Origin: Candidatus Woesearchaeota archaeon
GTDB lineage: Archaea > Nanobdellota > Nanobdellia > Woesearchaeales > UBA10216
Reading direction: 5' to 3'
NCBI GenBank assembly: GCA_016192905.1
Contig: JACPTG010000001.1
Span: 421,005 to 485,004, forward strand
Length of the DNA stretch: 64,000 nt
Shown: piece by piece, positions 1 through 64,000 of the stretch
How the letters are laid out: every line of letters begins with the position of its first letter
Position numbering within the stretch: the first letter of the stretch is position 1
The notes under the pieces: generated by a model
Seen by the model: the letters and a program-made list of their open reading frames with translations, nothing else
The model's database searches: none
What the model was told of the DNA's origin: nothing
Translations under genes and position numbers: made by a program

Positions 1-428
1 TCGCAAGGACAAGGATTACTTTCCTTAGCAACAGAATAAACAGAATAGCGCTGGCAGCCGACAACATCAATATCCTGAGAGAGTGACTTGACAATGCCGT
101 CCTCTGAACTTATTGCCACAAGAAGCTCATAATTCCCTATATTTGCGCACGGCGCGCTGACAAACTCAGAAACAGTAATGCCCTCCCTTGAAGGAAGGGA
201 AAACTGGCTGGGGTAAAGGGTCGTAAAGTCAGAAGCCAGGCCGCCAGCCGATACAGAGTAGATGCTTTCAACAGCACCTGTGTTACGCACAAAGAGAGAG
301 CCCTCAGAAATCTCGCATGCACACGCCTGAATGCTGCCTGAGCCGTACGAGTAAAAATCCGAGGCTGAAGCCAAGCCTGAAAAAACAAGGAAAATCAAAA
401 AAATCCCTAAACTCCGGCGGCCATGCAT
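1..428 (-). CDS. Exported protein, N-terminal part (runs off window)
   Basis: The reading frame opens at ATG 428-426 and stays open for about 142 codons to the window edge, so the C-terminus is missing. Residues 1-23 form a signal peptide: MHGRR, a hydrophobic stretch (LGIFLIFLVFSGL) and an ASAS cleavage region. The mature part is rich in Ser, Gly and aromatic residues and has a CAC pair and further cysteines, typical of an extracellular beta-rich domain. The start lies 18 bases after the stop of the next upstream gene and follows the giant repeat protein, so all three are probably one surface-protein operon. No family was recognised; a role in the envelope is inferred from the signal peptide and the neighbours. 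Confidence 0.7.
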   Translation of the reverse strand, partial: MHGRRSLGIFLIFLVFSGLASASDFYSYGSGSIQACACEISEGSLFVRNTGAVESIYSVSAGGLASDFTTLYPSQFSLPSREGITVSEFVSAPCANIGNYELLVAISSEDGIVKSLSQDIDVVGCQRYSVYSVAKESNPCPC

Positions 429-446
429 GAGGACAATCGGCAAGGC

Positions 447-1772
447 CTAATAATAAGTCTTTGCCTCGCCTTCGCCCTCCTCCTCTTCCTTGCCCCTCAT
501 CCTGCTGAACAGGACAACAAGGGCCAGGATAATCAGCACCACCACGAGCAGCACAAGGCCAATCTCAAGGTAACGCCTGAGGTCAGTCGGAGCTCCGGCA
601 CCGGCAGCAGCAGCAGCGCTATCAACGTTAGCACGCATCACAAGCTGCTCAACCACTGAACCTGCCTGGTCCTTGACAGTAACCGTAAAGGTCCTCTCAC
701 CCTTGGCAGCCCCTGGCGTTGCTGTCAGGAAGAGATTAACCGTCTTAACCTCCCCAGGGCCAACCATGACCACATTGCTGGGGCTGAACCTCACCGCAGC
801 CCAGCCCTCAACACCCTCAGCCGTGAAGGCAAAGGTCTTTGAGCTTGTGCCTGGGTTGAAAACCGTAATCGGGTAGACAACACCTGCGCCACCAGCACTT
901 ACTGTCTGAGCCTCACCGCTAACCATAATTGACGTCTTCTCCTTCAACCCAAGAGCCTCACACACCGCGGTATCAGACGCAAGCACTTCAATGCTCTTGG
1001 CAGATGAAACCTTGTCAAAGCCCTCATTAAACTCAACAACCGCCCTCAAGTCATAGTCGCCTGGCTTTGCGCAGGGCGGAATCCTAAGATAGAGCTCCTC
1101 TGTAGAAGTGCTCTCGCCATCCTTAAGCTCATCAATATAATCAGTCGCCGAAACACCAAGGTCAGGGATGGAAACCCTCACCTTGATTCCTTCCTCATCC
1201 TGCTCACCCATGTTCTTAACCCTCACGGTAACGAGCAGAGCCCTGCCAGCCACAATAAAGCCATCAGGATTTGTAACTATATCCCTTATTGCAAGGGTGT
1301 GCCTTGGCACATCAATCTTAAGCCTGTAGCTCTGGACAAGCTCCTGGGTGTTCCTGTCGGTAACCATAATCCTAAGCAAATAGTTATCCTCCTGAGCAAT
1401 GTCAGGAACCCTGAGCTTAAGCCTCTTGACATAAGTCACTCCAGCCTCAACATCAAAAACAGGCGTCGAATCAGAAATGGGCATCTCCCTGTTAAACTCA
1501 AAGCCGCTGATAAAGGCCTCAACCTCAACGTCAGAGCCGTTTCCAGTCGCGTTAAGGCGCACCTTAACATCAATATCCTCGCCCCTCACAAGGTCAAGCC
1601 GGTTTGTATCGGTTGTGCGCACCTCTTCATCATTTACCTCAACCCTCTCAACCGTGACAGGCACAGCGAAAGCCTGAGCTGCCACCAGCACAAGAAAAGC
1701 CACAATCAACAAAGAAAATGCCACAGACCTCATGTTCTTCCAACCCCCGATTTTCGACATCGCAAAGCTCAT
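447..1772 (-). CDS. Exported, membrane-anchored surface protein with Ig-like/CARDB-like domains
   Basis: 441 residues. A signal peptide sits at about 15-37 (RSVAFSLLIVAFLVL...AQAFA). Several beta-sandwich segments follow: around 40-150, a CARDB-like segment at about 160-265 (NPDGFIVAGRALLVTVRVKNMGEQ), and an NPG-type segment at about 290-385 (PITVFNPGTSSKTFAFTAEG). After an Ala/Gly-rich linker there is one transmembrane helix (about 400-425) and a short charged cytoplasmic tail. An AGGAGGT Shine-Dalgarno sequence 8 bases ahead of ATG 1772 supports that start over the inner Met. The topology is outside domains with a C-terminal anchor, as in archaeal S-layer-like proteins. It is preceded by the giant repeat protein and followed by another exported protein. 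The exact function is unknown. Confidence 0.75.
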   Translation of the reverse strand: MSFAMSKIGGWKNMRSVAFSLLIVAFLVLVAAQAFAVPVTVERVEVNDEEVRTTDTNRLDLVRGEDIDVKVRLNATGNGSDVEVEAFISGFEFNREMPISDSTPVFDVEAGVTYVKRLKLRVPDIAQEDNYLLRIMVTDRNTQELVQSYRLKIDVPRHTLAIRDIVTNPDGFIVAGRALLVTVRVKNMGEQDEEGIKVRVSIPDLGVSATDYIDELKDGESTSTEELYLRIPPCAKPGDYDLRAVVEFNEGFDKVSSAKSIEVLASDTAVCEALGLKEKTSIMVSGEAQTVSAGGAGVVYPITVFNPGTSSKTFAFTAEGVEGWAAVRFSPSNVVMVGPGEVKTVNLFLTATPGAAKGERTFTVTVKDQAGSVVEQLVMRANVDSAAAAAGAGAPTDLRRYLEIGLVLLVVVLIILALVVLFSRMRGKEEEEGEGEAKTYY

Positions 1773-1857
1773 AAAACCAACCTCCTATTTATATTTTTCG
1801 CTAATTTGAGTATAATAAAGTAGTTACATTGAGAAATCACTTTAGAATAATTAATCT

Positions 1858-4800
1858 TCATCCTGCACACCTCGCGCTGATTTCAACCTCACGGTGCTTG
1901 ACACGCCTCACAAAGTCATTGCTGATTGTAATCCTCATGTCGTACTTGCCAAGGGCGGCGTCCTCAGGGATATCCAGGTAAAACGGCTTAGTAACTGACT
2001 CTCCGATGTCCAGGTCAAAAGGACCTATGCGCTTTCTCATGTCATCATCAAATGCCAGCGCAGTGAGCGTGACATCATCCTGCGGATAATTGCCAATGTT
2101 CTCCACAGATACGTAAACAAGGGCGCGGTCGCCTGCCTCAATGCAGTCAGGCAGGATAACGTGCTCCACGAAAAGCTCCTGCCTCGGAATGCCAATCCTG
2201 TCAGGAACCTTAACTGTAACAGTCCAGCTCTGGGCATCAGTAAGATTGCCGTCTGAAGCGACGAGAGTGAAGAAGGCAGGGCCAAGCTGTCTGCTGTTCG
2301 GCGTCCAGAGAACCAGCCCTGTGTCCGAGTTAATAGTGGCCCCATCAGGCTTAACGGTCAAAGAGAAAGTAACCCTATCTTTATCAGGGTCAACAGCATC
2401 AGCATCATAATTATAGACTGTTGAGAAGCCCTTCAGGTCGTTCTCTACCAGCTCGCCGAGAGGAGTTGTAGTGATTTTTGGGCCGCGGTTAACGTTCGCA
2501 ACGGTAATTGTAATAGTCTCAGAGGCTGTAAGCGAGCTGTCTGAAGCCACGAAAGTAACCGTGTAAGAGCCTGCCTGCTCAAAGGAAGGCGTCCAGGAGA
2601 AAGCGCCGGATGAAGGGCTAAAAGTGGCGCCTGAAGGAAGATTGGATGCGCTGAAAGTAACCAAATCGGCGTCAGGGTCTGTTCCAGAGACTGTGAACTG
2701 AAGCAAGCTGCCCTCGTTCACAGCCTTATTGCCTATCGGATTCAATGTTGGAGCGCGGTTGACATTATTAACGGTAATTGTAACGACTTCTGAAGCTGAA
2801 AGAGAACCGTCACTTGCCGAAAAAGTCACCTGGTAGGAACCTGACTGAGTAAAGGATGGAGTCCAAGAAAACACGCCAGTGGAAACAGTATAAGACGCGC
2901 CAGCAGGAAGATTGGAAGCAGGGAAAGTCAAAGCATCACCATCAGGATCAGAACCTGAAACTGTAAACTGCAACAACTGATTCTCATTAACAGACCTCGC
3001 ACCAATCGAATTCAAAACAGGAGCACGATTAACATTATTCACAGTAATCGTAACAGTCTCTGACGTTGCAAGAGAGCCGTCACTGACTGAAAAAGTAACC
3101 TGATAAGAGCCAGACTGCGCAAAAGAAGGAGTCCAAGAAAACACGCCAGTGGAAACAGTATAAGACGCGCCAGCAGGAAGATTGGAAGCAGGGAAAGTCA
3201 CAGCATCACCATCAGGGTCACTGCCAGAGACTGTAAACTGGAGAGGCTGATTCTCATTCACAAGCTTGTTACCTACCGGAGACAAAACAGGAGCACGATT
3301 CACATTGTTAACGGTGATTGTAATAGCCTCGGAGGATGACAGAGAACCATCACTTGCGGTGAACGCAACCTGGTAAGAGCCAGACTGCGTAAACGAAGGA
3401 GTCCAAGAGAAAACACCTGTGCTGGAGCTAAAAGAAGCCCCGGACGGAAGAGCTGACGATGAAAATGTAATGGAATCACCATCAGGATCAGAAGCTGAAA
3501 CAGTAAACTGAAGCAAGCTATTCTCATTCACAGCCTTACTGCCAACCGCACTAAGAACAGGAGCACGATTAACATTACTAACAGTAATGGTGATTGTTTC
3601 CGAAGCAGACAAAGAACCATCAGAGACCGTAAAAGTCACCGGATAAGAACCAGACTGCGTAAACGAAGGAGTCCAAGAAAAGGCGCCGGTAACAGTGCTG
3701 AAGAAAGCCCCGGAAGGAAGGCCAACGGCTGAAAACGCCAAGGCATCATTATCCGGATCACTACCAGAGACGGTAAACTGCAAAGCCACACCCTCACTCA
3801 CAACCTTATTACCAACCGGCGTCAACGACGGAGCACGATTAACATTATTCGCAGTAATCGTAACAGTCTCTGACGTTGCAAGAGAGCCGTCACTGACTGA
3901 AAAAGTAACCTGGTAAGAGCCCTGCTGGGCAAACGAAGGAGTCCAACTGAAACCCCTTGTAGCAGGATTGAAAGACGCGCCCGAAGGAAGATTAGAGGCA
4001 GTGAAAGCAACAGCATCACCATCAGGATCAGAGCCGGAAACAACAAACTCCAGCAACTGATTCTCACTAACAGACCTCGCACCAATCGGACTCAAAACAG
4101 GAGCACGATTAACATTACCAACTGTAATAGTGATTGTCTCAGTCGCCACCAAGGAGCTGTCAGTTACAGAAAAGGTAACCTGATAGGAACCTGACTGAGT
4201 AAAGGAAGGAGTCCACGAAAACACGCCAGTGGCTGTGCCAAAAGAAGCCCCAGAAGGAAGACCAGAAGCGGCAAATGTAAGAGGAGCGCCATCAGGATCA
4301 CTACCAGAAACCGTAAACTGAAGCAGGCTACCCTCATTCACAACCTTATTCCCAACAGGGTCCAACACAGGAGCACGATTAACGTTACTGACAGTTATCG
4401 TTATCGTTTCCGAAGCAGCGAGGGAACCGTCACTTGCTGAAAAAGTTACCTGATAACTACCTGACTGGGAGAACGAAGGAGTCCAAGAAAACACGCCAGT
4501 AACTGAATTAAGGGAGGCACCGGAAGGAAGGCCAGAAGCTGAAAAAGTCAAAGCATCACCATCAGGATCAGAACCTGAAACTGTAAACTGCAACAACTGA
4601 TTCTCATTAACAGACCTCGCACCAATCGAATTCAAAACAGGAGCACGATTCACATTGTTAACGGTGATTGTAATAGCCTCGGAGGATGACAGAGAACCAT
4701 CACTTGCGGTGAACGTAACCTGATAGGAACCTGACTGCGTAAACGAAGGAGTCCAGGAGAAAACACCTGTGCTGGAGCTAAAAGAAGCCCCGGACGGAAG

Positions 4801-7320
4801 AGCTGACGATGAAAATGTAATGGAATCACCATCAGGATCAGAAGCTGAAACAGTAAACTGAAGCAAGCTATTCTCATTCACAGCCTTACTGCCAACAGGA
4901 CTCAGCGAAGGGGCGCGATTTATGTTGTTAACCGTAATGGTAACAGCCTCAGAGTCAGAACCTCCCTTTCCATCAGACACTGCAAAAACCACAGCCTGAT
5001 TGCCATCATAAACCCCAGCCTGCGAAAAGGAAGGCGTCCACGAAAAAGTGCGGGTTGCCGTGTTGAAAGAGGCACCTGAAGGCAGATTAGAGGCAGTGAA
5101 AGACAAAGCATCGCCGTCAGAATCGCTGCCAGAGACAGTGAATTGCAAAAGCTGGCCCTCGCTAACTGACTTTGGCCCTATGGAATCAAGAACAGGCGGA
5201 CTGTTTAAAGCTATAATGTCATTGACAGCAATAACAACATCCTCAGAATCCGAAGCCTTGCCGTCTGACACAGTGAACCTGACATTATAGGTTCCTGACT
5301 GGACAGAGTTAGGGGTCCAGGAGAATATTCTAGTTGCAGAATTGAAAGAGGCGCCAGAGGGAAGGCTGCCTGCAGTGAAGGACAGCGCGTCGCCATCAGG
5401 ATCACTGCCAGACACAGTAAACTGCAACAACTGATTCTCATTGACAGACCTTGGGCCTATGGAGTCAAGAACAGGGGCCTGGTTAACGTTAACAACGGTG
5501 ATGGTAATTGTTTCAGAATCCTCAAGCGCGGCCGTGCCAGTGCCGTCGGCAACAATGAAAGTGACCTGATAAGAACCAGACTGCGCAAAAGAAGGAGTCC
5601 AGGAGAACTGCCGCGTGGCGGCATTAAATGAAGCGCCTGACGGAATGCCTGTTGCCCTGAAAAAAAGCTGATCGCCATCAGGGTCAGAGCCGCTTATGGT
5701 GAATGAGAGCAGGCTGCCTTCAAATACGTGCTGAGCGCCAATGGAGTCCAGAACAGGAGCACGATTAACATTACCAACAGTAACAGGCACGTCCTCAAAA
5801 TCAGTGTCCTTGCCGTCAGAAACAGTGAATCGGACAGTGTAAGAGCCTGCCTGGTCAAAGCCAGGAGTCCAAGAGAAAGTTTTTGTTGAAGGATTAAATG
5901 AGGCTCCAGAAGGAAGATTGGAAGCACTGAAAGTCAGCGGGTCATTATCAGGGTCAGAGCCAGAAATGGTGAACTGAAGCAACTGGCCCTCGTTAACGGT
6001 CTGGTCATTAACCGGGTCAAGGAAAGGGCCGCGAGCCACGTTTGTGACTGAAATTGGAACTGTTTCAGAAGCTGAAAGCGAACCGTCAGACACTGAAAAA
6101 ATGACCTGATAATTCCCAGCATGGTCAAAATCAGGGCGCCATATGAATTTCTGGCCCATGGCAAACCTAAGTGCGCCGCTCCAGGGCATGTACTCGCTTC
6201 TCCCGCTTGTAATAATGTCGCTGCCGTCAAACGCCTCGCTGTTATCGCCCCTGTCATACCTGACATCCAAAGATTCGGCCTGGACAACCCTGTCGCCAAC
6301 AGTAATCCGGTCAACAATAAGATTCCTATCAACACCTGGAGCTGAAAAGTCATTTGTAAAAACCACGTCAACCTCCTGGCCATCCCTGTAAGACGAAACT
6401 GTGGCACTGTAATCCCTGAAATCAGAATGATCCACAGTCCAGGTATTGACATCCTGACCGTTAACCCTCAGCTTCATCTGAGGCCAGCCACTGCCATACT
6501 CGCCCTTTGCCCTAACAGTAATAGATGCCCCGGACAATGTTGAGGTTACAGCATTCCGAGGGAGATTTGAAACAGTAAACGAAAGCGCATTCCCATCAGG
6601 GTCAAAACCAGTTGAAAAAAACTCAAGCAGAGCACCCTCGGAAACAGTCCTGCTGCCAATAGAATTCAGAACAGGAGCCCTGTTTGAAGGCGGAGGAGGG
6701 GCAGCTGCCTGAACGCTGAAAGTCCTCTGCACAAGTGAGCCAGAGCCACAGTCATTGCCGCCATGAACCCACCAGGTATAAGTGGTTCCTGACCTCACAT
6801 TTATTGTAATGGAAGTCCCACTGTGCCTGTTAATGCAGACAAAATGCGGACTGCCAGCGCAGTTATTCCTTGACTCCCTCTCAGTCGCGCCGTTATAATC
6901 AGCCCTTACATCATAATGCGATGCCTCATTGGCATTCTGCCAACTCAAGGTTACCTGTGAAGCTGTTGAAGGGAATGAAGCCCCATCTGCCGGCGAAGAC
7001 AAGGTGGGAACACCAGGGACATTGCAAGGCTCAGGGCCCGGAGGAGGAGCTACTGGCGGGGGAGTAACTGGAGGCGGGGTTGGAGGCGGGACAGGAGCAG
7101 GCTCAGGAGGACCAGGCTCAACAGGAACAGGCTCAGGAGGACCAGGCTCAACAGGTATTACTTCCTCATCGTCCCAATCCTCCCACCCATCATTGTAGCC
7201 ATCATCACCAGAATCGCTTCCATCGTCTTCGCCACCCACAAAATCAGCTGAGGCGAAGCTCACCAAAATAGAAAGACACACTATAAGAGTAATGAGCTTT
7301 GCCCATAATGGTTTTTTCAT
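1858..7320 (-). CDS. Giant secreted cadherin-like repeat protein with inserted carbohydrate-binding-like domain
   Basis: About 1820 residues. The chosen start, MKKPLWAKL, gives a clean signal peptide ending SFASA; the longer frame adds only an unlikely MICCCAWN extension. In order: an Asp-rich stretch (EDDGSDSGDDGYNDG), a Pro-rich linker, a fibronectin-III-like domain with cysteines, then about 15 repeats of roughly 90 residues. Each repeat has the pattern NRAPVL..IG...VNE..LLQFTVSGSDPDGD...LPSGASF...FSWTPSF, as in dystroglycan-type cadherin-like/He_PIG domains with calcium-binding DPDGD loops. The first repeat is interrupted by an insert resembling the CBM36/60 family (GSGWPQMKLRVNG ... VVFTNDF ... 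GVDRNLIVDRI). A CARDB-like domain ends the protein and there is no C-terminal anchor. It is probably a cell-surface adhesin or fibre; sugar binding is inferred. Confidence 0.85.
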   Translation of the reverse strand: MKKPLWAKLITLIVCLSILVSFASADFVGGEDDGSDSGDDGYNDGWEDWDDEEVIPVEPGPPEPVPVEPGPPEPAPVPPPTPPPVTPPPVAPPPGPEPCNVPGVPTLSSPADGASFPSTASQVTLSWQNANEASHYDVRADYNGATERESRNNCAGSPHFVCINRHSGTSITINVRSGTTYTWWVHGGNDCGSGSLVQRTFSVQAAAPPPPSNRAPVLNSIGSRTVSEGALLEFFSTGFDPDGNALSFTVSNLPRNAVTSTLSGASITVRAKGEYGSGWPQMKLRVNGQDVNTWTVDHSDFRDYSATVSSYRDGQEVDVVFTNDFSAPGVDRNLIVDRITVGDRVVQAESLDVRYDRGDNSEAFDGSDIITSGRSEYMPWSGALRFAMGQKFIWRPDFDHAGNYQVIFSVSDGSLSASETVPISVTNVARGPFLDPVNDQTVNEGQLLQFTISGSDPDNDPLTFSASNLPSGASFNPSTKTFSWTPGFDQAGSYTVRFTVSDGKDTDFEDVPVTVGNVNRAPVLDSIGAQHVFEGSLLSFTISGSDPDGDQLFFRATGIPSGASFNAATRQFSWTPSFAQSGSYQVTFIVADGTGTAALEDSETITITVVNVNQAPVLDSIGPRSVNENQLLQFTVSGSDPDGDALSFTAGSLPSGASFNSATRIFSWTPNSVQSGTYNVRFTVSDGKASDSEDVVIAVNDIIALNSPPVLDSIGPKSVSEGQLLQFTVSGSDSDGDALSFTASNLPSGASFNTATRTFSWTPSFSQAGVYDGNQAVVFAVSDGKGGSDSEAVTITVNNINRAPSLSPVGSKAVNENSLLQFTVSASDPDGDSITFSSSALPSGASFSSSTGVFSWTPSFTQSGSYQVTFTASDGSLSSSEAITITVNNVNRAPVLNSIGARSVNENQLLQFTVSGSDPDGDALTFSASGLPSGASLNSVTGVFSWTPSFSQSGSYQVTFSASDGSLAASETITITVSNVNRAPVLDPVGNKVVNEGSLLQFTVSGSDPDGAPLTFAASGLPSGASFGTATGVFSWTPSFTQSGSYQVTFSVTDSSLVATETITITVGNVNRAPVLSPIGARSVSENQLLEFVVSGSDPDGDAVAFTASNLPSGASFNPATRGFSWTPSFAQQGSYQVTFSVSDGSLATSETVTITANNVNRAPSLTPVGNKVVSEGVALQFTVSGSDPDNDALAFSAVGLPSGAFFSTVTGAFSWTPSFTQSGSYPVTFTVSDGSLSASETITITVSNVNRAPVLSAVGSKAVNENSLLQFTVSASDPDGDSITFSSSALPSGASFSSSTGVFSWTPSFTQSGSYQVAFTASDGSLSSSEAITITVNNVNRAPVLSPVGNKLVNENQPLQFTVSGSDPDGDAVTFPASNLPAGASYTVSTGVFSWTPSFAQSGSYQVTFSVSDGSLATSETVTITVNNVNRAPVLNSIGARSVNENQLLQFTVSGSDPDGDALTFPASNLPAGASYTVSTGVFSWTPSFTQSGSYQVTFSASDGSLSASEVVTITVNNVNRAPTLNPIGNKAVNEGSLLQFTVSGTDPDADLVTFSASNLPSGATFSPSSGAFSWTPSFEQAGSYTVTFVASDSSLTASETITITVANVNRGPKITTTPLGELVENDLKGFSTVYNYDADAVDPDKDRVTFSLTVKPDGATINSDTGLVLWTPNSRQLGPAFFTLVASDGNLTDAQSWTVTVKVPDRIGIPRQELFVEHVILPDCIEAGDRALVYVSVENIGNYPQDDVTLTALAFDDDMRKRIGPFDLDIGESVTKPFYLDIPEDAALGKYDMRITISNDFVRRVKHREVEISARCAG
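2470..6060 (-). repeat. Tandem 270-bp coding repeats of the giant surface protein
   Basis: Connector codons for NVNRAP recur about every 270 bases (for example near 2752, 3024, 3293, 3564, 3833, 4102, 4373, 4643, 4912). Neighbouring units differ at many sites, but some distant ones are almost identical: 3293-3560 matches 4643-4910, five units apart, and the units near 2940-3020 and 4555-4640 also match closely. This suggests recent duplication or gene conversion and makes the locus prone to copy-number change and misassembly. Confidence 0.85.
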
Positions 7321-7345
7321 ATTCCAAGCACAACAACAAATCACT

Positions 7346-8008
7346 CTAAATTAGCCTTGTACCAGGCGAATTAGGCCCTGTAAACAATTCCCGGACTATA
7401 CCATTATAGCCCGCAGTGGTTAATGGAAAGCTATAAGCAGTGTGCCCGGTTCCAGGCGCCCTTGGGTGATATGCAGTCACGGACATCTGACGCTGAAGCG
7501 GATTCCGGATTACAAGCCAAAAGCCAGTCAACCCGTCGTTATACACCTGTCCATCAACATCGCAGTCCTTACCACTCTCCCGCCAGACAGCCTGGCAATC
7601 TTCAACAAGCTGGCCGTAGCGTCTGTCCAGCGCCTGCCACATCCTTTCAGCATCAGCTGTATGGCGCAGCTCATAATTGCCAAGCAAAGCCTGCCATGCA
7701 TCAGCCATTAACTGAGGCTTTTTTTCAGAAAGATACTCAGATAACTGGAAATCAGGCGTATAGACGTCATACCGAATATTGCCTGACCTGTCAGGAGTCT
7801 CCCAAGCAGGGTCACCCTGCCTGAACCAGCCAAAAGTGTAATGAAATCTTGTTGTCCTTGCAGCCCTGCCCACATTACCGCTCTGTTCCAGAACAGCAGT
7901 TTCCAAGGTTCTTTCAGGCAGGACCATGCCTGGAACCCTTCCTTTAGCTGCACTACCCACAACATATGCAAGAACTCCAGAAAAATGCCTTCTGCTAACA
8001 GGATTCAT
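7346..8008 (-). CDS. Hypothetical protein with a Tat-like N-terminus
   Basis: 220 residues, no family recognised. The N-terminus, MNPVSRRHFSGVLAYVVGSAA, has the twin-arginine motif SRRxF followed by a weakly hydrophobic stretch, so Tat export is possible. No Tat translocase gene lies in this window. The rest is rich in aromatic residues and Arg, with WFRQGDPAWETPDRSG, WQALLGNYELRH and DCDVDGQVYNDGLTGFWLVI, and reads like a folded soluble domain. It ends 26 bases upstream of the giant repeat protein and may be the first gene of that operon. A minus-strand TATA-like sequence (AAACTTTTTATATT, about 8064-8077) lies about 60 bases upstream of the ATG. Confidence 0.6.
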   Translation of the reverse strand: MNPVSRRHFSGVLAYVVGSAAKGRVPGMVLPERTLETAVLEQSGNVGRAARTTRFHYTFGWFRQGDPAWETPDRSGNIRYDVYTPDFQLSEYLSEKKPQLMADAWQALLGNYELRHTADAERMWQALDRRYGQLVEDCQAVWRESGKDCDVDGQVYNDGLTGFWLVIRNPLQRQMSVTAYHPRAPGTGHTAYSFPLTTAGYNGIVRELFTGPNSPGTRLI

Positions 8009-8143
8009 AGTGATTACACCCCCCTAAGGTTGTTAAACATCAGTCTGCTGCCTGAAACCAGGCTAATATAAAAAGTTTACTGCAATGTCACCATTATGAA
8101 ATAATTACAATTATAAGGATTTATATAAACTTGCTGTTTGGAA

Positions 8144-8174
8144 TTCGTCATCAGGTTATGACGAACCTTTTTTC
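8144..8174 (+). terminator. Perfect 8-bp hairpin followed by a T run
   Basis: TTCGTCAT and ATGACGAA are perfect inverted arms around a 6-base loop (8152-8157), followed by CCTTTTTTC. A near-palindromic TATA-like sequence (TTTATATAAA, about 8119-8128) lies just upstream. The element sits between two divergent genes, so it may end a short plus-strand transcript or simply be a regulatory hairpin. Confidence 0.45.
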
Positions 8175-8237
8175 ATTTCCTCAACCAATTTTCGAAGGGT
8201 CAGTTTGGAACAACCGGCAGTTGCCATGCCCAAGCGT

Positions 8238-8253
8238 TAAACTTTTTATATTG
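8238..8253 (+). promoter_or_regulatory. TATA-box promoter of the geranylgeranyl reductase gene
   Basis: AAACTTTTTATATTGG lies about 40 bases before ATG 8286. Almost the same block occurs in the opposite direction at 8064-8077, ahead of the divergent gene, as AAACTTTTTATATTAG. The spacing fits an archaeal TATA box with a short leader. Confidence 0.5.
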
Positions 8254-8285
8254 GCTCGGCATTTCAAGAGAACAAGAATTGAAAA

Positions 8286-9389
8286 ATGATAACCATAATC
8301 GGCGCAGGAGCAGCAGGAAATTACGCAGCCTACCTGCTTGCCAGCGAAGGGTTTGACGTCCAGGTATACGAGGCAAATTCCACGATAGGCCTGCCAGTGG
8401 CATGCACAGGCATAATAACCTCGCACTTCGACACGCTGATTAAGCCCAAAAAAGAGCTAATCGCCAATACTGTTGAGAGCGCAAGGATATACTCCCCAAA
8501 CGGGAAGAATGTAAAAATAAAATTCAGGCATCCCAACAAGATATTCAACAGACACCTCCTTGACCAGCACGTTGCGGAAATGGCGCAGCAGGCCGGAGCC
8601 GAATACAGGCTGAACCACGTATACATGGGAAACCGGCCCTCCGGCGACATGGAAAAGGTGATGGTAAAAGACCTGAAAAGCGGCGAAGAATACGAGACTG
8701 AAACAAAAATGCTAATCGGAGCTGACGGGCCGGCAAGCAGGGTTGCAAAGAACAACGGCCTTTACGGAAAAAGAAAGCTATACCTCGGGCTGCAGGCAAC
8801 CGCAAAAAGGGAAAATGACAACGTGATTGACTTTTACCCCAGCACGCAGGGAATAGCGTGGACGGTGCCTGAATCAAAGGACATGGTAAGGATTGGAGTT
8901 GCAACGCCAAGCGAGCCGCAGAAATACTTTGAAGGGTTCTGCAGGAAAGTGCTTGGAGAGGACTTTGATGAAAAGATAGTTGCCAGGCAGGCAGGGCCCA
9001 TACCGCTATACGACCCGAATGTAAAAACACAGAATGGAAATGTATACACGGTTGGCGATGCAGCCACGATGGTGAAGGCAACAACACTCGGCGGGATAAT
9101 GCAAAGCCACATCGCGGCAAAAGCGCTCGCTGAATCAATCACGCACAGGAAGAACTACAGCAGGGAATGGAGGACAAAGATGGGGAGAGACCTGTGGATG
9201 CACCTGATGATGAGGAAAGCCATGGACAAGTTCACTGATGAGGATTACAACAAGCTGGTCAACACATTCCAGAAGGAGCGCAACAGGAAAATACTGGAAG
9301 AGCACGACAGGGACTTTCCAACCAGATTCATGGCCAAGCTACTCATAGGATCTCCTGAGCTTTTGAGATTCGCCAGGTTTATCTTTTAG
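8286..9389 (+). CDS. Geranylgeranyl reductase family FAD-dependent oxidoreductase
   Basis: 367 residues. The N-terminal FAD-binding motif is MITIIGAGAAGNYAAYLLASEG; the GADGPASRVAKNNGL segment and the C-terminal VGDAATMVKATTLGGIMQSHIAAK motif are typical of the geranylgeranyl reductase/digeranylgeranylglycerophospholipid reductase group. In archaea these membrane-associated enzymes saturate the isoprenoid chains of ether lipids or of polyprenol carriers. The next gene on this strand is the oligosaccharyltransferase AglB, which uses a dolichol-type carrier, so reduction of that carrier is also possible. Length and motif order are normal. Which isoprenoid is reduced cannot be read from the sequence. 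Confidence 0.85.
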   Translation: MITIIGAGAAGNYAAYLLASEGFDVQVYEANSTIGLPVACTGIITSHFDTLIKPKKELIANTVESARIYSPNGKNVKIKFRHPNKIFNRHLLDQHVAEMAQQAGAEYRLNHVYMGNRPSGDMEKVMVKDLKSGEEYETETKMLIGADGPASRVAKNNGLYGKRKLYLGLQATAKRENDNVIDFYPSTQGIAWTVPESKDMVRIGVATPSEPQKYFEGFCRKVLGEDFDEKIVARQAGPIPLYDPNVKTQNGNVYTVGDAATMVKATTLGGIMQSHIAAKALAESITHRKNYSREWRTKMGRDLWMHLMMRKAMDKFTDEDYNKLVNTFQKERNRKILEEHDRDFPTRFMAKLLIGSPELLRFARFIF

Positions 9390-9423
9390 CATTTTTCACT
9401 TTTTTACAGACAGGCTGACTCAT

Positions 9424-9501
9424 TAATGGTTGGTGGTTGGCAGTTTGTGGTTGGCGGTTAATTGTGTGTAGTTAGTGGTTGGTGGTTTGTAGTTAACTCT
9501 T
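9424..9501. repeat. Family B GT-rich intergenic repeat, multi-unit copy
   Basis: GGTTGGTGGTTGGCAGTTTG and GTGGTTTGTAGTTAACTCTT show a short GTTNGTNGTT-type motif repeated several times. The last 20 bases (9482-9501) are identical to 14267-14286. Related shorter copies lie at 30921-30940 (inverted), 60771-60786 and 62075-62103. The block is non-coding and sits between geranylgeranyl reductase and aglB, directly before AGCAGGCTGAC, which looks like a fragment of the family A start. Confidence 0.6.
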
Positions 9502-9570
9502 TGTAGCAGGCTGACTCTTCGTGAACGGTAACAAGGTGAACTGTAACTGGAAAGGAAACAAGGCAAAGGG

Positions 9571-9668
9571 CCAACATTGCAAAGAAGTGAACGACGCGGA
9601 CAGTACACGCTACGACTCTCCCCGAAAGGGGCAGTTGAAACAAGGCCTGAACAGGCTGCTACTAATAA
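9571..9668 (-). repeat. Family A intergenic repeat, copy 1 (inverted)
   Basis: Read on the minus strand it begins TAGTAGCAGCCTGTTCAGG, continues CTGCCCCTTTCGGGG and CGTGTACTGTCC, and ends near TTTGCAATGTTGG. This matches the block order of the plus-strand copies at 19069, 30818, 33213, 46053 and 60031. The central hairpin has an extra pair here (CCCC/GGGG). It lies upstream of aglB with no open frame. Confidence 0.65.
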
Positions 9669-9793
9669 TTTAGTTATTCTACCGAAAGCAAATCCGTCAA
9701 CCTTTAATCATATCAAATGTCTGCGTCGAAATAAAAAAACAGCCACAACAATCTTTATATACAGACCCGGGTTCTGCCCGGAAGTTGGAAAAA

Positions 9794-12700
9794 ATGGATG
9801 AAAAGGAAGACGACATTGACATAGACCTTGGCAATCTGTGGCCATTCGGAAAGAAGAAAGAAGCCCCTGCTGACACGGAACAAAAGAAACAGCCTGAGGA
9901 GGAACACTCTGCCCCGAAGGTAAAAGCAGAACATGAGCAACACAAAAAGCATGAAACAGCCCATGAAGATGAAGACGAGGTCAGCATAGGCGAAACCTTT
10001 GGAAAGATAAAAGGGCTGTTCAAGAGCGGCCAAAAGGCACACCAGGAAAAAGCCCCGCAGGCAAAGGATGAGGACGAGCTAAGCCTTGACACCCAAGCCA
10101 TATCAGGATTCTTCCAAAAAAACAGCAGGCAGCTGCTCATTGTGGCGGCCATAATAATAATAGCCGCGGCAGCAGCATATGTAAGGATGCTGCCCGGCCA
10201 GATGCTGTACGCAGACGACTGGGCAAAGCAAAGCACATACGGATTCCTAAGGGCTGACATAGAGCAGTCAATCCTGGCACAGTACCCAAACCTTCCGGAC
10301 AGGCAGAAGAACGAGCTTATAGACAAGGACTTCAATGAAGCCCTGAAAAAAGGAGTGTACACATTCAGGACAGGCCAGTATGCAGGCCAGTCAGCAAACA
10401 TCAACCAGCAAGTCCAGCAGACAGCAGAATACTTCAAGACCTTCTACCTGGACGACCAAGGCAATGCATACATGCCGGACATAGACCCCTACTACTGGTT
10501 CAGGTACGCAAGAAACATAGTTGAGCACGGCTACCCCGGCGACACCATAAAAAACGGAAGAAGCTACGACACATTCCAGCTGGCGCCAGAAGGAAGATAT
10601 GTAGAGCCGGAAGACACTTTCCACCCATACTCAATAGCCATATTATACAAGATTCTCAGGATATTCAACCCGGGAATGAGCCTGATGTACGCGGAAATGC
10701 TCTACCCAGTGATAATAGCGGCCCTCGCGGCTGTAATAGTGTTCTTCATCTGCAGAAGAATAGCGGGCGAAGTCGGAGGCCTGTTTGCAGGCCTGCTCAT
10801 GGCCCTCAACCCATCCGCGCTTTCAAGAAGCCTGTTCGGACACGGAGACTCGGACACGTGGGTGCTGTTCTTCTCAGTGCTCACCGCATTCCTTTTCCTC
10901 AAGGCAATCGAGTCCAAAAGCCTGAAATCGCAGACGGCCCTGACCTTCCTTGCGGGCCTGAGCATAGGCATATTCTCAAGGATATGGGGAGGATGGTGGT
11001 TCATATACAACTTCCTGCTCGCAGCATCAGCAGTCTACTTCGGCTACACAATCCTCGCAAACAGAAAGCAGATTGCAAAAGGAATCGGGAATTTGTTCAC
11101 CCATGAAGTAAAAACAGCACTTGCAGTAACCCTGATGTTCATACTGTTCTCGGGAATATTCGTAAGCCTGCTCTCCGGCCTTGACACATTCATACTCAGC
11201 CCAATCGGCTCGCTGGCATTCACCAGGATAAAGGCGCCTGTCATGGAAAGCCTTTTCCCAAACGTGCTTACAACAGTCGCAGAGCTCAACGAGGGAGGCA
11301 TCAACGACATAATGAACAACGTGGGCGGCCCTGTATTCTTCTTCACAGCCCTCCTCGGAATAATGATAAGCATGACCAAGAAGAGGGTGGACTGGCAGGA
11401 ATGGATGTTCATACTGGGCTCAGCAGCATACTGGCTTATCCTCCTGCTGATGAGAGGCGAACTTGTGCAGGAATGGTTCCTGATACTCCTGAGCCTGCCA
11501 ATACTGGCCCGGACACTCTACGCCGGAATAATGCACGAGCCAATAGACATGAGAGTGGCCGCGCTGCTGATAATATGGTTCATAGTAACCATGTACGCCA
11601 GCACAAAGGGAATAAGGTTTGTCATGCTCCTCGTGCCTGCATTCGCAATAGCCTTCGGAGTCGCCATAGGGTTCATACACAAGAGGCTTGAGCACTCGCT
11701 GACAACCGACCTGAAAATCCACAGGACAATAGCATCCGTAACCGTATTCGCGCTGCTGCTTGTCCTTGTAATGGTACCATCCAACGCATGGGCTGTGTCG
11801 GTAAGCATAGCAAAACAGGACGTGCCAATAATAAACGACGCATGGTACAACTCCCTCACGGCAATAAGGGACAACTCAAACAAGACAGCGATAATAACCA
11901 GCTGGTGGGACTTCGGGCACCATTTCAAGGCGCTTGCCGAAAGGCCGGTGACATTCGACGGAACAACCCAGGGAAGCCCGCAGGCACACTGGGTAGGACA
12001 GATACTAAAAACTGACGACGAGGAAATGGCAGTGGGAATACTCAGGATGCTTGACTGCGGGGGCAACAACGCATTCGAAGAAGTCCAGAAGACAGACAGA
12101 AACGACACGCTTATGTCAATAGGCATACTTTACAGCGTATTCAAGGACGACAGGGAGGCGGCAGGCAAAAAGCTCAGGCAGAAATACGGGATGACTGCCG
12201 GGCAGGCAGAGGAAGTGCTCAAATACACCCACTGCGAGCCGCCGGAGGCATTCTTCATAGCATCCGAAGACATGATAGGGAAGTCAGGCGTATGGGCCCA
12301 CTTCGGCTCATGGGACTTCGGCAAGGCGTACATATGGAACAGGCTGAGGGAAAAGCCAGCAGAAGAGGCAATAGCAGAAATGCAGGGCAAGCTCAACTAC
12401 ACAAGAGAACAGGCAGAGCAGACATACTACGACATCCAGGCAATGAGCGACGCACAGGGAAACACATGGATAAGCCCCTGGCCCAGCTACGGACAAATAC
12501 TGAACTGCAACGGAAAAACAGGAATATGCGACACCATAGGCCTGGACGCAGGCGGTGGAAGGAGGCTAAACATAGTCCCTGCCATAAATTTCTCAGCAAA
12601 CGACGCAGTGCTCCTGCTTGAAGGCCAGGAGCCAAAGAACCTCAGGGCGGTGGCAATAGCTACGGAAAAAGGGGTTGAGCAGAAATCGCACTCGGAAAAC

Positions 12701-13264
12701 GTCGGCATAGACTGGGGCGCGACAATAATACCAGAAGGCGACAACTACAGGATGGTAATGGCCGCGCCAGAACTGAACGCAAGCATATTCACAAGGATGT
12801 TCTTCATGAAAGGCCACAGCCTAAGGCACTTCAAGCTCCTCACATACCAGAGAAGCATAACAGGAGCAGAAATATACGTATACAAAGTGGACTGGAAAGG
12901 CGGAGAAATGAATATTAAACCAGAGCTGGCCAAAAAGGAAGCGGTAGGGCCGCAGGACAGCGTAACATTCAACTACATAGGATACCTGGAGGACGGGACT
13001 GTGTTTGACAGCTCAATATACAACTGGGACAGCCGCAACATAACCAAAGACCAGCCATTCGGAGAGGACTCGGCACCCTTCACATTCACCATGGGCAAAT
13101 CAGAAATAATACCCGGCCTTGAAGAGCAGATGACTGGGATGAAGGCCGGCGAGGAAAAGACCGCCAGGATAAGCCCTGAAAAAGCATACGGAACAGAGCC
13201 GGGCAAGCACCCGCTCGGCAACAAGACACTATTCTTCAGGTTCAGGATAGAAAAGATAAAATGA
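9794..13264 (+). CDS. aglB: Oligosaccharyltransferase AglB/STT3 with C-terminal FKBP-type isomerase domain
   Basis: 1156 residues from ATG 9794; an in-frame TTG at 9785 is an alternative, and the TATA box at 9754-9760 fits either. Residues 1-115 are a charged, probably cytoplasmic extension. About 12 membrane helices follow, with the external DPYYWFRYARN loop carrying the DxD-type metal site (near 230) and the catalytic SWWDFGHHF motif (near 702), the WWDxG signature of STT3. It transfers lipid-linked glycan to Asn of exported proteins. Unusually, the last 120 residues (GPQDSVTFNYIGYLEDGTVF ... FTMGKSEIIPGLEEQMTGM ... KAYG) are a complete FKBP-like prolyl isomerase domain on the external side. 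It overlaps the GT2 gene by 4 bases. Confidence 0.93.
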   Translation: MDEKEDDIDIDLGNLWPFGKKKEAPADTEQKKQPEEEHSAPKVKAEHEQHKKHETAHEDEDEVSIGETFGKIKGLFKSGQKAHQEKAPQAKDEDELSLDTQAISGFFQKNSRQLLIVAAIIIIAAAAAYVRMLPGQMLYADDWAKQSTYGFLRADIEQSILAQYPNLPDRQKNELIDKDFNEALKKGVYTFRTGQYAGQSANINQQVQQTAEYFKTFYLDDQGNAYMPDIDPYYWFRYARNIVEHGYPGDTIKNGRSYDTFQLAPEGRYVEPEDTFHPYSIAILYKILRIFNPGMSLMYAEMLYPVIIAALAAVIVFFICRRIAGEVGGLFAGLLMALNPSALSRSLFGHGDSDTWVLFFSVLTAFLFLKAIESKSLKSQTALTFLAGLSIGIFSRIWGGWWFIYNFLLAASAVYFGYTILANRKQIAKGIGNLFTHEVKTALAVTLMFILFSGIFVSLLSGLDTFILSPIGSLAFTRIKAPVMESLFPNVLTTVAELNEGGINDIMNNVGGPVFFFTALLGIMISMTKKRVDWQEWMFILGSAAYWLILLLMRGELVQEWFLILLSLPILARTLYAGIMHEPIDMRVAALLIIWFIVTMYASTKGIRFVMLLVPAFAIAFGVAIGFIHKRLEHSLTTDLKIHRTIASVTVFALLLVLVMVPSNAWAVSVSIAKQDVPIINDAWYNSLTAIRDNSNKTAIITSWWDFGHHFKALAERPVTFDGTTQGSPQAHWVGQILKTDDEEMAVGILRMLDCGGNNAFEEVQKTDRNDTLMSIGILYSVFKDDREAAGKKLRQKYGMTAGQAEEVLKYTHCEPPEAFFIASEDMIGKSGVWAHFGSWDFGKAYIWNRLREKPAEEAIAEMQGKLNYTREQAEQTYYDIQAMSDAQGNTWISPWPSYGQILNCNGKTGICDTIGLDAGGGRRLNIVPAINFSANDAVLLLEGQEPKNLRAVAIATEKGVEQKSHSENVGIDWGATIIPEGDNYRMVMAAPELNASIFTRMFFMKGHSLRHFKLLTYQRSITGAEIYVYKVDWKGGEMNIKPELAKKEAVGPQDSVTFNYIGYLEDGTVFDSSIYNWDSRNITKDQPFGEDSAPFTFTMGKSEIIPGLEEQMTGMKAGEEKTARISPEKAYGTEPGKHPLGNKTLFFRFRIEKIK

Positions 13265-13920
13265 ACGCATTCCCCGTAATACCCGCGTACAACGAGCAAA
13301 AGCACATAACAGAGGTAATTGAAAAAACCAAAAAACAGATTGACTCGCGGAAGATAATAGTGGTTGACGACGGAAGCAGGGACGCAACAGCAGAAGAGGC
13401 GCAAAAAAGCGGGGTCACTGTAATAAGGCACATAGTAAACCTCGGCAAGGGAGCAGCCCTCAAGACAGGCTGCGACTACGCAGTCATGCAAGGCGCTGAC
13501 GCAATTATAGTGCTGGACTCAGACACCCAGCACGACCCAGAGGAAATCCCGCACTTCACCAGGGCGCTTGAAAACGCGGACATGGTGTTCGGATACAGAA
13601 GCCTTGGAGGAAAAATGCCCCTTGTATTCAGGTTCGGGAACTGGTTCATAGGGACAGCAACAAGGATACTGTTCCACATGAAAATAAACGACACGCAATG
13701 CGGATACAGAGCCTTTAAAAAGGAAGCCTACCAGAAGATAAGATGGAAGGCCACAGACTACAGCGTAGAGTCAGAAATGATAGCCCTTGCAGGAAAGCAC
13801 CGGATAAAATTCGAGCAGGTGCCTGTAAAAACGATATACGTTGACAAATACAAGGGCACGACAGTAATGGACGGAATATCAATAGTGGCGCAGATGATAT
13901 GGTGGAAATTCACGCGGTAA
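13261..13920 (+). CDS. Family 2 glycosyltransferase (dolichyl-phosphate sugar synthase-like)
   Basis: 219 residues, GT-A fold. The N-terminus VIPAYNEQKHITEVIEKTKKQ is followed by VVDDGSRDATAEEA (nucleotide binding) and the metal-binding VLDSDTQHDPEEIP near residue 85. NDTQCGYRAFKKEAYQKI is the signature of dolichyl-phosphate mannose/glucose synthase-like enzymes. It lacks the usual C-terminal membrane helices, so it probably works with the small membrane protein encoded next. The start ATG overlaps the aglB stop (ATGA), so the two are translationally coupled. It probably makes a lipid-linked sugar for the N-glycosylation pathway; sugar and acceptor are inferred. Confidence 0.9.
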   Translation: MNAFPVIPAYNEQKHITEVIEKTKKQIDSRKIIVVDDGSRDATAEEAQKSGVTVIRHIVNLGKGAALKTGCDYAVMQGADAIIVLDSDTQHDPEEIPHFTRALENADMVFGYRSLGGKMPLVFRFGNWFIGTATRILFHMKINDTQCGYRAFKKEAYQKIRWKATDYSVESEMIALAGKHRIKFEQVPVKTIYVDKYKGTTVMDGISIVAQMIWWKFTR

Positions 13921-13921
13921 A

Positions 13922-14263
13922 ATGGTGCTGGTAATACAATTATTGGGAGCGCTGTTCGGGCTGTTCCTGATGTACTTGGCCTTCATGAACTACAAGAGAA
14001 AGGAGCTGACAATAAACGAGTGGGCATTCTGGACAGTGCTCGCACTGGGATTCTCAGCGATAAGCCTGGCGCCTGAAATACTAAACCCCCTGATAAGAAC
14101 GCTGAATATAAGCAGAAAAATGGACCTGCTCATAATAGCAGGATTCATGCTCCTCACAGGAGCCGTATTCTACTCAAACATAATAACCGTGAAGACCCAG
14201 CGAAAGGTTGAGGAGCTTGTAAGGAAGCTGGCCATAGAAGAGGCGAAGAAGAGGGAAAAGTAG
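13922..14263 (+). CDS. DUF2304 family membrane protein
   Basis: 113 residues with three predicted transmembrane helices (about 3-23, 36-55, 70-92) and a lysine-rich cytoplasmic tail (RKVEELVRKLAIEEAKKREK). Pattern and length match DUF2304 proteins, which are very often encoded beside DPM1-like GT2 enzymes and thought to anchor them. It starts one base after the GT2 stop. The short intergenic GT-rich repeat begins immediately after its own stop codon. Confidence 0.8.
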   Translation: MVLVIQLLGALFGLFLMYLAFMNYKRKELTINEWAFWTVLALGFSAISLAPEILNPLIRTLNISRKMDLLIIAGFMLLTGAVFYSNIITVKTQRKVEELVRKLAIEEAKKREK

Positions 14264-14286
14264 GCAGTGGTTTGTAGTTAACTCTT
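14264..14286. repeat. Family B GT-rich repeat, short copy
   Basis: GTGGTTTGTAGTTAACTCTT at 14267-14286 is identical over 20 bases to 9482-9501. It falls at the junction of two convergent genes and supplies the stop codon of the minus-strand lipoprotein gene. Confidence 0.6.
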
Positions 14287-14724
14287 CAGCTTTTCAAGCT
14301 CTGCTTGCATGTTCCGGACATTGTTATCCACACTGGCGACGAGGGTATCAAGCTCCTGCCTTTCAGCGAATACATCTATGCCAGCCGGCTTAAGCGCGGC
14401 CTCGTTTTTGTCCATAAAGGACTTCAGACTGGCCACCTTGGGCTTCATTAAATTAGCCTGGTCCGCATAATCCCTCTGGGAAGCCTCCAAGTCTGAAAAA
14501 TCAACAGAGCCGCCCTTATTGTACTGTTCAATCAGGATATTCCACTTAGCCAGATACTTCTCAAGAACTGCCTTGTCTGATTCAATTGCAGCAACGTACC
14601 TGCTGTACTCATCAAGCAGTGCAGCCTGCGCCTCAGCGGCCTGCTCCCCATAAGGGTCAGAAGTGCTGCTGCTGCAGCCAGCAACCGCAGCCAAGGCAAT
14701 CAAGAGCGCCAAAAACAACCTCAT
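14278..14724 (-). CDS. Small lipoprotein with coiled-coil-like region
   Basis: 148 residues from ATG 14724; the longer frame to 14811 adds a Tyr/Ile-rich stretch read from an AT repeat and is unlikely. MRLFLALLIALAAVAGCSSS is a lipoprotein signal with lipobox AVAGC. The mature part is charged and alpha-helical (EQAAEAQAALLDEYSRYVAAIESDKAVLEKY ...), predicted as a coiled-coil bundle attached to the outer face of the membrane. A run of AT dinucleotides at 14746-14762 may act as its TATA element. No family was recognised. It converges on the DUF2304 gene, and its stop codon lies in a family B repeat. Confidence 0.7.
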   Translation of the reverse strand: MRLFLALLIALAAVAGCSSSTSDPYGEQAAEAQAALLDEYSRYVAAIESDKAVLEKYLAKWNILIEQYNKGGSVDFSDLEASQRDYADQANLMKPKVASLKSFMDKNEAALKPAGIDVFAERQELDTLVASVDNNVRNMQAELEKLKS

Positions 14725-14807
14725 GAATAGGAGGCAAGAATCACTGATATATATATATATATCTGAATTTTTGAATTTTGGCGCTACTGCGGAAAACCAG
14801 CAAATTT

Positions 14808-14919
14808 TCAATCCAAGATTACCTTATCTATTTCCTCGATTACATCAAAAGCCCTGTCCATAGTGACCAGCGTCATGCCACTTTCCATGACCTGGCTGGC
14901 TATAATCATACTGCATAAC
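14808..14919 (-). pseudogene. Remnant of a VapC-like PIN-domain toxin
   Basis: Immediately after the antitoxin stop, one frame reads LCSMIIASQVMESGMTLVTMDRAF followed by DVIEEIDKVILD and a stop at 14808. This matches the C-terminal end of PIN-domain toxins (D..IIAS.....G..LVT.D..F..I). The N-terminal two thirds, with most catalytic acidic residues, are missing. This is a truncated VapC left beside its partner. Confidence 0.55.
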
Positions 14920-15069
14920 CTAAACCCCTTTCCTGACCTTAACCACTATCCCATTGATGTCCCTTGCTTCCTCCTCGGACAATATCTTTTCCGCATTCAA
15001 TATTTCCTCCCAGAAAGCCCTGCTCTCCGCCCTGTAATTTTCCACCATTTTTTCAAACAGGTCGCCCAT
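14920..15069 (-). CDS. VapB-like antitoxin (orphaned)
   Basis: 49 residues beginning MGDLFEKMVENYRAESRAFWEE and ending IVVKVRKGV. It is short, charged and helical, and is followed directly by the C-terminal piece of a PIN-domain toxin, the normal VapBC order. The full toxin is absent, so this is probably an orphan antitoxin or a decaying locus. Assignment rests mainly on context; the protein itself is too short for a firm family call. Confidence 0.5.
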   Translation of the reverse strand: MGDLFEKMVENYRAESRAFWEEILNAEKILSEEEARDINGIVVKVRKGV

Positions 15070-15119
15070 TTTCAACTTGTTGCGCGCAGCTAAAGATTAC
15101 TCTTTTATCCTGACCAGAC

Positions 15120-15944
15120 TCACGGCGCAACAGTCGGGTCCCAGCAGAGGCGGAGGTTCTCATCAAAGCTGTCCAGCAAAACCATATCCTCCTTTGTTAT
15201 GCTGAAACTGAACACATCGGCATTCTGGAATATGAATTCCCTATGGACTGATTTGGGAATTACAACCACTTCCTTCTGCAGGCACCACCTTATCAGAAGC
15301 TGGGAAGGTGAACGGCTGTATTTGGCGGCAAGGGATACGAGCTTAGGGTCCTTCAGCTTCTCGCCCTGGGCAAGGGGGCTGTAGGCCTCAAGCCAGACCT
15401 TATTTTTTGTGCAGAACTCATGAAGCTCCCTCTGATACAGATAAGGGTTGAACTCAACCTGGTTAACAGCCGGAATGACCCTGGCAGAAGGCAGCAGTTC
15501 CTTCATATGCCTAATGGTGAAGTTGCTGACGCCTATAGACCTGCACAGCCCGTCTTTCTGAAGCTGCTCAAGAACCTGCCATGATGAGAGCCGCTGCCTT
15601 ACAGGGAAATGAATGAGGTAAAGGTCAACATAGCTCATACCGAGCTTACTCAGGCTTTGCCGCAGCGCCTTACCCGGATTGGAATGGTCGGCGTTCCACA
15701 GCTTGGTCGTGATGAAAATTTCCTCCCTTGGAATTCCCCTTTTTTGCACAGCCGCACCAACACTCTGCTCATTGCCATAGATGGCTGCGGTATCTATATG
15801 CCTGTAACCTGCCTCCAAAGCCCATAAAACAGCCTGCTCTGTGGCTTTTCCGGGCGGGCTTCTCCAAGTACCGAGGCCAAGCCAGGGCATCCTGTTGCTG
15901 TCGTTCAGCCTCACGGTAGAGGAAATGTCCATAAGAAATCCCAT
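15120..15944 (-). CDS. Aldo/keto reductase
   Basis: 274 residues; MDISSTVRLNDSN (12 bases in) is an alternative start. It has the full aldo/keto reductase pattern: MPWLGLGTWRSP, GYRHIDTAAIYGNE (catalytic Asp and Tyr), ITTKLWNADH (Lys), LYLIHFP (His), SIGVSNF, NQVEFNPYLYQ, and the NADPH-binding VVVIPKSVHREFI near the C-terminus. It is a soluble NAD(P)H-dependent carbonyl reductase of the (beta/alpha)8 barrel type. The substrate cannot be told. It is a single gene, divergent from the broken AbrB-type gene. Confidence 0.9.
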   Translation of the reverse strand: MGFLMDISSTVRLNDSNRMPWLGLGTWRSPPGKATEQAVLWALEAGYRHIDTAAIYGNEQSVGAAVQKRGIPREEIFITTKLWNADHSNPGKALRQSLSKLGMSYVDLYLIHFPVRQRLSSWQVLEQLQKDGLCRSIGVSNFTIRHMKELLPSARVIPAVNQVEFNPYLYQRELHEFCTKNKVWLEAYSPLAQGEKLKDPKLVSLAAKYSRSPSQLLIRWCLQKEVVVIPKSVHREFIFQNADVFSFSITKEDMVLLDSFDENLRLCWDPTVAP

Positions 15945-16009
15945 TATAGCAGGGAGGCTATAAATTTTTGGAAAGCTTAAATATTAGTTATATTTCCCGA
16001 TATACAAAT

Positions 16010-16026
16010 GTTATATAAAATATAAC
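16010..16026 (+). promoter_or_regulatory. TATA box overlapped by an inverted repeat
   Basis: GTTATA-TAAAA-TATAAC is a perfect 6-bp inverted repeat that includes the TATA box and ends 10 bases before ATG 16037. It is the expected form of an autorepression site for an AbrB-type antitoxin, here kept although the gene behind it is broken. Confidence 0.45.
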
Positions 16027-16036
16027 AGGTGTGGTT

Positions 16037-16220
16037 ATGGAAATACAGGTTAAGGCCAAGAAGTGGGGTGACTCCATAGGGATAATAATACCCAAAAGGG
16101 TCGCTGATGAGGCAAAAATAAAACCGGATGAAAGCCGACCTGAGCAGATTTTTTGGGACCCTAAAAACAGACAAGACGGCCCAGGAGCTAAAGGATGAAG
16201 CAAGAAGGCTATGGGACTAG
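16037..16220 (+). pseudogene. Frameshifted AbrB/MazE-type antitoxin
   Basis: The ATG frame begins MEIQVKAKKWGDSIGIIIPK, a clear SpoVT/AbrB swapped-hairpin start, but after KPDE it runs into unrelated sequence and stops at 16198. The +1 frame then gives KADLSRFFGTLKTDKTAQEL followed by KDEARRLWD and a stop at 16220, the usual C-terminal tail of these antitoxins. A short deletion has joined the two halves out of frame. No toxin gene follows; the GT4 gene starts 25 bases later. Confidence 0.65.
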
Positions 16221-16245
16221 GACTTATTTCTATGACACATACGCG

Positions 16246-17331
16246 ATGAAAATACTCTTCATACTCGACAACTACTGGCCATTCAAGGGAGGAGCTGAAA
16301 CGCTGTTCAAAAACCTTGCAGAAGGGCTTGCGGCAAAAGGACAGCAGGTAACTGTACTCACAAGGAAGGTTCCAGGAAGCAAAAGCCATGAGATACTGAA
16401 CGGCGTAGAGATACACAGAATGGATGCGGCAAACAGATATGTTTATTCATTTAAGTGCATCGGGAAAGCTGTGGCCCTGGCAAGAAACGCTGACATAATA
16501 CACACCACCACATTCGCATCAGCAGCACCCGCCTTCATCGCCTCGCTTGTTTCGGGAAGGCCTGCGGTGATAACAGTCCATGAGGTGTGGACAGGCAAAT
16601 GGAAAGAGTACACTGATGTCGGGGAAATCAGGGCAGCCATCCTAAATTTCATGGAATGGTGCATATACAGAATCCCGTTTGACAGGTATGTATGCGTTTC
16701 AGAATCAACAAAAAGGCAGCTGAAAAAGCCAAACTCAACAGTAATATACAACGGGGTGGACTATTCCCACTTCAACCCCAGGCACAAAGGCACCGATGTA
16801 AGAAAGAAGCTTGGCCTCGGGAAAAGCTTCGTATGCCTGACCTATGGCCGGGCTGCGCCAAGCAAGGGCATAGAATACGCAGCCATGGCAGTGGAAAAGG
16901 CAAAAATTGCAAACCTAAAATGGGCCTTTATCATAACCCCTGACTACAGTGACAGGTATTCAAGGGTAAAGAATATGCTTGAGAAAAGCAGCAGAGCCAT
17001 ATTGATACCGCCAGTCAGCCATGACAGGCTTCCAGACTACATAGCAGCCGCTGACTGCGTGGTGGTGCCAAGCCTTGCAGAAGGGTTTGGATACGTGGCA
17101 GCCGAGGCCTGCGCAATGGGAAAGCCTGTTGTGGCGAGCAACACGACCTCGCTGCCTGAAATAGTATCAGGAAAGTATGTGCTTGCAGAGCCCAGAAACC
17201 CTGAATCAATCGCTGCCGCAGTGGAACAGGTGCACAAAGGAAAGTACACCAAATCAAGGCCCAGGAAATTCAGCATAGAAGAGAACATAAAACGGCATCT
17301 GGAGCTATACCGGGAACTGATAAAAAACTAA
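16246..17331 (+). CDS. Family 4 glycosyltransferase
   Basis: 361 residues from ATG 16246 (MKILFILDNYWPFKGGAETLFKNLAEG). The upstream extension of the frame is read from the antitoxin remnant and is rejected. The N-terminal Rossmann domain has the GGAE loop. The C-terminal domain has YGRAAPSKGIEYA, the acceptor/donor region VVVPSLAEGFGYVAAEACAMGKPVVAS and the E-x7-E motif typical of GT-B retaining GT4 enzymes. It is probably a cytosolic or membrane-peripheral sugar transferase for surface glycans or lipids; sugar and acceptor are unknown. It converges with the SpoIIM-like gene, overlapping by 4 bases. Confidence 0.88.
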   Translation: MKILFILDNYWPFKGGAETLFKNLAEGLAAKGQQVTVLTRKVPGSKSHEILNGVEIHRMDAANRYVYSFKCIGKAVALARNADIIHTTTFASAAPAFIASLVSGRPAVITVHEVWTGKWKEYTDVGEIRAAILNFMEWCIYRIPFDRYVCVSESTKRQLKKPNSTVIYNGVDYSHFNPRHKGTDVRKKLGLGKSFVCLTYGRAAPSKGIEYAAMAVEKAKIANLKWAFIITPDYSDRYSRVKNMLEKSSRAILIPPVSHDRLPDYIAAADCVVVPSLAEGFGYVAAEACAMGKPVVASNTTSLPEIVSGKYVLAEPRNPESIAAAVEQVHKGKYTKSRPRKFSIEENIKRHLELYRELIKN

Positions 17332-18179
17332 AAAAGCACAGGACTGATATAGACCTCTATTCCTGCCGCGGCAACAATCATCAAAACACTAAGAAGAGCA
17401 AGGTCCACCGAGTCCCGCAGTGTCCTCATGAACGCCTCGCTGCGAAGGCTGTGCTTCACCAACGCCATTGAAAGAATCCCGCCAGCAAGGGCCGCGGTGA
17501 AATAGGCGAGTATCTCAAGCCAGCCGTGAGTCATGTATTTCAGCAGGCCCAGAGAATAGGTCGCAAGATAGTGGCCAACTCCAAGCAGACCAACCTTATT
17601 TGCCAGCGCTGCCAGCCCAGACCTGGCAAAGCTGCCAATAGCTGTCCCGACAACAGCCGCGTTCCAGGCAAGGATAAAAACAGCACCCGCCCCATAGAAG
17701 ATTGCGAAGATAAAGCTAAAAAGAAGCACACGCATGTTGTTTGCAAATATCTTAGTGAACGCTGCAGCCCCTGACATGGCATTGCCTGTCACAGCCGAGT
17801 TTATGGACTCAATAGTCTCAATCTGAACCCCGAAAATCCTCTGGGCGGTATCAGCCGGAGCCAGAACGTACCACAACGAAAATGCGACAGTAAATCCAAG
17901 GAACAGGAACATGAAAAAAGTAAGGGCTTTGCCATGCTCCCTGAGCAGCCTAATCTCGCTGGAGAACCTCTGGTCCTTCCTCTCCTCCATCCTGAGGGTC
18001 CTCTGAATAAGATAAGTGCATGACAGGGTGGTAAGGAACACCATTACCAGGCCCACCTTCTCGGCGAAAATCCACATCGCCAGGACAATCGCTATGCTTG
18101 CATACACAAGGCCGAAAAAGAAAAGCTCCCAAGGACTCCTCTCAGCCGCCTTCGGGTTTATCAGGAGCTCAAGAACCAT
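17328..18179 (-). CDS. SpoIIM/DUF95-family membrane protein
   Basis: 283 residues from MVLELLINPKAAERSPWELF (18179); the frame extends 15 codons upstream. It has five to six membrane helices. The long central loop, the IFANNMRVLLFSFIFAIFYGAGAVFILAWNA block and the GHYLATYSLGLLKYMTHGWLEI segment fit the stage II sporulation protein M-like (DUF95) family found widely in archaea. The molecular function of archaeal members is not established. It converges with the GT4 gene and diverges from the HD-domain gene. Confidence 0.8.
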   Translation of the reverse strand: MVLELLINPKAAERSPWELFFFGLVYASIAIVLAMWIFAEKVGLVMVFLTTLSCTYLIQRTLRMEERKDQRFSSEIRLLREHGKALTFFMFLFLGFTVAFSLWYVLAPADTAQRIFGVQIETIESINSAVTGNAMSGAAAFTKIFANNMRVLLFSFIFAIFYGAGAVFILAWNAAVVGTAIGSFARSGLAALANKVGLLGVGHYLATYSLGLLKYMTHGWLEILAYFTAALAGGILSMALVKHSLRSEAFMRTLRDSVDLALLSVLMIVAAAGIEVYISPVLF

Positions 18180-18258
18180 AATCCACCCAGCGCGGGCCTG
18201 CATTAAATACTTTTCGGAGAGCAAACTTTTATTAAAGCCAAAGCCACCTTATTACCGC

Positions 18259-18762
18259 GTGGCAATCCCCTCAAGGCAGGAGTCCTTCCAGCTGCTCTGG
18301 CAGCACAACGTGCCTGACAATGTAATAAGGCACAGCATAGTCGTGTCACGGGTTGCTGCTGAAGTTGCGGCAGAACTGGACAAAAAGGGGAAAAAAGTGA
18401 ACCTCAGGCTGCTGGACTCATCAGCAATCCTCCATGACATTGGCAAGCTGCAGCCAGAGCATGAGAAGGCAGGCTTTAACCTGCTTGTGAAGCATGGCTA
18501 CAGGGAAGTTGCGGAAGTAATCCTAACCCATCCCCTGCACTACATCCTTGACAGGAAAAACCGCCCAAAGACGATAGAGCAGAAAATACTCCACTATGCG
18601 GACAAGCGGGTAATGCACCACAAGGTAGTTCCTGTAAAGGAGAGGCTTGCAGACCTGAGGAAAAGGTATCCGCAATACAAGGAAAAAATCACAAGGGCAG
18701 AGCCCCTTGTACTGAAGCTGGAAGCCGAGCTATACGAAGACGTCAAGCATAAGGGCAAATAG
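18259..18762 (+). CDS. HD-domain metal-dependent phosphohydrolase
   Basis: 167 residues from GTG 18259; a TATA-like ACTTTTATTAAAG at about 18226-18238 supports this start over the longer frame. The HD motif is intact: HNVPDNVIRHSIVVSR, LLDSSAILHDIGK (metal-binding His-Asp), NLLVKHGYREVAEVILTHPLHY and KILHYADKRV. It is probably a small soluble phosphohydrolase (nucleotidase or nucleotide phosphodiesterase); the substrate is unknown. The C-terminus is basic and helical. It overlaps the convergent membrane-protein gene by 33 bases. Confidence 0.82.
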   Translation: MAIPSRQESFQLLWQHNVPDNVIRHSIVVSRVAAEVAAELDKKGKKVNLRLLDSSAILHDIGKLQPEHEKAGFNLLVKHGYREVAEVILTHPLHYILDRKNRPKTIEQKILHYADKRVMHHKVVPVKERLADLRKRYPQYKEKITRAEPLVLKLEAELYEDVKHKGK

Positions 18763-18999
18763 CATCGCGGCAAGAATGTAAACGCTGGCGTAGCCGACCA
18801 AAATAATCAAAACGCACAGGGCTGCTGCAGAATAAAGTGGAAACCTATAGTAATCCCGCGTGACTATCCCATAAAGCCCGTAAATCAGAAAACAAGTGCC
18901 TATGATGACCAGGAAATAGGCAGGGACTGTCTGCAGCTTCACCAGGCCAATCATGATAAGGGAGAAGAGGACGAACTTAACAGCCCTGACAAGCAACAT
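18730..18999 (-). CDS. Small membrane protein, three helices
   Basis: 89 residues, nearly all hydrophobic, with three predicted transmembrane segments (about 5-22, 24-45, 55-85) and a short charged turn (TRDYYRFPLY). No family was recognised. It converges with the HD-domain gene, with a 33-base overlap. Its upstream side is occupied by a 20-bp tandem duplication and a family A repeat rather than another gene. Confidence 0.6.
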   Translation of the reverse strand: MLLVRAVKFVLFSLIMIGLVKLQTVPAYFLVIIGTCFLIYGLYGIVTRDYYRFPLYSAAALCVLIILVGYASVYILAAMLFALMLDVFV

Positions 19000-19036
19000 A
19001 AAGGGAATTTGCCGGAATCCAGGGTTATAAAGATTA

Positions 19037-19076
19037 TGGAAATAATGACTAGTAGCTGGAAATAATGACTAGTAGC
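19037..19076 (+). repeat. 20-bp tandem duplication at the edge of a family A repeat
   Basis: TGGAAATAATGACTAGTAGC occurs twice in direct succession (19037-19056, 19057-19076). The second copy runs into the family A start (TAGTAGCAGGCTGTGG), so the duplication looks like a slippage or insertion footprint at the element boundary. Confidence 0.6.
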
Positions 19077-19172
19077 AGGCTGTGGCTACCTTAGCTTAAG
19101 CAGCCCCTTTCGGGAGGTTCGCCACGTGTACGGTTTGGATTCGTGCACTGTTTTGGAATGTTCAATACTAAC
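19069..19172 (+). repeat. Family A intergenic repeat, copy 2
   Basis: CTAGTAGCAGGCTGTGGCTA starts the element; the centre is GCAGCCCCTTTCGGGAGG, then CACGTGTACGGTTTGGATTC, GTGCACTG and GGAATGTTCA. GGCTG near the start can pair with CAGCC in the centre, and CCC/GGG closes a small hairpin that on the opposite strand has a GAAA loop. It lies between the stop of uS12 and the small membrane-protein gene. Confidence 0.75.
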
Positions 19173-19187
19173 TAATCAAAACAAGCC

Positions 19188-19625
19188 CTACTTCCTGGCC
19201 TTCTCCAGCTTTCCTGACAGGAGCGCCCTCAGCGACTGGTCATTCACCTTTATAACCTGCCACCTGACGCCAGGAATGTCGCCCTTTGCACGGCCCTTGT
19301 TACCGCCAATGCACTCGATGACCACCTCATCGTGCTCGTCCATCATCTTAATGGCGCCGTCACCAGGGGCAAAAGCGGTGACCTGCCTTCCATTTTTGAT
19401 AAGCTGCACCCTCACAGCCTTCCTCATCGCGGAATTCGGCTGCTTGGCCTCAATCTCAACCTTCTCAAGAACCAGACCCTTGGCCTGAGACGCGCCCTCA
19501 AGCGGATCTGACCTCGCCTTCAGCTGAAGAACCCTCTTGATATACTTCTCCTGAGACCACCTGAAGCGGGCGCGCTTCTCCCTCAGCTTCTTCCCGGCGT
19601 TCAGGCCCCGTGTTTTCTTTGACAT
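19188..19625 (-). CDS. rps12: Small-subunit ribosomal protein uS12
   Basis: 145 residues. The typical archaeal S12 sequence includes [20 protein letters not shown] and [11 protein letters not shown], with a basic N-terminus ([20 protein letters not shown]). It forms part of the decoding centre of the 30S subunit. It is the last gene seen of the rpo operon, 3 bases after the NusA-like gene, the usual archaeal order. uS7 and EF-1alpha, which often follow, are absent here; a family A repeat follows instead. Confidence 0.97.
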
Positions 19626-19628
19626 ATG

Positions 19629-20051
19629 CTAAGCAACCCTTATCTCCGTAACCTCAAAATAACGGCCCACAATATCCTTCAGCCTCTGCAGGTTTGACGA
19701 GTTCCTGCCTATGAGCATTGCCCTGCCTTTTACGTCCTCCCCTGTTATGGTGACGATTCCCCTGTCGGCAACTACCTGCCTTGCCCTCATGGGATAAATC
19801 AGATTCTTTATAAATGTTGCCAAATCAGGGCTGAACTCAAGCAGCCTTATCCTGCGGTTCATCATTGCCTGCAGCCTTTTTATCCTGACGCCGTCCTTTC
19901 CTATTGCCCGGCCCATGTTCCCGGCTGCAAGCACAAAATAAAGGGTTTCATTGCTTGTGAAGCAGTCTTTTGCCTCAGTTCCTGTAATCCTTTCGAATAG
20001 GCTTATTGTCTGCAGAGTGTTGCTGTCGTAGAGGATTTTTGGCCTGCTCAT
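19629..20051 (-). CDS. nusA: NusA-like KH-domain transcription factor
   Basis: 140 residues with two KH domains. The first contains YFVLAAGNMGRAIGKDGVRIKRLQAMM and the second IGRNSSNLQRLKDIVGRYF, each with the GxxG-type RNA-binding loop (GKDG; the second is degenerate). These archaeal NusA-like proteins lack the N-terminal polymerase-binding and S1 domains of bacterial NusA. The location between the RNA polymerase genes and uS12 is conserved in archaea. The start overlaps the eL30 stop by 4 bases. Confidence 0.93.
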   Translation of the reverse strand: MSRPKILYDSNTLQTISLFERITGTEAKDCFTSNETLYFVLAAGNMGRAIGKDGVRIKRLQAMMNRRIRLLEFSPDLATFIKNLIYPMRARQVVADRGIVTITGEDVKGRAMLIGRNSSNLQRLKDIVGRYFEVTEIRVA

Positions 20052-20320
20052 GCTTTGAGTCCGAGAACGGAGATTGAGTATGGCTTCTTGCAGATTACGC
20101 CAAGCTCATCATTGGGAACGCTGAGCGTTTCCACAGCCGCGTTTGTCATCCTGCTGTATGTTTCTATGTCCGCTTTCACCCTCGCCGGGCAGTTGCTTGA
20201 CAGGTACACTTTCACTAACTTGCCTGTCTTCAGAGCCTTAACGGTCCTTTCTGTACCTATTACTGCATTGTTCTCCTTAATCGCCTTCTTTAACTCGGAT
20301 GAAATGTCCATTTCAGTCAT
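20048..20320 (-). CDS. rpl30e: Large-subunit ribosomal protein eL30
   Basis: 90 residues of the L7Ae/L30e fold: DISSELKKAIKENNAVIGTE, RTVKALKTGKLVKVYLSSNCP, NAAVETLSVPNDELGVICKKP. It is a 50S component related to kink-turn-binding proteins. It overlaps rpoA2 by 8 bases and the NusA-like gene by 4, giving the conserved rpoA2-rpl30e-nusA-rps12 order. Confidence 0.93.
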   Translation of the reverse strand: MTEMDISSELKKAIKENNAVIGTERTVKALKTGKLVKVYLSSNCPARVKADIETYSRMTNAAVETLSVPNDELGVICKKPYSISVLGLKA

Positions 20321-22988
20321 CGCTGCGTTTCATAACCAGCCTCGGAAGGCCGGTCCCTATCGGTACAGGCTGATTGAGCATAACATTTTCAACCACTGAG
20401 TTGAGCCTGTCAACTTCTCCTGTAAGCGAGGCGCTTATAATGTGCTTAATCGGCGTCTCGAAAGACGCCCTGGCAAGCACGCTCGCCTTCTCCCTCACAA
20501 CCCCATACCTTGTAATGCCCTTCAGGCTTCCATTGAAGCACATTGTGTCAGCGACCAGCATCAAATGCCTGATGTCAACGTTCAGCCCCTGGTTCTCAAT
20601 GACCTTGAACACCTCGCTTATCAGCGCCTGCCTCGCCGCCTCAATACCAAGCACTTCCTCAATCTCAAAAATGTCATTGGTAGTCGTCCTTGTAGCGTCC
20701 ACGAACGGAAGCGAAAGCAACTTCTTCAGGTTGCTGCCTGACGTTATAATCATGAACTCGCCATCCTTCTTCACAGGAAGAACCTGGGTGATTCCACGAA
20801 CCCCCCTGATATAGCTGTCCTTGATTTTCTCCTTGTACTTGTAGATCTCATTAGGATTCTCCTCCTTGCTCTTGAGCCTGAATATGTAAGCGCCCTTCTT
20901 CACCTCAACCGACAGGTTCTTGTTGGTGTTCTTCAGCGCCTTAAGAAGATTCGCCTCTGTAATGTTGAGCTCCCTTGCCTTTTCATCATCAAGAGTGACC
21001 TCTATCCGCGACTCGGCGAGATTAAGGACGATTTCAGAGGATATGTCAGCGAGCCGGGTCTCCTTCACATAAAGCGCTATCTTCTTTATGTCCTTGCCCT
21101 GCGAATAAGGCTTCCTGAGGAAAATCTCCATCATAGGAGTCGCAATGTTCTTCCTCCCATCCAAAATCTCAATTATCCTCGGCAGGCCTGTCGTGATGTT
21201 CATCTCAGCGACGCCAGCGAAATGGAAGGTATTTAGCGTGTTGTGGGTCACTATGCCGTCGAATGTTGTGAAGGTTTCGCAATCTTCAACCGAAAAGTCA
21301 TACACATAAGGCGTGCTTGGCGGCACGTATTCCATGCCTGTTATCTCGTCCCATGCAGCATCTGAGCGCAAGGCCCTGTCCATTATCCTTATCTCATCGC
21401 TTATGTCAGTTTCATTGTGAGCCGCTGTTTCCATAAACCTTCTTCTGTACCTTTCCAGCGTCATCTTCCCTATTTTCTGCTTCCTAGTCAGCTTTCTTTC
21501 AAGCCTGCCTGGAATGCCGATCTTTTTCCTGAGACTTTCAAAGAGATTTCCGAAGCCGGGAACCATTTCCACGACATCATAGCTTTTTTCCTCTGGAATT
21601 ATCTCTGCCAGCTTATTGAGGAGCATTTCTTTTCTTGGCATGGAAGATCCGATTTTATCCCTGAAAGCAGGGGAATATCTATGCGATATGCTGAGTGTGT
21701 GCTGTTTCCCGGTCTTTCCCTTGCTTGTATGGATCCCCAGTCTGCTCAGGAGGAAAGCAATGCCGTCCATAAGCTCTTTTGAGTTAGAGCTGGCCCTGAT
21801 AACCCGTCTTTGGACGCTTATGCTCCCGTCGCCATCAAAATACGCCTGCAGGAGACCGGTCACGAAACTTTCATTTGCGGTGAAGGCAAAGCTCGGAACC
21901 CTTTTGCCTGCTGACTTCCTGCTGCATGTCAAGTTGATAAAGTCTGCAATGAGTGTCGAGTTTATAATTAGGCTTGCGCTCTCCCCATACTGGCCCTTCT
22001 CCCTTTTTATTCTGTGGCCGATTCCGAATTTCCTCGGGATTTTTGCGCAGTTTTCCAGATATTCCGGGGAAATGTTTGTTATTGCAATGTAATTTGCAGT
22101 GTGTGTCCCCTCTGCCAAGTACGCTCCTGTCAAGAAGCCGAACTCCTTGTCAAGCTCAATGGATTCCGGTATCCTTGCCTTGCCATGATTCTGGTATGTA
22201 TATACAAGCGGCTCCTGGATAAGGATGCTTCCCCTGCCCCTGGCTATGTTGTTTATCTGCTCATATTTCAGGGGGCTTGTAAACTCCCTTGCCTTCCTGC
22301 TGTTTCCTGCCTGAATTATTTTTGAGATTTCGCTGGCATATACGTATTTATCTTTTGGAAGGTAAGTTTCCAGCAGAATTCTGTCCGTAGTCTCTGTCCT
22401 TATTTCCCTGGCCACTGGAAGCCGTGTGCCCACTGCAAGGCTGCTGGCTGGAACCGATGTGATTCGGTTGTTTTGCCTTATGACAAATGAGTGGTAGGGT
22501 GTGGCGGTTATCGAGCGCCCTGACCTTGTGGTTATTCTTACCAGACTTTCAGGCGATTTGTGCCTGCTTAGGGCTGTTACCTTTTTCCATTCTATCCTTT
22601 CATTCTGGCCAAGCGCGGGCACGTACACATCTGCGTTGACTGGCAGCACCTGGGTTTCTCCCTGGCGCATTACGGGGTTTTCGGACATCGCGGCGTCAAT
22701 TAGCTCCCCTATCCTCACGGCCCTTACGCCATTTCCTGTCCTTACTATCACTCTTTCCTCGTAGTCCAGCGACATCTGCGTCCCGGGCTCACCAATTGAT
22801 TCTGCGGAAACAAGCCCGACGCTCTCGCCTGGCTCGGCAAGCATCTGCCTGTACTGGCTTTCAACCCTTTCCATAATCTCCTTAGCCTTTGCCTCGGAAA
22901 GCTTCCTGGGCAGGTTGGCAGCAAGCTCCTCAATCACAGTTGACGGAAGCCTGTCCTCGTATTTTTTCAGCAGCTCTTCAGGCTCCAT
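20313..22988 (-). CDS. rpoA2: RNA polymerase subunit A'' with an intein
   Basis: The chosen start is MEPEELLKKYEDRL (22988), directly after the rpoA1 stop; an upstream ATG at 23009 would add seven residues inside rpoA1. The extein is the C-terminal part of the largest subunit: LVSAESIGEPGTQM before and TLNTFHFAGVAEMNITTGLPR after the insertion, then the jaw and clamp regions (LPFVDATRTTTNDIFEIEEVLGIEAARQALI ... DIRHLMLVADTMCFNGSL). The insertion sits in the most conserved bridge/trigger-proximal motif. The mature length without it (about 380 residues) is normal for archaeal A''. Splicing must occur for a working polymerase. Confidence 0.95.
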   Translation of the reverse strand: MEPEELLKKYEDRLPSTVIEELAANLPRKLSEAKAKEIMERVESQYRQMLAEPGESVGLVSAESIGEPGTQMSLDYEERVIVRTGNGVRAVRIGELIDAAMSENPVMRQGETQVLPVNADVYVPALGQNERIEWKKVTALSRHKSPESLVRITTRSGRSITATPYHSFVIRQNNRITSVPASSLAVGTRLPVAREIRTETTDRILLETYLPKDKYVYASEISKIIQAGNSRKAREFTSPLKYEQINNIARGRGSILIQEPLVYTYQNHGKARIPESIELDKEFGFLTGAYLAEGTHTANYIAITNISPEYLENCAKIPRKFGIGHRIKREKGQYGESASLIINSTLIADFINLTCSRKSAGKRVPSFAFTANESFVTGLLQAYFDGDGSISVQRRVIRASSNSKELMDGIAFLLSRLGIHTSKGKTGKQHTLSISHRYSPAFRDKIGSSMPRKEMLLNKLAEIIPEEKSYDVVEMVPGFGNLFESLRKKIGIPGRLERKLTRKQKIGKMTLERYRRRFMETAAHNETDISDEIRIMDRALRSDAAWDEITGMEYVPPSTPYVYDFSVEDCETFTTFDGIVTHNTLNTFHFAGVAEMNITTGLPRIIEILDGRKNIATPMMEIFLRKPYSQGKDIKKIALYVKETRLADISSEIVLNLAESRIEVTLDDEKARELNITEANLLKALKNTNKNLSVEVKKGAYIFRLKSKEENPNEIYKYKEKIKDSYIRGVRGITQVLPVKKDGEFMIITSGSNLKKLLSLPFVDATRTTTNDIFEIEEVLGIEAARQALISEVFKVIENQGLNVDIRHLMLVADTMCFNGSLKGITRYGVVREKASVLARASFETPIKHIISASLTGEVDRLNSVVENVMLNQPVPIGTGLPRLVMKRSDD
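21240..22772 (-). mobile_element. Intein with LAGLIDADG homing endonuclease in RpoA''
   Basis: 511 codons in frame, from Ser (SLDYEERVIVRTG, splice block A) after GTQM to the terminal His-Asn (DGIVTHN), with Thr as the +1 extein residue. The homing endonuclease has both LAGLIDADG-type motifs (FGFLTGAYLAEGT and TGLLQAYFDGDG). The C-terminal splicing block is YVYDFSVEDCETFTTFDGIV. All splicing residues are present, so it should be self-excising, and the endonuclease looks intact. The first residue is Ser rather than the more usual Cys. Confidence 0.93.
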
Positions 22989-22989
22989 C

Positions 22990-25662
22990 CTATTCCATGA
23001 CCTCGGCAATTATGCGCTTCACATTTATCTTTCCAGCCTCTGACTTTGAAACGTCTATCCCGTCCTCGCCATAGCTAAACTGGATAATCCTCCTGCTCGC
23101 ATCCCTGACTGTATGATCATACTCAACCTTAAGGTCCTGCATGGCATTGGCCAGCCTCCTGTACAGGTACCCTGATTTCGGCGTCCTAAGCGCGGTATCC
23201 ATAAGGCTATCCCTGCCCACCATTGCCTGGAAGAAGAACTCCGGCGGCGAAAGGCCCTTCTTGAAACAATTCTTGATGAACCCATGCGCCTCTGGCCCGA
23301 TATCATTCCTTTCAAAGCAGCTTAGGGTGCGGTGCTTATACCCTTTCTCAATCCTCTTTGCCCTGAGGGCCTGCTGGCCAACTGTAGCGGCCATCTGGGC
23401 CAGGTTGATTGTGGTCCCCCTTGCGCCTGAAAGCGCCATAATCATTGTATGGCTGCTCCTGTCAGCACTCCTGGAAACTATAAGGCCAGCCTCATTCCTC
23501 GCCCTGTTCAGCACTTCCATAATCTTAAGCTCAAGGGTCTCCCTCAGTGTCCTTCCCGGGAAAGCCTCAAGCTGCCCCTCCCTATACTGCCTTATCAGCT
23601 CATTCACCTCATTGCTGCTGGAATCAAGCAGCTGCCTGACCTCCCTGCTTATTTTTTCAGGAAGGTCTGTGTCTGACACAGTTGTGGTAAAGCCCCTTTT
23701 CATTAGAACCTGAATGCCCAGCCTGAAAACTTTTCCAATGAACTCCACAGCCTTCTTCTCGCCATACTTATGATGTATGTTCCTGAGAAGCAGCCCTGAA
23801 CCCTCACCCAGGTTGTTCTTGTCCATCACGCCTGACACCAGCTTCCCGCCCTCGATTACAACCTCAGGCTCCTCAGGCGACTTGGAACGCCCCACAAAGC
23901 CGAAGTCCTCAGGCAAAATAACGCTGAAAATCTCCTTTCCTGTAACGGTTTCCTTCCTAGGAAGCCTCCCGAGCTCAGGTATCTCAGCCCTTGCAAGAAG
24001 GTCTATAGCAGCCTCCCTGCCCATAGAAAAGCTTTTCTGGGTAAGAAGGTAATTCCCTGAAATGGCGTCCTGAACGCAGCCAATAACCGCAAGCCCATAC
24101 CTGGGGCTGATAAGCTGCGTCTGGACAAGCATCAGAATCTCGGCCTCTGCCATCGCCTCCTCGGTCTGCGGAATATGAAGGTTCATCTCATCACCATCGA
24201 AGTCCGCGTTGTAAGGGAAGCACACCGCGGGATTAAGCCTAAGCGTCTTGAAAGGCAGAACCCTGATGTGGTGAACCATCATGCTCATCCTGTGCAGGGA
24301 AGGCTGCCTGTTGAAAATTGCTATGTCGCCGTCCATAAGATGCCTCTCAACCACATAACCAGGCTGCAGCTCCTCAAGGGCCTGCTCAATAGTCTCCTCA
24401 GTAAGCTTCTTCTTCTTCCCATCAGGCCTCACAATGTAATTAGCACCCGGATACTTCTTCGGACCCTTCTCCACAAATTTTTTCAGATAGCCCATATTCC
24501 ACTGCGTTACCCTTTCAGGCACAGTCAACTTGAGAGCCATCACCTCAGGAACGCCAACCTCAGTAATGTCCAGCATAGGGTCAGGGCTGATAACAGTCCT
24601 TGCGGAGAAGTTGGTCCTCTTGCCAGCAAGGTTATGCCTAATCCTGCCCTCCTTGCTCTTTATCCTCTCTGTCAGCGTCTTCAGCGGCTGGCCTGACCTG
24701 TGCCTTGCCGGAGGAAGCTGCGCCACCTCATTGTCAAAAAATGTGGTAATGTGATACTGAAGCAAATCCCAAAGATCCTCAACAATTATCTCAGGAGCGC
24801 CTGCGTTAATGTTCTCAAACAGCCTCTGGTTTATCCGGACAATGTCCCCCAGCTTGTGAGTCAAATCGTCCTCACTGCGCTCGCCTGTCTCCAGTGTAAT
24901 TGAAGGCCTCATAGTGACCGGCGGGATTGGAAGGACGGTAAGGACTGTCCATTCAGGCCTGGCAATCTTTGTGTTCAGGCCGAAAAGCTCTGCATCAGCA
25001 TCGCTGATTTTCTCCAGCCTTGTCCTGATCTCAATTGGCGAAATCCGCTTTTCATCCTCAAGGAATGTCGTCGGCTTCTCAATTGCGACCTTGCCCTGCT
25101 TGGCCTTGCAATGAGGGCACTTGTTCCCCAGCCGCTGGATTACCTCCCTAATCTTCTTGCGCAGCAACTCCTCACCCTTCTCCTTCCCATACTGCCTCAG
25201 CTTCTCCGAGTACTTGTCCAGCTTGTCCTGAGGGATTAAAATGCGGCCGCACTCCCTGCAAGTGCACCTGAGAAGCGTCAGTATAACCCCTGAAAAGTTC
25301 AGATGTATGATTGGCCTGGCGAGCGAAATGTAGCCAAAATGGCCCACGCACTCCTTGAGCTTGCTGCCGCACGTCTTGCACCTAAGGCCAGGGTCAATCA
25401 CCCCAAGCCTAATATCCATCAGCCCGCCGTCAACAGGATAGCCTTCCTTGTCATAAAGCTCAGGAGTAACTATCTTTGCAGAAGCCATCTTCTTAATCAT
25501 CTTAGGGCTTAAAAGGCCAAATTGCACTGACCTCACCTGCTTGTAAACCACCTGCTCCTCCTCAACAGGCTTCCTCTCTACAGGAGCGGCATCTGGCGCC
25601 TTTACCTCCTCAAGCTCCATTTCCTCAGCGACTGCCTCTGGCTTTTCGTCTTCCATTTTCAA
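22990..25662 (-). CDS. rpoA1: RNA polymerase subunit A'
   Basis: 890 residues. An acidic N-terminal extension of about 40 residues (EDEKPEAVAEEMELEEV...) precedes the conserved start QVRSVQFGLLSPKMIKKMA. Zinc sites CKTCGSKLKECVGHFGYI and CTCRECGRI...CPHCKAKQ follow, then the catalytic NADFDGDEMNLHIPQ magnesium motif and HRTLSCFERNDIGPEAHGFI near the C-terminus. This is the catalytic N-terminal part of the largest subunit. It overlaps rpoB1 by 4 bases. The extension is longer than in typical archaeal A' and looks disordered. Confidence 0.96.
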   Translation of the reverse strand: MKMEDEKPEAVAEEMELEEVKAPDAAPVERKPVEEEQVVYKQVRSVQFGLLSPKMIKKMASAKIVTPELYDKEGYPVDGGLMDIRLGVIDPGLRCKTCGSKLKECVGHFGYISLARPIIHLNFSGVILTLLRCTCRECGRILIPQDKLDKYSEKLRQYGKEKGEELLRKKIREVIQRLGNKCPHCKAKQGKVAIEKPTTFLEDEKRISPIEIRTRLEKISDADAELFGLNTKIARPEWTVLTVLPIPPVTMRPSITLETGERSEDDLTHKLGDIVRINQRLFENINAGAPEIIVEDLWDLLQYHITTFFDNEVAQLPPARHRSGQPLKTLTERIKSKEGRIRHNLAGKRTNFSARTVISPDPMLDITEVGVPEVMALKLTVPERVTQWNMGYLKKFVEKGPKKYPGANYIVRPDGKKKKLTEETIEQALEELQPGYVVERHLMDGDIAIFNRQPSLHRMSMMVHHIRVLPFKTLRLNPAVCFPYNADFDGDEMNLHIPQTEEAMAEAEILMLVQTQLISPRYGLAVIGCVQDAISGNYLLTQKSFSMGREAAIDLLARAEIPELGRLPRKETVTGKEIFSVILPEDFGFVGRSKSPEEPEVVIEGGKLVSGVMDKNNLGEGSGLLLRNIHHKYGEKKAVEFIGKVFRLGIQVLMKRGFTTTVSDTDLPEKISREVRQLLDSSSNEVNELIRQYREGQLEAFPGRTLRETLELKIMEVLNRARNEAGLIVSRSADRSSHTMIMALSGARGTTINLAQMAATVGQQALRAKRIEKGYKHRTLSCFERNDIGPEAHGFIKNCFKKGLSPPEFFFQAMVGRDSLMDTALRTPKSGYLYRRLANAMQDLKVEYDHTVRDASRRIIQFSYGEDGIDVSKSEAGKINVKRIIAEVME

Positions 25663-27461
25663 TACTTGCTCTTCAGCTGCATCTTAGGATAAATGCACAT
25701 GCTCTTGAACTCGTCCAGCATCAGCTTGAAAGCATAGCTGATCTCTATGAAATTAATCTCTGTGGGCTCCTCGCAGTTCTGGCAATAGTTTCGCCTCCTG
25801 TAATCATCATGAATGGCGACAAGGCCGCACCCCTCACACACAGGCACAATAGTCCGGTCCGAGTCAAACCTCTCCTTGAGCAGCAGCGACGCACCATGGG
25901 CCACGAATGTGTCCTTCTCCATCTCACCAAGCCTAAGCCCGCCCTCCTTGGCCCTACCCTCTGTCGGCTGCCTTGTAAGCAGCTGAATCGGGCCGCGCGC
26001 CCTTGAATGGAGCTTATTAGCCACCATGTGCTTAAGCCTGAGATAATACATATTGCCAACAAATATCCTGACCATGAACCTCTCTCCTGTCTCGCCATTA
26101 TACATGGCCTCAAGCCCATTGTCCCTGAAGCCCATGCCCCGAAGCTCCTTCCTGACAGCCTCCTCAGGCTCTGAATTGAAAATCGTCCCATCAACATACC
26201 TTCCAGACAGCGCGCCAGTCTTACCCGCGAGAAGCTCAATAAGATGCGCCATCGTCATTCTGCTCGGAATCCCATGCGGGCTGAAAAGCAGGTCAGGCAC
26301 TATACCTGAAGCTGTAAAGGGCATATCAGCAGCAGGAACTATCAGGCCAACCACTCCCTTCTGGCCATGCCTGGAAGTCAGCTTGTCACCAACCTCAGGA
26401 ATCCGCTGATCCCTCAGCTTAACCTGAATCAGCTTGTTGCCCTCTGCATTCTCAGTAATAAGAATCATGTCAACAATCCCTTCCTCCCCATGCTTCATCG
26501 TAACCGAGCTTTCCCTGCGAGTGTCTGTCGCCAGCCTATACTGGTCAACGCCACTCAGGAACCTTGGAGGAGAGGTCTTGCCAATAACCACATCACCCTC
26601 CCTCACCTGGGCCTCAGGATAAATAATCCCATCCTCCTCAAGATAGCGGTAGTCCTTCTCACTCTTATAGCCCTTGACATCCTTGTTAGGAATCTGAATC
26701 TCATCAACCAGCCCGCCACTGTACCTAAGCTCCTCAGCAATCATCGGCCTGTAATAACTCCCGCGGCCAAACCCCCTGTCAATGCTCGCCTTATTGATGA
26801 TGACAGCGTCCTCCATATTGTAGCCCTTATAGCTCATGACCGCAACAATAATATTCTGGCCAGAAGGGTGCTGGTCATAATCGCCAATGCCATGCATCAC
26901 CGACCTCACTATCGGGGCCTGAGGATAATGCAGGAGATTTACGTCCATATCCATCCTAATCGGATAATTTGCAGAATAAAAACCAAGAGCCTGCTTCTGG
27001 TTCTTTGAGCCTGTATTAACCTTCTGGGCCGAGTTGAAATTAGCATAAGGAACAAGCGAAGTAATCAGCCCGAAAATAGCCAATGGCGTAATTTCAAGGT
27101 GAGTGTGCTTTGGAGTTATATCGGCCTCAAAGAATGCAACCAGGGCATTATCCTCCTCTGCCGCATCAAGATACTCAATTATACCCTGCCTTATCAGGTC
27201 TGACCAGCTAATCTCCTTCCTCTCAAGCTGCCTCAGATGGCTCTCAGCCAAAAGAGGCTTCCCGTCCCTGACGATAATCAGCGGACGCCTAAGCCTGCCC
27301 CTGCCAGCCTCCAGGTGAACAACATTTGCCTCTTGGTCATAGCAAACATTAATGTTCTCAGGAAGGGCTGACTTTCTGCGTTCCTCCCTCAGCTTTTCAG
27401 CAAACTCGGCAGGGTTATCAACGATGCCTACAAATTTTCCGCTTAAATAGACCTCAGCCAT
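25659..27461 (-). CDS. rpoB1: RNA polymerase subunit B' (C-terminal part of the second-largest subunit)
   Basis: 600 residues. It contains the hybrid-binding and switch regions: MSYKGYNMEDAVIINKASIDRG, RVPEVGD-like RIPEVGDKLTSRHGQKGV, LFSPHGIPSRMTMAHLIELLAGK, LLTRQPTEGRAKEGGLRLGEME, and the zinc ribbon CEGCGLVAIHDDYRRRNYCQNC. Together with RpoB'' it makes a complete B subunit. The split-B arrangement is typical of many euryarchaea. It starts one base after rpoB2 stops. Confidence 0.96.
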   Translation of the reverse strand: MAEVYLSGKFVGIVDNPAEFAEKLREERRKSALPENINVCYDQEANVVHLEAGRGRLRRPLIIVRDGKPLLAESHLRQLERKEISWSDLIRQGIIEYLDAAEEDNALVAFFEADITPKHTHLEITPLAIFGLITSLVPYANFNSAQKVNTGSKNQKQALGFYSANYPIRMDMDVNLLHYPQAPIVRSVMHGIGDYDQHPSGQNIIVAVMSYKGYNMEDAVIINKASIDRGFGRGSYYRPMIAEELRYSGGLVDEIQIPNKDVKGYKSEKDYRYLEEDGIIYPEAQVREGDVVIGKTSPPRFLSGVDQYRLATDTRRESSVTMKHGEEGIVDMILITENAEGNKLIQVKLRDQRIPEVGDKLTSRHGQKGVVGLIVPAADMPFTASGIVPDLLFSPHGIPSRMTMAHLIELLAGKTGALSGRYVDGTIFNSEPEEAVRKELRGMGFRDNGLEAMYNGETGERFMVRIFVGNMYYLRLKHMVANKLHSRARGPIQLLTRQPTEGRAKEGGLRLGEMEKDTFVAHGASLLLKERFDSDRTIVPVCEGCGLVAIHDDYRRRNYCQNCEEPTEINFIEISYAFKLMLDEFKSMCIYPKMQLKSKY

Positions 27462-27462
27462 C

Positions 27463-28959
27463 CTACCTCAAAGCAACCGGCTTCATGCCAAACGACCTCA
27501 ACGCCTTCAAAAGCTCATCCTCAGGAGTATCCTGGCTGACAGTCGCAAGCAGGGCAAGGTTCTTCTTGAGCCCGATGTTAGTCCCCTCTGGAGTCTCAAT
27601 CGGGCAAAGCCTCCCAAGATGCGTGCTGTGCAGCTCCCTAGCCTCAAAATTCTCCTGCGTAGCCGACAGGGGACTGACAACCCTCTGAAGATGAGACATG
27701 GTCTCAAGATAGTTAAGCCTCTGAATCCTCTGGCTGATGCCCTTGCGGCCGCCTGTCCAGGTGCCTGTAGCCATCGAACTGTAAATCCTTGACGTCAGAA
27801 GCTTTTCGCGTATAATAACCTTAATCGTGGGAAACTTCCCCCGCTTGACTATCCGCTGAAAGTTGTAAAGAAGGTCGCCTATAAGAACCTTCATGTTAAC
27901 CCTGATAAGGTCAGCAAGCAAATCTCCGCTCAACTTCAGCCGCTTGTTCGCATAGTTATCCTTGTCATCAAGCTCCAGCTCACCCCTGAAGGTAAGGATG
28001 AGCTTCTTCAGCATCTTGCAAAGATTATACGCCTTAACCGGCCTGTCCCTCGGCGATGTGCCAAGATGAGGCAACAGGTACTTGTCAAGCAGCTCACGCA
28101 TCCTCTCAATCCTTATCTCCTTAGACTGCGTAATGCCTGACCTCTTTGCAAGATAGTCCACCGCATCCTCCTCAGTCTTTATGTCAGCCGCCTCAAGGAG
28201 ATTAACGATTATCTCATCAAAGTGCCGCTCAGCCGAGATAAACCTGCTAATCTCCTCATCCTTAGTAAGGCCAAGCGCCTTAATGATGACAACCACAGGC
28301 ATCCTCCTCACCCTGGTGAAGGTCAGATAGAAGATGCCATCCCTCAGCCTCTCAATCAAATGAGGTATCTTGTACGAGCTGTACTCAGAGAAAATCTTGC
28401 CAACAAACTTGCTCGTGCTTGAACTATCCGTGTCTGTGATAAACCTGTTTGCAGCCAAATCCTCAACCTTGACCAGCACCTTCTCAGTGCCATTAATAAT
28501 GAAGTACCCGCCAGGGTCATCAGGGTCCTCGCCCCTCGCAATCAACTCCTCCCTCGACAGCCTGTACAGATGGCACTGCTTGGACTTGAGCATAACAGGC
28601 AAATTCCCAATCTGGGTCTCAAAAGACTCCCGCTGCGCGCCGTTAATGTGGGCGCTTACAGTAATATACATGGGAGCGGCATAGGTCATCTTCCTGAGCC
28701 TCGCCTCAATGGGATACTTTGCCTCATTCTCACCGCTTCCGTCAGACTCAATTATCTGCGGCTTGGTAACCCTGACCTTGTCAAACTTTATCTTGAATTC
28801 GTCAACATTAGGCGGGATTATTGTAGGCTCAATCTCGCTATTCTCTGCAATAATCCTTGGAAGCTCAACATCAATGAAATTATTGAAGGACTCAATGTCT
28901 GACTTGATGAACGACTGCTCATCAAAATACTTCCTCAAAAGAATCTCCTGGCTATCCAC
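27463..28959 (-). CDS. rpoB2: RNA polymerase subunit B'' (N-terminal part of the second-largest subunit)
   Basis: 498 residues: protrusion, lobe and fork. Landmarks are EIEPTIIPPNVDEFKIKFDKVR, YPIEARLRKMTYAAPMYITV, GYFIINGTEKVLVKVEDLAANRF and the C-terminal LHSTHLGRLCPIETPEGTNIGLKKNLAL, where splitting from B' occurs just beyond. It overlaps rpoH by 8 bases. The order rpoH-rpoB2-rpoB1-rpoA1-rpoA2 is the standard archaeal one. Confidence 0.96.
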   Translation of the reverse strand: MDSQEILLRKYFDEQSFIKSDIESFNNFIDVELPRIIAENSEIEPTIIPPNVDEFKIKFDKVRVTKPQIIESDGSGENEAKYPIEARLRKMTYAAPMYITVSAHINGAQRESFETQIGNLPVMLKSKQCHLYRLSREELIARGEDPDDPGGYFIINGTEKVLVKVEDLAANRFITDTDSSSTSKFVGKIFSEYSSYKIPHLIERLRDGIFYLTFTRVRRMPVVVIIKALGLTKDEEISRFISAERHFDEIIVNLLEAADIKTEEDAVDYLAKRSGITQSKEIRIERMRELLDKYLLPHLGTSPRDRPVKAYNLCKMLKKLILTFRGELELDDKDNYANKRLKLSGDLLADLIRVNMKVLIGDLLYNFQRIVKRGKFPTIKVIIREKLLTSRIYSSMATGTWTGGRKGISQRIQRLNYLETMSHLQRVVSPLSATQENFEARELHSTHLGRLCPIETPEGTNIGLKKNLALLATVSQDTPEDELLKALRSFGMKPVALR

Positions 28960-29194
28960 TTACAACCACCCTATAAAACACAGTCTTTCCAGCAGTAGGG
29001 CTGCTCCTGTTAATCTTTATCACCTCGCCCGGCCTTGCAGCCATACCCCCCAGCATAGGATCACTCTTCTTGATCCTCGGAAGCTCAGAAACACTTATGC
29101 CATACTTCTGAAGCAGATCCTCCTTCTCCTTCTCACCCAGTTTCTGGCCCTTGGGCACAAGCACGTGTTTCTTTACGTCAACCTTCTTGGTCAT
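28952..29194 (-). CDS. rpoH: RNA polymerase subunit H
   Basis: 80 residues matching the archaeal H/eukaryotic RPB5 C-terminal domain: VLVPKGQKLGEKEKEDLLQKYGIS, ELPRIKKSDPML and RPGEVIKINRSSPTAGKTVFYRVV. It stabilises the jaw of the polymerase. It is the first protein gene of the operon and follows the tRNA-Asp/tRNA-Lys pair on the same strand, only 22 bases away. Confidence 0.95.
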   Translation of the reverse strand: MTKKVDVKKHVLVPKGQKLGEKEKEDLLQKYGISVSELPRIKKSDPMLGGMAARPGEVIKINRSSPTAGKTVFYRVVVSG

Positions 29195-29215
29195 TTGTTA
29201 CCTGCATCACTATAA

Positions 29216-29319
29216 AGGGCCGGACGGGACTTTCGTGCCTTGGTTTCGAACCCGTGACCGTCTGCTTAAAAGGCAGACGCGCTATAGCCCAGCATGCCTC
29301 CAGGCTGCGCTACCGGCCC
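29216..29319 (-). tRNA. tRNA-Lys (UUU) with two 15-base introns
   Basis: The acceptor stem is GGGCCGG/CCGGCCC and the anticodon loop is CTTTTAA. One insert of 15 bases lies in the D loop (29285-29299, position 19/20): helix GCCT/GGGC with 3-base bulges GGA and TAT. Another of 15 bases lies in the T loop (29231-29245, position 59/60): central helix TTCG/CGAA with bulges AAA and AGT. Cutting each bulge after its second base restores D loop AGCCTGGTA and T loop TTCGAAT. Both are bulge-helix-bulge introns at non-canonical sites, removed by the splicing endonuclease. CCA is not encoded, and the base after the acceptor reads T on the gene strand. Confidence 0.9.
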
Positions 29320-29333
29320 ACCCTAAGCATAAG

Positions 29334-29437
29334 CGCCCTGGCCGGGACTTTCACACTCGTTTTGAACCCGGGTCGCAGCCGTTCTGCCTACTGCGGCTGA
29401 CAGGGCTGCATGATAGGCCGGACTACACTACCAGGGC
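29334..29437 (-). tRNA. tRNA-Asp (GUC) with two small introns
   Basis: The acceptor stem is GCCCTGG/CCAGGGC with G73. The anticodon arm GCAGCC-CTGTCAC-GGCTGC is split by a 16-base insert after A37 (29382-29397), the canonical 37/38 site: helix CTGT/GCAG, bulges CAG and AAC. The T loop holds a 13-base insert (29348-29360, position 59/60): helix TTCA/TGAA, bulges AAA and AGT, leaving TTCAAAT. The D arm is normal. It lies 14 bases upstream of tRNA-Lys in the same transcript, and both precede rpoH. Confidence 0.9.
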
Positions 29438-29548
29438 ATCTCAACGCGGCAAATGGCCCTGCCACCTCTACAACATAGCCTTGGCGGGAATTAATTTGCA
29501 CCAGGAATGTAGAAAGACTGCAAAGCCATATACAGGGGAGGATTGGGC

Positions 29549-29557
29549 AGTAATATT
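29549..29557 (-). promoter_or_regulatory. TATA box, probable promoter of the tRNA-Asp/tRNA-Lys/rpo operon
   Basis: On the minus strand, CCTTTAAATATTAC overlaps the stop codon of the upstream regulator gene and lies about 110 bases before tRNA-Asp. No better TATA box was seen closer to the tRNA genes. The stretch between (29438-29525) holds no open frame I could support. Confidence 0.4.
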
Positions 29558-30282
29558 TAAAGGTTTCTAAACGCCTTGTCAGGCGGACTTTGGTTAAGAT
29601 AAACCACATTAGTCATGCCATGGGTTTCCTTTGAAATGATGCCGCTCCTGGCCATGCTTTCCAGATTCCTGGATACCGATGACTTGGGTATTTTAACATC
29701 GGCCTCTACCTGCTTCTGGGTAAGCGGCTTGCCAGCCCTCTCCAGCAGCTCAACAATCTGCAGCTGGCGGGGGGGCAGAAGCTGCTTCCTGTACCAAGGC
29801 AAAGGCCGCCTCCGGGAGCTGGCAATGCGGAAAGCAAGCCAGACAATCCCAGCAGCAGCCAACAGGACTGCAATTCCAGCCGCCACAGGAACACTCCTGA
29901 TGCCATCGGCTATGCTGTATTCCACTGCCACAGCCAGCACCTGCCCCTTGCCCGTGCCCTTAACAAAGGTATGCTCCCCTGAATTCCCAATCCTAATCTG
30001 CCCTGCACTCTTAATGTAATTAATCTCAGCTCCTGAAGGCAATTCAACAGAATACACATACTCGGAGAATGACTCATTGATGCTTATGTTCAGCAGCCAA
30101 TGGCTCCCACGCTTTGACGTGAAATCCTGGGTTGTACGCTCTGCAAGCAGCGGATGATTTGAAATGCCCCTAATCCTGGCAGAGCCTGTCCCATCAACTG
30201 AAATTGTAACGTCCGCAAAATACTGCTCTGCGCGGGCAACAGGCAACAGCAGAAGCAGAAAGACAAAAGCAACTCTCCTCAT
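29557..30282 (-). CDS. Membrane-anchored winged-helix transcriptional regulator
   Basis: 241 residues. A signal peptide (RRVAFVFLLLLLPVARAEQ) leads to an external beta-rich domain (about 20-130). A transmembrane helix follows (VPVAAGIAVLLAAAGIVWLAF), then a cytoplasmic winged helix: PPRQLQIVELLERAGKPLTQKQVEADVKIPKSSVSRNLESMARSGIISKE. The recognition helix is IPKSSVSRNLESM. The layout, external sensor plus MarR/DUF7343-like DNA-binding tail, is known in archaea as a one-component membrane regulator. Its target is unknown. It lies just upstream of the tRNA/rpo operon, with its stop codon inside that promoter. Confidence 0.8.
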   Translation of the reverse strand: MRRVAFVFLLLLLPVARAEQYFADVTISVDGTGSARIRGISNHPLLAERTTQDFTSKRGSHWLLNISINESFSEYVYSVELPSGAEINYIKSAGQIRIGNSGEHTFVKGTGKGQVLAVAVEYSIADGIRSVPVAAGIAVLLAAAGIVWLAFRIASSRRRPLPWYRKQLLPPRQLQIVELLERAGKPLTQKQVEADVKIPKSSVSRNLESMARSGIISKETHGMTNVVYLNQSPPDKAFRNL

Positions 30283-30355
30283 CGGAGAAAGGTAGGACTG
30301 AATCTTTTTAAATCTTGCCGAATGGTTTAAATACCTGCTTCCAGCATTCAGGCGG

Positions 30356-30763
30356 GTGAAAGGAAACAGATACTACCTGATTTTGGGGCTTTTCATGGCA
30401 GCCCTAATCACAGGCTGCGGCAAGGCTGATTCAGCATACTCCCTCCCTGACCTGATAGAAAACTCAGACAGGCTGCTTGGCCAGGAAATGCGCGTGTCAG
30501 CAATGGTAATCAACACAACTTCATGCAGCAATGAGCCCTGCCCTGCCTCCAACCCCTGCTGCCAGACCTGCACGGCACAGCTATTCCTCGCAGAAGAAGC
30601 CAAAGGAAGCATACGCCTGCCCACAAACCTGCAATGCACAGGAACCAACTGCCAAACTGACTGCCAGCTTTCCCCAGGCAAAGTTTACCTTCTGAAAGGC
30701 AGGCTCCAGACAGACAACCTCGGCAGGCTGTACTTCAATACGGACTCAGGCGGAGAAGGGTAA
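30356..30763 (+). CDS. Cysteine-rich lipoprotein
   Basis: 135 residues from GTG 30356 (KGNRYYLILGLFMAALITGC), a lipoprotein signal with lipobox LITGC. The mature part has a beta-rich OB-like stretch (LLGQEMRVSAMVINTTSC ... GKVYLLKGRLQTDNLGRLYF) and at least nine cysteines, including SNEPCPASNPCCQTC and CTGTNCQTDC, likely paired as disulfides outside the cell. No family was recognised with confidence. It is divergent from the membrane-bound regulator, with TATA-like GGTTTAAATACC at about 30323-30334. Confidence 0.7.
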   Translation: MKGNRYYLILGLFMAALITGCGKADSAYSLPDLIENSDRLLGQEMRVSAMVINTTSCSNEPCPASNPCCQTCTAQLFLAEEAKGSIRLPTNLQCTGTNCQTDCQLSPGKVYLLKGRLQTDNLGRLYFNTDSGGEG

Positions 30764-30817
30764 TCCATGGCGCTGAACATGATTTAGTTGAACAATTGGT
30801 TGAATAATCACATTATT

Positions 30818-30910
30818 ACTGGTAGCAGCCTGTTCCTGCCCTGCTTCAGCCGCCCCTTTCGGGAATCGGTACGTGTACGGCTTGGAGTTCACTGGTCTGC
30901 AATGTTCACT
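30818..30910 (+). repeat. Family A intergenic repeat, copy 3
   Basis: Blocks in the family order: ACTGGTAGCAGCCTGTTCCT, CAGCCGCCCCTTTCGGGAAT, TACGTGTACGGCTTGGAGTT and GGTCTGCAATGTTCACT. The start (GCAGCCTGTTC) is closer to copy 1 than to copies 2, 4, 5 and 6, so two sub-types exist. It is in the non-coding stretch between the lipoprotein and helicase genes. Confidence 0.7.
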
Positions 30911-30920
30911 GATTTAACTG

Positions 30921-30940
30921 TCAACCACAAACTACAAACC
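30921..30940 (-). repeat. Family B GT-rich repeat, inverted copy
   Basis: TCAACCACAAACTACAAACC is the inverse of the GGTTTGTAGTT...GTGGTT motif seen at 9424-9501 and 14264-14286. It lies 10 bases after family A copy 3, repeating the A-B pairing seen near 9.5 kb. Confidence 0.5.
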
Positions 30941-31058
30941 CGTATTATTCCGAAAACCAAAAGGTTTATAAGCCAACTAAAATTGCCTGTCCATAGATTA
31001 GTGCGAATCGTAGTCATTGAGGAGTGCTAATTCTAAATAAAACAAGTGAGGTAATAAA

Positions 31059-32246
31059 ATGGAATTCAGTGAATTAAATTTGCCGGACTACCTGGTAAGC
31101 ACCGTGGCTGGCCTGGGCTATGAGAAGCCCACATTCATACAGGAGAAAGCCATTCCAGTACTCCTGTCCGGAAAGGACGTAATAGCACAAAGCGAGACAG
31201 GCTCTGGAAAGACAGCTGCATTTGCGCTGCCAATAATATCAAAGGCAACCCCAGGACAGGGCGTGCAATGCCTTGTGCTGGCGCCAACGCGCGAGCTAGC
31301 TGAGCAGGTCGCATTTGAATTCAGAAGGCTCTCCAGAAACAAAAAGCTGGCAATAGCCGCAGTCTACGGAGGCGTAGACATTGAGCCGCAAATCAGCGCA
31401 TTGCGAAGGAGCGAGATAATAGTCGCGACACCCGGCAGGATGCTCGACCACCTGTCAAGGCGCACGGCTGACTTCAGACGGCTGCAATTCCTGGTCCTTG
31501 ACGAGGCTGACAAAATGTTCGAGATGGGCTTTATAGACGATGTGCGGAGCATAATCAAAACCCTGCCCAGGGAACGGCAGACAATGCTGTTCTCAGCCAC
31601 CATAGGGCCAGAGGTAAGGTCAATCTCATCTGACTACATGAAGGCGCCGCACATGCTGCGGGCAAACCCCTATGTTGACAAAGGAGCGCTCAAGCAGCTT
31701 TACTATGACGTAAGGCCACAGGACAAGTTTTCCCTCCTTCTCCACCTGATTTCAGAGGAGAAACCCGGGCTTTCCATCGTCTTCTGCGCCACGCGCTCAA
31801 GGGTGGACACTGTAACAAGGAACCTGACAGCCAACCGAATAAATGCTGTAGCAATACATGGAGGCCACACGCAGGCAAAGAGGAATTCAGTGATGCGGGA
31901 CGTTAGAACAGGCAAGGTCCATATCCTTGTAGCGACTGACGTTGCCGCCAGGGGCCTGGACATAAGGAACGTATCCCACGTCTTCAACTACGACATCCCG
32001 AAAACCAGCGTAGAGTACGTCCACAGGATTGGGAGGACTGCAAGGGCTGGCAAGTCTGGTAAGGCAATTTCGATTTTGGCTGAAGCGGACCATGAGAATT
32101 TCAGGCATGTCATGGAGGACAGGTCACTTGGCATCCAAAGGCAACCTGTCCCCTCCTTCAGGCGGGTAGCATTCATAATGCCGAAAAGGGATTTTTCACG
32201 AAATTTTCCCAGAAGGATTGTTGCAGGATACTCACGCAGAAGGTGA
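31059..32246 (+). CDS. DEAD-box RNA helicase
   Basis: 395 residues with all core motifs: the Q-motif region (YEKPTFIQEKAIP), motif I AQSETGSGKTAAFAL, Ia PTRELAEQ, II VLDEADKM, III SAT, IV SIVFCATRSRV, V ATDVAARGLDI and VI HRIGRTARAG. It belongs to the RhlE/CsdA-like group acting on structured RNA, with a short basic tail (RDFSRNFPRR). A TATA box (TTTATAA, 30965-30971) gives a leader of roughly 65 bases, and a GAGGT Shine-Dalgarno lies at 31048-31052. Such helicases are often cold-induced in archaea; here that is only an inference. Confidence 0.93.
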   Translation: MEFSELNLPDYLVSTVAGLGYEKPTFIQEKAIPVLLSGKDVIAQSETGSGKTAAFALPIISKATPGQGVQCLVLAPTRELAEQVAFEFRRLSRNKKLAIAAVYGGVDIEPQISALRRSEIIVATPGRMLDHLSRRTADFRRLQFLVLDEADKMFEMGFIDDVRSIIKTLPRERQTMLFSATIGPEVRSISSDYMKAPHMLRANPYVDKGALKQLYYDVRPQDKFSLLLHLISEEKPGLSIVFCATRSRVDTVTRNLTANRINAVAIHGGHTQAKRNSVMRDVRTGKVHILVATDVAARGLDIRNVSHVFNYDIPKTSVEYVHRIGRTARAGKSGKAISILAEADHENFRHVMEDRSLGIQRQPVPSFRRVAFIMPKRDFSRNFPRRIVAGYSRRR

Positions 32247-32765
32247 CTGCTTCCTGAACCTTTCCACCTTCGCCCTGTCGCTGATTATTGCACTGTTCCC
32301 GCTCGGGTCCTCAATAATCAGCCTCATCCTCTCCTGACCCCAAACCACCCTGTTGAGCTTCTTTAAAAGATTCCTGGCCTTTGAGTAGGCATCCGGGTCA
32401 TCGTCATCCTGCTTAATGCCCTCAAGCTGGCCCTTTACCCGGTTAATAATTCCCTCAACATTTGTTATGAACCCCTGCGAGGCTATCCCGGGCTCAACTG
32501 TCGTAATATGAGGAATCCTGATTGTCGCCTGGCTGGACCTCACAACCCTTATCTTCATGTCCTCCTCGCCGCTTACGTCTATCGTATACTTTACCGGGTC
32601 CTTCTCATCAATGCACTCAACATCCGCCTTGTGGAACTTGCATGACGCGCAGGTCATTGAGAACAGGTAGACCCGGCCGAAATACGGGATATCCTCCTCC
32701 CGCTCAGTAAGAATCAGCTTTTTCTCCCTGCAGACAGGGCACGGCTCATCATCAATCTCATCCAT
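32232..32765 (-). CDS. ZPR1-like zinc finger protein
   Basis: 177 residues. N-terminal CPVCREKK ... CASCKFHKADV forms a C4 zinc finger, followed by the beta-rich ZPR1 domain (VRSSQATIRIPHITTVEPGIASQGFITNVEGII). The pattern is that of archaeal single-domain ZPR1 proteins; the eukaryotic relatives help fold translation elongation factor eEF1A. The archaeal role is not established. It converges with the helicase gene (15-base overlap) and is followed by the DUF357 gene upstream. Confidence 0.85.
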   Translation of the reverse strand: MDEIDDEPCPVCREKKLILTEREEDIPYFGRVYLFSMTCASCKFHKADVECIDEKDPVKYTIDVSGEEDMKIRVVRSSQATIRIPHITTVEPGIASQGFITNVEGIINRVKGQLEGIKQDDDDPDAYSKARNLLKKLNRVVWGQERMRLIIEDPSGNSAIISDRAKVERFRKQSPSA

Positions 32766-32818
32766 TTTTTTCCATCAGCCCGCATGGTTTAAAAATTTTT
32801 TGACGTTGCGGCTGACAG

Positions 32819-33091
32819 CTAATCGCTGGCAAACAAACTGGAGTCATTAACCCTGAAAGCGCCAATCCTGGCGCCAGCATCAAGCCACGCATGGGCATAG
32901 TTAACAGCGCCAAAGGCAGAGACGTAGTCTCCCTTCTGCCTGAAATGCCTGGCATCAGAAAGGTATCTTTCGGCCATATCAAGGAAATCCAGGGCGACTT
33001 TCCCGCCGTCATGATTCGCCTTTGCCTTTTCAATTGCACGCTCAGTTACCGAGAAGTATTTGTCCAGCTTTGAATCGGTGATTTGCCTCAT
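32819..33091 (-). CDS. DUF357 family protein
   Basis: 90 residues, all helical. ISDSKLDKY-type start (TDSKLDKYFSVTERAIEKAK), then ALDFLDMAERYLSDARHFRQKGDYVSAFGAVNYAHAWLDAGARIG, the hallmark of archaeal DUF357, a small tetratricopeptide-like helical bundle. Its function is unknown. It lies 53 bases upstream of the ZPR1-like gene on the same strand and could be co-transcribed. Confidence 0.85.
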   Translation of the reverse strand: MRQITDSKLDKYFSVTERAIEKAKANHDGGKVALDFLDMAERYLSDARHFRQKGDYVSAFGAVNYAHAWLDAGARIGAFRVNDSSLFASD

Positions 33092-33212
33092 TGATACAGT
33101 TGTGTTTGTGACAGCAATTTAAACCTTGTGCAATCTTTATAGGACACTCACATTCGATACCAGTTAAAACATAGAGGATTTGGATTAACTTAACCTGAAC
33201 TAACCTGACTAA

Positions 33213-33297
33213 TAGTAGCGGGCTGTGGCTGCCCTGGATTCAGCAGCCCCTTTCGGGAATTGGTAACGTGTACGGTCTGGAGGTGTACTATCAGCCT
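33213..33297 (+). repeat. Family A intergenic repeat, copy 4 (3' end divergent)
   Basis: TAGTAGCGGGCTGTGGCTGC, CAGCAGCCCCTTTCGGGAAT and ACGTGTACGGTCTGGAGGTG match the family. The usual end block (CTGCAATGTTCA) is replaced by ACTATCAGCCTGCT, so this copy is shortened. It lies between the DUF357 start and the stop of a small minus-strand gene. Confidence 0.7.
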
Positions 33298-33298
33298 G

Positions 33299-33505
33299 CT
33301 ATTCATAATTCATGTGCCTGATTTCTAAAGAAACAGCCAAATTCAATCTATCGTGCACAAATGTTTTCCCATCACCCTCAACCCTAAACCCGTACTTGGA
33401 CAAAACTTCCTCAATTTCACGCAAAGCCTCAGCTTCAACTGCCTTGGCCTGCCTCCTGTACTCAGCATAATCCAGCATCCGACCGTTTACTGTGATGAAC
33501 CCCAT
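33299..33505 (-). CDS. Small hypothetical protein
   Basis: 68 residues (MGFITVNGRMLDYAEYRRQA ... LREIEEVLSKYGFRVEGDGKTF ... LNLAVSLEIRHM). It reads as one helix plus beta strands with no membrane segment. No family was recognised. A minus-strand TATA box (CTATAAAAATT, about 33568-33578) would start a leader carrying the perfect hairpin at 33516-33541. A family A repeat follows the stop codon directly. Confidence 0.5.
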   Translation of the reverse strand: MGFITVNGRMLDYAEYRRQAKAVEAEALREIEEVLSKYGFRVEGDGKTFVHDRLNLAVSLEIRHMNYE

Positions 33506-33515
33506 GATGATAAAT

Positions 33516-33541
33516 GCTGGCGCAACATCAGCCGCGCCAGC
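33516..33541 (-). promoter_or_regulatory. Perfect 8-bp hairpin in the leader of a small gene
   Basis: GCTGGCGC and GCGCCAGC are exact inverted arms with a 10-base loop (AACATCAGCC on the plus strand). The element lies 10 bases upstream of ATG 33505 and downstream of its TATA box, so it is in the 5' leader. The same 10-base loop sequence occurs at 33872-33881, inside another large inverted repeat. Confidence 0.4.
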
Positions 33542-33591
33542 CCTCCTGACCCGAAGAGGATCGAATAATTTTTATAGTTGCCTTAGCATGC

Positions 33592-33675
33592 CTTCCCCTT
33601 GCGAAGGGCTGTCCGTCCTTTAGACGACGCGGCCGCGCCGAGGGTAGAACCCAGGTGCGGCTCCCAACCTTTTCC
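33592..33675 (-). ncRNA. GC-rich structured RNA with a tRNA-like 5' half
   Basis: A GC-rich island in AT-rich surroundings. A minus-strand TATA box (TTATAAAAACC, about 33696-33706) predicts a start near 33675. The second half, GCGTCGTCTAAAGGAC then GGACAGCCCTTCGCAAGGG, parallels positions 7 to 41 of the tRNA-like gene at 33761-33833, including the TTCGCA loop. No normal T arm follows it. The first half (CCTGGGTTCTACCCTCGG then CGCGGCC) could form a weak T arm and acceptor strand, raising a permuted or decayed tRNA. A different small RNA is equally possible. Confidence 0.4.
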
Positions 33676-33760
33676 TGCCCTTTTCCAAATCATAAGGTTT
33701 TTATAATTTGAGGCCATGGTTAGCTTCACATGCGAGCGGGCGTAGACGACATAAATTGTG

Positions 33761-33833
33761 CAGGCGTGCCGCGATTTGAACGCGGATTAGCCCATGCGAA
33801 CAGGCTGTCCTGTCCAAATTAGACGACACGCCT
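33761..33833 (-). tRNA. tRNA-like gene, anticodon unclear (possibly CGC)
   Basis: The acceptor stem AGGCGTG/CACGCCT, the T arm CCGCG-TTCAAAT-CGCGG and the D arm GTCT-loop-GGAC with GG in the loop are all well formed. The anticodon arm is odd: AGCCT/GGGCT pairs only with an 8-base loop (GTTCGCAT), so the anticodon is uncertain, CGC (Ala) being the simplest reading. The pair 3-70 is G-C, not the G-U typical of tRNA-Ala. It may be an unusual tRNA or a pseudogene. No introns are seen. Confidence 0.55.
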
Positions 33834-33851
33834 TTTACACTTACTGTTCTT

Positions 33852-33895
33852 CTGGACAGGGCTTGCTTAAGAACATCAGCCTGCCGCCTGTCCAG
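33852..33895. repeat. 9-bp perfect inverted repeat upstream of the tRNA-like gene
   Basis: CTGGACAGG (33852-33860) and CCTGTCCAG (33887-33895) are exact inverse arms separated by 26 bases, which include AACATCAGCC, the same 10 bases as the loop of the hairpin at 33516-33541. The nearby stretch up to 34000 is non-coding; it also contains TTCCGG-rich pairing (33968-33994). Confidence 0.4.
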
Positions 33896-34029
33896 TGCCA
33901 ATGTTGCAAATGCGTGGAACGGCGAAATTCCCAATGCGCAGGGCCTGAAAGCCTTGTGCGCAAACCTTCCGGAAATGTCCGGTGGTTTTTCCGGCAAAAT
34001 ATATAACCAGCCTTCCAATACTCTTTAGC

Positions 34030-34779
34030 ATGAGCATCGCTACGCGACCATACCCGCTGCCTGTTATCGGTAATTATTCTGCGCCCAGAGAAATGCAGAT
34101 ATCAGGAATTGACGCAGTTGTTGTAGACCCTCACAACGAAGTGCTGCCCTACTGGTTCAGATTTGAAGGAAAGCCTGCTGTTGTCGTACATATCGACCGC
34201 CACAATGACATGATTGCAACAGCCATGCCCAAGCTGCCAAACGATGACATGGCCCTGTATTCAAGAACAGTTGGGATATCCACCTTCATCGCAGCCGCAA
34301 GATACTATGGGGGAGTGTCGGCCACCTATCACCTGGAGGCCCACTCTGCCCGAATAGATGCCTATGGAAGGCTTCTCAACGGCAGGCCTGAAGGACTGCC
34401 CAGGACAGGGCTCTTCAAGGGAAGAATATTCTGGATTAAGGACAGCCTGCCTTTCATGACAACAGAGCCCAAAACCATAACCACAGACGATTTTTTCCGC
34501 GATTTCAGCAGCTATGCCGGCGGTCTCATTGCAGACATAGACCTGGACGGATTCGCATGCCTCAGCAGGTCATTTTACAGCAAGCCGCTGGCAGGGCACC
34601 TTGAGGACGCCATGCAGAGGATTCGCTGGGTAATGAACCTCCTTGAGAGGATTCCAAGGCCAGGGCTTGTCACAATAGCACGCTCGCAGACGCCATATGC
34701 CTTCACGCCGCCTGAGCTGGTGGATGAAATCGAGGCAAGGGTGATACAAGCCTTGGATTCACTCTATGCAGGGCGTTGA
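34030..34779 (+). CDS. UPF0489-like protein
   Basis: 249 residues from ATG 34030; TATA-like AAAATATATAACC at about 33997-34009 supports it. VVVHIDRHNDM near residue 57 and GGLIADIDLDGFACL near residue 170 resemble the metal-binding Asp/His motifs of the UPF0489 family, which has an arginase/deacetylase-like fold. It is predicted to be a soluble metal-dependent hydrolase; the substrate is unknown. It stands alone between the tRNA-like region and a convergent peptidase gene. Confidence 0.65.
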   Translation: MSIATRPYPLPVIGNYSAPREMQISGIDAVVVDPHNEVLPYWFRFEGKPAVVVHIDRHNDMIATAMPKLPNDDMALYSRTVGISTFIAAARYYGGVSATYHLEAHSARIDAYGRLLNGRPEGLPRTGLFKGRIFWIKDSLPFMTTEPKTITTDDFFRDFSSYAGGLIADIDLDGFACLSRSFYSKPLAGHLEDAMQRIRWVMNLLERIPRPGLVTIARSQTPYAFTPPELVDEIEARVIQALDSLYAGR

Positions 34780-34792
34780 TTGGAAGATGCCC

Positions 34793-35335
34793 CTAACGGG
34801 ACCATTCTTGCTTTATCCTGTTGAGGTGATGCGCCATTTTTTTAAGCTCGCCTGACAGCTTCCTACGGCTCCTGTCAACTTCCACTTTTTCCCTGAACCT
34901 CACTTTCAGAGTCTCCCAGCCCATCTTTGTATTGTTTGCCTTGGCAACATGAAAATGAAGATGCGGAAAAGCTGAAAAACCCGTATTGCCACTTAGTGCG
35001 ATGGCTTGGCCTTCCCTGACTTTTTCCCCCACCCTCACAAAGCCGCCTTGATGTTTCAGGTGGCAATATTGCGAGAACTCGCCATAATTATGCCTGATGG
35101 TGATGAAATTCAGGTATTTCATGCTTGCATATTTAGTGTCTGCGCCGCCTTTGTTTGAATCGGTTTTAACCTGTTCAACCACGCCTGCCCTTGCAGCTTT
35201 TACATGGCTGCCCTCAGGCAGGATAAAATCAATAGCGTGCCTCAGGTGAAGAAAATGCCCCCTTGGGTCGGCAACAGCCTTTATCAGGTCCTTCCTCCTG
35301 AACGGCAGCGAATATATGTTTTTTGTCAGGGCCAT
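34793..35335 (-). CDS. M23 (LytM) family metallopeptidase domain protein
   Basis: 180 residues. The first zinc ligands are in HAIDFILPEGSHVKAARAG (HxxxD form of the LytM motif), with HLKHQGGFVRVGEKVREGQAIALSGNTG and HLHFHVAK (HxH) closing the site. The conserved pattern is complete. Bacterial members cut peptidoglycan cross-links, but most archaea lack peptidoglycan, so the target may be another peptide or a competitor's wall. No signal peptide is seen, so secretion is not evident. It precedes the convergent UPF0489 gene. Confidence 0.85.
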   Translation of the reverse strand: MALTKNIYSLPFRRKDLIKAVADPRGHFLHLRHAIDFILPEGSHVKAARAGVVEQVKTDSNKGGADTKYASMKYLNFITIRHNYGEFSQYCHLKHQGGFVRVGEKVREGQAIALSGNTGFSAFPHLHFHVAKANNTKMGWETLKVRFREKVEVDRSRRKLSGELKKMAHHLNRIKQEWSR

Positions 35336-35343
35336 TATTGCAG

Positions 35344-35592
35344 CTAATCTGAAATCTTCTCCACCTTAATTGCGGCAACAGGGCAGACAGCCTCAGCGTC
35401 CTGGTTCAGCTGGATGTCCTCAGGAGTCTCCACTATCAGCTCAAATTTCTTTGTGGCCTCGTTGAAAGTCGCGCCTACAAGCTCAGCCTTGTCGCCTACA
35501 AGCTCCCAGAATTTCGGGGCCACAGCAACGCAGCTCGCCGCGCCAATGCACGTCGGCTTGTCATATATGACCTTGAATTTTGGCATTTTCAT
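35344..35592 (-). CDS. Ferredoxin, single cluster, probably 3Fe-4S type
   Basis: 82 residues (MPKFKVIYDKP, 6 bases in, is an alternative start). The cluster motif is CIGAASC then AVCPVAAIKV at the C-terminus. The second cysteine of the usual CxxCxxC is replaced by Ala, as in monocluster ferredoxins carrying a [3Fe-4S] centre or with an exchangeable fourth iron. It is a soluble electron carrier; its partner enzyme is not in the window. It lies 8 bases upstream of the M23 gene on the same strand. Confidence 0.85.
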   Translation of the reverse strand: MKMPKFKVIYDKPTCIGAASCVAVAPKFWELVGDKAELVGATFNEATKKFELIVETPEDIQLNQDAEAVCPVAAIKVEKISD

Positions 35593-35667
35593 GGAGAATC
35601 ATGCCATGAACTTATAAAGTTTTCCGGCCATCAGGGATTATTGGCAAAGACATTTCAAACTCCATGA

Positions 35668-36600
35668 CTACAGAGGAAAAACGCCAAATTTCAGTCCAAG
35701 CTGCTCGGACGCAAGAACCATAGCATCCAGCGTATCCTTAATGAAGGGCCATGCACTTTCCGTCCGCCTATACGGCAAGCCATCCACAGTCCTTGGCAGG
35801 TCGACAGAGCAGCCATACCGCTTCTCAGGCCACCCCACCTCCCTGTCGCCCTTTTTGGATGAATTAGCCCACACAAAGCCATATTTTTTCAAGACAGGCT
35901 CCACCAGCTGCCTGACAGTTCGCTGAAATTCGGGCATTTTTCCGATAAGCAGAGGGTCAATGCCCCCAGTGCACTCAGCAACTTGGCCTGTCAGCACATT
36001 TATCTGCCTGAGCCCGTTCTCTGCCAGGACAAGGTAAGGGTCCCTGCGCACGAACCTGTTGCAGCCAAGCCTGTCCAGCCCGAATCCGGATAACATCTCC
36101 AAATTCTGCTGGACAGAGCCGCCTGTAATTATATAGACTAATGGCCAAACTTCCTTTCCATGCCTGCTGCAACCTTCGCCCATCCTCCGCGCCATCTCAT
36201 AGAATTCGCTGCCATTCGAAAAGTCGCCTTTGCTCACTATTGAGTCGTCCCTGTCAGTCGCAAAATACCTGATTCCCCTTGAAGCAGCCAGAGCGTAAGC
36301 CTCCAAAAAACCTGAAAGAAGCGGGCTGCCAGCCACAAAGCCCGTCCTCCCCATACTATCTATTGCGATTTTTACAACGGGATCTGCGTCCGAAGGGCAG
36401 GCTGCCAGCGCTGTCCTTTCATGCAGCATTGCAGAAATGTCATTCGGGCCATCACCATAATAGGCGAATTTTGCATCCGGACCAAGCCGTTTGGCAAGCA
36501 GGTCCATTGCATAAGCCTTGTCAGCAAGATATGCATTTACACTTGACTGCACAACACTGAATATCAGCCGATCTTCCATAATCAGCAGGGGTTTCGACAC
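35668..36600 (-). CDS. HAD-like protein with reversed motif order
   Basis: 310 residues. Near residue 45 it has FAYYGDGPNDISAMLHERTALAAC, which is HAD motif IV normally found near the C-terminus. Only later (about 113) comes YFATDRDDSIVSKGD, resembling motif I. This suggests a circular permutation, or two incomplete HAD modules joined. A C-terminal part (GYGFVWANSSKKGDREVGWPEKRYG) with conserved Trp and charged residues follows. Phosphatase or sugar-phosphate chemistry is likely, but the substrate is unknown. Its ATG is 3 bases after the stop of the ACT-domain gene, so the two share a transcript. Confidence 0.6.
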   Translation of the reverse strand: MSKPLLIMEDRLIFSVVQSSVNAYLADKAYAMDLLAKRLGPDAKFAYYGDGPNDISAMLHERTALAACPSDADPVVKIAIDSMGRTGFVAGSPLLSGFLEAYALAASRGIRYFATDRDDSIVSKGDFSNGSEFYEMARRMGEGCSRHGKEVWPLVYIITGGSVQQNLEMLSGFGLDRLGCNRFVRRDPYLVLAENGLRQINVLTGQVAECTGGIDPLLIGKMPEFQRTVRQLVEPVLKKYGFVWANSSKKGDREVGWPEKRYGCSVDLPRTVDGLPYRRTESAWPFIKDTLDAMVLASEQLGLKFGVFPL

Positions 36601-36603
36601 AGC

Positions 36604-37275
36604 TTATATTTTTTGCTGCGAATCCATGCCGACAAGTCCCTGCAGGGAATTGTATGCCCGTACAGCATCCTTACTGCCTACAATAAAGGTCAGTTCAGTC
36701 GCTGTGGAAATAATCTCGAAAATGTTTACGTTATCCCACGCAAGCTGACGGGCAGCGATGAAAATAGTCCCGGGAGTGTAAATATGCTGCTCGGAAATGG
36801 AAAGCGAAAGCGCCACAAGCCCTTTTTCCCGCAGTATTACCTTTTCAGGGATCAGGACAGCAAGGACTTTCTCCATGTACTTTTCGCTGGTTATTATGCT
36901 TGCCTCGTGGTTTCCGTGCACGAGATTTAATGTGTCTCCCTTTGAGAAGTCAACAATCTTATAGAGCTTCTCAAGCTTTGCAGCCAGGCTTGCGCTTTTC
37001 ATTACGCCTATGTCTGCTATGCCTGTCTTCATGATTATCTCCTTGCCAAACAATGCCGTTGCCTTTTTCGGTTCAGCCTTGGACAGCAGCTCCTGGTATC
37101 TCCGGAGAGCCATCACAATGGCGGGCATGGTTGCCTTTTTCCCCAGCCCTGCTTCAACCTGCAGGTGCATCCTTTCAGCCAGGGCCGCATAATTGACAAG
37201 GCCCTGTCTTAGGGACTCTTCTATCATTGGCCTTTCCCTAACCCACTTTTGCACAAGATTGGCCGCGGTTACCAT
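36604..37275 (-). CDS. ACT-domain protein, divergent from the lysine operon
   Basis: 223 residues. The N-terminal part (AANLVQKWVRERPMIEESLRQGLVNYAALAERMHLQVE) is helical. The rest has two ACT-like segments: TLNLVHGNHEASIITSEKYMEKVLAVL and GLVALSLSISEQHIYTPGTIFIAARQLAWDNVNIFEIISTATELTFIV, the latter very like the regulatory ACT domain of aspartate kinase. It probably senses an amino acid. Divergent transcription from lysC across a palindrome suggests regulation of lysine synthesis, but no classic DNA-binding motif is clear. Confidence 0.7.
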   Translation of the reverse strand: MVTAANLVQKWVRERPMIEESLRQGLVNYAALAERMHLQVEAGLGKKATMPAIVMALRRYQELLSKAEPKKATALFGKEIIMKTGIADIGVMKSASLAAKLEKLYKIVDFSKGDTLNLVHGNHEASIITSEKYMEKVLAVLIPEKVILREKGLVALSLSISEQHIYTPGTIFIAARQLAWDNVNIFEIISTATELTFIVGSKDAVRAYNSLQGLVGMDSQQKI

Positions 37276-37293
37276 AACAATTACCTGATTTTT

Positions 37294-37309
37294 TGTTATT
37301 GGAATAACA
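37294..37309. promoter_or_regulatory. Palindromic putative operator upstream of lysC
   Basis: TGTTATT-GG-AATAACA: perfect 7-bp arms with a 2-base centre, directly before the lysC TATA box and inside the gap between the divergent ACT-domain gene and lysC. A further half-site (ATAACA) lies at 37274-37279 over the ACT gene start. The position allows a bound protein to block both promoters. Confidence 0.5.
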
Positions 37310-37314
37310 TAAAG

Positions 37315-37322
37315 TATTTATA
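37315..37322 (+). promoter_or_regulatory. TATA box of the lysine operon
   Basis: AAAGTATTTATAG, about 25-30 bases before ATG 37346, so the transcript is leaderless or nearly so. The putative operator palindrome ends 6 bases upstream, overlapping the expected BRE position. Confidence 0.55.
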
Positions 37323-37345
37323 GTTTTCCCTTGTGCCTGCTGCCG

Positions 37346-38671
37346 ATGATTGTAATGAAGTTTGGAGGCACATCGGTAGGCAGCGCTGCAATGATCCGCA
37401 GGGTGATAGAAATAGTTACAAGCAGGCAGGAGCCCATTGTTGTGGTGTCTGCCGTGAGCAAGGTTACAGACCTGCTGATTCAGGCAGCCAGGGCGGCAGA
37501 GAAGGGCAATCATGCCAGCTGCCTTAACGAAATAGCAGGCATACACGCTTTAATACTCAAAGAGCTTGGCCTTCCCCAGTCACTGCTGGCCGAACAAATG
37601 GGGCTTCTTGAGCGTCTGCTGGACAACATTGCAGATTCAGGCAGGCTTACCAGCATGCAGCTTGATGAAGTCTGCTCTTTTGGTGAGCGGCTTTCTGTAA
37701 TAATTGTTGCGGCCGCAGGCTCTGAAATCGGGATGAGGGCTTATAACGCATATGACCTTGGCCTTGTAACAGACGAAAACTTTGGCAGCGCAGAGGTGCT
37801 GCCTGAAGCATATGGAAGGCTGAAGATTGCCTTTACATCCATACCCCAGGGAACCATTCCGGTAGTAACCGGATTCCTCGGAAGAACGACTGATGGCAGG
37901 ATAACTACCTTGGGAAGAGGAGGAAGCGACTATTCTGCATCTCTTATCGGGGCAGCAATGGACTCGGAGGCTGTTGAAATCTGGACTGACGTAAACGGGA
38001 TAATGAGCGCAGACCCAAGGATTGTGCCAGGGGTCAGGACAATACCCGAGGTGACTTTTGAAGAGGCGTCTGAACTGGCATACCTTGGCGCAAAGGTACT
38101 GCATCCAAAAACCATACTTCCGGTAATCCGAAAAGGAATACCAGTAATCGTCCTGAACACCTATGAGCCAACTGCCGCAGGCACACAAATTGTCAGGGAT
38201 GCTGAGAGAAAGGACGGAATAACAGCCATTGTAAGGAAGAAGGGCCTCTCAATTGTAAACGTAAACTCTGAAAGGATGTTCCTGATGCACGGTTTCCTGC
38301 ACAAAATTTTTAATGTATTTGATGAACACAGGATATCCGTAGACATGGTGTCCACCTCTGAAGTAAACGTTTCTGTCACAGTAGATTCGCGGTCTGACAG
38401 CGGAATGGAGGAAGCTGTCAGGAAACTCGGAGAATTTTCACGCGTATCCGTCGAAGATGGAAAGGCGTCAATTTCAGTGGTCGGCCGGGGGATTAAAAGA
38501 AATCCTGATACAACAGCCAGAATCTTCGCCACGCTGAGCGCAATGGGAATCAATCCTGAGATGATATCGCAGGGAGCCTCGGAAATCAACATAGGTCTGG
38601 TTGTTGAGGCGTCAGACGCTGACAAGGCGGTCAGGGCCCTGCACGCTGAATTTTTCGGAGGTGCAAAATGA
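37346..38671 (+). CDS. lysC: Aspartate kinase
   Basis: 441 residues from ATG 37346 (MIVMKFGGTSVGSA). Kinase landmarks: VVVSAVSKVTDLL, LTSMQLDEVCSFGERLSV, TTLGRGGSDYSASLIGAAM, EIWTDVNGIMSADPR, and FEEASELAYLGAKVLHPKT. Two ACT domains close the protein (MFLMHGFLHKIFNVFDEHRISVDMVSTSEVNVSVTVD and ISVVGRGIKRNPDTTARIFATLSAMGINPEMISQGAS), the expected lysine/threonine feedback site. It phosphorylates aspartate, the first step to diaminopimelate and lysine. It overlaps dapA by 4 bases and is the first gene of the operon. Confidence 0.95.
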   Translation: MIVMKFGGTSVGSAAMIRRVIEIVTSRQEPIVVVSAVSKVTDLLIQAARAAEKGNHASCLNEIAGIHALILKELGLPQSLLAEQMGLLERLLDNIADSGRLTSMQLDEVCSFGERLSVIIVAAAGSEIGMRAYNAYDLGLVTDENFGSAEVLPEAYGRLKIAFTSIPQGTIPVVTGFLGRTTDGRITTLGRGGSDYSASLIGAAMDSEAVEIWTDVNGIMSADPRIVPGVRTIPEVTFEEASELAYLGAKVLHPKTILPVIRKGIPVIVLNTYEPTAAGTQIVRDAERKDGITAIVRKKGLSIVNVNSERMFLMHGFLHKIFNVFDEHRISVDMVSTSEVNVSVTVDSRSDSGMEEAVRKLGEFSRVSVEDGKASISVVGRGIKRNPDTTARIFATLSAMGINPEMISQGASEINIGLVVEASDADKAVRALHAEFFGGAK

Positions 38672-39549
38672 AATTTCAGGGATGCATCACAGCCTTGGTC
38701 ACCCCATTAACTGATACCGGGGAAGTGGACTATGAAGGCCTGAGAAGGAATGTTGACTTCCAGATAATGCATGGAGTCTCAGGCCTGGTCCCGCTTGGAA
38801 CAACAGGAGAAAGCCCAACGATACATGACGACGAAATGGACAAGATAATCAGGACTGTTGTTGAGCAGGCAAATGGACGGGTTCCGGCAATAGCTGGAAC
38901 AGGGACAAACAGCACTGAGAAGACGATAAAATATACGAGGCAGGCGAAATCCCTGGGCGCTGACGCAGTTCTCATTGTAAGCCCCTATTACAACAAGCCA
39001 ACGCAGGAAGGCCTCTACCAGCATTTCTCAGCAGTTGCAACTGCCGTGGATATCCCAATTATAGTGTACAACATCCAGGGAAGGACTGGAGTTAACATAG
39101 AAACCGTCACGCTCAAAAGGATGGCTGAACACAGGAATATCGTGGCAGTGAAGGAAGCATCAGGAAACCTTTCGCAGATGATGGACGTGCTGAATGAGCT
39201 CCCTGCGGAGTTCGCAGTAATAAGCGGGGATGACAACCTTACGCTGCCACTGCTATCATTGGGAGGCGTGGGCGTGATATCAGTGGTAAGCAACCTGCTG
39301 CCAGACAAGGTCAGCTCAATGGTCAAATACGGGCTGGAAGGCGACTTTGAGGCAGCGAGGCAAATACATTTCGAGCTGCTGCCCTTCTTCAAGGCAGCAT
39401 TCATAGAGACAAATCCAATCCCAATAAAGGCTGCCATGAACATGAAAGGGCTGCCAGCCGGGCCATGCAGACTGCCGCTTGTCAAGCTCTCGCCCCAAAA
39501 CGAGGACAAGCTCAGAAGGGTTGTTGAAAACTATAAGGTGACTATATGA
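38668..39549 (+). CDS. dapA: 4-hydroxy-tetrahydrodipicolinate synthase
   Basis: 293 residues. TIM-barrel class I aldolase: GVSGLVPLGTTGESPTIHDDE (pyruvate site TTGE), DAVLIVSPYYNKPTQEGLYQHF with the catalytic Tyr, IVYNIQGRTGVNI, NIVAVKEASGN with the Schiff-base Lys, and VISGDDNLTLPLLSLGGVGVISVVSN. It condenses pyruvate with aspartate semialdehyde. Length and motifs are normal. It overlaps both lysC and dapB by 4 bases, so translation is coupled. Confidence 0.96.
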   Translation: MKFQGCITALVTPLTDTGEVDYEGLRRNVDFQIMHGVSGLVPLGTTGESPTIHDDEMDKIIRTVVEQANGRVPAIAGTGTNSTEKTIKYTRQAKSLGADAVLIVSPYYNKPTQEGLYQHFSAVATAVDIPIIVYNIQGRTGVNIETVTLKRMAEHRNIVAVKEASGNLSQMMDVLNELPAEFAVISGDDNLTLPLLSLGGVGVISVVSNLLPDKVSSMVKYGLEGDFEAARQIHFELLPFFKAAFIETNPIPIKAAMNMKGLPAGPCRLPLVKLSPQNEDKLRRVVENYKVTI

Positions 39550-40292
39550 AAATAGCCATCATAGGCTACGGGAAGATGGGCAGGGAAGTGGAAAGGCTGG
39601 CAAAAGCCAGAGGAATTGAAGTCACATCCATAATAGACCCATCTGAAAAGACTGCCTTCCACCTGATAAACCCTGAATCCCTGAAAAATGCAGATGTCGC
39701 CATAGACTTCACGCAGCCAGATTCCGCGCTGGACAACATCAAGGCAGTTGCGGCAGCAAAGAAAAACCTTGTAATGGCAACGACCGGATGGCATGACAAG
39801 ATGGACGAGGCAAAGTCCATCGTTAAGAAGTCCGGAACAGGCATGATATACAGCTCAAACTTCTCAATCGGGGTAAATGCATACTTCAGGATTGTTGAGG
39901 AGGCTGCCAAGGTCTTCAACAGGCTGGAGGAATATGACGCATACGCCTACGAGCTGCACCACAACCAGAAAAAAGACAGCCCATCAGGAACTGCCAAGAC
40001 GATTGCGCAGATACTGACCGGCAACATAAGCCGGAAGAAAAAAGCCCTGTATGACCGGCTGGACAGGCAAATTGAAGCCCCTGAACTACATGTCGCCAGC
40101 ATCAGGGCAGGCTCAATACCCGGAACCCATGTTGTTGGCTTTGACTCAGAAGCAGACACCATTGAAATCAAGCACACTGCAAGAAACAGGAGCGGCTTTG
40201 CCGCAGGCGCCCTAATGGCTGCTGAATGGATACAGGGCAGGAAAGGATTTTTCACAATGGCTGATTTCATGCAGGACTACTTCAGGAAGTGA
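39546..40292 (+). CDS. dapB: 4-hydroxy-tetrahydrodipicolinate reductase
   Basis: 248 residues. Rossmann start [66 protein letters not shown], the catalytic region [21 protein letters not shown] (H-H and K), and [38 protein letters not shown]. It reduces the DapA product with NAD(P)H. At 248 residues it is slightly short but complete. It is fourth-base coupled to dapA. Confidence 0.95.
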
Positions 40293-40298
40293 TACACT

Positions 40299-41345
40299 GT
40301 GAAAAAAATCCAGGTAGGGGTTCTTGGAGCAACTGGAATGGTCGGGCAGCGATTCGTGCAGCTGCTGGAAGGCCATCCATGGTTTGAAGTAACTGCACTG
40401 GCAGCATCTGAAAATTCCGCCGGAAAGACCTACGCAGAGGCCATGGCAGGAAGATGGAAGCTAAGCAGCGACATCCCGGCATACGCAGCAGGCATGACAG
40501 TGGAGAAATGCACGCCTGACCTTGACTGCACACTGGCATTTTCAGCACTGGATGCAGCGGTTGCAGGAGACATCGAGGATGCATTCGCCCACACAGGTTA
40601 CGCAGTCTCAAGCAACTCAAGAAACCACAGGATGGATGCGGACGTGCCCCTGGTAATACCCGAGGTAAACGCAGACCATCTAAGGCTAATAGACGTGCAA
40701 AAAAAGAGAAGAAGCGGGTTTATAGTAACAAACCCCAACTGCTCCACAATCCACATGGTTTTGGCCTTGAAGCCGCTGCATGACGCATTCGGCATCAGGC
40801 AGATAACTGTTACCACAATGCAGGCCCTGAGCGGAGCCGGATACCCGGGGGTTGCAAGCCTGGACATACTTGATAATGTGATTCCCTACATCGGCGGAGA
40901 GGAGGAGAAGATAGAGACCGAGACACTTAAGCTGCTGGGCTGGCTTTCAGACCAGACAATACAACCCGCCCAAATCCAGGTAAGCGCAAGCTGCAACCGC
41001 GTGAACGTGAACGATGGCCACCTTGAATCAGTATCTGTAAAGCTGGCAAAAAAAACGAGCGCAGATGAATTAAAGCAGGCATTTTCAACCTTCAACCCGC
41101 TGAAAAGCCTAAAGCTGCCAAGCAGCCCGACGATGCCGATTATCGTGAGGGACGAGCCTGACAGGCCACAGCCAAAACTTGACAGAAACATTGAAAAAGG
41201 AATGGCCAGCACCATCGGAAGGATAAGGCCCTGCAACGTGCTCGACTGGAAATTCACAGTCCTAGGGCACAACACAATAAGGGGAGCAGCAGGAGCCGCT
41301 ATCCTGAATGCTGAGCTCCTGGCTGCGAAAGGGTACCTGAAATGA
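40299..41345 (+). CDS. asd: Aspartate-semialdehyde dehydrogenase
   Basis: 348 residues from GTG 40299. NADP-binding start [25 protein letters not shown], catalytic cysteine in [24 protein letters not shown], and [39 protein letters not shown], the archaeal/fungal-type signature. It makes aspartate semialdehyde from aspartyl phosphate, feeding DapA and also the threonine/methionine branch. Its 3' end overlaps the next small gene by 4 bases. Confidence 0.95.
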
Positions 41346-41626
41346 GCGAACTGGAATTAGCCATAAGCATTGACTTCAGGCCGGGAGTGACAGAACAAGA
41401 AGCGCTTAGTGTGGTAAGGGGAGCTGGACTCACCGTAATTCAAAATTACTATCAGGAGGGCGACAGAGCAATCCTGGCCATGGCCCAAACACATCAAACT
41501 GTAGAGCCTGCAATTAATGCAATAATCCAAAGCGGCAAAGCCAGCAGCCTATGGAGCCCCATCGGCTACCAGTGGTATGGAAAGAACATGGACCTGCCGC
41601 CCAATCTGGCCGGAGGAGTTGCATGA
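41342..41626 (+). CDS. Small unknown protein inside the lysine operon
   Basis: 94 residues. The pattern ELAISIDFRPGVTEQEALSVVRGAGL, TVIQNYYQEGDRAILAMAQTHQTVEPAINAIIQSGKA is beta-alpha-beta-beta-alpha, like a single ferredoxin-like/ACT-type domain, and the protein ends with a WYGKNMDLPPNL tail. No family was recognised. It is coupled by 4-base overlaps to asd and dapL, so it is co-translated with the pathway. A role as a small regulator or stabilising subunit is a guess. Confidence 0.65.
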   Translation: MSELELAISIDFRPGVTEQEALSVVRGAGLTVIQNYYQEGDRAILAMAQTHQTVEPAINAIIQSGKASSLWSPIGYQWYGKNMDLPPNLAGGVA

Positions 41627-42786
41627 TACAGCCATCTGACAGGGTAAAGGCAGTGCCGCCATACCTCTTCGCAGAGATAAGCAAGAAGATAGCCGAGGCC
41701 AGGAAAAAAGGGGTTGACGTAATCAGCCTGGGCATAGGCGACCCGGACATGCCAACGCCAGACCCAGTCATTGAGGAGCTATGCCGGGCGGCGCATGAGC
41801 CAAGGAACCACCAGTATCCGGATTATGAAGGGCTTTTTGAATTCAGGGAAGCAGTTGCAAAATGGTACAAAAGAAGGCACGAGGTAACACTCGACCCTGA
41901 CAAGGAAGTCCTGACACTAATAGGCGGAAAGGAAGGCAACCTCCACCTTTGCCTCTCCATCATAAACCCCGGAGACTCAACGCTTGTGCCAGTGCCTGGA
42001 TACACGCCCTACCGGACAAGCACAATATTCTGCAGCGGATACCCAATAGACGTGCCCCTCCTTGAGAAGAACAATTTCCTCCCAGACCTTTCATCAATCC
42101 CTCGCGGCGCGGCCAAGGACTCCAAAATAATATTCGTAAACTATCCCAACAACCCAACTGGCGCGGTGGCTGGCAAGGAATTCTACAAGGAACTAATTGA
42201 TTTTGCCACGGAAAATGACCTCATAGCATGCAGCGACAACCCATACAGCGAAATAGGATACGACGGATACAGGCCACTAAGCTTCCTTGAAGTCAGCGGC
42301 GCAAAGGATGTTGGAATTGAACTAAACTCGCTCTCCAAGCCATTCAACATGACAGGCTGGAGGATAGGCATGGCAGCCGGCAATGAGGAAGTGATAAAGG
42401 CCATGGGGATAATCAAGAACAACACTGACAGCGGCGTGTTCAACGCAGTCCAATACGCGGGCATCAAGGCCCTAAGCCTCCCTGACTCAGTGCTTGAAAG
42501 GACGCTCGAAATCTACCAGAAGCGGCGCGACCTAGTCTATAATACTTTATCATCAATCGGACTCAAATGCAACAAGCCAAAAGGCAGCCTTTACATGTGG
42601 GTGAAAGTCCCTGAAGGCCACAGCTCAGGCACATTCGCAGCAATGGTGCTTGAGAAAGCAGGAGTCGTAATCACTCCAGGGGCAGGCTACGGAAAAGAAG
42701 GAGAAGGGTACTTCAGGATATCCCTTACTGTTCCTGACGCAAGGCTCACCGAGGCAATGGAGAGGATGAGGAGGGTGATGAGATGA
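41623..42786 (+). CDS. dapL: LL-diaminopimelate aminotransferase
   Basis: 387 residues from ATG 41623. Class I/II PLP aminotransferase: SDRVKAVPPYLFAEISKKIAEARKKGVDVISLGIGDPDMPTP, FVNYPNNPTGAVA, DNPYSEIGYDGYRP, and the PLP lysine in ELNSLSKPFNMTGWRIGMAAG. The start and length fit DapL rather than aspartate aminotransferase. DapL converts tetrahydrodipicolinate directly to LL-diaminopimelate, which explains why no dapD, dapC or dapE is present. It overlaps the genes on both sides by 4 bases. Confidence 0.92.
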   Translation: MIQPSDRVKAVPPYLFAEISKKIAEARKKGVDVISLGIGDPDMPTPDPVIEELCRAAHEPRNHQYPDYEGLFEFREAVAKWYKRRHEVTLDPDKEVLTLIGGKEGNLHLCLSIINPGDSTLVPVPGYTPYRTSTIFCSGYPIDVPLLEKNNFLPDLSSIPRGAAKDSKIIFVNYPNNPTGAVAGKEFYKELIDFATENDLIACSDNPYSEIGYDGYRPLSFLEVSGAKDVGIELNSLSKPFNMTGWRIGMAAGNEEVIKAMGIIKNNTDSGVFNAVQYAGIKALSLPDSVLERTLEIYQKRRDLVYNTLSSIGLKCNKPKGSLYMWVKVPEGHSSGTFAAMVLEKAGVVITPGAGYGKEGEGYFRISLTVPDARLTEAMERMRRVMR

Positions 42787-43421
42787 GCTTGGAAGTTGTG
42801 ATTGACGCTGATTTTGTCCGGGCAGTTGCAGCAATACCTGAAGATGCAGATCTTTTGCTCAGGAAAGTTGAGGGCAATCCAGCTGCTGGCCAGACCGGGG
42901 ATATTTCGCCCAGAAAGCTGATGGAATTGCTGGGTATTGAAAAATACAGAGCCCCGTACAATCCGCGTTTCCTATGCGCAGCAGTCCACAGCCTGGTACC
43001 CAGAAACCCGTATATACGTGAATATGTGGATTTTCTCAAGGGGGTGGAGCCTGCACTGACCTGCAGATACCTTTCCGCTGCCCTATATAATGAATGGCAG
43101 AGACCTTTTGCACTTGAAGTGCTCCTTTCCTATGGAGAACGCGAGGAAACAGTCCGCGCAGCCGGATGGGCCATGACTGTTCCAGAACTAAGGGAGATTG
43201 CATTACAGTTTTATAAGTCCTGCGGGCCAACCGCAGCTACTGTGCGATCCATGATGGGAGCACTGAAAAATGAGGATCCAGACGTTCGCAACAGCGCAAC
43301 CAATGTTCTGCTGGATTGGGGCGCCAAGGCCTTGCCTTTCATAAACCCCCCCATCCCAGGCTCAAGGAATTATGGCATCATAAGATATGTTATCGACCCC
43401 ATTAAACCAGAGGCAGCATGA
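42783..43421 (+). CDS. Unknown helical (HEAT-like) protein in the lysine operon
   Basis: 212 residues, soluble, mostly helical. Segments such as PFALEVLLSYGEREETVRAAGWAMTVPELREIALQFY and MGALKNEDPDVRNSATNVLLDWGAKALPFI look like HEAT repeats. No catalytic motif was recognised. Four-base overlaps with dapL and lysA show it belongs to the operon, but nothing in the known lysine pathway calls for such a protein. It may be a scaffold or regulator. Codon use looks slightly more AT-rich than the neighbours. Confidence 0.65.
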   Translation: MSLEVVIDADFVRAVAAIPEDADLLLRKVEGNPAAGQTGDISPRKLMELLGIEKYRAPYNPRFLCAAVHSLVPRNPYIREYVDFLKGVEPALTCRYLSAALYNEWQRPFALEVLLSYGEREETVRAAGWAMTVPELREIALQFYKSCGPTAATVRSMMGALKNEDPDVRNSATNVLLDWGAKALPFINPPIPGSRNYGIIRYVIDPIKPEAA

Positions 43422-44653
43422 AAGCTATTAATAACAGGCTGCTCATCGGAGACATACCCGCATCAGACCTTGTAAGGAAGTACGGCTCACCCATATATGC
43501 CTATGACGAGGCCATAATCAGGCAAAGGATGCGCGACCTCAAGCAGGGCATAACCTACGCCAAGCTCATGATTTATTATGCCCTAAAGGCAAACACCAAC
43601 CTGCACATCCTAAGGATAATCAGGGAAGAAGGTGCGTACGCTGACGTGCATTCACCCGGCGAAATAATGGCTGCTGAGAAGGCTGGATGGAAGCCTGAGC
43701 AGATAATGCTTACAAGCGCATCCGTGACAAACGACGAAATGAGATTTGCCATGGATCATGGAGTGCTGGTTAACTGCGACTCGCTATCACAGCTTGAAAG
43801 GTACGGAAAGCTGAACCCTGACAGCAGGGTATGCGTAAGGATAAACCCTGACGTTGGCGGAGGCCACCACAGCCACGTCATCACAGGAGGCCCGGAGAGC
43901 AAGTTCGGGATATACCACGACAAGGTTCCTGAGATAAAGGAGATTGCCGGGAAGCATCGCCTAAAGATCGTTGGCGTGCACCAGCACATAGGCTCAGGAA
44001 TACTCGAGCCTGAGAAATTCAGGCTGGCCATGAACGTGCTCCTGAAAACAGCCAGAGAATTTTCTGATCTGGAGTTTGTTGACTTCGGCGGCGGACTCGG
44101 AGTCCCATACAGGCCTGACCAGAAGGCACTGGACTTAAAGTCACTGGGCAGGATGATGACTGAAACCTTCTCAAGCTTCTGCAAGGAATACGGGAAGGAG
44201 CTATACATGCACATAGAGCCAGGACGCTTTCCAGTTGCCGAAGCAGGATACCTTCTGTGCACTGTAAACACGCTAAAGGAAACACCCACGCACAAGTTTG
44301 TTGGAGTTGACACCGGCTTTAACCACCTGATAAGGCCGGCAATGTACGGAAGCTACCATCAGATTGTCGTTACCGACAGGGTTGACGGGGAGAAATCAAA
44401 GATTGTTGTCGTGGGTAACATCTGCGAATCAGGGGATGCATTCACAAGGGACGAGCACGGGCTGGTTGACAGGGAGCTTCCTGAAATAAAGGAAGGCGAC
44501 GTGCTCGCAATCCTCAACGCAGGAGCATATGGCTTCTCAATGTCATCCAACTACAACACAAGGCCAAGGCCTGTTGAAGTCCTGGTCAAGGGCAGCGAAT
44601 CAAGGATAATAAGGAAAAAGGAGGACGAGGAATACCTGCTCTACGGATACTGA
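43418..44653 (+). CDS. lysA: Diaminopimelate decarboxylase
   Basis: 411 residues. Alanine-racemase-like fold with PLP lysine in MIYYALKANTNLHILRII, DVHSPGEIMAAEKAGW, RINPDVGGGHHSHVITGGPESKFGI, VGVHQHIGSGI, VDFGGGLGVPY, EPGRFPVAEAGYL, and the substrate cysteine region NICESGDAFTRD, ending with NAGAYGFSMSSNYNTRPRPVEVLV. It removes CO2 from meso-diaminopimelate to give lysine, the last step. It starts inside the stop of the previous gene and is 2 bases from dapF. Confidence 0.95.
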   Translation: MKAINNRLLIGDIPASDLVRKYGSPIYAYDEAIIRQRMRDLKQGITYAKLMIYYALKANTNLHILRIIREEGAYADVHSPGEIMAAEKAGWKPEQIMLTSASVTNDEMRFAMDHGVLVNCDSLSQLERYGKLNPDSRVCVRINPDVGGGHHSHVITGGPESKFGIYHDKVPEIKEIAGKHRLKIVGVHQHIGSGILEPEKFRLAMNVLLKTAREFSDLEFVDFGGGLGVPYRPDQKALDLKSLGRMMTETFSSFCKEYGKELYMHIEPGRFPVAEAGYLLCTVNTLKETPTHKFVGVDTGFNHLIRPAMYGSYHQIVVTDRVDGEKSKIVVVGNICESGDAFTRDEHGLVDRELPEIKEGDVLAILNAGAYGFSMSSNYNTRPRPVEVLVKGSESRIIRKKEDEEYLLYGY

Positions 44654-44655
44654 AA

Positions 44656-45501
44656 ATGGAAAAGATAAAGTTCACAAAAATGCACGGCTGCGGAAACGAC
44701 TACATCTACGTGGACATGACCATAAATTATTACAAGTTTGACCCTGCCGACCTGGCCAGAAAGATTTCTGACAGGCACTTCGGGGTGGGAAGCGACGGGC
44801 TCATACTTGTCCATGACTCCAAAGCGGCAGACTTCAAGATGCGAATATTCAACGCAGACGGAAGCGAGGCAGAGATGTGCGGCAACGGAATAAGGGCATT
44901 CGCAAAGTTCTGCCACGAGCACAGGCTGACCTTAAAAAAGTCCATAACTGTCGAGACAGGCGCTGGCATAAAAAGGGTGGACACGATTTTCCGCGGCAGC
45001 GAAGTGGTCGGGGCACGGGTGGACATGGGAGAGCCAATCCTTAACGGAAGGAGCATACCGGTCAACATCGACAAGCCGGCAGTTGTTGATGATGAATTGA
45101 ATGTTAATGGGTCAGCCTTACGCTTCACGGCGGTGTCAATGGGCAACCCACACTGCGTAATCTTTGCAGATGAGCTTACAGACGAGCTTGTGAAGGGCCT
45201 CGGGCCGAAAATCCAGAATCACCCTATGTTCCCAAAGAAGGCAAACGTGGAATTCGTCCAGGTAATTGACGACAGAAACGTGAAGATGCGCGTATGGGAA
45301 AGAGGCTCAGGAGAGACAATGGCATGCGGCACAGGGGCATCAGCAACCGCCGTGGCCTGCGTCCTTAACCAGAAAACAGGAAGAAAAGTCGCGGTTGACG
45401 TGCTGGGCGGCAGGCTGGAAATAGAATGGGCTGCTGACAACCACGTATACATGACAGGGCCTGCGGAAACTGTCTGCGAAGGAATCTATTACTATGCCTG
45501 A
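44656..45501 (+). CDS. dapF: Diaminopimelate epimerase
   Basis: 281 residues. KFTKMHGCGNDYIYVD, GVGSDGLILV, the first catalytic cysteine in AEMCGNGIRAFAKF, NPHCVIFADEL, and the second in ETMACGTGASATAVAC. It converts LL- to meso-diaminopimelate, the substrate of LysA. Both catalytic cysteines are present and the length is normal. It is the last gene of the operon; a GC-rich stretch and then a separate glutaredoxin gene follow. Confidence 0.95.
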   Translation: MEKIKFTKMHGCGNDYIYVDMTINYYKFDPADLARKISDRHFGVGSDGLILVHDSKAADFKMRIFNADGSEAEMCGNGIRAFAKFCHEHRLTLKKSITVETGAGIKRVDTIFRGSEVVGARVDMGEPILNGRSIPVNIDKPAVVDDELNVNGSALRFTAVSMGNPHCVIFADELTDELVKGLGPKIQNHPMFPKKANVEFVQVIDDRNVKMRVWERGSGETMACGTGASATAVACVLNQKTGRKVAVDVLGGRLEIEWAADNHVYMTGPAETVCEGIYYYA

Positions 45502-45586
45502 CCCTTCGCGGCCTAACGCTCGCTGGCGGCCAGTATGCTCAAGCTAAAACCATAGCTTTAAATAAATGCATGGTTAGCCAAAAGGC

Positions 45587-45829
45587 ATGGCGAACGTCAA
45601 GGTCAAAATATACACCACGCCTGTCTGCCCGTGGTGCGTCAAGACAAAGGAATTCCTCAAGGAAAGCAAGATACCCTATGAGGAAATCAACGTGGCAGCT
45701 GACCGCAAGGCTGCTGAGGAAATGATTGAAAAGTCAGGCCAGATGGGAGTTCCGGTTGTTGATGTCAATGGCCAGATTATTGTAGGGTTTAACAAGCCAG
45801 CCCTCAAGAGGGCGCTTGGCATGGCCTAA
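45587..45829 (+). CDS. Glutaredoxin-like protein
   Basis: 80 residues with a thioredoxin fold: VKIYTTPVCPWCVKTKEFLKE (CPWC redox pair), IPYEEINVAAD, and SGQMGVPVVDVNGQIIVGFNKPALKRAL with the cis-proline and glutathione-site-like GF. It is a small soluble disulfide oxidoreductase. TATA-like GCTTTAAATAAATG at 45555-45568 gives a short leader. It has its own promoter and is not clearly linked to the lysine genes upstream. Confidence 0.88.
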   Translation: MANVKVKIYTTPVCPWCVKTKEFLKESKIPYEEINVAADRKAAEEMIEKSGQMGVPVVDVNGQIIVGFNKPALKRALGMA

Positions 45830-45888
45830 CTTCTTTTTCCTGCAAATCCTGCTAAATTTGAGTACTGGGAAGTTCCGAAAACGGAAGA

Positions 45889-45896
45889 TTTAAATA
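45889..45896 (+). promoter_or_regulatory. TATA box of a candidate small RNA gene
   Basis: AAGATTTAAATACAACC, in an intergenic stretch, lies about 25-30 bases before the predicted start of the hairpin RNA that follows. No open frame begins downstream for 340 bases, so the promoter has no protein gene to serve. Confidence 0.5.
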
Positions 45897-45917
45897 CAAC
45901 CTTTACATTCTATGTAA

Positions 45918-46001
45918 TAGTTAGTTTACCTAACGATCTGGGCTGGCTGCCGGGTTTTGGCACCCTCTTTTTCCCGGCGCCCGGCCTCAGGATTTTTTTT
46001 T
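45918..46001 (+). ncRNA. Candidate small hairpin RNA with its own promoter and T9 terminator
   Basis: After the TATA box, an AT-rich leader leads into GGCTGG-CTG-CCGGG, a loop of about 18 bases rich in T, then CCCGG-CGC-CCGGCC. The outer (6 bp) and inner (5 bp) stems flank a 3x3 internal loop. The hairpin ends at 45986, and a run of nine T follows (45993-46001), a typical archaeal termination signal. An H/ACA-like guide with a short pocket is one option, but no clear ACA box was found. Confidence 0.5.
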
Positions 46002-46052
46002 GAGTTGAATTTCTGGCCACATATAGAGATTTACCATAAAAACAACTTTTAC

Positions 46053-46148
46053 TAATAGCAGGCTGTGGCTACCTTTGGTTTGGCAGCCCCTTTCGGGATT
46101 AGCTCGATGTGTACGGTTTGGCTTCGTGAACAGTCTGCAATGTTCATT
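46053..46148 (+). repeat. Family A intergenic repeat, copy 5
   Basis: TAATAGCAGGCTGTGGCTAC, GGCAGCCCCTTTCGGGATTA, CGATGTGTACGGTTTGGCTT and CAGTCTGCAATGTTCATT. All family blocks are present in order. It lies between the candidate small RNA and the ROK kinase promoter. Confidence 0.75.
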
Positions 46149-46243
46149 AAAATAGTGGGTAAGTGGAGACAAATATCGCTACCCAGAAAAACCTCCACAC
46201 ATGCCCGCTAGTTTTATATATGTTCCAGGCTAAGAATTCCCTG

Positions 46244-47098
46244 ATGCCCTACCGGATAGGCCTTGACATAGGCGGCACAAAAATCAGCGGAGTGCTGTTC
46301 AACAGCTCAATGGAGCCCCTGGAGACTGTAATTCTGCCCACGATGGCCAGCAGCAATGCTGCAAGCACGCTGACAAATGTAAAGGCCGCAGTTGAAAAGC
46401 TTTCAAAAGGAATGCGAGTTTCCGGGGTTGGCATAAGCATTGCAGGCAGGGTGGACAGGAATGGCAGGGTGACATTCAACCCCAACATAAAAAGCCTTGA
46501 AGGCCTGAACCTCCGCAAAAGGCTCGGCAAGCTCCTGAAGCTTCCTGTCAAAATAGAAAACGACGGGCTTTGCTTTGCATACGGCGAGTACAGGCTGGGA
46601 GCTGGCAGGGGCTGCGAAGACATGGTTGGGATAGTGGTGGGAACCGGAATAGGGGGAGGGCTGATTATCTCAGGCAGGCCTTACAAGGGCATGGGCAGCG
46701 CAGGGGAAATAGGGCACATGATAATAGACCCTTCAGGGCCCAGATGCGGATGCGGCAACAATGGAGATTTTGAGAGCTGGTGCTCAGGCAGGAATATAAC
46801 CCGAAGGTACATTGAAGCCGGAGGAAAGATTCCAGAGCCTGAGCCAAAGAAAATCTTCAGCTCAGCCGAGAAAATTGCCAGGGAAATTTCCAGGGAAACC
46901 ATCGAAAAGTTCGGGATTGGCCTGGCCAACGTGCAAAGGGCCTATGACCCTGAGATGATTGTAATGGGCGGCGGCCTATCAAACCTGCACATATACGAAC
47001 ATCTGGAGAAGGAAGCAGAAAAGCACGGGACAAGAATAAGAATTAAAAAAAGAAAGCTGGAATACCCGGGCGAATCCGGAGCCTGCCTTCTTCCCTAA
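46244..47098 (+). CDS. ROK family sugar kinase
   Basis: 284 residues from ATG 46244; TATA TTTTATATA at 46212-46220 fits a leaderless start, and the upstream frame is rejected. ATP-binding start YRIGLDIGGTKISGVL, catalytic-region KIENDGLCFAYGEYRLGAGRG, phosphate 2 GIVVGTGIGGGLIISGRPYKGMGSAGEIGHM. The usual ROK zinc site CxCGxxGC appears as CGCGNNGDFESWC, so the third cysteine is replaced by Asp. It is probably a glucose, N-acetylmannosamine or related hexose kinase; the sugar is not clear. It overlaps the small acidic gene on the other strand by 4 bases. Confidence 0.88.
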   Translation: MPYRIGLDIGGTKISGVLFNSSMEPLETVILPTMASSNAASTLTNVKAAVEKLSKGMRVSGVGISIAGRVDRNGRVTFNPNIKSLEGLNLRKRLGKLLKLPVKIENDGLCFAYGEYRLGAGRGCEDMVGIVVGTGIGGGLIISGRPYKGMGSAGEIGHMIIDPSGPRCGCGNNGDFESWCSGRNITRRYIEAGGKIPEPEPKKIFSSAEKIAREISRETIEKFGIGLANVQRAYDPEMIVMGGGLSNLHIYEHLEKEAEKHGTRIRIKKRKLEYPGESGACLLP

Positions 47099-47256
47099 AG
47101 CTCTTCAAAATCAGGCTCGTATTCCTCCTCCTTCAACGCAGCCGCATATCCCTCTATGAACGCCGCTTCCCTGAGAGAAACCTCATCGTCTTCCAAGTCT
47201 TCCAGCTCACCGGAAAGCAGTCCCAAGTCATCTTCCTCAATGTCTTCCTGCCACAT
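47095..47256 (-). CDS. Small acidic conserved-type protein
   Basis: 53 residues: MWQEDIEEDDLGLLSGELED, then DDEVSLREAAFIEGYAAALKEEEYEPDFEEL. It is very acidic, and the SLREAAFIEGYAAA core resembles the small SPEE-AFM-GY proteins common in DPANN-type archaea (recalled, not searched). GGTGAT four bases before the ATG may be the ribosome-binding site. It is convergent with the ROK kinase, with overlapping stop codons. Confidence 0.55.
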   Translation of the reverse strand: MWQEDIEEDDLGLLSGELEDLEDDEVSLREAAFIEGYAAALKEEEYEPDFEEL

Positions 47257-47449
47257 CTTTTATCACCCCAAAAATGCCTTTTTAGGCTCTTACTAAAAGC
47301 TGCACCTCTTTTGGGTATGGCCTGAAGATTAAAGGTGGGCATGGCATGGAGTGTTATAAAGCTATGGCTTATACTTTATAATGCGGCCTTATTCATTTAA
47401 TAAAACAGAAATGTTTAAATATACTTAATAACTTTTAAGAAGAAGGGGG

Positions 47450-48370
47450 ATGATAAATTTGAAAAGAAAGGTAATACAGATAGCAGATTCAACGCAGCTG
47501 ATTTCCCTGCCCAGGGCCTGGGCCAAGAAAAACAACATCCTAAAGGGACAGGAACTGGATGTTGTCGAGGACGGCAACAAGGTCGTGGTCTATACAAACA
47601 CCGCGCCAAGGCTGAACACAATAGAAATCGACCTGTCAGGGCTGACACCAAGGCTTGCGGACAGGTTTTTAGGAAGAGCCTACCATGCAGGCTATGATGA
47701 GCTCATCATTTCCTTCGACGAGCTTGAAGTTGGCCGCGCCCTGCAGGAGAAGGTCCCTGAGCTTCTCGGATTTGAGATCTTTGACCAGTCCAGGAACCAG
47801 CTCGTGATAAAGAGCCTTTCCCAAAAGCTGGAAATAGACTTTGACTCCGCTCTCAGGAAGGCATTCATCATCGCCATCTCAATGGCCGACACCGTAGCCG
47901 AAGCCCTTGCCAAGGGAGACAAAAAGAGCCTCTCGCACGTAAAATACAGGGATGTTGACCTAAACAAGTTCTGCTATTTCTGCCTCAGGGCCATAAACAA
48001 GGGCCAATACAGAGAAATGGACAACAGGATACTGTACTACCTGATCGAGACACTGGAGGATATCGGAGACGCCTACAAGGAGCTTGCAGAGGCCTGCCTG
48101 AAGGCAACTCCCGGCGAAAAGGTCCTGCGCGGCCTGCAGAGGGTAAACCAGATTTTCAAGCTAAGCTACGAATTCTTCTACAAGCCTGACAAGAAGAAGG
48201 CGGTTGACACCTATGCAAAATTTGAGGAGACAAGGCAGTTCCTGATTTCAATATCAAGAAACCACGGCGCAAACGAGGGAAGGCTGATAGCCGTACTCGA
48301 CTACCTGCTTCGGCTGATTTACCATTACGTGACAATGCGGCTGGATACGCTTCAGGAGTTCAGGAATTGA
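47450..48370 (+). CDS. AbrB-PhoU domain protein (phosphate uptake regulator-like)
   Basis: 306 residues. The N-terminal SpoVT/AbrB swapped hairpin (KRKVIQIADSTQLISLPRAWAKKNNILKGQELDVVED) is followed by an archaeal PhoU-like helical part (about 100-300: LRKAFIIAISMADTVAEALAKGD, RDVDLNKFCYFCLRAINKG, ILYYLIETLEDIGDAYKELAEACLKA). This AbrB-PhoU arrangement is typical of archaeal regulators near phosphate transporters, but no transporter is in the window. TATA TTTAAATATAC lies at about 47412-47422. It is convergent with metK, the two stops abutting. Confidence 0.82.
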   Translation: MINLKRKVIQIADSTQLISLPRAWAKKNNILKGQELDVVEDGNKVVVYTNTAPRLNTIEIDLSGLTPRLADRFLGRAYHAGYDELIISFDELEVGRALQEKVPELLGFEIFDQSRNQLVIKSLSQKLEIDFDSALRKAFIIAISMADTVAEALAKGDKKSLSHVKYRDVDLNKFCYFCLRAINKGQYREMDNRILYYLIETLEDIGDAYKELAEACLKATPGEKVLRGLQRVNQIFKLSYEFFYKPDKKKAVDTYAKFEETRQFLISISRNHGANEGRLIAVLDYLLRLIYHYVTMRLDTLQEFRN

Positions 48371-49543
48371 CTATTCAGCATCTTTCCTCAGGGCATCTGC
48401 CCTATCAGTCAGCTCCCACGTAAACTCAGGCTCATTCCTCCCGAAGTGGCCATACGCAGCAGTCTTCCTGAAAATAGGCCGCCTCAGCTGAAGGCTCTCA
48501 ATAATGCCCCGCGGCGTGAGCCTGAAATGCTTCCTAACCAGCTCAGAAATTTTCTCCTCAGGGATTTTAGCAGTGCCGAAAGTCTCAATGTTAATAGAGG
48601 TCGGCTCGGCAACACCAATCGCGTACGACAACGAAACCTCGCACTTCCCAGCCAGCCCAGCAGCGACAATATTCTTTGCGACATAGCGCGCGGCGTACGC
48701 GCCTGAGCGGTCAACCTTGGTGGGGTCCTTGCCGCTGAAGCAGCCTCCGCCATGCCTTCCAACGCCTCCATAAGTGTCAACGATAATTTTCCTTCCTGTA
48801 ACCCCTGTGTCGCCCTCAGGGCCGCCTATGACAAACTTGCCAGTGGCGTTAATGTGCACCTTTGTATTGGTGTCAAAATATTTCCCGAGCACCGGCTTAA
48901 TCACCTTTTCCAGAATCTCCTGCTTGAAACTGCCTGAAGTCTGGCCATCAGCCGTACTGTGCTCCTCAGTATGCTGGCAGGCAATCACCACTGCAGAAAC
49001 CCTTTTTGGAATCTCGTCATGATACTCAACACTCACCTGCGACTTGCCATCAGGCCCGATGTGCCTTATTACCCCCTGCTTCCTAACCTCGGCGAGCCTC
49101 CTGGTAAGGCCGTGGGCAAGCATGATAGGAAGAGGCATAAGCTCCTTTGTCTCTGTGCAAGCATAACCATACATCATGCCTTGGTCGCCCGCGCCCTGCT
49201 CCTTCCCCTGCTTCTCATCAACGCCCTGGGCAATGTCAGGACTCTGGCCATGAATTGAGACCAGAACGCCCGCATCCTCATGGTCTATCCCAAAAGCAGG
49301 GTTTGTATAGCCAATCTCCTTAAGCGTCCGCCTCACAATCGCCTGCACGTCGGCGAATCCCTTTGTAGTGACTTCACCTGCGACAACAACAAGGCCTGTG
49401 GTCGTTAGGCATTCCACAGCGACCCTTGACATGGGATCCTGGGCGTAAAGGTCGTCGAGGATTGCATCGCTAATCTGGTCGCAGATTTTGTCGGCATGAC
49501 CCTCAGTAACTGATTCAGATGTTATGTAGTTTATTTTAGCCAT
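48371..49543 (-). CDS. metK: S-adenosylmethionine synthetase, bacterial type
   Basis: 390 residues from [30 protein letters not shown] (49543); the longer frame adds ten residues. ATP and methionine sites are the bacterial ones: [55 protein letters not shown], and [34 protein letters not shown]. Archaea normally use an unrelated-looking MAT family, so this gene was probably gained from bacteria. It makes S-adenosylmethionine for methylation, including the two methyltransferases in this window. It is a single gene. Confidence 0.95.
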
Positions 49544-49623
49544 GATTGCACCTCTCAAAAGATTTATAGGCAAACAGCGGCTTGTGAGGCATATTAAAGG
49601 TTTACTGAGGGATTTATTCCAAA

Positions 49624-50244
49624 ATGAATAATGCGCTGAGATACGCGACTGTAACAGTCCTGGCTGTGAGCCTGGCCTTCCTGATAGTTGCGGCCAGCTT
49701 CACCTCGGTGTTTCTTGACCAGGGGATTTACAGGGCCGAGTTTGCAAAAACAGGAGCCTATGAAAGGGCTCCTGACGCGGACTCGCTGAATTCAGAAGTG
49801 CTTGACTACCTGAAAGGAAATGGAAATATTCCAATGGACTTCTCAGAGAGGGAGAAAAGCCACCTCGCAGATGTGAAGCAGCTTATCAGAGCTTTTTTCG
49901 TCTCGGCGCTGGGGGCAGCAGCGGTGGCGATTGCGGCCTCGGTAACCCTAGCCCTGCTGCGGCGGCTGCTGGCGGGCTTCACAGCGGCAACCATCCTCGG
50001 CTCGCTTTTCATCCTGCTGGCCATGGGCGTGCTATGGATACTGCCATTCGGATGGGTTTTTGACAATTTCCACCTCTCACTATTCCAGCCAGGCACTTAC
50101 CTCTTTGAGGAGTCTGACCTGCTGATAAAGCTTTACCCAGCCCAGTTCTTCCAGGACTTTGCGATGATTATAGCCCTCAGGACTGCTGTGCTTTCAGGGG
50201 TTCTCCTGGTCGTAGCTGTCCTGCTCAGGAGCTTTGTCCGATAA
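49624..50244 (+). CDS. DUF1461-like integral membrane protein
   Basis: 206 residues, four predicted membrane helices (about 8-31, 88-112, 118-140, 178-200). The loop [41 protein letters not shown] matches the FHxxxF...G.W.F...D.LI.LFP..FF pattern of the DUF1461 (TIGR01906) family. Function unknown. Its last codons, TTTGTCCGA-TAA, resemble two short direct repeats just downstream, which mark the edge of the AT-rich restriction island. Confidence 0.8.
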
Positions 50245-50281
50245 GTAACTTCTGTCCGAATAGTCGCAATTCTGTCCGAAA
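50234..50281 (+). repeat. Three short TGTCCGA direct repeats at the edge of the restriction island
   Basis: TTTGTCCGAT (end of the DUF1461 gene), TTCTGTCCGAA (50250-50260) and TTCTGTCCGAA (50270-50280) are spaced about 18-20 bases apart. They precede the restriction-gene TATA box (TTTTTATATG, about 50297-50306). They could be an insertion scar or regulator sites. Confidence 0.45.
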
Positions 50282-50325
50282 AAGTTGATGGAAATGTTTT
50301 TATATGCCTTTTCTGTTTAAATAAT

Positions 50326-50928
50326 ATGCAAAAAGAGGGAACAGATAGCTTTAGAATCAAAATCGTAGAGCTTGCTGAAGAGATTTCTGGGGAAGCCAAA
50401 TTATTCCCAAAATATACTACTCAGATAATGAATTTAGCTAATCAAAATTCACAAGGAACACGTGCATCAGTTGTTGGTCAATTATCCGAATTGATACAGA
50501 AATGTCCCCATAAAGAGTATGTTAAGTGGAAGGAGTGGTATCTTAAAGAACATTCAAATGCAATTGATAACGCATCTAAAAAAGTTTTTGCTATGGTTGA
50601 AGAATTAAAAAAAGCTATAAACCAAATAGATAAAGAAATGGTTAAAAAATGGGTTGAAGACTTAGTTATTGATAAAACATTTATTGGTCTTAAATTTCAA
50701 GAAGCTATTTTAAAGAGAATAGCTAAAATGAAAAATGCTACTTATAGATTGTCAACCCCTGGTGAAGAAAGTAAAGGTATTGATGGTTATATAGGTAATA
50801 CTTCTATTTCGATTAAACCAACAACTTATAAATCAAAAAATATGTTGAGGGAAAATATAGGGATTAAGATGGTATTTTATGAAAAAAAGAAAGACGGGAT
50901 TGTTGTGGATATTTCAGCACTTCAGTAG
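50326..50928 (+). CDS. Type II restriction endonuclease, MjaI-like (probable CTAG specificity)
   Basis: 200 residues, Lys/Ile-rich and much more AT-rich in DNA than the flanks. The C-terminal part has ESKGIDGYIGNTSISIKPTTYK, a PD-(D/E)xK-like nuclease core (Asp of GIDGYI and Lys of SIKP). Assignment to the MjaI restriction family rests on this core, the size, and the partner methyltransferase, which is clearly of the CTAG group. The 3' end overlaps the convergent methyltransferase gene by 65 bases. TATA TTTTTATATG is 20-30 bases upstream, so the transcript is nearly leaderless. Confidence 0.75.
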   Translation: MQKEGTDSFRIKIVELAEEISGEAKLFPKYTTQIMNLANQNSQGTRASVVGQLSELIQKCPHKEYVKWKEWYLKEHSNAIDNASKKVFAMVEELKKAINQIDKEMVKKWVEDLVIDKTFIGLKFQEAILKRIAKMKNATYRLSTPGEESKGIDGYIGNTSISIKPTTYKSKNMLRENIGIKMVFYEKKKDGIVVDISALQ

Positions 50929-51961
50929 TATGATCAATTTGAAATAAATCCTCATGTATTTTCACAATTTTTTCCACAAATGGAAATAAAATCTTAGTTT
51001 CCTGTAACGATACAACGGGAAGATTATAGTTCTTGTTCCAATATTTTGGCTCCCCCTTTATCTCCGCTATTTTTTTCATAAATTCTCTATGTTTTTCTAT
51101 TCTTTCACTGATATAAAGATTAGCTATTTCTTTCATTTCTTTTATTCTTTCTTCTATAATCTCTTTAAAATTAGCATCAATCTCGTAACCAATACTATTT
51201 CTTCCAGATGCGATAGCTCCTAAGGTTGTTGTTCCAGTTCCTAAGTAAGGGTCTAATATAGTATCTCCCTGAACAGAAAACATACTGATCAATCTATATG
51301 TAAGCTCAATAGGATAAGCAGCACTTCTTTCTCTTACCTTAACATAGTTTAATTTTTGAAATACCCCATTAATATCTTTCCATTTATCTGAAAACCAAAT
51401 ATTTCTTTCTTCCCAAAAAAAAGCACTTTTCTGTCTATTTAATATTTCTTCTGGGTTCTTAAATTCTCTTTTATTTTCTTTTCGTAAAATCAATATGTGT
51501 TCATGTTCCAGACTTACGTAAGCTCCAACAGGCAACATTCCAGAGCCCATAAACTTGTCTGGTTTATTAGTTTCTTTAATCCACAATATTTCTGGTAATG
51601 CATTGAAACCCAAACTCAAACAATAATTCAAAATTCTTGCATGGCTCATATATATTTGAAATTTAGCATTTAGACTTCTTGTTGCATCCCCAATATTTAT
51701 GCAGGCAATTCCACCGAATTTTAAAACTCTATAAACTTCTTTCCATACTTTATCTAATTCTTTGTGCATTAATTCAAATGCTCTTTGCCCATCTTCTTCT
51801 TTTAAGGCATTGGCTATTTCTGGATTTTGTAGAGAAAACATTTCATCCCACATCTGTATCATCGGATATGGGGGAGAAGTTATCATTAAGTCAATACTTT
51901 CAGATTTAATTTCTTTCATTTCTCTTGCATCGTCATATATTATTTTATGCGTCGTTTTCAT
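50864..51961 (-). CDS. Type II N4-cytosine DNA methyltransferase, MjaI/MthZI-like
   Basis: 365 residues. The catalytic motif IV is TSPPYPMIQMWDEMF (SPPY, N4-cytosine type, beta class order). The AdoMet motif DPYLGTGTTTLGAIASGRNSIGYEID lies near residue 245. ACINIGDATRSL, GSGMLPVGAYVSLEHEHILILRK and SAFFWEERNIWFSDKW are shared with the M.MthZI/M.MjaI group that modifies CTAG. It protects host DNA from the restriction enzyme encoded convergently. Its ATG overlaps the stop of a small zinc-finger gene (ATGA), so those two are co-translated. Confidence 0.9.
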   Translation of the reverse strand: MKTTHKIIYDDAREMKEIKSESIDLMITSPPYPMIQMWDEMFSLQNPEIANALKEEDGQRAFELMHKELDKVWKEVYRVLKFGGIACINIGDATRSLNAKFQIYMSHARILNYCLSLGFNALPEILWIKETNKPDKFMGSGMLPVGAYVSLEHEHILILRKENKREFKNPEEILNRQKSAFFWEERNIWFSDKWKDINGVFQKLNYVKVRERSAAYPIELTYRLISMFSVQGDTILDPYLGTGTTTLGAIASGRNSIGYEIDANFKEIIEERIKEMKEIANLYISERIEKHREFMKKIAEIKGEPKYWNKNYNLPVVSLQETKILFPFVEKIVKIHEDLFQIDHTTEVLKYPQQSRLSFFHKIPS

Positions 51962-52131
51962 TTTCTACTATAATATTTTTGTTGATACTTTTTAATTTCC
52001 GCTTTATGTGTATCTCTATATTTTTTCATTAATCCCAATTGATGTTTCTGCGAACAATCTTGACATCTTTTAGCCATCCAAGTTCTTTGCGAGATATCTT
52101 TCTTACAATCTATGCATAATCTATTTTCCAT
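51958..52131 (-). CDS. Small zinc-finger protein coupled to the DNA methyltransferase
   Basis: 57 residues: MENRLCIDCKKDISQRTWMA then KRCQDCSQKHQLGLMKKYRDTHK and a Lys/Tyr-rich tail. Two CxxC knuckles (CIDC, CQDC) form a probable zinc ribbon, followed by a basic helix. The stop codon overlaps the methyltransferase ATG. A DNA-binding controller role is possible by context; alternatively it may resemble the zinc part of HNH-associated proteins. No family was recognised. Confidence 0.6.
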   Translation of the reverse strand: MENRLCIDCKKDISQRTWMAKRCQDCSQKHQLGLMKKYRDTHKAEIKKYQQKYYSRK

Positions 52132-52221
52132 TTTTCTTATTCTCCCTTTTTATAACTTAGGGCGGTATCTGTCCAGTGTCCAGTGGGTTGTCGTCTCGGA
52201 TATTATTCGGTGTGCCTTGTG

Positions 52222-52413
52222 CTATTTTACGGATTTTTCGAAAGATTTTCGTGGATTTTTCCAATAGGGGGATTTACATTTCGGGCAGACTATTGGGAGT
52301 TCTTTTAAGTCGTATGGTCTCCATTCATGGTCGCATCTGTAGCATTTGTGACCTTCGATGAGAACATTAGCTCCAGCCTCTTTTTTCTCCATCCCTTCTG
52401 TTTTCTGTGCCAT
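52222..52413 (-). CDS. Small zinc-ribbon protein
   Basis: 63 residues: GANVLIEGHKCYRCDHEWRPYDLKE then LPIVCPKCKSPYWKNPRKSFEKS. Two CxxC pairs (CYRC, CPKC) with HEWRP between them give a rubredoxin/zinc-ribbon-like fold, and the pattern C-x2-C...W.PR...P..CP.CKS.YW..P resembles small archaeal proteins of toxin-antitoxin or DNA-binding loci. It is within the AT-rich island, and TGTTCTA, matching an upstream TAGAACA site in reverse, overlaps its start. Confidence 0.7.
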   Translation of the reverse strand: MAQKTEGMEKKEAGANVLIEGHKCYRCDHEWRPYDLKELPIVCPKCKSPYWKNPRKSFEKSVK

Positions 52414-52510
52414 GTTCTATTTAATGTTTATTAATCCGAATATATAAGTATTTGTATTATGTAGAACACATTATGTTATTCTTAATATGTTATTGATGTG
52501 ATGTAGAACA
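52413..52510. promoter_or_regulatory. Three TAGAACA-type sites between divergent small genes
   Basis: TGTTCTA (52413-52419, inverted), ATGTAGAACA (52459-52468) and ATGTAGAACA (52501-52510). The last two are identical and 42 bases apart; the first overlaps the start of the zinc-ribbon gene. TTTAAATAG (about 52517-52525) is a TATA box for the plus strand. This looks like an operator region for a regulator of the island. Confidence 0.45.
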
Positions 52511-52541
52511 ACAATGTTTAAATAGTAGATAGTATATCCCT

Positions 52542-52673
52542 ATGACTAACAAATGCAAACACCTGTTTTGCTCAGGAGGCGGGTTCGGTAGTCATTGTTC
52601 ACAGGCAGTCAGCAACATATTTATAGAAAAACTGACAAGAGCATTCGCATGCTGCCATTTCTTGTCGCGCTAA
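52542..52673 (+). CDS. Possible tiny cysteine-rich protein
   Basis: 43 codons, ATG just 18 bases after the TATA box, so leaderless. It starts MTNKCKHLFCSGGGFGSHCS, with a C-x3-FC...HC arrangement that could bind zinc. The 3' end overlaps the start of the next membrane-protein gene in another frame. Coding status is uncertain, since the second half (IFIEKLTRAFACCHFLSR) could be read from that gene's promoter. Confidence 0.3.
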   Translation: MTNKCKHLFCSGGGFGSHCSQAVSNIFIEKLTRAFACCHFLSR

Positions 52674-52996
52674 TTATCTTTTTAGTGGCTGGCGCCTACA
52701 TCTTGTTTCAGCTGGATACCGTCAATAATCCGTGGCTCATCGTTCTATCTTACCTCCTAATTGCCGTTCCAATCCTTGCAGCATTGCTAATGCCCGCTAT
52801 TCTCCATTTCCGCTTCTTTCGCGGCTTTTACCTAATGGTGCTTTTTGTTGCCAATTTACTCAGCTGGCTGTACTACGGACATAATTTCCTGCTGGCGCTG
52901 GCGGCAATATTCGGGTTTGCCGCAATTGCTTCGTTTATTCCTGAAAGGACAATCGGGAAGCTCAGAAATCGGCTTCTTCCCAAATCCAGACCATGA
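52649..52996 (+). CDS. Small membrane protein, four helices
   Basis: 115 residues from ATG 52649 (MLPFLVALIIFLVAGAYILF); TATA CATATTTATAG at about 52616-52626 supports it over the longer frame. Membrane helices at about 1-20, 28-47, 54-72 and 74-95, then a basic tail (RTIGKLRNRLLPKSRP). No family was recognised. Base composition returns to that of the core genome here, so it marks the end of the AT-rich island. Confidence 0.6.
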   Translation: MLPFLVALIIFLVAGAYILFQLDTVNNPWLIVLSYLLIAVPILAALLMPAILHFRFFRGFYLMVLFVANLLSWLYYGHNFLLALAAIFGFAAIASFIPERTIGKLRNRLLPKSRP

Positions 52997-53003
52997 GGAA
53001 AAC

Positions 53004-53042
53004 TTATTTAAAGAAGCTGCGGCCTGCATTTCGCTGAGGTGG
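53004..53042 (+). promoter_or_regulatory. TATA box and Shine-Dalgarno of a 22-codon gene
   Basis: TTATTTAAAG (53004-53013) is followed 26 bases later by the expected start, and GAGGTGG (53036-53042) lies 5 bases before ATG 53048. Both signals are strong for such a short frame. Confidence 0.5.
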
Positions 53043-53047
53043 TTACA

Positions 53048-53116
53048 ATGGCTGCGAAGCAGAAGGTAAAGAAGGCGAAACAAGAAACTAAGAGCGAGAA
53101 GTGCGGCTGCTGCTAG
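53048..53116 (+). CDS. Very small basic protein ending in CGCC
   Basis: 22 residues, Lys/Gln/Glu-rich, starting MAAKQKVKKAKQ and ending SEKCGCC. Three cysteines in the last four residues suggest metal binding or lipid/redox modification. A clear TATA box and a strong GAGGTGG ribosome site precede it, which is why I call it real despite its size. It converges with the DUF4013 gene with a 29-base overlap. Function unknown. Confidence 0.5.
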   Translation: MAAKQKVKKAKQETKSEKCGCC

Positions 53117-54101
53117 GGCTTTTTCCCTTTTTCTTAACCGGCCTTTTTTTCAGTGACGCCTTAACCCCTGCAGATGTCTCTGGAGGCGGTGCTGATTCTG
53201 GCTCTGCCTCGGCATGAAACGGCTTCCCTGAAAGCTCCCTGTAAACTTCACCAATTATAGTGTAGGCTACAATGCCCATTGCAACTGACACTATAGCTGC
53301 TATAAACTCGCCGACCAGCTTGAAGACCGGGCCTATAACTGGAATAAGGGCAAGCAGCTCCAGCAGGATAAGAGGCAGCAGCACAACAAGGACGACAACT
53401 ATTCCTATCGCAAGTATGGCGAGAAGCGACACAATATACTTGCCTGTAAACACCTTCCTACGTATCTCCCTGAACTCGAACCCCGCGGCGAACCTATCCA
53501 TAAATCCAAAATGGACAACAGCCATCGGAACCCATACAATAAGGAACAAGGCAAGGGGAAGCATAAGAAGAAGCAGCAGGCCAAGCCCCAGCACAAGGCC
53601 AAGCCAGCCGCCTGCACTGTCTGCTGCAACCGCCATTCCAGTAATCGGCGTGCCAGAACCTATCATGCTGGCCCAGTCCTCTGCTCCCAGGGAACTAAAG
53701 ACTAACAGGCCAAGCATGGCCAGAAATGCTAAAAACATTATTATCAGCGGCAGATAGTAAATCAATGAGATAAACCCTGCCCTAAAGCCATCCCAAAGGA
53801 GCTTGCCCACGCCACGCCAATCAGGAGCCCTGCCTTCTGTCCTTGCGCACCTCAGCAAATAGCCCATAATTGCCAGGCCTGCAATTACCTGAAGCAGCCC
53901 ATAGGCAATCATGATAAGGGCAACCTTAAGCCCAACACGCGATGTATTCTCATCAACCAACACCCTTGCAACAGCCTCAGGGGCCAGTGTAACAATGAGC
54001 AGGAAGTAAACCAAGTAAGGAATAAAGGTGAGAAGAACGCCTACCAGCAGCGCATTAGGGTTAGAGAAAACCCTCCTGACAGCCTCCATGTACTTGACCA
54101 C
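53088..54101 (-). CDS. DUF4013-like membrane protein
   Basis: 337 residues. MVKYMEAVRRVFSNPNALLVGVLLTFIPYLVY starts a six- to seven-helix membrane protein; GYLLRCARTEGRAPDWRGVGKLLWDGFRAGFISLIYYLPLIIMFL is the DUF4013 signature (R.......P.W....LF.DG.......IY..P). The C-terminal 60 residues are a hydrophilic, Pro/Ser/Lys-rich cytoplasmic tail (AEPESAPPPETSAGVKASLKKRPVKKKGK). Function unknown. It is divergent from the next small membrane-protein gene. Confidence 0.78.
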   Translation of the reverse strand: MVKYMEAVRRVFSNPNALLVGVLLTFIPYLVYFLLIVTLAPEAVARVLVDENTSRVGLKVALIMIAYGLLQVIAGLAIMGYLLRCARTEGRAPDWRGVGKLLWDGFRAGFISLIYYLPLIIMFLAFLAMLGLLVFSSLGAEDWASMIGSGTPITGMAVAADSAGGWLGLVLGLGLLLLLMLPLALFLIVWVPMAVVHFGFMDRFAAGFEFREIRRKVFTGKYIVSLLAILAIGIVVVLVVLLPLILLELLALIPVIGPVFKLVGEFIAAIVSVAMGIVAYTIIGEVYRELSGKPFHAEAEPESAPPPETSAGVKASLKKRPVKKKGKSPSSSRTSRS

Positions 54102-54177
54102 TGGACTAACCTCCGGGATAGATGTTTATAAATATTCCTGCAAAGATTTATATACGCGGCAATAGAGAAAAGTAAAA

Positions 54178-54621
54178 ATGCCCTCGCATTTGCCTGCTGA
54201 CCTTGCCGGGAGCACTGAAGTCTTAGGCGGGATGCTGGCCTTGTTTGCAGCATTCCTTCTTCTCATTCTGGTTGTATTTATTGTACTTTACATTTATATT
54301 GCGCTGGCGCTGATGACGATTGCAAAGAAGACCAACACAGCCAATGCCTGGCTCGCGTGGGTTCCTATTGGCAATATCTACCTCATGACCCAGATAGCCA
54401 AAGTGCACTGGGCCTGGCTGTTTGTGCCACTTGCCTCTTTTGTTCTCCAGTTCCTGCCGCTTCTAGGCCTGCTCGGCCTGGTGGCATTGCTGGCATGGCC
54501 ATGCTGGCTATGGTGGAAAATCTGCGAGGCAAGAAACAAGCCAGCATGGTGGGGAATTATTATCGGGCTAATACCCCTTGTAAATCTCGTGATGATTGGA
54601 ATCGTCGCCTGGTCTGATTGA
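54178..54621 (+). CDS. DUF5684-like small membrane protein
   Basis: 147 residues, four membrane helices. IALALMTIAKKTNTANAWLAWVPIGNIYLMTQIAKVHWAWLF and WWKICEARNKPAWWGIIIGLIPLVNLVMIGIVAWSD have the pattern (A.K.....AWLA.IP..N.YL......  and   ...A...KP.WWGIL.LIP.VNL....I) of DUF5684-type proteins, common in archaea and bacteria with unknown role. It is close to a TATA box (TTTATATACG, about 54148-54157), so leaderless or nearly so. It converges with the EndoQ gene. Confidence 0.7.
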   Translation: MPSHLPADLAGSTEVLGGMLALFAAFLLLILVVFIVLYIYIALALMTIAKKTNTANAWLAWVPIGNIYLMTQIAKVHWAWLFVPLASFVLQFLPLLGLLGLVALLAWPCWLWWKICEARNKPAWWGIIIGLIPLVNLVMIGIVAWSD

Positions 54622-54627
54622 AATGAA

Positions 54628-55887
54628 TTAGAACATGCCCAGAGTCCGCTGGGAATGCGCCGGTTTTTCAGTTTCAACCTTTCGCCTTTCATCGCCCCAA
54701 CGCGGAACACCATACTCCCCATCATACCCAGGCTCAACTTTGAGCCTGCCATCCCGGTTCATCATTATTGCATCAGCAAGCTTGCCGCCGCAGGCCTTTG
54801 CCAACTCTTCCTGAGGCATATCCAGCAGGAGCGCATACTCGTTCCCAAAGGCTTCTATCAGCTGATTGTAGACCTTCCAGGTCTTAGCCGAAGCCACTGG
54901 GCAGCGCTGAACCATGCCTATGATTTCTGACAGCGGAATCACTGAGAAAAAGCCAGCAGCGCCATCAGGCTTTTCCCCTGCGGGCCTGTCAGCAAGCTGC
55001 TCAACCCTGTGAAGCACGCCAATGGTAAGCCTACGCCTGCACTTCGGGCAGATATCCATGTTTTTCAAGGACTCTGCAGGCGACAGGCAGACTCCACATG
55101 CACGATGGCCATCAAAGTGATATTTGCCATACGCAGGGTCAACCTCAATCGTGCCCTTTACGCTCCTGTTCCTTATTGCCCGGATAATCCCCTTATAGCT
55201 CAACTCAGGCAGCTCAAAGATATTTGCCTCGCGGCCTATCCTCCACGGCCAAAAGCTGTGGCAGTCTGAGTTTGAAAGCAGAGTTACCCTGTCCAGCTCC
55301 CTAATCCTCCAGTTCATCGGAGGGTCAGAGCTGAGTCCTGTCTCAATTGCATGAATCTTATCAGCCCTGTCGCCAAAACATTCCTTCAGCGAGTCAAAGC
55401 CTGACATGCCTCCAAAAACGCCGAACCACGGCGTCCACGCATGCGCAGGTATTATTTCAATATCCTCGCTGATAGACATCATGCTGTCAACCAGCTCAAT
55501 GCTGCTGAACCCGAAAATCGGCCTGCCATCATAATCCACCCTTCCCTTCCTTTTCAGGAAGTCAGTAATCTGGGTTACGACATCAGCATTCGGAGCCAAA
55601 ATAATATGATGAATCCTCCGGCCCCTGCCGCCCTGGGTGTAAACAACTGCAATCTCAGTCTGCCAGATGAACGGAAAGCCTGATTTGCTCCGGAGAATGC
55701 CATCCCCCTCCTCCGACAGCTTTTCCCTAACCTCCTGCTGCCACTTAGGATGCTGAAAATCGCCGGTTCCAAGCAAACCAAGGCCCTTAACCCTCGCATA
55801 TTTCTCAAGGTTTTCCAGGTTCAGGTCCTTGCTTGTTGCCCTGGCGTAACGGCTGTGGATGTGAAGGTCTGCATAGAGGTCCATCAT
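54628..55887 (-). CDS. endoQ: Endonuclease Q, PHP-domain DNA repair nuclease
   Basis: 419 residues. PHP-domain metal motifs: DLYADLHIHSRYARATSKDLN, GLLGTGDFQHPKW, IWQTEIAVVYTQGGRGRRIHHIILAP, IIPAHAWTPWFGVFGG and LLSNSDCHSFWPWRIGREAN. A zinc finger (CGVCLSPAE ... CPKCRRRL) follows near residue 265. This is the TIGR00375/EndoQ pattern; EndoQ cuts DNA 5' of deaminated bases (uracil, hypoxanthine) and abasic sites. The last residues, QRTLGMF, form a PCNA-binding box (QxxLxxF), consistent with known PCNA recruitment. It is followed upstream on the same strand by polB. Confidence 0.92.
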   Translation of the reverse strand: MMDLYADLHIHSRYARATSKDLNLENLEKYARVKGLGLLGTGDFQHPKWQQEVREKLSEEGDGILRSKSGFPFIWQTEIAVVYTQGGRGRRIHHIILAPNADVVTQITDFLKRKGRVDYDGRPIFGFSSIELVDSMMSISEDIEIIPAHAWTPWFGVFGGMSGFDSLKECFGDRADKIHAIETGLSSDPPMNWRIRELDRVTLLSNSDCHSFWPWRIGREANIFELPELSYKGIIRAIRNRSVKGTIEVDPAYGKYHFDGHRACGVCLSPAESLKNMDICPKCRRRLTIGVLHRVEQLADRPAGEKPDGAAGFFSVIPLSEIIGMVQRCPVASAKTWKVYNQLIEAFGNEYALLLDMPQEELAKACGGKLADAIMMNRDGRLKVEPGYDGEYGVPRWGDERRKVETEKPAHSQRTLGMF

Positions 55888-55920
55888 CCTGGAAGTCTAA
55901 AGGTGATTATATAATGTTTT

Positions 55921-58323
55921 TCAGCCAAAGAACGCATCCAGCCTTTTCTGCTGCAAGGGCTCCACTTCCCGGATTACATCTATGCCAAAAACCGCCATTA
56001 TCCTCTCCACTGACGGGAGAATCTGGTTGTTGATGTAGTACTCAGAATCGTAGTCATTGCCCTTCACTTCCTCAGGCAACTTAGCCCTGTCCCTAATCCT
56101 GTCCTTTCCGGCTGTCACTATGTAGCTGATCATTGAACCCACTAAAACCTGCCTGCCCTGCTGCCTCATCCTCTGAGCCACTGCAACATGCGGAGCAATG
56201 GAATCATAGCTTGCCAAATCCTTCTGAAGCTGGGTTGTGATTATCATTTTTCCCTGTGGTATTTCCCTGTTTCTTGCGGCAGATACTATTGCTGCAATAT
56301 ATTCAAGGGCTTTCTGCGGCGCCCGTTCCTTAAGCACTATTTCCAGCACCCTCTCCTGGGTTTCCTTGGCTATTGGCGACAGGTTTCTCCTTATCGCCTC
56401 AAAGCCCTTTATCCTTATGTTTCCCTCCTCTGTAATAAGCGCATACTTCTTCTTGGCGCCAATCCCCTTCTCCCTCGTGCCCACAAACAAGCCTGCCGGA
56501 TAAAACCCCTGGTATTCAAGCTCCATCAGGCCAGGAAGCTCCCGGTTGATTTCTGCCACGAATTTTTCAGCATCATCCCTGCCACTGCCTCCAAGCGTAA
56601 GAAAAATCGAATCCGTATCCGAGTAAAGCACCCCAAACCGCTCCTTTGCCCTGCCAATAACACCTGTTATGTAGTCCCTTCCGAAAGCGGTAATGCTTTG
56701 CGCGCACTCCATACTGTACCACCTTGCCCCAAAAAAACCGAAATACCCGTAGATGGAGTTAGCGATTGTCTTAAGGGCTTCCTCCCTTGCCTTCAGAAGC
56801 TTCCTGTCCTCAGCGCTTTTCAGAAGCTCCTTGATGCGCATCCTTCTGGTAATCAGGCCTTCAATAACAGAGGAAATGAGGCCGCGCCTCTTAGAGCAGA
56901 ACCAAAATTTCAGGCCGGGCGCAAAAGCCTGGTCGCAGCAGCCGCAATTCAGCATATCAGGACTGATGTTGTGCGCTGAAATTATAGTGGGATAAAGGCT
57001 GCGGAAGTCAAAAACAGCCACATCGCTGTAAAGGCCCGGAGTGGGCTCATGCACATAAGCGCCCTCAAAAGTGTGCTCCAGCCTCTGCCTTGTCTCAACA
57101 TACTCCGGCCTGTTAGGGGCCAGCTCGCCGAAAGACCTGGCCTGGCCGAGAAGATACCACTCAACCAGCTGCGAAAAGCTCATCCTGCTCACATCTGCCA
57201 AAGGCATGCCCACCACCCTGACCAGCTCCACCATATTAGGAAAAAGCCTTTGGGCAAGCTTTCCAGTAAGCACAGCGTCCTGCACATTGTACCTGCAATA
57301 ATCCTCAAGCCCGACGTTATTCTCCCAGGCATTCCACAGGCCGTCAAGACCTATGCCATGCTTGCCCTCTCCAAGAATCTCCACAGCCACTGAATTGAGG
57401 TCAAACACCGGAGTTTCCATATACCTGCCGAAAATCTTCCTTATGAACTTGAGAACGTCAAGGTGAACCACCCCTGCAACGTCAACCTGTGACTTTGCAG
57501 CCCTTGGCTGGGAGAAATCCAGGCCAATGGGCAACTGAACATTATTCCTGGCCGCGCGGGCAAGCATAAACGGGAAGTCAAACCCGTCAGAATAATAGCC
57601 GGCCAGAACATCAGGCTGCAATTCCTCAACAAGCTGCACGAACCTTTCAAGCAGCTGCCGCTCATCATCAACAAACTCAACATAATCAAGCTGCGTATCA
57701 AACCGCTTCCATGTTATTACCCTCTGAAACCCGCCAGACGCCACGCCGAGCATTATAATCGGCTGCTCCGCAGGAATTATTTCCTTTCCTAGGGGGCTGT
57801 GGGTTTCAATGTCAAAAGACACAATCCTAAGACCCTCTGCAACCTCCTCTGAAGACTCAGAAATTGAAGCGGCCCTGAACAAAGGAACCCTGTAGGAAGG
57901 GTTATGCTCGAATTCGCCCTCCACCTCACAGGCCATCATGGGCACTATGCCCTTGTCAATAAGGTAACGCCTGGCAAAGGGAATGTCTGCCTCAAGCGCA
58001 GTGCCGTACATTGAAGCAGCCCGCCGAAGCAAAGGCACGTCAGAAGGAAGGCCTGCGAAAACCTTAAGCGCATTCACGCTGCTGCCCCGGTATTTTTTTT
58101 GATGCTGCTCAACCCTCTTAACCCTTACCTCGCCGCCTGGCTGCTGGACCGCAATGCGCTCAACATCCTCCCTCTGGCCATTCACCAGCCAGAAATAAGG
58201 CTCGAAGCTGCTGTCAGCCACGCACACCTGCCTTCCCTCAGAAGTCCGGCCATACAGGTGAATAACAGGCATGCCCCTGACTACCCTGTAAGTCACATCA
58301 AGAGGGAAAAACTTGATTCTCAT
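55921..58323 (-). CDS. polB: Family B DNA polymerase
   Basis: 800 residues. Exonuclease motif I at about 171 (VSFDIETHSPLG), motif II YYSDGFDFPFMLARAA, motif III YCRYNVQDAVL. Polymerase motifs DFRSLYPTIISAHNISPD (A), KTIANSIYGYFGFFGARWYS (B) and GVLYSDTDSIFLTLGG (C) are all intact. It is a replicative-type PolB with proofreading. The tail LQQKRLDAFFG carries a PCNA-interacting box (QxxLxxFF). EndoQ follows 33 bases downstream, and both carry PCNA tails. Length is typical of euryarchaeal PolB. Confidence 0.96.
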   Translation of the reverse strand: MRIKFFPLDVTYRVVRGMPVIHLYGRTSEGRQVCVADSSFEPYFWLVNGQREDVERIAVQQPGGEVRVKRVEQHQKKYRGSSVNALKVFAGLPSDVPLLRRAASMYGTALEADIPFARRYLIDKGIVPMMACEVEGEFEHNPSYRVPLFRAASISESSEEVAEGLRIVSFDIETHSPLGKEIIPAEQPIIMLGVASGGFQRVITWKRFDTQLDYVEFVDDERQLLERFVQLVEELQPDVLAGYYSDGFDFPFMLARAARNNVQLPIGLDFSQPRAAKSQVDVAGVVHLDVLKFIRKIFGRYMETPVFDLNSVAVEILGEGKHGIGLDGLWNAWENNVGLEDYCRYNVQDAVLTGKLAQRLFPNMVELVRVVGMPLADVSRMSFSQLVEWYLLGQARSFGELAPNRPEYVETRQRLEHTFEGAYVHEPTPGLYSDVAVFDFRSLYPTIISAHNISPDMLNCGCCDQAFAPGLKFWFCSKRRGLISSVIEGLITRRMRIKELLKSAEDRKLLKAREEALKTIANSIYGYFGFFGARWYSMECAQSITAFGRDYITGVIGRAKERFGVLYSDTDSIFLTLGGSGRDDAEKFVAEINRELPGLMELEYQGFYPAGLFVGTREKGIGAKKKYALITEEGNIRIKGFEAIRRNLSPIAKETQERVLEIVLKERAPQKALEYIAAIVSAARNREIPQGKMIITTQLQKDLASYDSIAPHVAVAQRMRQQGRQVLVGSMISYIVTAGKDRIRDRAKLPEEVKGNDYDSEYYINNQILPSVERIMAVFGIDVIREVEPLQQKRLDAFFG

Positions 58324-58410
58324 ACAGGGAAAGAGTGCGGGTGATTATATAAAACTGTTGGGCGGAAGTACGGACTGGCCGACAACGAACCGGCAAATTT
58401 ATATATACCC

Positions 58411-58420
58411 AAGTATACTT
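58411..58420. promoter_or_regulatory. Palindrome between TATA box and start of the relBE pair
   Basis: AAGTATACTT is a perfect 10-base palindrome placed just after TATA-like ATTTATATATA (about 58397-58407) and 7 bases before ATG 58427; a second GTATA follows at 58423. This is the expected site for autorepression by the antitoxin-toxin complex. Confidence 0.45.
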
Positions 58421-58426
58421 CAGTAT

Positions 58427-58663
58427 ATGGACACCACCATAAAAGTCAGGAAGGAAACAAAGGAATTCCTTGATCTGATTAAAAAGCATGATAAGCAAAG
58501 CTATGACGATTTGATAATGAACCTTGTAGAGGACTGGGTTGAGGAGCATCTTGAGCTAGAGCCCAGGGTAAGGCGGCAGATTCTTAAGTCTGTTCATGAT
58601 ATTAAATCCGGGCGCGTTAAAGCCCTGAAATTCGAGGAGCTTTACAATAAGGTTTACGGATAA
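58427..58663 (+). CDS. relB: RelB-type antitoxin
   Basis: 78 residues from ATG 58427 (MDTTIKVRKETKEFLDLIKK); the longer frame lies across the promoter and is rejected. The N-terminus is ribbon-helix-helix-like (TTIKVRKETKEFLDLIKKHDKQSYDDLIMNLVEDW), the rest an acidic toxin-binding helix and tail. The stop overlaps the toxin start (TAATG), the usual antitoxin-first coupling. It represses its own promoter, probably at the AAGTATACTT palindrome. Confidence 0.8.
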   Translation: MDTTIKVRKETKEFLDLIKKHDKQSYDDLIMNLVEDWVEEHLELEPRVRRQILKSVHDIKSGRVKALKFEELYNKVYG

Positions 58664-58965
58664 TGTCAAAAGTAGAGTTCCATCCAGGTATTGCCCAAGC
58701 CGTCAGGGAGCTGAAAATCAACCCCGTTAGACTAAGGCAGATGTACAACCTGATTGTTGAAGCTGTGTCCGATTTGGAGACCAGTACAAAGAGGCTTAGA
58801 GGTTTACCTGATCAGTTCAGAAAGCTGAGATTCGGCGATAAGAGGATTGTTTTGTGGCAAAGCAAGGACACTGTTTACGTCATCAGGATTTTCCATCGCA
58901 GGGAAGGATATTCCAAGAAGAGCTTGGAAAGGCTGCTGACACTGGTCAGGGAACTTACAGGCTAA
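58663..58965 (+). CDS. relE: RelE/ParE-family toxin
   Basis: 100 residues. KVEFHPGIAQAVRELKINPVRLRQMYNLIVEAV, RLRGLPDQFRKLRFGDKRIVLWQSKDTVYVIRIFHRREGYSKKSLE: the RelE beta-sheet with basic residues and the C-terminal IFHRREGY segment. RelE toxins cut mRNA in the ribosome A site; ParE relatives inhibit gyrase. The basic residues favour RelE. It is intact, unlike the two broken toxin-antitoxin loci at 14.8-16.2 kb. Confidence 0.85.
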   Translation: MSKVEFHPGIAQAVRELKINPVRLRQMYNLIVEAVSDLETSTKRLRGLPDQFRKLRFGDKRIVLWQSKDTVYVIRIFHRREGYSKKSLERLLTLVRELTG

Positions 58966-58969
58966 TCAG

Positions 58970-59950
58970 TCAGATGTACTCCTTCAGCCTCTGCCTGTAG
59001 AAGCCAACCGTGCGCCTCATGCCCTCCTCCAGGCCAACCTTTGGGGTGAAGCTGAGACGCTTCCTGATTTTTTCTGTGCTTAGGACTATCCTGCCTATCT
59101 CAATAGCCTTCCTCTCAGGAGGCCATGGCTTCAACTCAACCTTAGTCCCTGGAACAAGCTTCTCAATCAGCCTTACAACATCAATGAACCTTGTCTCAAC
59201 GCCAGAACCAAGCATGAAAACCTCACCCCTGGCCTTATCTGAGGTTGCTGCAAGAAGCATGGCCTCGGCGATGTCGTCAACATAAATGTAATCCCTTGTC
59301 TGGCTGCCATCACCGAAAACAGCAAGAGGCTCGCCTGAAAGGGCGCGCTTCACAAACCAATTGACAATGGCATAATCGCCAGTCCTTACCTGAGCCCTCG
59401 GGCCATAAGCGTTTGAGATGCGCATTGAAGTTGTGGCAAGACCATAAGCCTTATTGTAAAGAAGGAAATACTTCTCAGCGGCAAGCTTGTTAATGCCCTG
59501 GATGTCGGCAGGGTCTGTTGGATGGCTTTCGTCCACAGGACTCTTCCTGGCTGTCCCTATCACCCCCCTTGTGGATGCATAGACTATCCTTGCCTTGTCA
59601 TTTACCTTCCTCACTGTTTCCAGAAGGTTAAGCGCCCCCCTGCAGTTGATGTCAAGGTCAAGAAAAGGGTCAGACATTGACAAAGTATGGGACACCTGGG
59701 CAGCGCAGTCAAATATGATGTCCTTGCCCCTGACTGCTGCGTCCAGCCTCTTCCGGTCGCGGACATCAGCCTTAATGACCTCGACCTTTGACCTTATTTC
59801 CGCAATATTGGCAGGGTTCCAGCCATAAGGGTCGAGGCAGGCGTCATAAACAGTAACTTTAGCACCTGAACTGACTGCCGCATGGGCTATTGTGCTGCCA
59901 ATGAAGCCAAGGCCGCCTGTGATAAGAACTGCTTTTCCTGACAAGTCCAT
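58970..59950 (-). CDS. NAD-dependent sugar epimerase/dehydratase, atypical active site
   Basis: 326 residues from MDLSGKAVLITGGLGFIGSTIAH (GxxGxxG; the longer frame adds two residues). It belongs to the extended short-chain dehydrogenase group acting on nucleotide sugars: DVRDRKRLDAAVRGKDIIFDCAAQ, YASTRGVIGTARKSPVDESHPTDP, RISNAYGPRAQ, FGDGSQTRDYIYVDDIAEAMLLA. The catalytic Tyr of YxxxK is replaced: the sequence is IQGINKLAAEKYFLLY, with Gln at the Tyr position. Epimerase or dehydratase activity may be altered. It leads a set of surface-sugar genes. Confidence 0.85.
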   Translation of the reverse strand: MDLSGKAVLITGGLGFIGSTIAHAAVSSGAKVTVYDACLDPYGWNPANIAEIRSKVEVIKADVRDRKRLDAAVRGKDIIFDCAAQVSHTLSMSDPFLDLDINCRGALNLLETVRKVNDKARIVYASTRGVIGTARKSPVDESHPTDPADIQGINKLAAEKYFLLYNKAYGLATTSMRISNAYGPRAQVRTGDYAIVNWFVKRALSGEPLAVFGDGSQTRDYIYVDDIAEAMLLAATSDKARGEVFMLGSGVETRFIDVVRLIEKLVPGTKVELKPWPPERKAIEIGRIVLSTEKIRKRLSFTPKVGLEEGMRRTVGFYRQRLKEYI

Positions 59951-60030
59951 AAGCAATGCTTTTCAGAAATTATTTAAAAGAGTTTGCATCAGTTGCCTTT
60001 TACAGCGGATATAAAAAAAAAAGAATTAAA

Positions 60031-60120
60031 AACAGCAGGCTGTGGCTACCTCAGGTTTGGCTGCCCCTTCGGGAAATCGGAGGATTCAACGCATCAGATT
60101 CGTGCACTGCCAAAGGAATG
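60031..60120 (+). repeat. Family A intergenic repeat, copy 6
   Basis: AACAGCAGGCTGTGGCTACC, TTTGGCTGCCCCTTCGGGAA and AGATTCGTGCACTGCCAAAG. It lacks one T in the core (CCCCTTCGGG) and diverges after GGAGG. It ends 28 bases before the methyltransferase ATG, so it would lie in that gene's leader. Confidence 0.65.
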
Positions 60121-60148
60121 CTTTTCACCACCCCATAAGCCAACCCCA

Positions 60149-60775
60149 ATGGAGGAATACTATAGGAAAAGGGCGCAGGAATACGAGAGCGTTTACTACA
60201 GAGACGACCCCGAAAGGCAGCTCGAACAGAGGCAACTGGCTGAGGAGATGAAACAAGCTGTAAAAGGCCTCAAAGTGCTGGAGGTTGCCTGCGGAACTGG
60301 ATACTGGACCCAGAAAGCCTCAGAAACCGCCAGAAGCATCCTGGCCACTGACGCAGTGGAGGAAGTTGTGGCTATAGCCAAGGCCAAAGATTACAGCTGC
60401 CCTGTGGAATTTGAAAAGGCTGACGCCTATTCACTTCCATACAAAGGCTATGATGCTGCAATTGCCAATTTTTGGATATCGCACGTGCCCAAGGAAAGGC
60501 TGGACAACTTTTTGAAAGGCCTGCACGCCACACTAAAACCAAAAGGGACTCTGTTCATGGCAGACAACAACTTCATAGAGGGCATTGGCGGGGAACTCCT
60601 TACAAAAGAGGGTGACAGGAACACCTACAAGAAAAGAAAGCTAAAGGATGGCACAGAAACAGAAGTTCTAAAAAACTACTTCACAAAAAAAGAACTGCAA
60701 CAGCTTTTTGGAGAGGATGCCGAGATAGTGTATGGCAGATGCTTCTGGGCCGTGACACTAAAAGCGGGCAGTTAG
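60149..60775 (+). CDS. Class I SAM-dependent methyltransferase
   Basis: 208 residues from ATG 60149 (MEEYYRKRAQEYESVYY); the longer frame runs through a family A repeat and is rejected. Motif I VLEVACGTGYWTQKAS, post-I ILATDAVEEVVAIAKAK, motif II PYKGYDAAIANFWISHVP, motif III LKPKGTLFMADNNFI. It is a small soluble Rossmann-fold methyltransferase; the substrate is unknown. A family B repeat overlaps its stop, then a DegT-type enzyme follows. Confidence 0.85.
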   Translation: MEEYYRKRAQEYESVYYRDDPERQLEQRQLAEEMKQAVKGLKVLEVACGTGYWTQKASETARSILATDAVEEVVAIAKAKDYSCPVEFEKADAYSLPYKGYDAAIANFWISHVPKERLDNFLKGLHATLKPKGTLFMADNNFIEGIGGELLTKEGDRNTYKKRKLKDGTETEVLKNYFTKKELQQLFGEDAEIVYGRCFWAVTLKAGS

Positions 60776-60786
60776 TGGTTGGTAGT
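60771..60786 (+). repeat. Family B GT-rich repeat, short copy
   Basis: GTTAGTGGTTGGTAGT overlaps the stop of the methyltransferase gene and matches 9471-9486 (GTTAGTGGTTGGTGGT) with one change. Confidence 0.5.
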
Positions 60787-60835
60787 AAAACAACCTTGGA
60801 AAAACTTTAAAAAAGGGCGGGAGTTGCGGGAAAGG

Positions 60836-62065
60836 ATGAGCGAAGAGGAAAGGCTGCGCACTGAGTTATATGGAAAGATAACCGAGCTGTACCAGAAGAG
60901 AGGGAAAGCGAGGTTTGAGCCCGGGAAAACGCTAATCAGGTACTGCAGCCCTATCTTTGACGACCAGGAGGTAAATGCGGCTGTTGAATCGCTCCTGGAT
61001 GGCTGGCTGGGAGTGGGGAAGGCGGCAGCAAAGTTTGAAGAGGAATTCTGCAAGTATGTGGGGACGACAAAGCTTGTCCTCACAAATTCGGGCAGCTCCG
61101 CGAACCTGCTTGCAGTGAGCGCAGCAGCAAACCACAACGGGTTTAAGATAAGCAAAGGAGATGAGGCAATAACCCCTGCAATGACGTTTCCTTCAGTGAT
61201 AAACCCGCTTATACAAAACGGAATAAAACCCGTCCTTGTTGACTCTGAGATTGGCAAGTATGCAATAAGCACAACTGAGATGGAAAAGGCGCTATCCGAA
61301 AGGACAAAAATGGTAATGCTGCCCCACATGATGGGCAACCCATGCGACATGGACTTCATCACCGAGTTCTGCGAGGAAAACAACCTTCTGCTTGTTGAGG
61401 ACAGCTGCGATGCGCTCGGAGCCGAATACAGAGGAAAGAAAACAGGCACATTCGGAGAATTGGGGACCTTTTCCTTCTATGCGTCGCACCACATGAGCAT
61501 GGGAGAAGGGGGAGCGGTGGCGACTGACGACGAGGAAATGGAGCCAATAGTAAGGTCGTTCAGGGACTGGGGAAGAATCGGAGCCGGCCAGTACATGTAC
61601 AACCACATAGGATACAACCTCAAGCCAATAGACCTGCAAGCGGCAATGGGCCTTATACAACTAAAAAGGCTTGGCTGGTTTGTCAAAAAGCGAAGGGAAA
61701 ACTTCAAGACACTGTACGAAGGGTTTAAGGCGATGGAGAGATACTTCATGCTGCCCCAAGCCACCAAGAAATCCGAGCCGTCCTGGTTTGGCTTCCCCCT
61801 CACAATAAGAGACGATGCCGGCTTCAAGCGGGATGAACTATCAGACTTCCTGTGGAAGGCCAACATAGAAAACCGACCGCTGCTGGCAGGAAACATTGTA
61901 GACCAGCCCGCCTACAGGAAAGCTGACATGAAAGTCATTGGAAACCTCAAGAACTCTGAAAAGGTAATGCACGACGGATTCTTCATAGGCCTGTACCCTG
62001 GCATAGATGAGGAGATTATCAAGTATGTCGTCTCCAAATTCAAGGAGTTTTTGGCCAAGCAGTAA
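60836..62065 (+). CDS. DegT/DnrJ/EryC1-family enzyme, RfbH/ColD-like
   Basis: 409 residues from ATG 60836 (MSEEERLRTELYGKITELYQ); the longer frame starts in a family B repeat. It follows RfbH closely: FDDQEVNAAVESLLDGWLGVGKAAAKFEEEF, LVLTNSGSSANLLAVSAAAN, VEDSCDALGAEYRGKKTGTFGELGTFSFYASHHMSMGEGGAVATDD. The PLP lysine is replaced by His (ASHHMSMGEGG), the hallmark of sugar 3-dehydratases such as ColD and RfbH rather than aminotransferases. RfbH's iron-sulfur cysteines after DWGR are absent (DWGRIGAGQYMYNHIGYN), so the ColD-like, cluster-free form is more likely. It makes a 3-deoxy sugar for surface glycans. Confidence 0.85.
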   Translation: MSEEERLRTELYGKITELYQKRGKARFEPGKTLIRYCSPIFDDQEVNAAVESLLDGWLGVGKAAAKFEEEFCKYVGTTKLVLTNSGSSANLLAVSAAANHNGFKISKGDEAITPAMTFPSVINPLIQNGIKPVLVDSEIGKYAISTTEMEKALSERTKMVMLPHMMGNPCDMDFITEFCEENNLLLVEDSCDALGAEYRGKKTGTFGELGTFSFYASHHMSMGEGGAVATDDEEMEPIVRSFRDWGRIGAGQYMYNHIGYNLKPIDLQAAMGLIQLKRLGWFVKKRRENFKTLYEGFKAMERYFMLPQATKKSEPSWFGFPLTIRDDAGFKRDELSDFLWKANIENRPLLAGNIVDQPAYRKADMKVIGNLKNSEKVMHDGFFIGLYPGIDEEIIKYVVSKFKEFLAKQ

Positions 62066-62074
62066 AATGCAAGC

Positions 62075-62103
62075 AGTTGATGGTCAGTTGTTTGTGGTTA
62101 CTG
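62075..62103 (+). repeat. Family B GT-rich repeat, degenerate copy
   Basis: CAGTTGATGGTCAGTTGTTT followed by GTGGTTACT: several GTTNGT steps of family B, just after the DegT-type gene and before the flippase gene. Confidence 0.4.
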
Positions 62104-62171
62104 GCTTAGGGAATGACCACCGAACCAAAAACGCAAAACTATAATAAAGACAGCCGGCGGAACACGCCATT

Positions 62172-63605
62172 ATGACAGCTGATAAAGTGGCGAGGAATGC
62201 TACAATACTCCTCGCGGCCGATATTGTAAGCAAGCTCATATCATTCTTCCTCGTTGTCGCCATCGCAAGGTACCTTGGCGAGGCAGGCCTGGGGAAGTAC
62301 TCATTCGTATTTGCACTTGCAGGCGTGGCGGCCATATTCGCAGACCTTGGCCTGACCACCTACATTACAAGGGAGATATCCCGGAACAGGGAAAAGGCAA
62401 GGCAGTACATCGGCAACATGCTGGGGATAAAGCTGATTCTTGCGCTTGCCACAATCGCCATACCCATAATAGCAGTCGGGCAGGTGGAAAAATCACAGGA
62501 AGTGATATTTGCGGCGTACATTGTTGCGGCCGCAACAGGGCTGCTCAACCTCAGCACAGTATTCGCAACGCTGTTCATGGCCTATGAGAAGCTGGAATAC
62601 TATGCCATCGCAAACCTGCTGGAAAGGATAATAACAGCAGGCATTGGAATGTTCCTGCTCTACAAAGGATACGGTCTGACAGGACTGGTCACCGCATACC
62701 TCATATCATACGCCGCAGTCCTGGCAATTGCATGGATGCTGGCATACAGGAAAACGTGCAGCTTCACAATAAGCTTTGACCTCGCATTCTGGAAGGAATG
62801 CCTAAAAAACTCAATGCCCTTCTGGTTCACCACTGTATTCATAACCATATACTTCAGGATAGACACTGTGCTGCTTCAGATGCTGACAAACTATGAGGCA
62901 GTTGGAATCTACAACGCAGCGTACCGCGCCCTGGACGCCCTTTACTTCATACCAAGCGCTGTAATAACAGCAGTCTTTCCTGCAATGAGCAGACTGCATG
63001 CCACAGACAAACCACTCCTAAGAACCCTGTTCAGACGGGCATTCTACTACCTGCTCATCCTTGCAATACCAATAGCGGTCGGAGTAATGCTGCTTTCAGA
63101 CAGGCTGATGCCCCTCATATACGGAAGCGGATTCCAGGGCTCTGCACAGGCACTACAAGTACTCATATGGGCGGAAGCGATAATATTCATAAGCTCGCTA
63201 ACAGGCTACCTTCTCAACGCCGTGAACAGGCAACTGGTGTTTACCTTCACAACAGCCGCGGCTGCTGTGCTCAAAATAGGCCTAAACCTAATCCTAATAC
63301 CCAGATTGAGCTACATGGGCGCAGCCCTTTCAACCGTGATAACAGAACTGGCAGTGCTGGCCGTATTATATTACTGGGCGGTCAAGGAGGGATATTCAGC
63401 GGATGCTGTGAAATCAGTCCTAAAGCCAATCCTGGCCGCGGCGGCAATGGCGGCTGTTGTGACAATATTCAGCTGGTTGCACATACTAATACTAGTTCCC
63501 CTGGCGGCCGGGGCCTACTTTGCAACACTTTTCATCCTGAAAGGAATTGGAAAGGAAGAAATCAAGCTGCTTCTATCGCTAAAGGTCCAGGCATTCAGGA
63601 AATAG
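62172..63605 (+). CDS. Polysaccharide/oligosaccharide flippase (Wzx-like)
   Basis: 477 residues with 12-14 membrane helices and little else. The N-terminal MTADKVARNATILLAADIVSKLISFFLVVAIARYLGEAGLGKYSFVFA is the typical start of the MATE/MOP polysaccharide flippase family. A charged FGS-like loop is absent; Arg/Glu residues line several helices. It moves lipid-linked glycans across the membrane and fits the epimerase-RfbH-flippase set here and the AglB pathway upstream. The stop abuts a convergent partial gene. Confidence 0.9.
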   Translation: MTADKVARNATILLAADIVSKLISFFLVVAIARYLGEAGLGKYSFVFALAGVAAIFADLGLTTYITREISRNREKARQYIGNMLGIKLILALATIAIPIIAVGQVEKSQEVIFAAYIVAAATGLLNLSTVFATLFMAYEKLEYYAIANLLERIITAGIGMFLLYKGYGLTGLVTAYLISYAAVLAIAWMLAYRKTCSFTISFDLAFWKECLKNSMPFWFTTVFITIYFRIDTVLLQMLTNYEAVGIYNAAYRALDALYFIPSAVITAVFPAMSRLHATDKPLLRTLFRRAFYYLLILAIPIAVGVMLLSDRLMPLIYGSGFQGSAQALQVLIWAEAIIFISSLTGYLLNAVNRQLVFTFTTAAAAVLKIGLNLILIPRLSYMGAALSTVITELAVLAVLYYWAVKEGYSADAVKSVLKPILAAAAMAAVVTIFSWLHILILVPLAAGAYFATLFILKGIGKEEIKLLLSLKVQAFRK

Positions 63606-64000
63606 CTACCTCACCTTAAATACTGTAACCGCACCATCCATGTGCACTGCAACAGGAATGAAAAAAGTGGAATTCACCAGCTCAACGTCCCTCAGCAGGA
63701 CAGACTCATTCTTAATCAACCCTCCAGGCACATCAGCAGGCTGCCACGCGTTCATCAGCAGATATTCGTAACCGTTTTCCTTCATAAAAGACCTGACTTC
63801 AGCCGGGGATGCATGCAGAAGCCCCTTCTTGAACTCCACAACCTCAGGGCACCAGGCACAGCTAAACTTATCCATGCCTATAATGAATGAATCGTCAATG
63901 TTGCTAATCACCCTGGTGTTTGCAGGAAGCTGCTGAAGCGCCATGTAGCCAGGAAGCTCCTTCTGATGGTCCAGGGCCGTATACCAGCCAGGAGCCAGGT
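63606..64000 (-). CDS. C-terminal part of a large (probably membrane glycosyltransferase) protein
   Basis: 131 residues to the window edge, open upstream (the frame continues as LAPGWYTALDHQKELPGYMA before the first Met at 63944). The sequence, ALQQLPANTRVISNIDDSFIIGMDKFSCAWCPEVVEFKKG, with NGYEYLLMNAWQPADVP, looks like the external soluble tail of multi-helix glycosyltransferases of the GT39/ArnT/PMT type, where a Rossmann-like domain follows the membrane part. Family is a guess from context. The N-terminus is missing. Confidence 0.55.
   Translation of the reverse strand, partial: LAPGWYTALDHQKELPGYMALQQLPANTRVISNIDDSFIIGMDKFSCAWCPEVVEFKKGLLHASPAEVRSFMKENGYEYLLMNAWQPADVPGGLIKNESVLLRDVELVNSTFFIPVAVHMDGAVTVFKVR

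Follow-up and report, generated by a model that had tools for sequence, protein, structure and literature searches.

A probably MITE-like family of short intergenic elements with inverted ends in a Woesearchaeota genome

Identification of the repeat family

The repeats described here are dispersed throughout a 1.43 Mb archaeal genome assembly (six contigs), end in inverted repeats and are unevenly conserved, and on balance we consider them to be an old, lineage-specific, non-autonomous, MITE-like DNA element. The family came to light in a 64,000-nucleotide stretch (contig C1, 421005 to 485004; hereafter the window), in which six intergenic copies of a unit termed family A had been noted. The archaeal gene content of the window includes split RNA polymerase subunits, STT3 and a family B polymerase, and a species-level genome collection gave Candidatus Woesearchaeota MAGs as the best RpoB matches, the closest being NC_groundwater_724_Ag_S-0.2um_46_11 (84% amino-acid identity). 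Other features of the window are an 1828-residue, probably cell-surface repeat protein (1858-7344; 13 repeats each of ~270 bp) and a LAGLIDADG-motif intein within an RNA polymerase large-subunit gene (20313-23009).

All six copies were present where they had been placed. A full-sensitivity scan of the window (filters off) using R1, a sequence-only model built from 22 copies, returned exactly six matches with E values of 2e-27 to 4e-16, the next match having an E value of 0.08. The copies are as follows:

9504..9661, minus strand: copy 1, full A..B element of 158 bp (A unit 9573-9663, minus strand; B end 9504-9528)
9504..9520, plus strand: B end of copy 1 (TAGCAGGCTGACTCTTC), inverted terminal repeat
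19071..19165, plus strand: copy 2, solo A unit, top model match (90.5 bits)
30823..30913, plus strand: copy 3, solo A unit of the CAGCCTGTTC form
33216..33301, plus strand: copy 4, short form of 86 bp bounded by the two inverted ends TAGCGGGCTG...CAGCCTGCTA
46056..46148, plus strand: copy 5, solo A unit
60031..60120, plus strand: copy 6, degenerate solo A unit beginning CAGC, 5′ of a methyltransferase-like gene (start 60149)

The coordinates in the original prediction thus marked six real units but cut the element short: the A..B element to which copy 1 belongs spans 9504-9661, and copy 4 reaches the right inverted end at 33301. It had also been stated that no copy has an open frame or lies inside a gene; copy 6 is in fact inside an open frame (59984-60775), but the likely gene start is the ATG at 60149 and the copy is upstream of it. 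We also noted a 19-bp tandem duplication, GGAAATAATGACTAGTAGC (flank plus TAGC), that spans the left boundary of copy 2 (19049-19091), and an unassigned tRNA-like gene adjoining copy 4 (33760-33833) for which the anticodon call consists of two bases. A second type of intergenic repeat, G/T-rich heptad-like arrays (TTGGTGG TTTGTAG TTAGTGG), occurs directly after gene stops at 9424-9490, 60759-60790 and 62078-62105, often beside the B side of an element.

Structure of the full element

The family A unit makes up the left half of a larger element. Several copies, when read further downstream, terminate in GTACACGAAGAGTCAGCCTGCTA (the B end), the last 10 bases of which are the inverse of the first 10 bases of family A (TAGCAGGCTG), and the full element runs from TA-GCAGGCTG to CAGCCTGC-TA as an inverted terminal repeat. 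The A and B ends are found in inverted arrangement at approximately 16 loci of 102-207 bp, mostly 154-168 bp (intact length about 155-170 bp), and terminal inverted repeats (TAGCAGGCTG / CAGCCTGCTA) are present in about 16 elements, with mismatches in the CAGCCTG form. Forms with internal deletions measure 86-114 bp, and some short elements (~70-150 bp) combine a B end with another, B-like one (TTGCAGGCTGACTCTGCGT). With lengths of 86-207 bp, no reading frame and at least 59 copies, the elements resemble MITEs in general, which are non-coding, multicopy and shorter than about 200-600 bp. In most full copies the outermost dinucleotide is TA at both ends, and the two ends further share AT-rich flanks and the quasi-palindrome CAG-S-CTG. 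Two sub-types had been proposed for the family; these are not linked haplotypes, because the G/C state at the palindrome centre varies independently, CAGGCTG and CAGCCTG being two states of the same central base that combine freely with either TGG or TTC.

The interior contains GTNNAC sites at 17-bp spacing (GTGTAC, GTGCAC and GTTCAC in succession; autocorrelation at lag 17, z 5.3). A 35-bp leader, TTTATCCGCAGAAATCACTTAAAAAACTCTTAACAA, which includes a TATA-like stretch, is shared by seven copies and was found only beside A units. One full copy (contig C6, 183812-184020) has two perfect hairpins inserted in its core (ATTTGCC TGC GGGCAAAT; CAAATACGC CTAA GCGTATTTG). A search of 17 elements for target duplications, covering all offsets and lengths of 2-9, found none at a consistent offset; the terminal TA would fit a TA duplication but is inseparable from the repeat itself.

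Copy number, genomic placement and distribution

Allowing up to one mismatch, the genome contains the core 16-mer 22 times and the reversed 16-mer not once. A genome scan with R1 identified at least 59 strong copies below an E value of 2e-7, 37 of them new to the model; since scoring covered 150 of the 606 candidates, the count is a minimum. The expectation that six copies in the window implied many in the genome was therefore borne out. The B-end pattern has 47 genome matches, and in total the family comprises ~60 copies, or ~90 when single ends are counted. Copies outside the window were analysed within the stretches of sequence that surround them. All but two of the 93 classified loci are between called genes, the two flagged exceptions including copy 6 of the window. 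Convergent, divergent and tandem intergenic gaps are occupied alike, with no gene-orientation preference and, across the 93 loci, no constant direction or distance relative to genes.

Applied to 80 loci from other Woesearchaeota, to 18 genomes of the same family and, with stricter filters, to 287 other genomes of the order, R1 returned no hits, and the patterns used to search viral, phage, plasmid and genome collections likewise gave no match. At the copy 3 locus of the nearest relative (L120), the small upstream gene has its stop codon only ~27 bases ahead of the next promoter. The corresponding gap in the window is ~190 bases longer, element included, both lengths being read off the sequence across flanks that are not alignable. 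Judged by gap length only, copy 3 appears to be absent from this relative, the flanks being too diverged for a base-exact empty site. The anatomy of the element, with two inverted ends that the original prediction had missed, its genome-wide dispersal and its absence from relatives together back the suggestion that family A is a miniature mobile element.

Conservation of the copies and proposed mechanism

Identity between nearest-neighbour copies averages 80% and does not exceed 86%, and the variable columns are saturated: taken over all pairs, copies agree there as often as independent draws would. Identity to the consensus is 96% in core columns and 58% in variable columns, with a perfect core in 20 copies. 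Fifteen of 72 columns exceed 95% identity, compared with ~0.06 expected under uniform decay, and the column variance is approximately 9 times that of the uniform-decay null (0.027 versus 0.003). The copies are old, with some blocks kept, and preservation of the core motifs far beyond uniform decay points to candidate protein-binding sites. Such uneven conservation could reflect either long movement under selection for binding by the mover or the individual retention of resident copies.

Outside the A..B elements, A units and B ends occur solo. When a profile of full elements was used to map where 45 solo A units terminate on the right, 16 did so at model positions 94-103, just past the third GTNNAC site, and 8 at positions 75-80, just past the second, whereas a leave-one-out random-cut simulation expects 9% and 5%, respectively (p ~1e-6 and ~1e-3, values that are optimistic because the bins were picked after the data were seen). 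These preferred right ends suggest that solo A is, for the most part, a unit in its own right and not what was left by chance truncation. The degree of preservation does not differ between full and solo copies (p 0.80).

Under the MITE-like reading, a trans-acting transposase or recombinase would have bound the CAGSCTG ends together with the subterminal GTNNAC array, and insertion would have been targeted to TA-containing, AT-rich intergenic sites. At present most copies stand as solo A (left) or solo B (right) units, and the many solo A units that stop right after the second or third GTNNAC site suggest that internal sites may have served as alternative ends, or that this portion is a retained unit. 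The expansion is old and probably over. Several observations stand against this reading: there is no consistent target duplication save possibly TA, no parent was found among the transposase families searched, full copies are no better kept than solo units, and the conservation is unlike that of uniformly decaying dead copies.

A less probable alternative is that the copies are DNA sites maintained by the host. In this view CAGSCTG, the GCAGCCCC-TTTC-GGG block and the 17-bp GTNNAC array would be bound by a chromosomal or regulatory protein, and every resident copy would be kept by selection; such sites may have originated as mobile elements that were later taken over. The contrast between core and variable columns, the excess variance and the 20 perfect cores are all consistent with this, as are the saturation of variable columns between copies, the preferred ends of solo A units and their preservation at the level of full copies. 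However, the family was not found in any relative searched, numerous copies are degraded or cut, their relation to gene direction and distance is not fixed, and an active-element lineage preserving its transposase sites could also give rise to uneven conservation.

Strand polarity

The ends of the element are in excess on the plus strand. Genome-wide, YAGCAGSCTG occurs 114 times on the plus strand versus 55 on the minus strand (p 7e-6; some matches are coding), and on contig C1 there are approximately 25 TAGCAGSCTG matches on the plus strand versus 5. The bias is strong only on C1 and originates from the solo units. A replication link of this polarity found no support: GC skew was uninformative and contig C4 has no switch at its Cdc6/Orc1 gene. 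The polarity is recorded here simply as an observation. We tentatively entertain, at low probability, a high-copy modular DNA site family in a DPANN archaeon (a CAGSCTG end plus the 17-bp GTNNAC array) whose members are individually conserved and strand-polarised along the chromosome. If true, this would represent either an old mobile element domesticated as a chromosome-organising or regulatory site, or one-ended, strand-coupled spread.

Strand-specific, one-ended spread by a single-strand or reverse-transcription based process, which would always include one TAGCAGG end and often stop short, appears unlikely in its own right. It would account for the plus-strand excess and for the asymmetry of the ends, the TAGCAGG end being missing in at most one or two of 62 A matches and the far end in most, but the strand bias is strong on C1 alone, contig strands are arbitrary, there is no bias switch at Cdc6/Orc1 on C4, and the B count is itself biased because the B pattern requires the end.

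RNA structure

The six copies had been described as sharing a conserved hairpin core with a GAAA tetraloop, possibly an RNA family. The two proposed helices, CCC/GGG and GGCTG/CAGCC, are able to pair, and the leader with a TATA-like stretch in seven copies would be compatible with transcription of a structured RNA from each copy. Nonetheless, none of 8 tested pairs in these helices was changed on both sides, and the GGCTG/CAGCC helix is broken by the CAGCCTG form. RNAalifold on 53 aligned copies gave 0.0 kcal/mol on one strand and -0.6 kcal/mol on the other, i.e. no consensus fold; most single-copy folds were no better than shuffles, and Rfam gave no match. Nor is the tetraloop a constant feature: loops differ in length, and only 24 of 59 copies have TTTC on the plus strand. 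The hairpin core is therefore a conserved block of sequence, without a structure maintained by compensatory change, and because any covariation is missing we reject an RNA family as very improbable.

Search for a transposase

The genome contains one IS630-type gene pair, the ends of which read TTAGCGACA. This element (L208; C1, 604130-607561) is split into two frames and flanked by two related tRNA-like sequences, an arrangement suggesting that it recently integrated at a tRNA. Derivation of the family from it is not supported, its terminal inverted repeat TTAGCGACA differing from that of the family, TAGCAGGCTG. A single IS200-type Y1 (TnpA) gene (L209; C6, 66346-66696) has hairpins of its own (CCGCCGGTC/GACCGGCGG) on either side, and its 3.3-kb locus contains no A or B unit. 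DDE_Tnp_1 is absent from the genome; searches for IS630, IS200 and IS4/5-type elements found no copy with ends matching the family, and there were no A..B pairs enclosing a gene and no copies spanning a transposase-size frame. There is thus no convincing parent among the IS630-type and IS200-type candidates, and we therefore do not claim that the family is an IS630-derived MITE or a member of the REPIN/RAYT system. A REP or REPIN family mobilised by a RAYT (REP-associated tyrosine transposase), in line with an earlier REP-like suggestion, is extremely unlikely: solo and paired inverted ends are similar in shape and the genome has one single-copy Y1 transposase, but this gene bears different ends with no adjoining copies, and no palindromic hairpin structure is kept across the family.

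Comparison with known repeat families

Streamlining is commonly assumed for small archaeal genomes, those of Woesearchaeota included. The ~90 copies and fragments of an apparently selfish element in 1.43 Mb, with none in the sampled order, constitute a lineage-specific repeat expansion, and the candidate protein-binding architecture defined here gives a handle for seeking a mover or binder. If the core is under selection, the family would exemplify the domestication of a repeat in DPANN archaea.

By analogy, the family may work in the manner of ERIC, RUP and similar TA-ended MITEs. The ERIC/IRU (RU-1) elements of enterobacteria are intergenic, less than 200 bp in length and present in many copies, with 7-bp terminal inverted repeats, TA termini and an unknown mover (PMC2229807). 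Compared by description, the Woesearchaeon family resembles them in size, intergenic location, short TA-ended inverted repeats and copy number; however, ERIC transcripts fold into long stem-loops and the Woesearchaeon copies do not, and the GTNNAC array and solo units are features of the Woesearchaeon family. Pneumococcal RUP and the Correia/NEMIS elements are TA-ended, intergenic, non-coding MITEs with a short inverted repeat starting with TA (PMC2229807, PMC10969869), and set side by side by description they share these properties with the present family. RUP is linked to IS630-Spn1, whereas the resident IS630-type copy here does not carry the family repeat. REPIN/RAYT systems are similar in having inverted pairs of a short conserved end together with singlets, at high copy number in intergenic regions (PMC3116915), but REPIN singlets are decayed (PMC3116915), whereas the present family shows no link to a RAYT, has singlets preserved to the same degree as pairs, and has asymmetric A and B ends. 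In archaea, the MITEs of Sulfolobus and haloarchaea are comparable as non-autonomous elements with terminal inverted repeats (PMC10969869); no MITEs of Woesearchaeota were reported in the literature searched. What is unusual in this MITE-like family is its internal 17-bp site array and its preferred solo units.

Follow-up and report, generated by a model that had tools for sequence, protein, structure and literature searches.

Candidate bulge-helix-bulge introns in tRNA genes and the ligase gene rtcB of Woesearchaeota in which a single alpha-type splicing endonuclease gene is detected

Adjacent genes for tRNA-Lys(UUU) and tRNA-Asp(GUC) in a Woesearchaeota genome are each interrupted twice, and the four inserts are very probably bulge-helix-bulge (BHB) introns, mostly of the bulge-helix-loop form, that are cut out by the splicing endonuclease EndA, after which the ligase RtcB joins the exons. 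A wider proposal, for and against which we see about equal weight, is that a lone alpha-type EndA, which lacks both a beta subunit and the Crenarchaea-specific loop, splices tRNAs broadly, which would overturn the accepted rule on enzyme and intron types, and that in part of the group RtcB joins its own message in a feedback arrangement. The genes were found in a stretch of 64,000 nucleotides, here called the window. The host genome (G000) amounts to 1.43 Mb in 6 contigs and is 95% complete, and its closest rpoB'' matches are Woesearchaeota MAGs with 84% identity.

Two tRNA genes with four short inserts

The unit lies on the minus strand in the order TATA box (CCTTTAAATATTACTG, 29548..29563), tRNA-Asp, tRNA-Lys and rpoH. 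The last of these (28952..29194, minus strand), which encodes an Rpb5 C-terminal domain (PF01191), is immediately downstream of tRNA-Lys and serves as a syntenic anchor. The tRNA-Lys(UUU) gene (29216..29319, minus strand) has 104 nt including its introns and 74 nt when mature. One insert of 15 nt is in the D loop at 19/20 (AGGCATGCTGGGCTA, 29285..29299, minus strand; central helix GCCT/GGGC, bulges GGA/TAT), where an A.A mismatch sets the motif apart from the D stem, and another of 15 nt is in the T loop at 59/60 (ACCAAGGCACGAAAG, 29230..29244, minus strand; central helix TTCG/CGAA, bulges AAA/AGT). The discriminator of this tRNA is U73 (window 29216), and is A in most relatives. The tRNA-Asp(GUC) gene (29334..29437, minus strand) also has 104 nt, of which 75 nt are mature, and carries an insert of 16 nt in the anticodon loop at 37/38 (GCCGCAGTAGGCAGAA, 29382..29397, minus strand; central helix CTGT/GCAG, bulges CAG/AAC) and one of 13 nt in the T loop at 59/60 (ACGAGTGTGAAAG, 29348..29360, minus strand; central helix TTCA/TGAA, bulges AAA/AGT).

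These positions bear out the sites and sizes proposed in the first-pass annotation, as well as its reading of the inserts as BHB motifs with a 4-bp centre: a 3-nt bulge, a 4-bp helix and a 3-nt bulge occur at the borders of all four. Cutting in silico after the second bulge base leaves normal loops and a standard cloverleaf, again as claimed. The strict motif has inner and outer helices at the bulges; in the four window introns the inner helix is slight or absent, which places them in the relaxed, bulge-helix-loop subclass. In the mechanism we propose, the pre-tRNA would fold so that the 3' portion of the intron pairs with four exon bases and each splice site lies in a 3-nt bulge; a single alpha-type EndA (~180 amino acids, presumed to be a homotetramer) would cut each bulge behind its second base, and the exons would then be joined by RtcB.

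A BHB-aware parser, which scores cloverleaves once bulge-helix-bulge inserts are taken out, returned exactly these four inserts as its best solution. The spliced genes score 66.6 and 62.9, compared with 49.5-64.5 for intron-free tRNAs of the same genome, and the best score among 391 random window segments is 30.0. By chance, a complete 4-bp central helix exactly at the junction is expected in 1.4-2.9% of random inserts at each site, and at all four sites together with a probability of ~1.6e-7. The sequence thus supports the assignment of the inserts as tRNA introns for the splicing endonuclease.

Conservation of the locus in relatives

The gene order Asp-Lys-rpoH-rpoB'' is kept in many relatives, with the tRNA pair upstream of rpoH. 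An intron at 59/60 of tRNA-Asp is present in 65 of the 71 syntenic loci with a readable tRNA-Asp, and varies from 13 to 202 nt with unrelated interiors; the corresponding intron of tRNA-Lys is found in 42 of 69 tRNA-Lys genes. The D-loop site of tRNA-Lys (19/20) is again occupied in some relatives and is empty in several, and three introns can reside within one gene (tRNA-Asp of L052 and L078, tRNA-Lys of L049). On the rpoB'' tree, the tRNA-Asp 59/60 intron changes state 5 times and the other sites 8-19 times. Because its changes are few, the tRNA-Asp 59/60 intron appears to be old and almost fixed in Woesearchaeales, with introns gained and lost at the other sites.

Alleles without the T-loop intron read TTCRAAT, or TCCGAAT in some tRNA-Lys genes. 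The second bulge ends in the T that restores TTCRAAT in 104 of 105 distinct intron alleles, so that splicing would give back the loop of the intronless alleles. Exon TTCR and intron YGAA covary, with a fully paired central helix in 87 of the 105 alleles, against 70.8 +/- 2.2 when partners are shuffled (maximum 79 in 5000 shuffles) and 0-4 after a shift of the partner by 1-3 bases. Among tRNA-Lys alleles with C55, 6 of 7 have a compensating G opposite. The inner helix has at most 2 bp in 88 of 107 T-loop introns, and none is possible in most of those of 13-16 nt. After splicing in silico, the tRNA-Asp of the window is letter-identical to those of L033 and L034; the intron lengths are 16/13 nt in the window, and 31/32 and 18/26 nt in L033 and L034.

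This record bears on two other readings of the inserts. That they stay in the RNA, and that the genes are degenerate or pseudo-tRNAs with insertions, might be suspected from the blindness of standard finders, since ARAGORN and Rfam detected neither window gene, and from the U73 of tRNA-Lys, which is unusual among relatives. We regard this as scarcely credible, because the exons are strongly constrained and identical to those of sister genomes, whereas the inserts vary freely and yet keep the pairing at the splice sites; moreover, a search of the host genome found no second Asp-GUC or Lys-UUU gene, and hence no intron-free copy such as would have told against the first-pass annotation. The same annotation took the letters shared by the two T-loop introns (TTCR-AAA / YGAA-AGT) as a sign that one had spread to the other. 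The letters TTCRA are those of the universal T loop; YGAA pairs with T-loop letters and covaries with the exon. Because pairing with the exon imposes the shared letters, they lose their value as evidence of spread in the window. Origin of one window intron from the other by transposition has precedent in Thermoproteales, for which intron transposition has been described (PMC4033280), and in two of 30 genomes, L040 and L038, the Asp and Lys intron interiors are similar (z 14.7 and 7.7). In the other 28 the similarity is not above chance, and in the window the interiors (CGAGTG and CCAAGGCA, 6 and 8 nt) are unrelated and too short, with the agreement limited to letters forced by pairing and the T loop. 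We therefore think transposition quite unlikely here; from comparison of interiors, copying between Asp and Lys appears clear only in one sister clade, to which L040 and L038 belong. The preferred reading remains that all four inserts are introns for EndA.

Introns across the host genome

At least ~47 tRNA genes are present in the host genome, and at least 31 of these are interrupted, by at least ~42 introns in all or ~0.89 per gene; these lower bounds come from targeted stretches of the searched genome, in which no tRNA for Thr-GGU, Val-GAC or Arg-CCG turned up. The BHB-aware count of T-loop introns, a check that the first-pass annotation had proposed, is at least 12 at 59/60. That annotation also placed 13-16 bases near the smallest possible size, but the same genome has introns of 11 nt (Val-CAC, Ser-GGA) and 12 nt (Gly-UCC), and the minimum is accordingly lower. 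Initiator tRNA-Met has three introns, of 31, 26 and 19 nt (L164, G000:C1:602650). For the second Lys-CUU intron, the precise borders were set by eye.

We also observed a tRNA-Phe gene (L171, G000:C4:276600-277000) with a 23-nt D-loop intron and an apparent acceptor-stem intron at 4/5, likewise assigned by eye, whose central helix ATGG/CCAT takes in two bases of the leader. An Ile tRNA with a UAU anticodon has two introns (L025, G000:C6:166356).

Other tRNA-related sequences

A hairpin-forming leader (29453..29529, minus strand) lies between the TATA box and tRNA-Asp. The element is ~95 nt long, starts ~25 nt past the TATA box and contains a conserved AAUCYUUCU; a comparable leader and TATA box are found upstream of tRNA-Asp in ~60 relatives. 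It has no match in Rfam, and RNAalifold gave no consensus structure from an alignment that was poor. Possibly, the element is a small RNA or a leader of the pre-tRNA.

Several class II tRNA-like genes of the host genome have T-loop introns and anticodons that are odd for their bodies (L168, L169, L179 and L158 in G000): Ser-like bodies occur with AAG, AAC or CAG, and a bacterial-Leu-like body with CCU. Partial copies of the 5' half are located upstream of L168 and L169. Two further loci, L163 and L170 (G000:C6:149300 and C4:249900), have a TATA box and a tRNA 3' half with no 5' half visible, and might be genes for split tRNAs or else integration remnants. The 3' end of tRNA-Pro(GGG) is duplicated ~2.7 kb downstream of its gene, and the copy looks like one left by an integrated element (L178, G000:C1:242564; L015). 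The window also has two tRNA-like sequences at 33596-33833 (minus strand): one looks bacterial and has an anticodon loop of 8 nt, and the other (GTCGTCTAA...) is truncated and adjoins a CACTGGACA motif, which recurs beside other odd tRNA copies. The rpoA'' frame of the window (20313-23009, minus strand) includes an intein with a LAGLIDADG domain.

The splicing endonuclease

The host genome has one clear PF01974 gene, a 185-amino-acid open frame in which the N- and C-domain families are both present, and a protein search of the genome detected no further splicing-endonuclease gene and no beta gene. A weak second match to PF01974 sits in a transketolase-like frame and was rejected as an endonuclease. 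On the question of enzyme class raised in the first-pass annotation, the host genome thus yields a single gene, of alpha type, and neither a beta nor an epsilon type was detected. As in alpha4 enzymes, there is one alpha gene of ~180 amino acids with N- and C-domains and a Tyr/His/Lys triad, and the frame of 185 amino acids is not the three-unit protein of ~390 amino acids that marks epsilon2 enzymes. A model of the monomer (pLDDT 89.6) has as its best solved match the alpha4 enzyme of M. jannaschii (1a79; TM 0.88/0.90), and EndA presumably forms a homotetramer. The alpha subunit of N. equitans is among the closest solved sequences, and PDB 3iey_B scores far below 3iey_A against this EndA.

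Relatives share this gene content. A single EndA gene is present in nearly all of 79 members of the order, in 134 of 146 matching genomes of the class, and in 38 of the 42 matching genomes among the 50 that have syntenic loci. Within the class, the genome G145 has an alpha gene and a second, weaker, adjoining gene (E 1.3e-4), the pattern expected of a Nanoarchaeum-type beta subunit, and because of this case we consider a beta subunit to be detectable by family search. No insertion was found at the place of the Crenarchaea-specific loop (Lys44) in 31 EndA sequences; almost all of these enzymes have a Lys-Pro-Gly in the loop that joins the catalytic Tyr and His.

In the accepted picture, alpha4 and alpha'2 enzymes are strict, and (alphabeta)2 and epsilon2 enzymes are broad by virtue of a lysine-bearing loop (PMC6379350, PMC12397907). 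Relaxed motifs are not efficiently removed by the former (PMC6379350), although the alpha'2 enzyme of A. fulgidus is reported to cut a bulge-helix-loop at 37/38 in a full pre-tRNA (PMC6379350). Efficient removal of relaxed introns is ascribed to (alphabeta)2 and epsilon2 enzymes only (PMC6379350, PMC4033280), and an (alphabeta)2 enzyme that lacks the loop is said to act weakly on such introns (PMC12397907). The EndA gene content together with the relaxed introns is therefore in conflict with the present model. Introns across the host genome are mostly relaxed, which would argue against a narrow substrate range, and we infer that a lone alpha-type EndA may accept relaxed motifs unaided.

Alternatively, the introns could be real and the enzyme a broad-specificity (alphabeta)2 form with a hidden, very divergent beta subunit. 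Such an enzyme would fit the ability of (alphabeta)2 and epsilon2 enzymes to process relaxed motifs (PMC6379350), and beta subunits do diverge fast, as the scores of 3iey_B and 3iey_A illustrate, so that a very divergent or truncated one could escape a sequence search. Yet the family search that sees the second gene of G145 finds one gene in most of the 147 class members, the protein search of the host likewise gives one, and the N-terminal domain of EndA is complete as in alpha4 enzymes, unlike that of the N. equitans alpha subunit. On this evidence we judge a hidden beta subunit unlikely, and favor an alpha-type EndA that acts alone.

Introns in the ligase gene

The host genome has one copy of rtcB, with archease directly upstream. 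Its reading frame is broken twice (L219:1271-2748, equivalent to G000:C2:112596-114073), by strict BHB introns of 29 and 30 nt. The top-ranked BHB at each break restores MPDAHEGYGFPIGG and SPGGIGYDVNCG, and the protein is full-length after splicing. Both introns split Tyr codons (MPDAHEG-Y-GFPIGG and SPGGIG-Y-DVNCG). Introns in rtcB are found in 12 genomes, the host and 11 relatives (L252, L255, L258, L262-L268 and L271), with ten of the 12 interrupted at the first place and six at the second, and in 14 of these 16 cases the motif-restoring BHB ranks best of 66-114 candidates. A compensatory change is also evident, with exon AGGG accompanied by CCCT in one genome and AAGG by CCTT in others. 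In G089 and G120, rtcB is uninterrupted at both places.

RtcB is the only exon-joining enzyme in other archaea, and is inferred here as the enzyme that joins tRNA exons in vivo. If it is the sole joining enzyme, then RtcB would also have to join its own mRNA. The pre-mRNA introns of cbf5 are similar in being BHB introns of a protein-coding gene that are gained and lost among relatives (PMC2738675), but here the interrupted gene is that of the ligase which joins the exons, and the EndA of the host is of alpha type only.

Comparison with known systems

The first-pass annotation considered multiple non-canonical introns to be known mainly in Thermoproteales and some minimal archaea. This is too narrow, given their occurrence throughout a DPANN order and in Asgard Atabeyarchaeia and Freyarchaeia (PMC11291895). 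The non-canonical BHB introns of Thermoproteales (Sugahara 2008 and Fujishima 2010, cited in PMC8450103 and PMC4033280) resemble those of Woesearchaeota in occurring 2-3 to a tRNA, at non-canonical sites, with relaxed motifs and evidence of intron copying, and the densities are close (0.84 per gene in PMC8450103, ~0.89 here). However, Thermoproteales belong to another phylum and have an (alphabeta)2 enzyme with the Crenarchaea-specific loop where Woesearchaeota have a single alpha-type EndA without it; Woesearchaeota also differ in that introns as short as 11-16 nt are frequent.

ARMAN/Micrarchaeum, with an epsilon2 EndA, are likewise DPANN hosts of non-canonical relaxed introns (PMC12397907, PMC6379350), but their three-unit epsilon protein has ~390 amino acids and the one-unit EndA described here ~180. 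Nanoarchaeum equitans, with an (alphabeta)2 EndA, belongs to the same phylum-level group (PMC4033280, PDB 3iey), whereas in Woesearchaeota no beta gene was found and the N-terminal domain is complete; as to the split tRNAs of N. equitans, the host has none proven and only the two candidate 3' halves. Most tRNA genes of Atabeyarchaeia and Freyarchaeia are interrupted, with many non-canonical introns and several per gene (PMC11291895), although these organisms are of another lineage and the enzyme lay outside the subject of that study (PMC11291895).

Implications

Our literature search, whose coverage was incomplete, returned no report of tRNA introns in Woesearchaeota or of introns in rtcB. Surveys of EndA and introns have reportedly been made (Kaneta 2018 and Fujishima 2011), and priority for the observation of a lone EndA is uncertain. 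Because tRNA finders are blind to genes such as these, the genomes that carry them appear poor in tRNAs. An archaeal order that combines a lone alpha-type enzyme with an intron load similar to the one in Thermoproteales would be a natural counterexample to the coupling of enzyme architecture and intron diversity, a rule that now needs to be tested; the Lys-Pro-Gly loop is a candidate site for mutation. An rtcB gene that itself requires splicing raises a bootstrapping question and, if the proposal is true, the activity of RtcB would control the supply of RtcB in a feedback loop.
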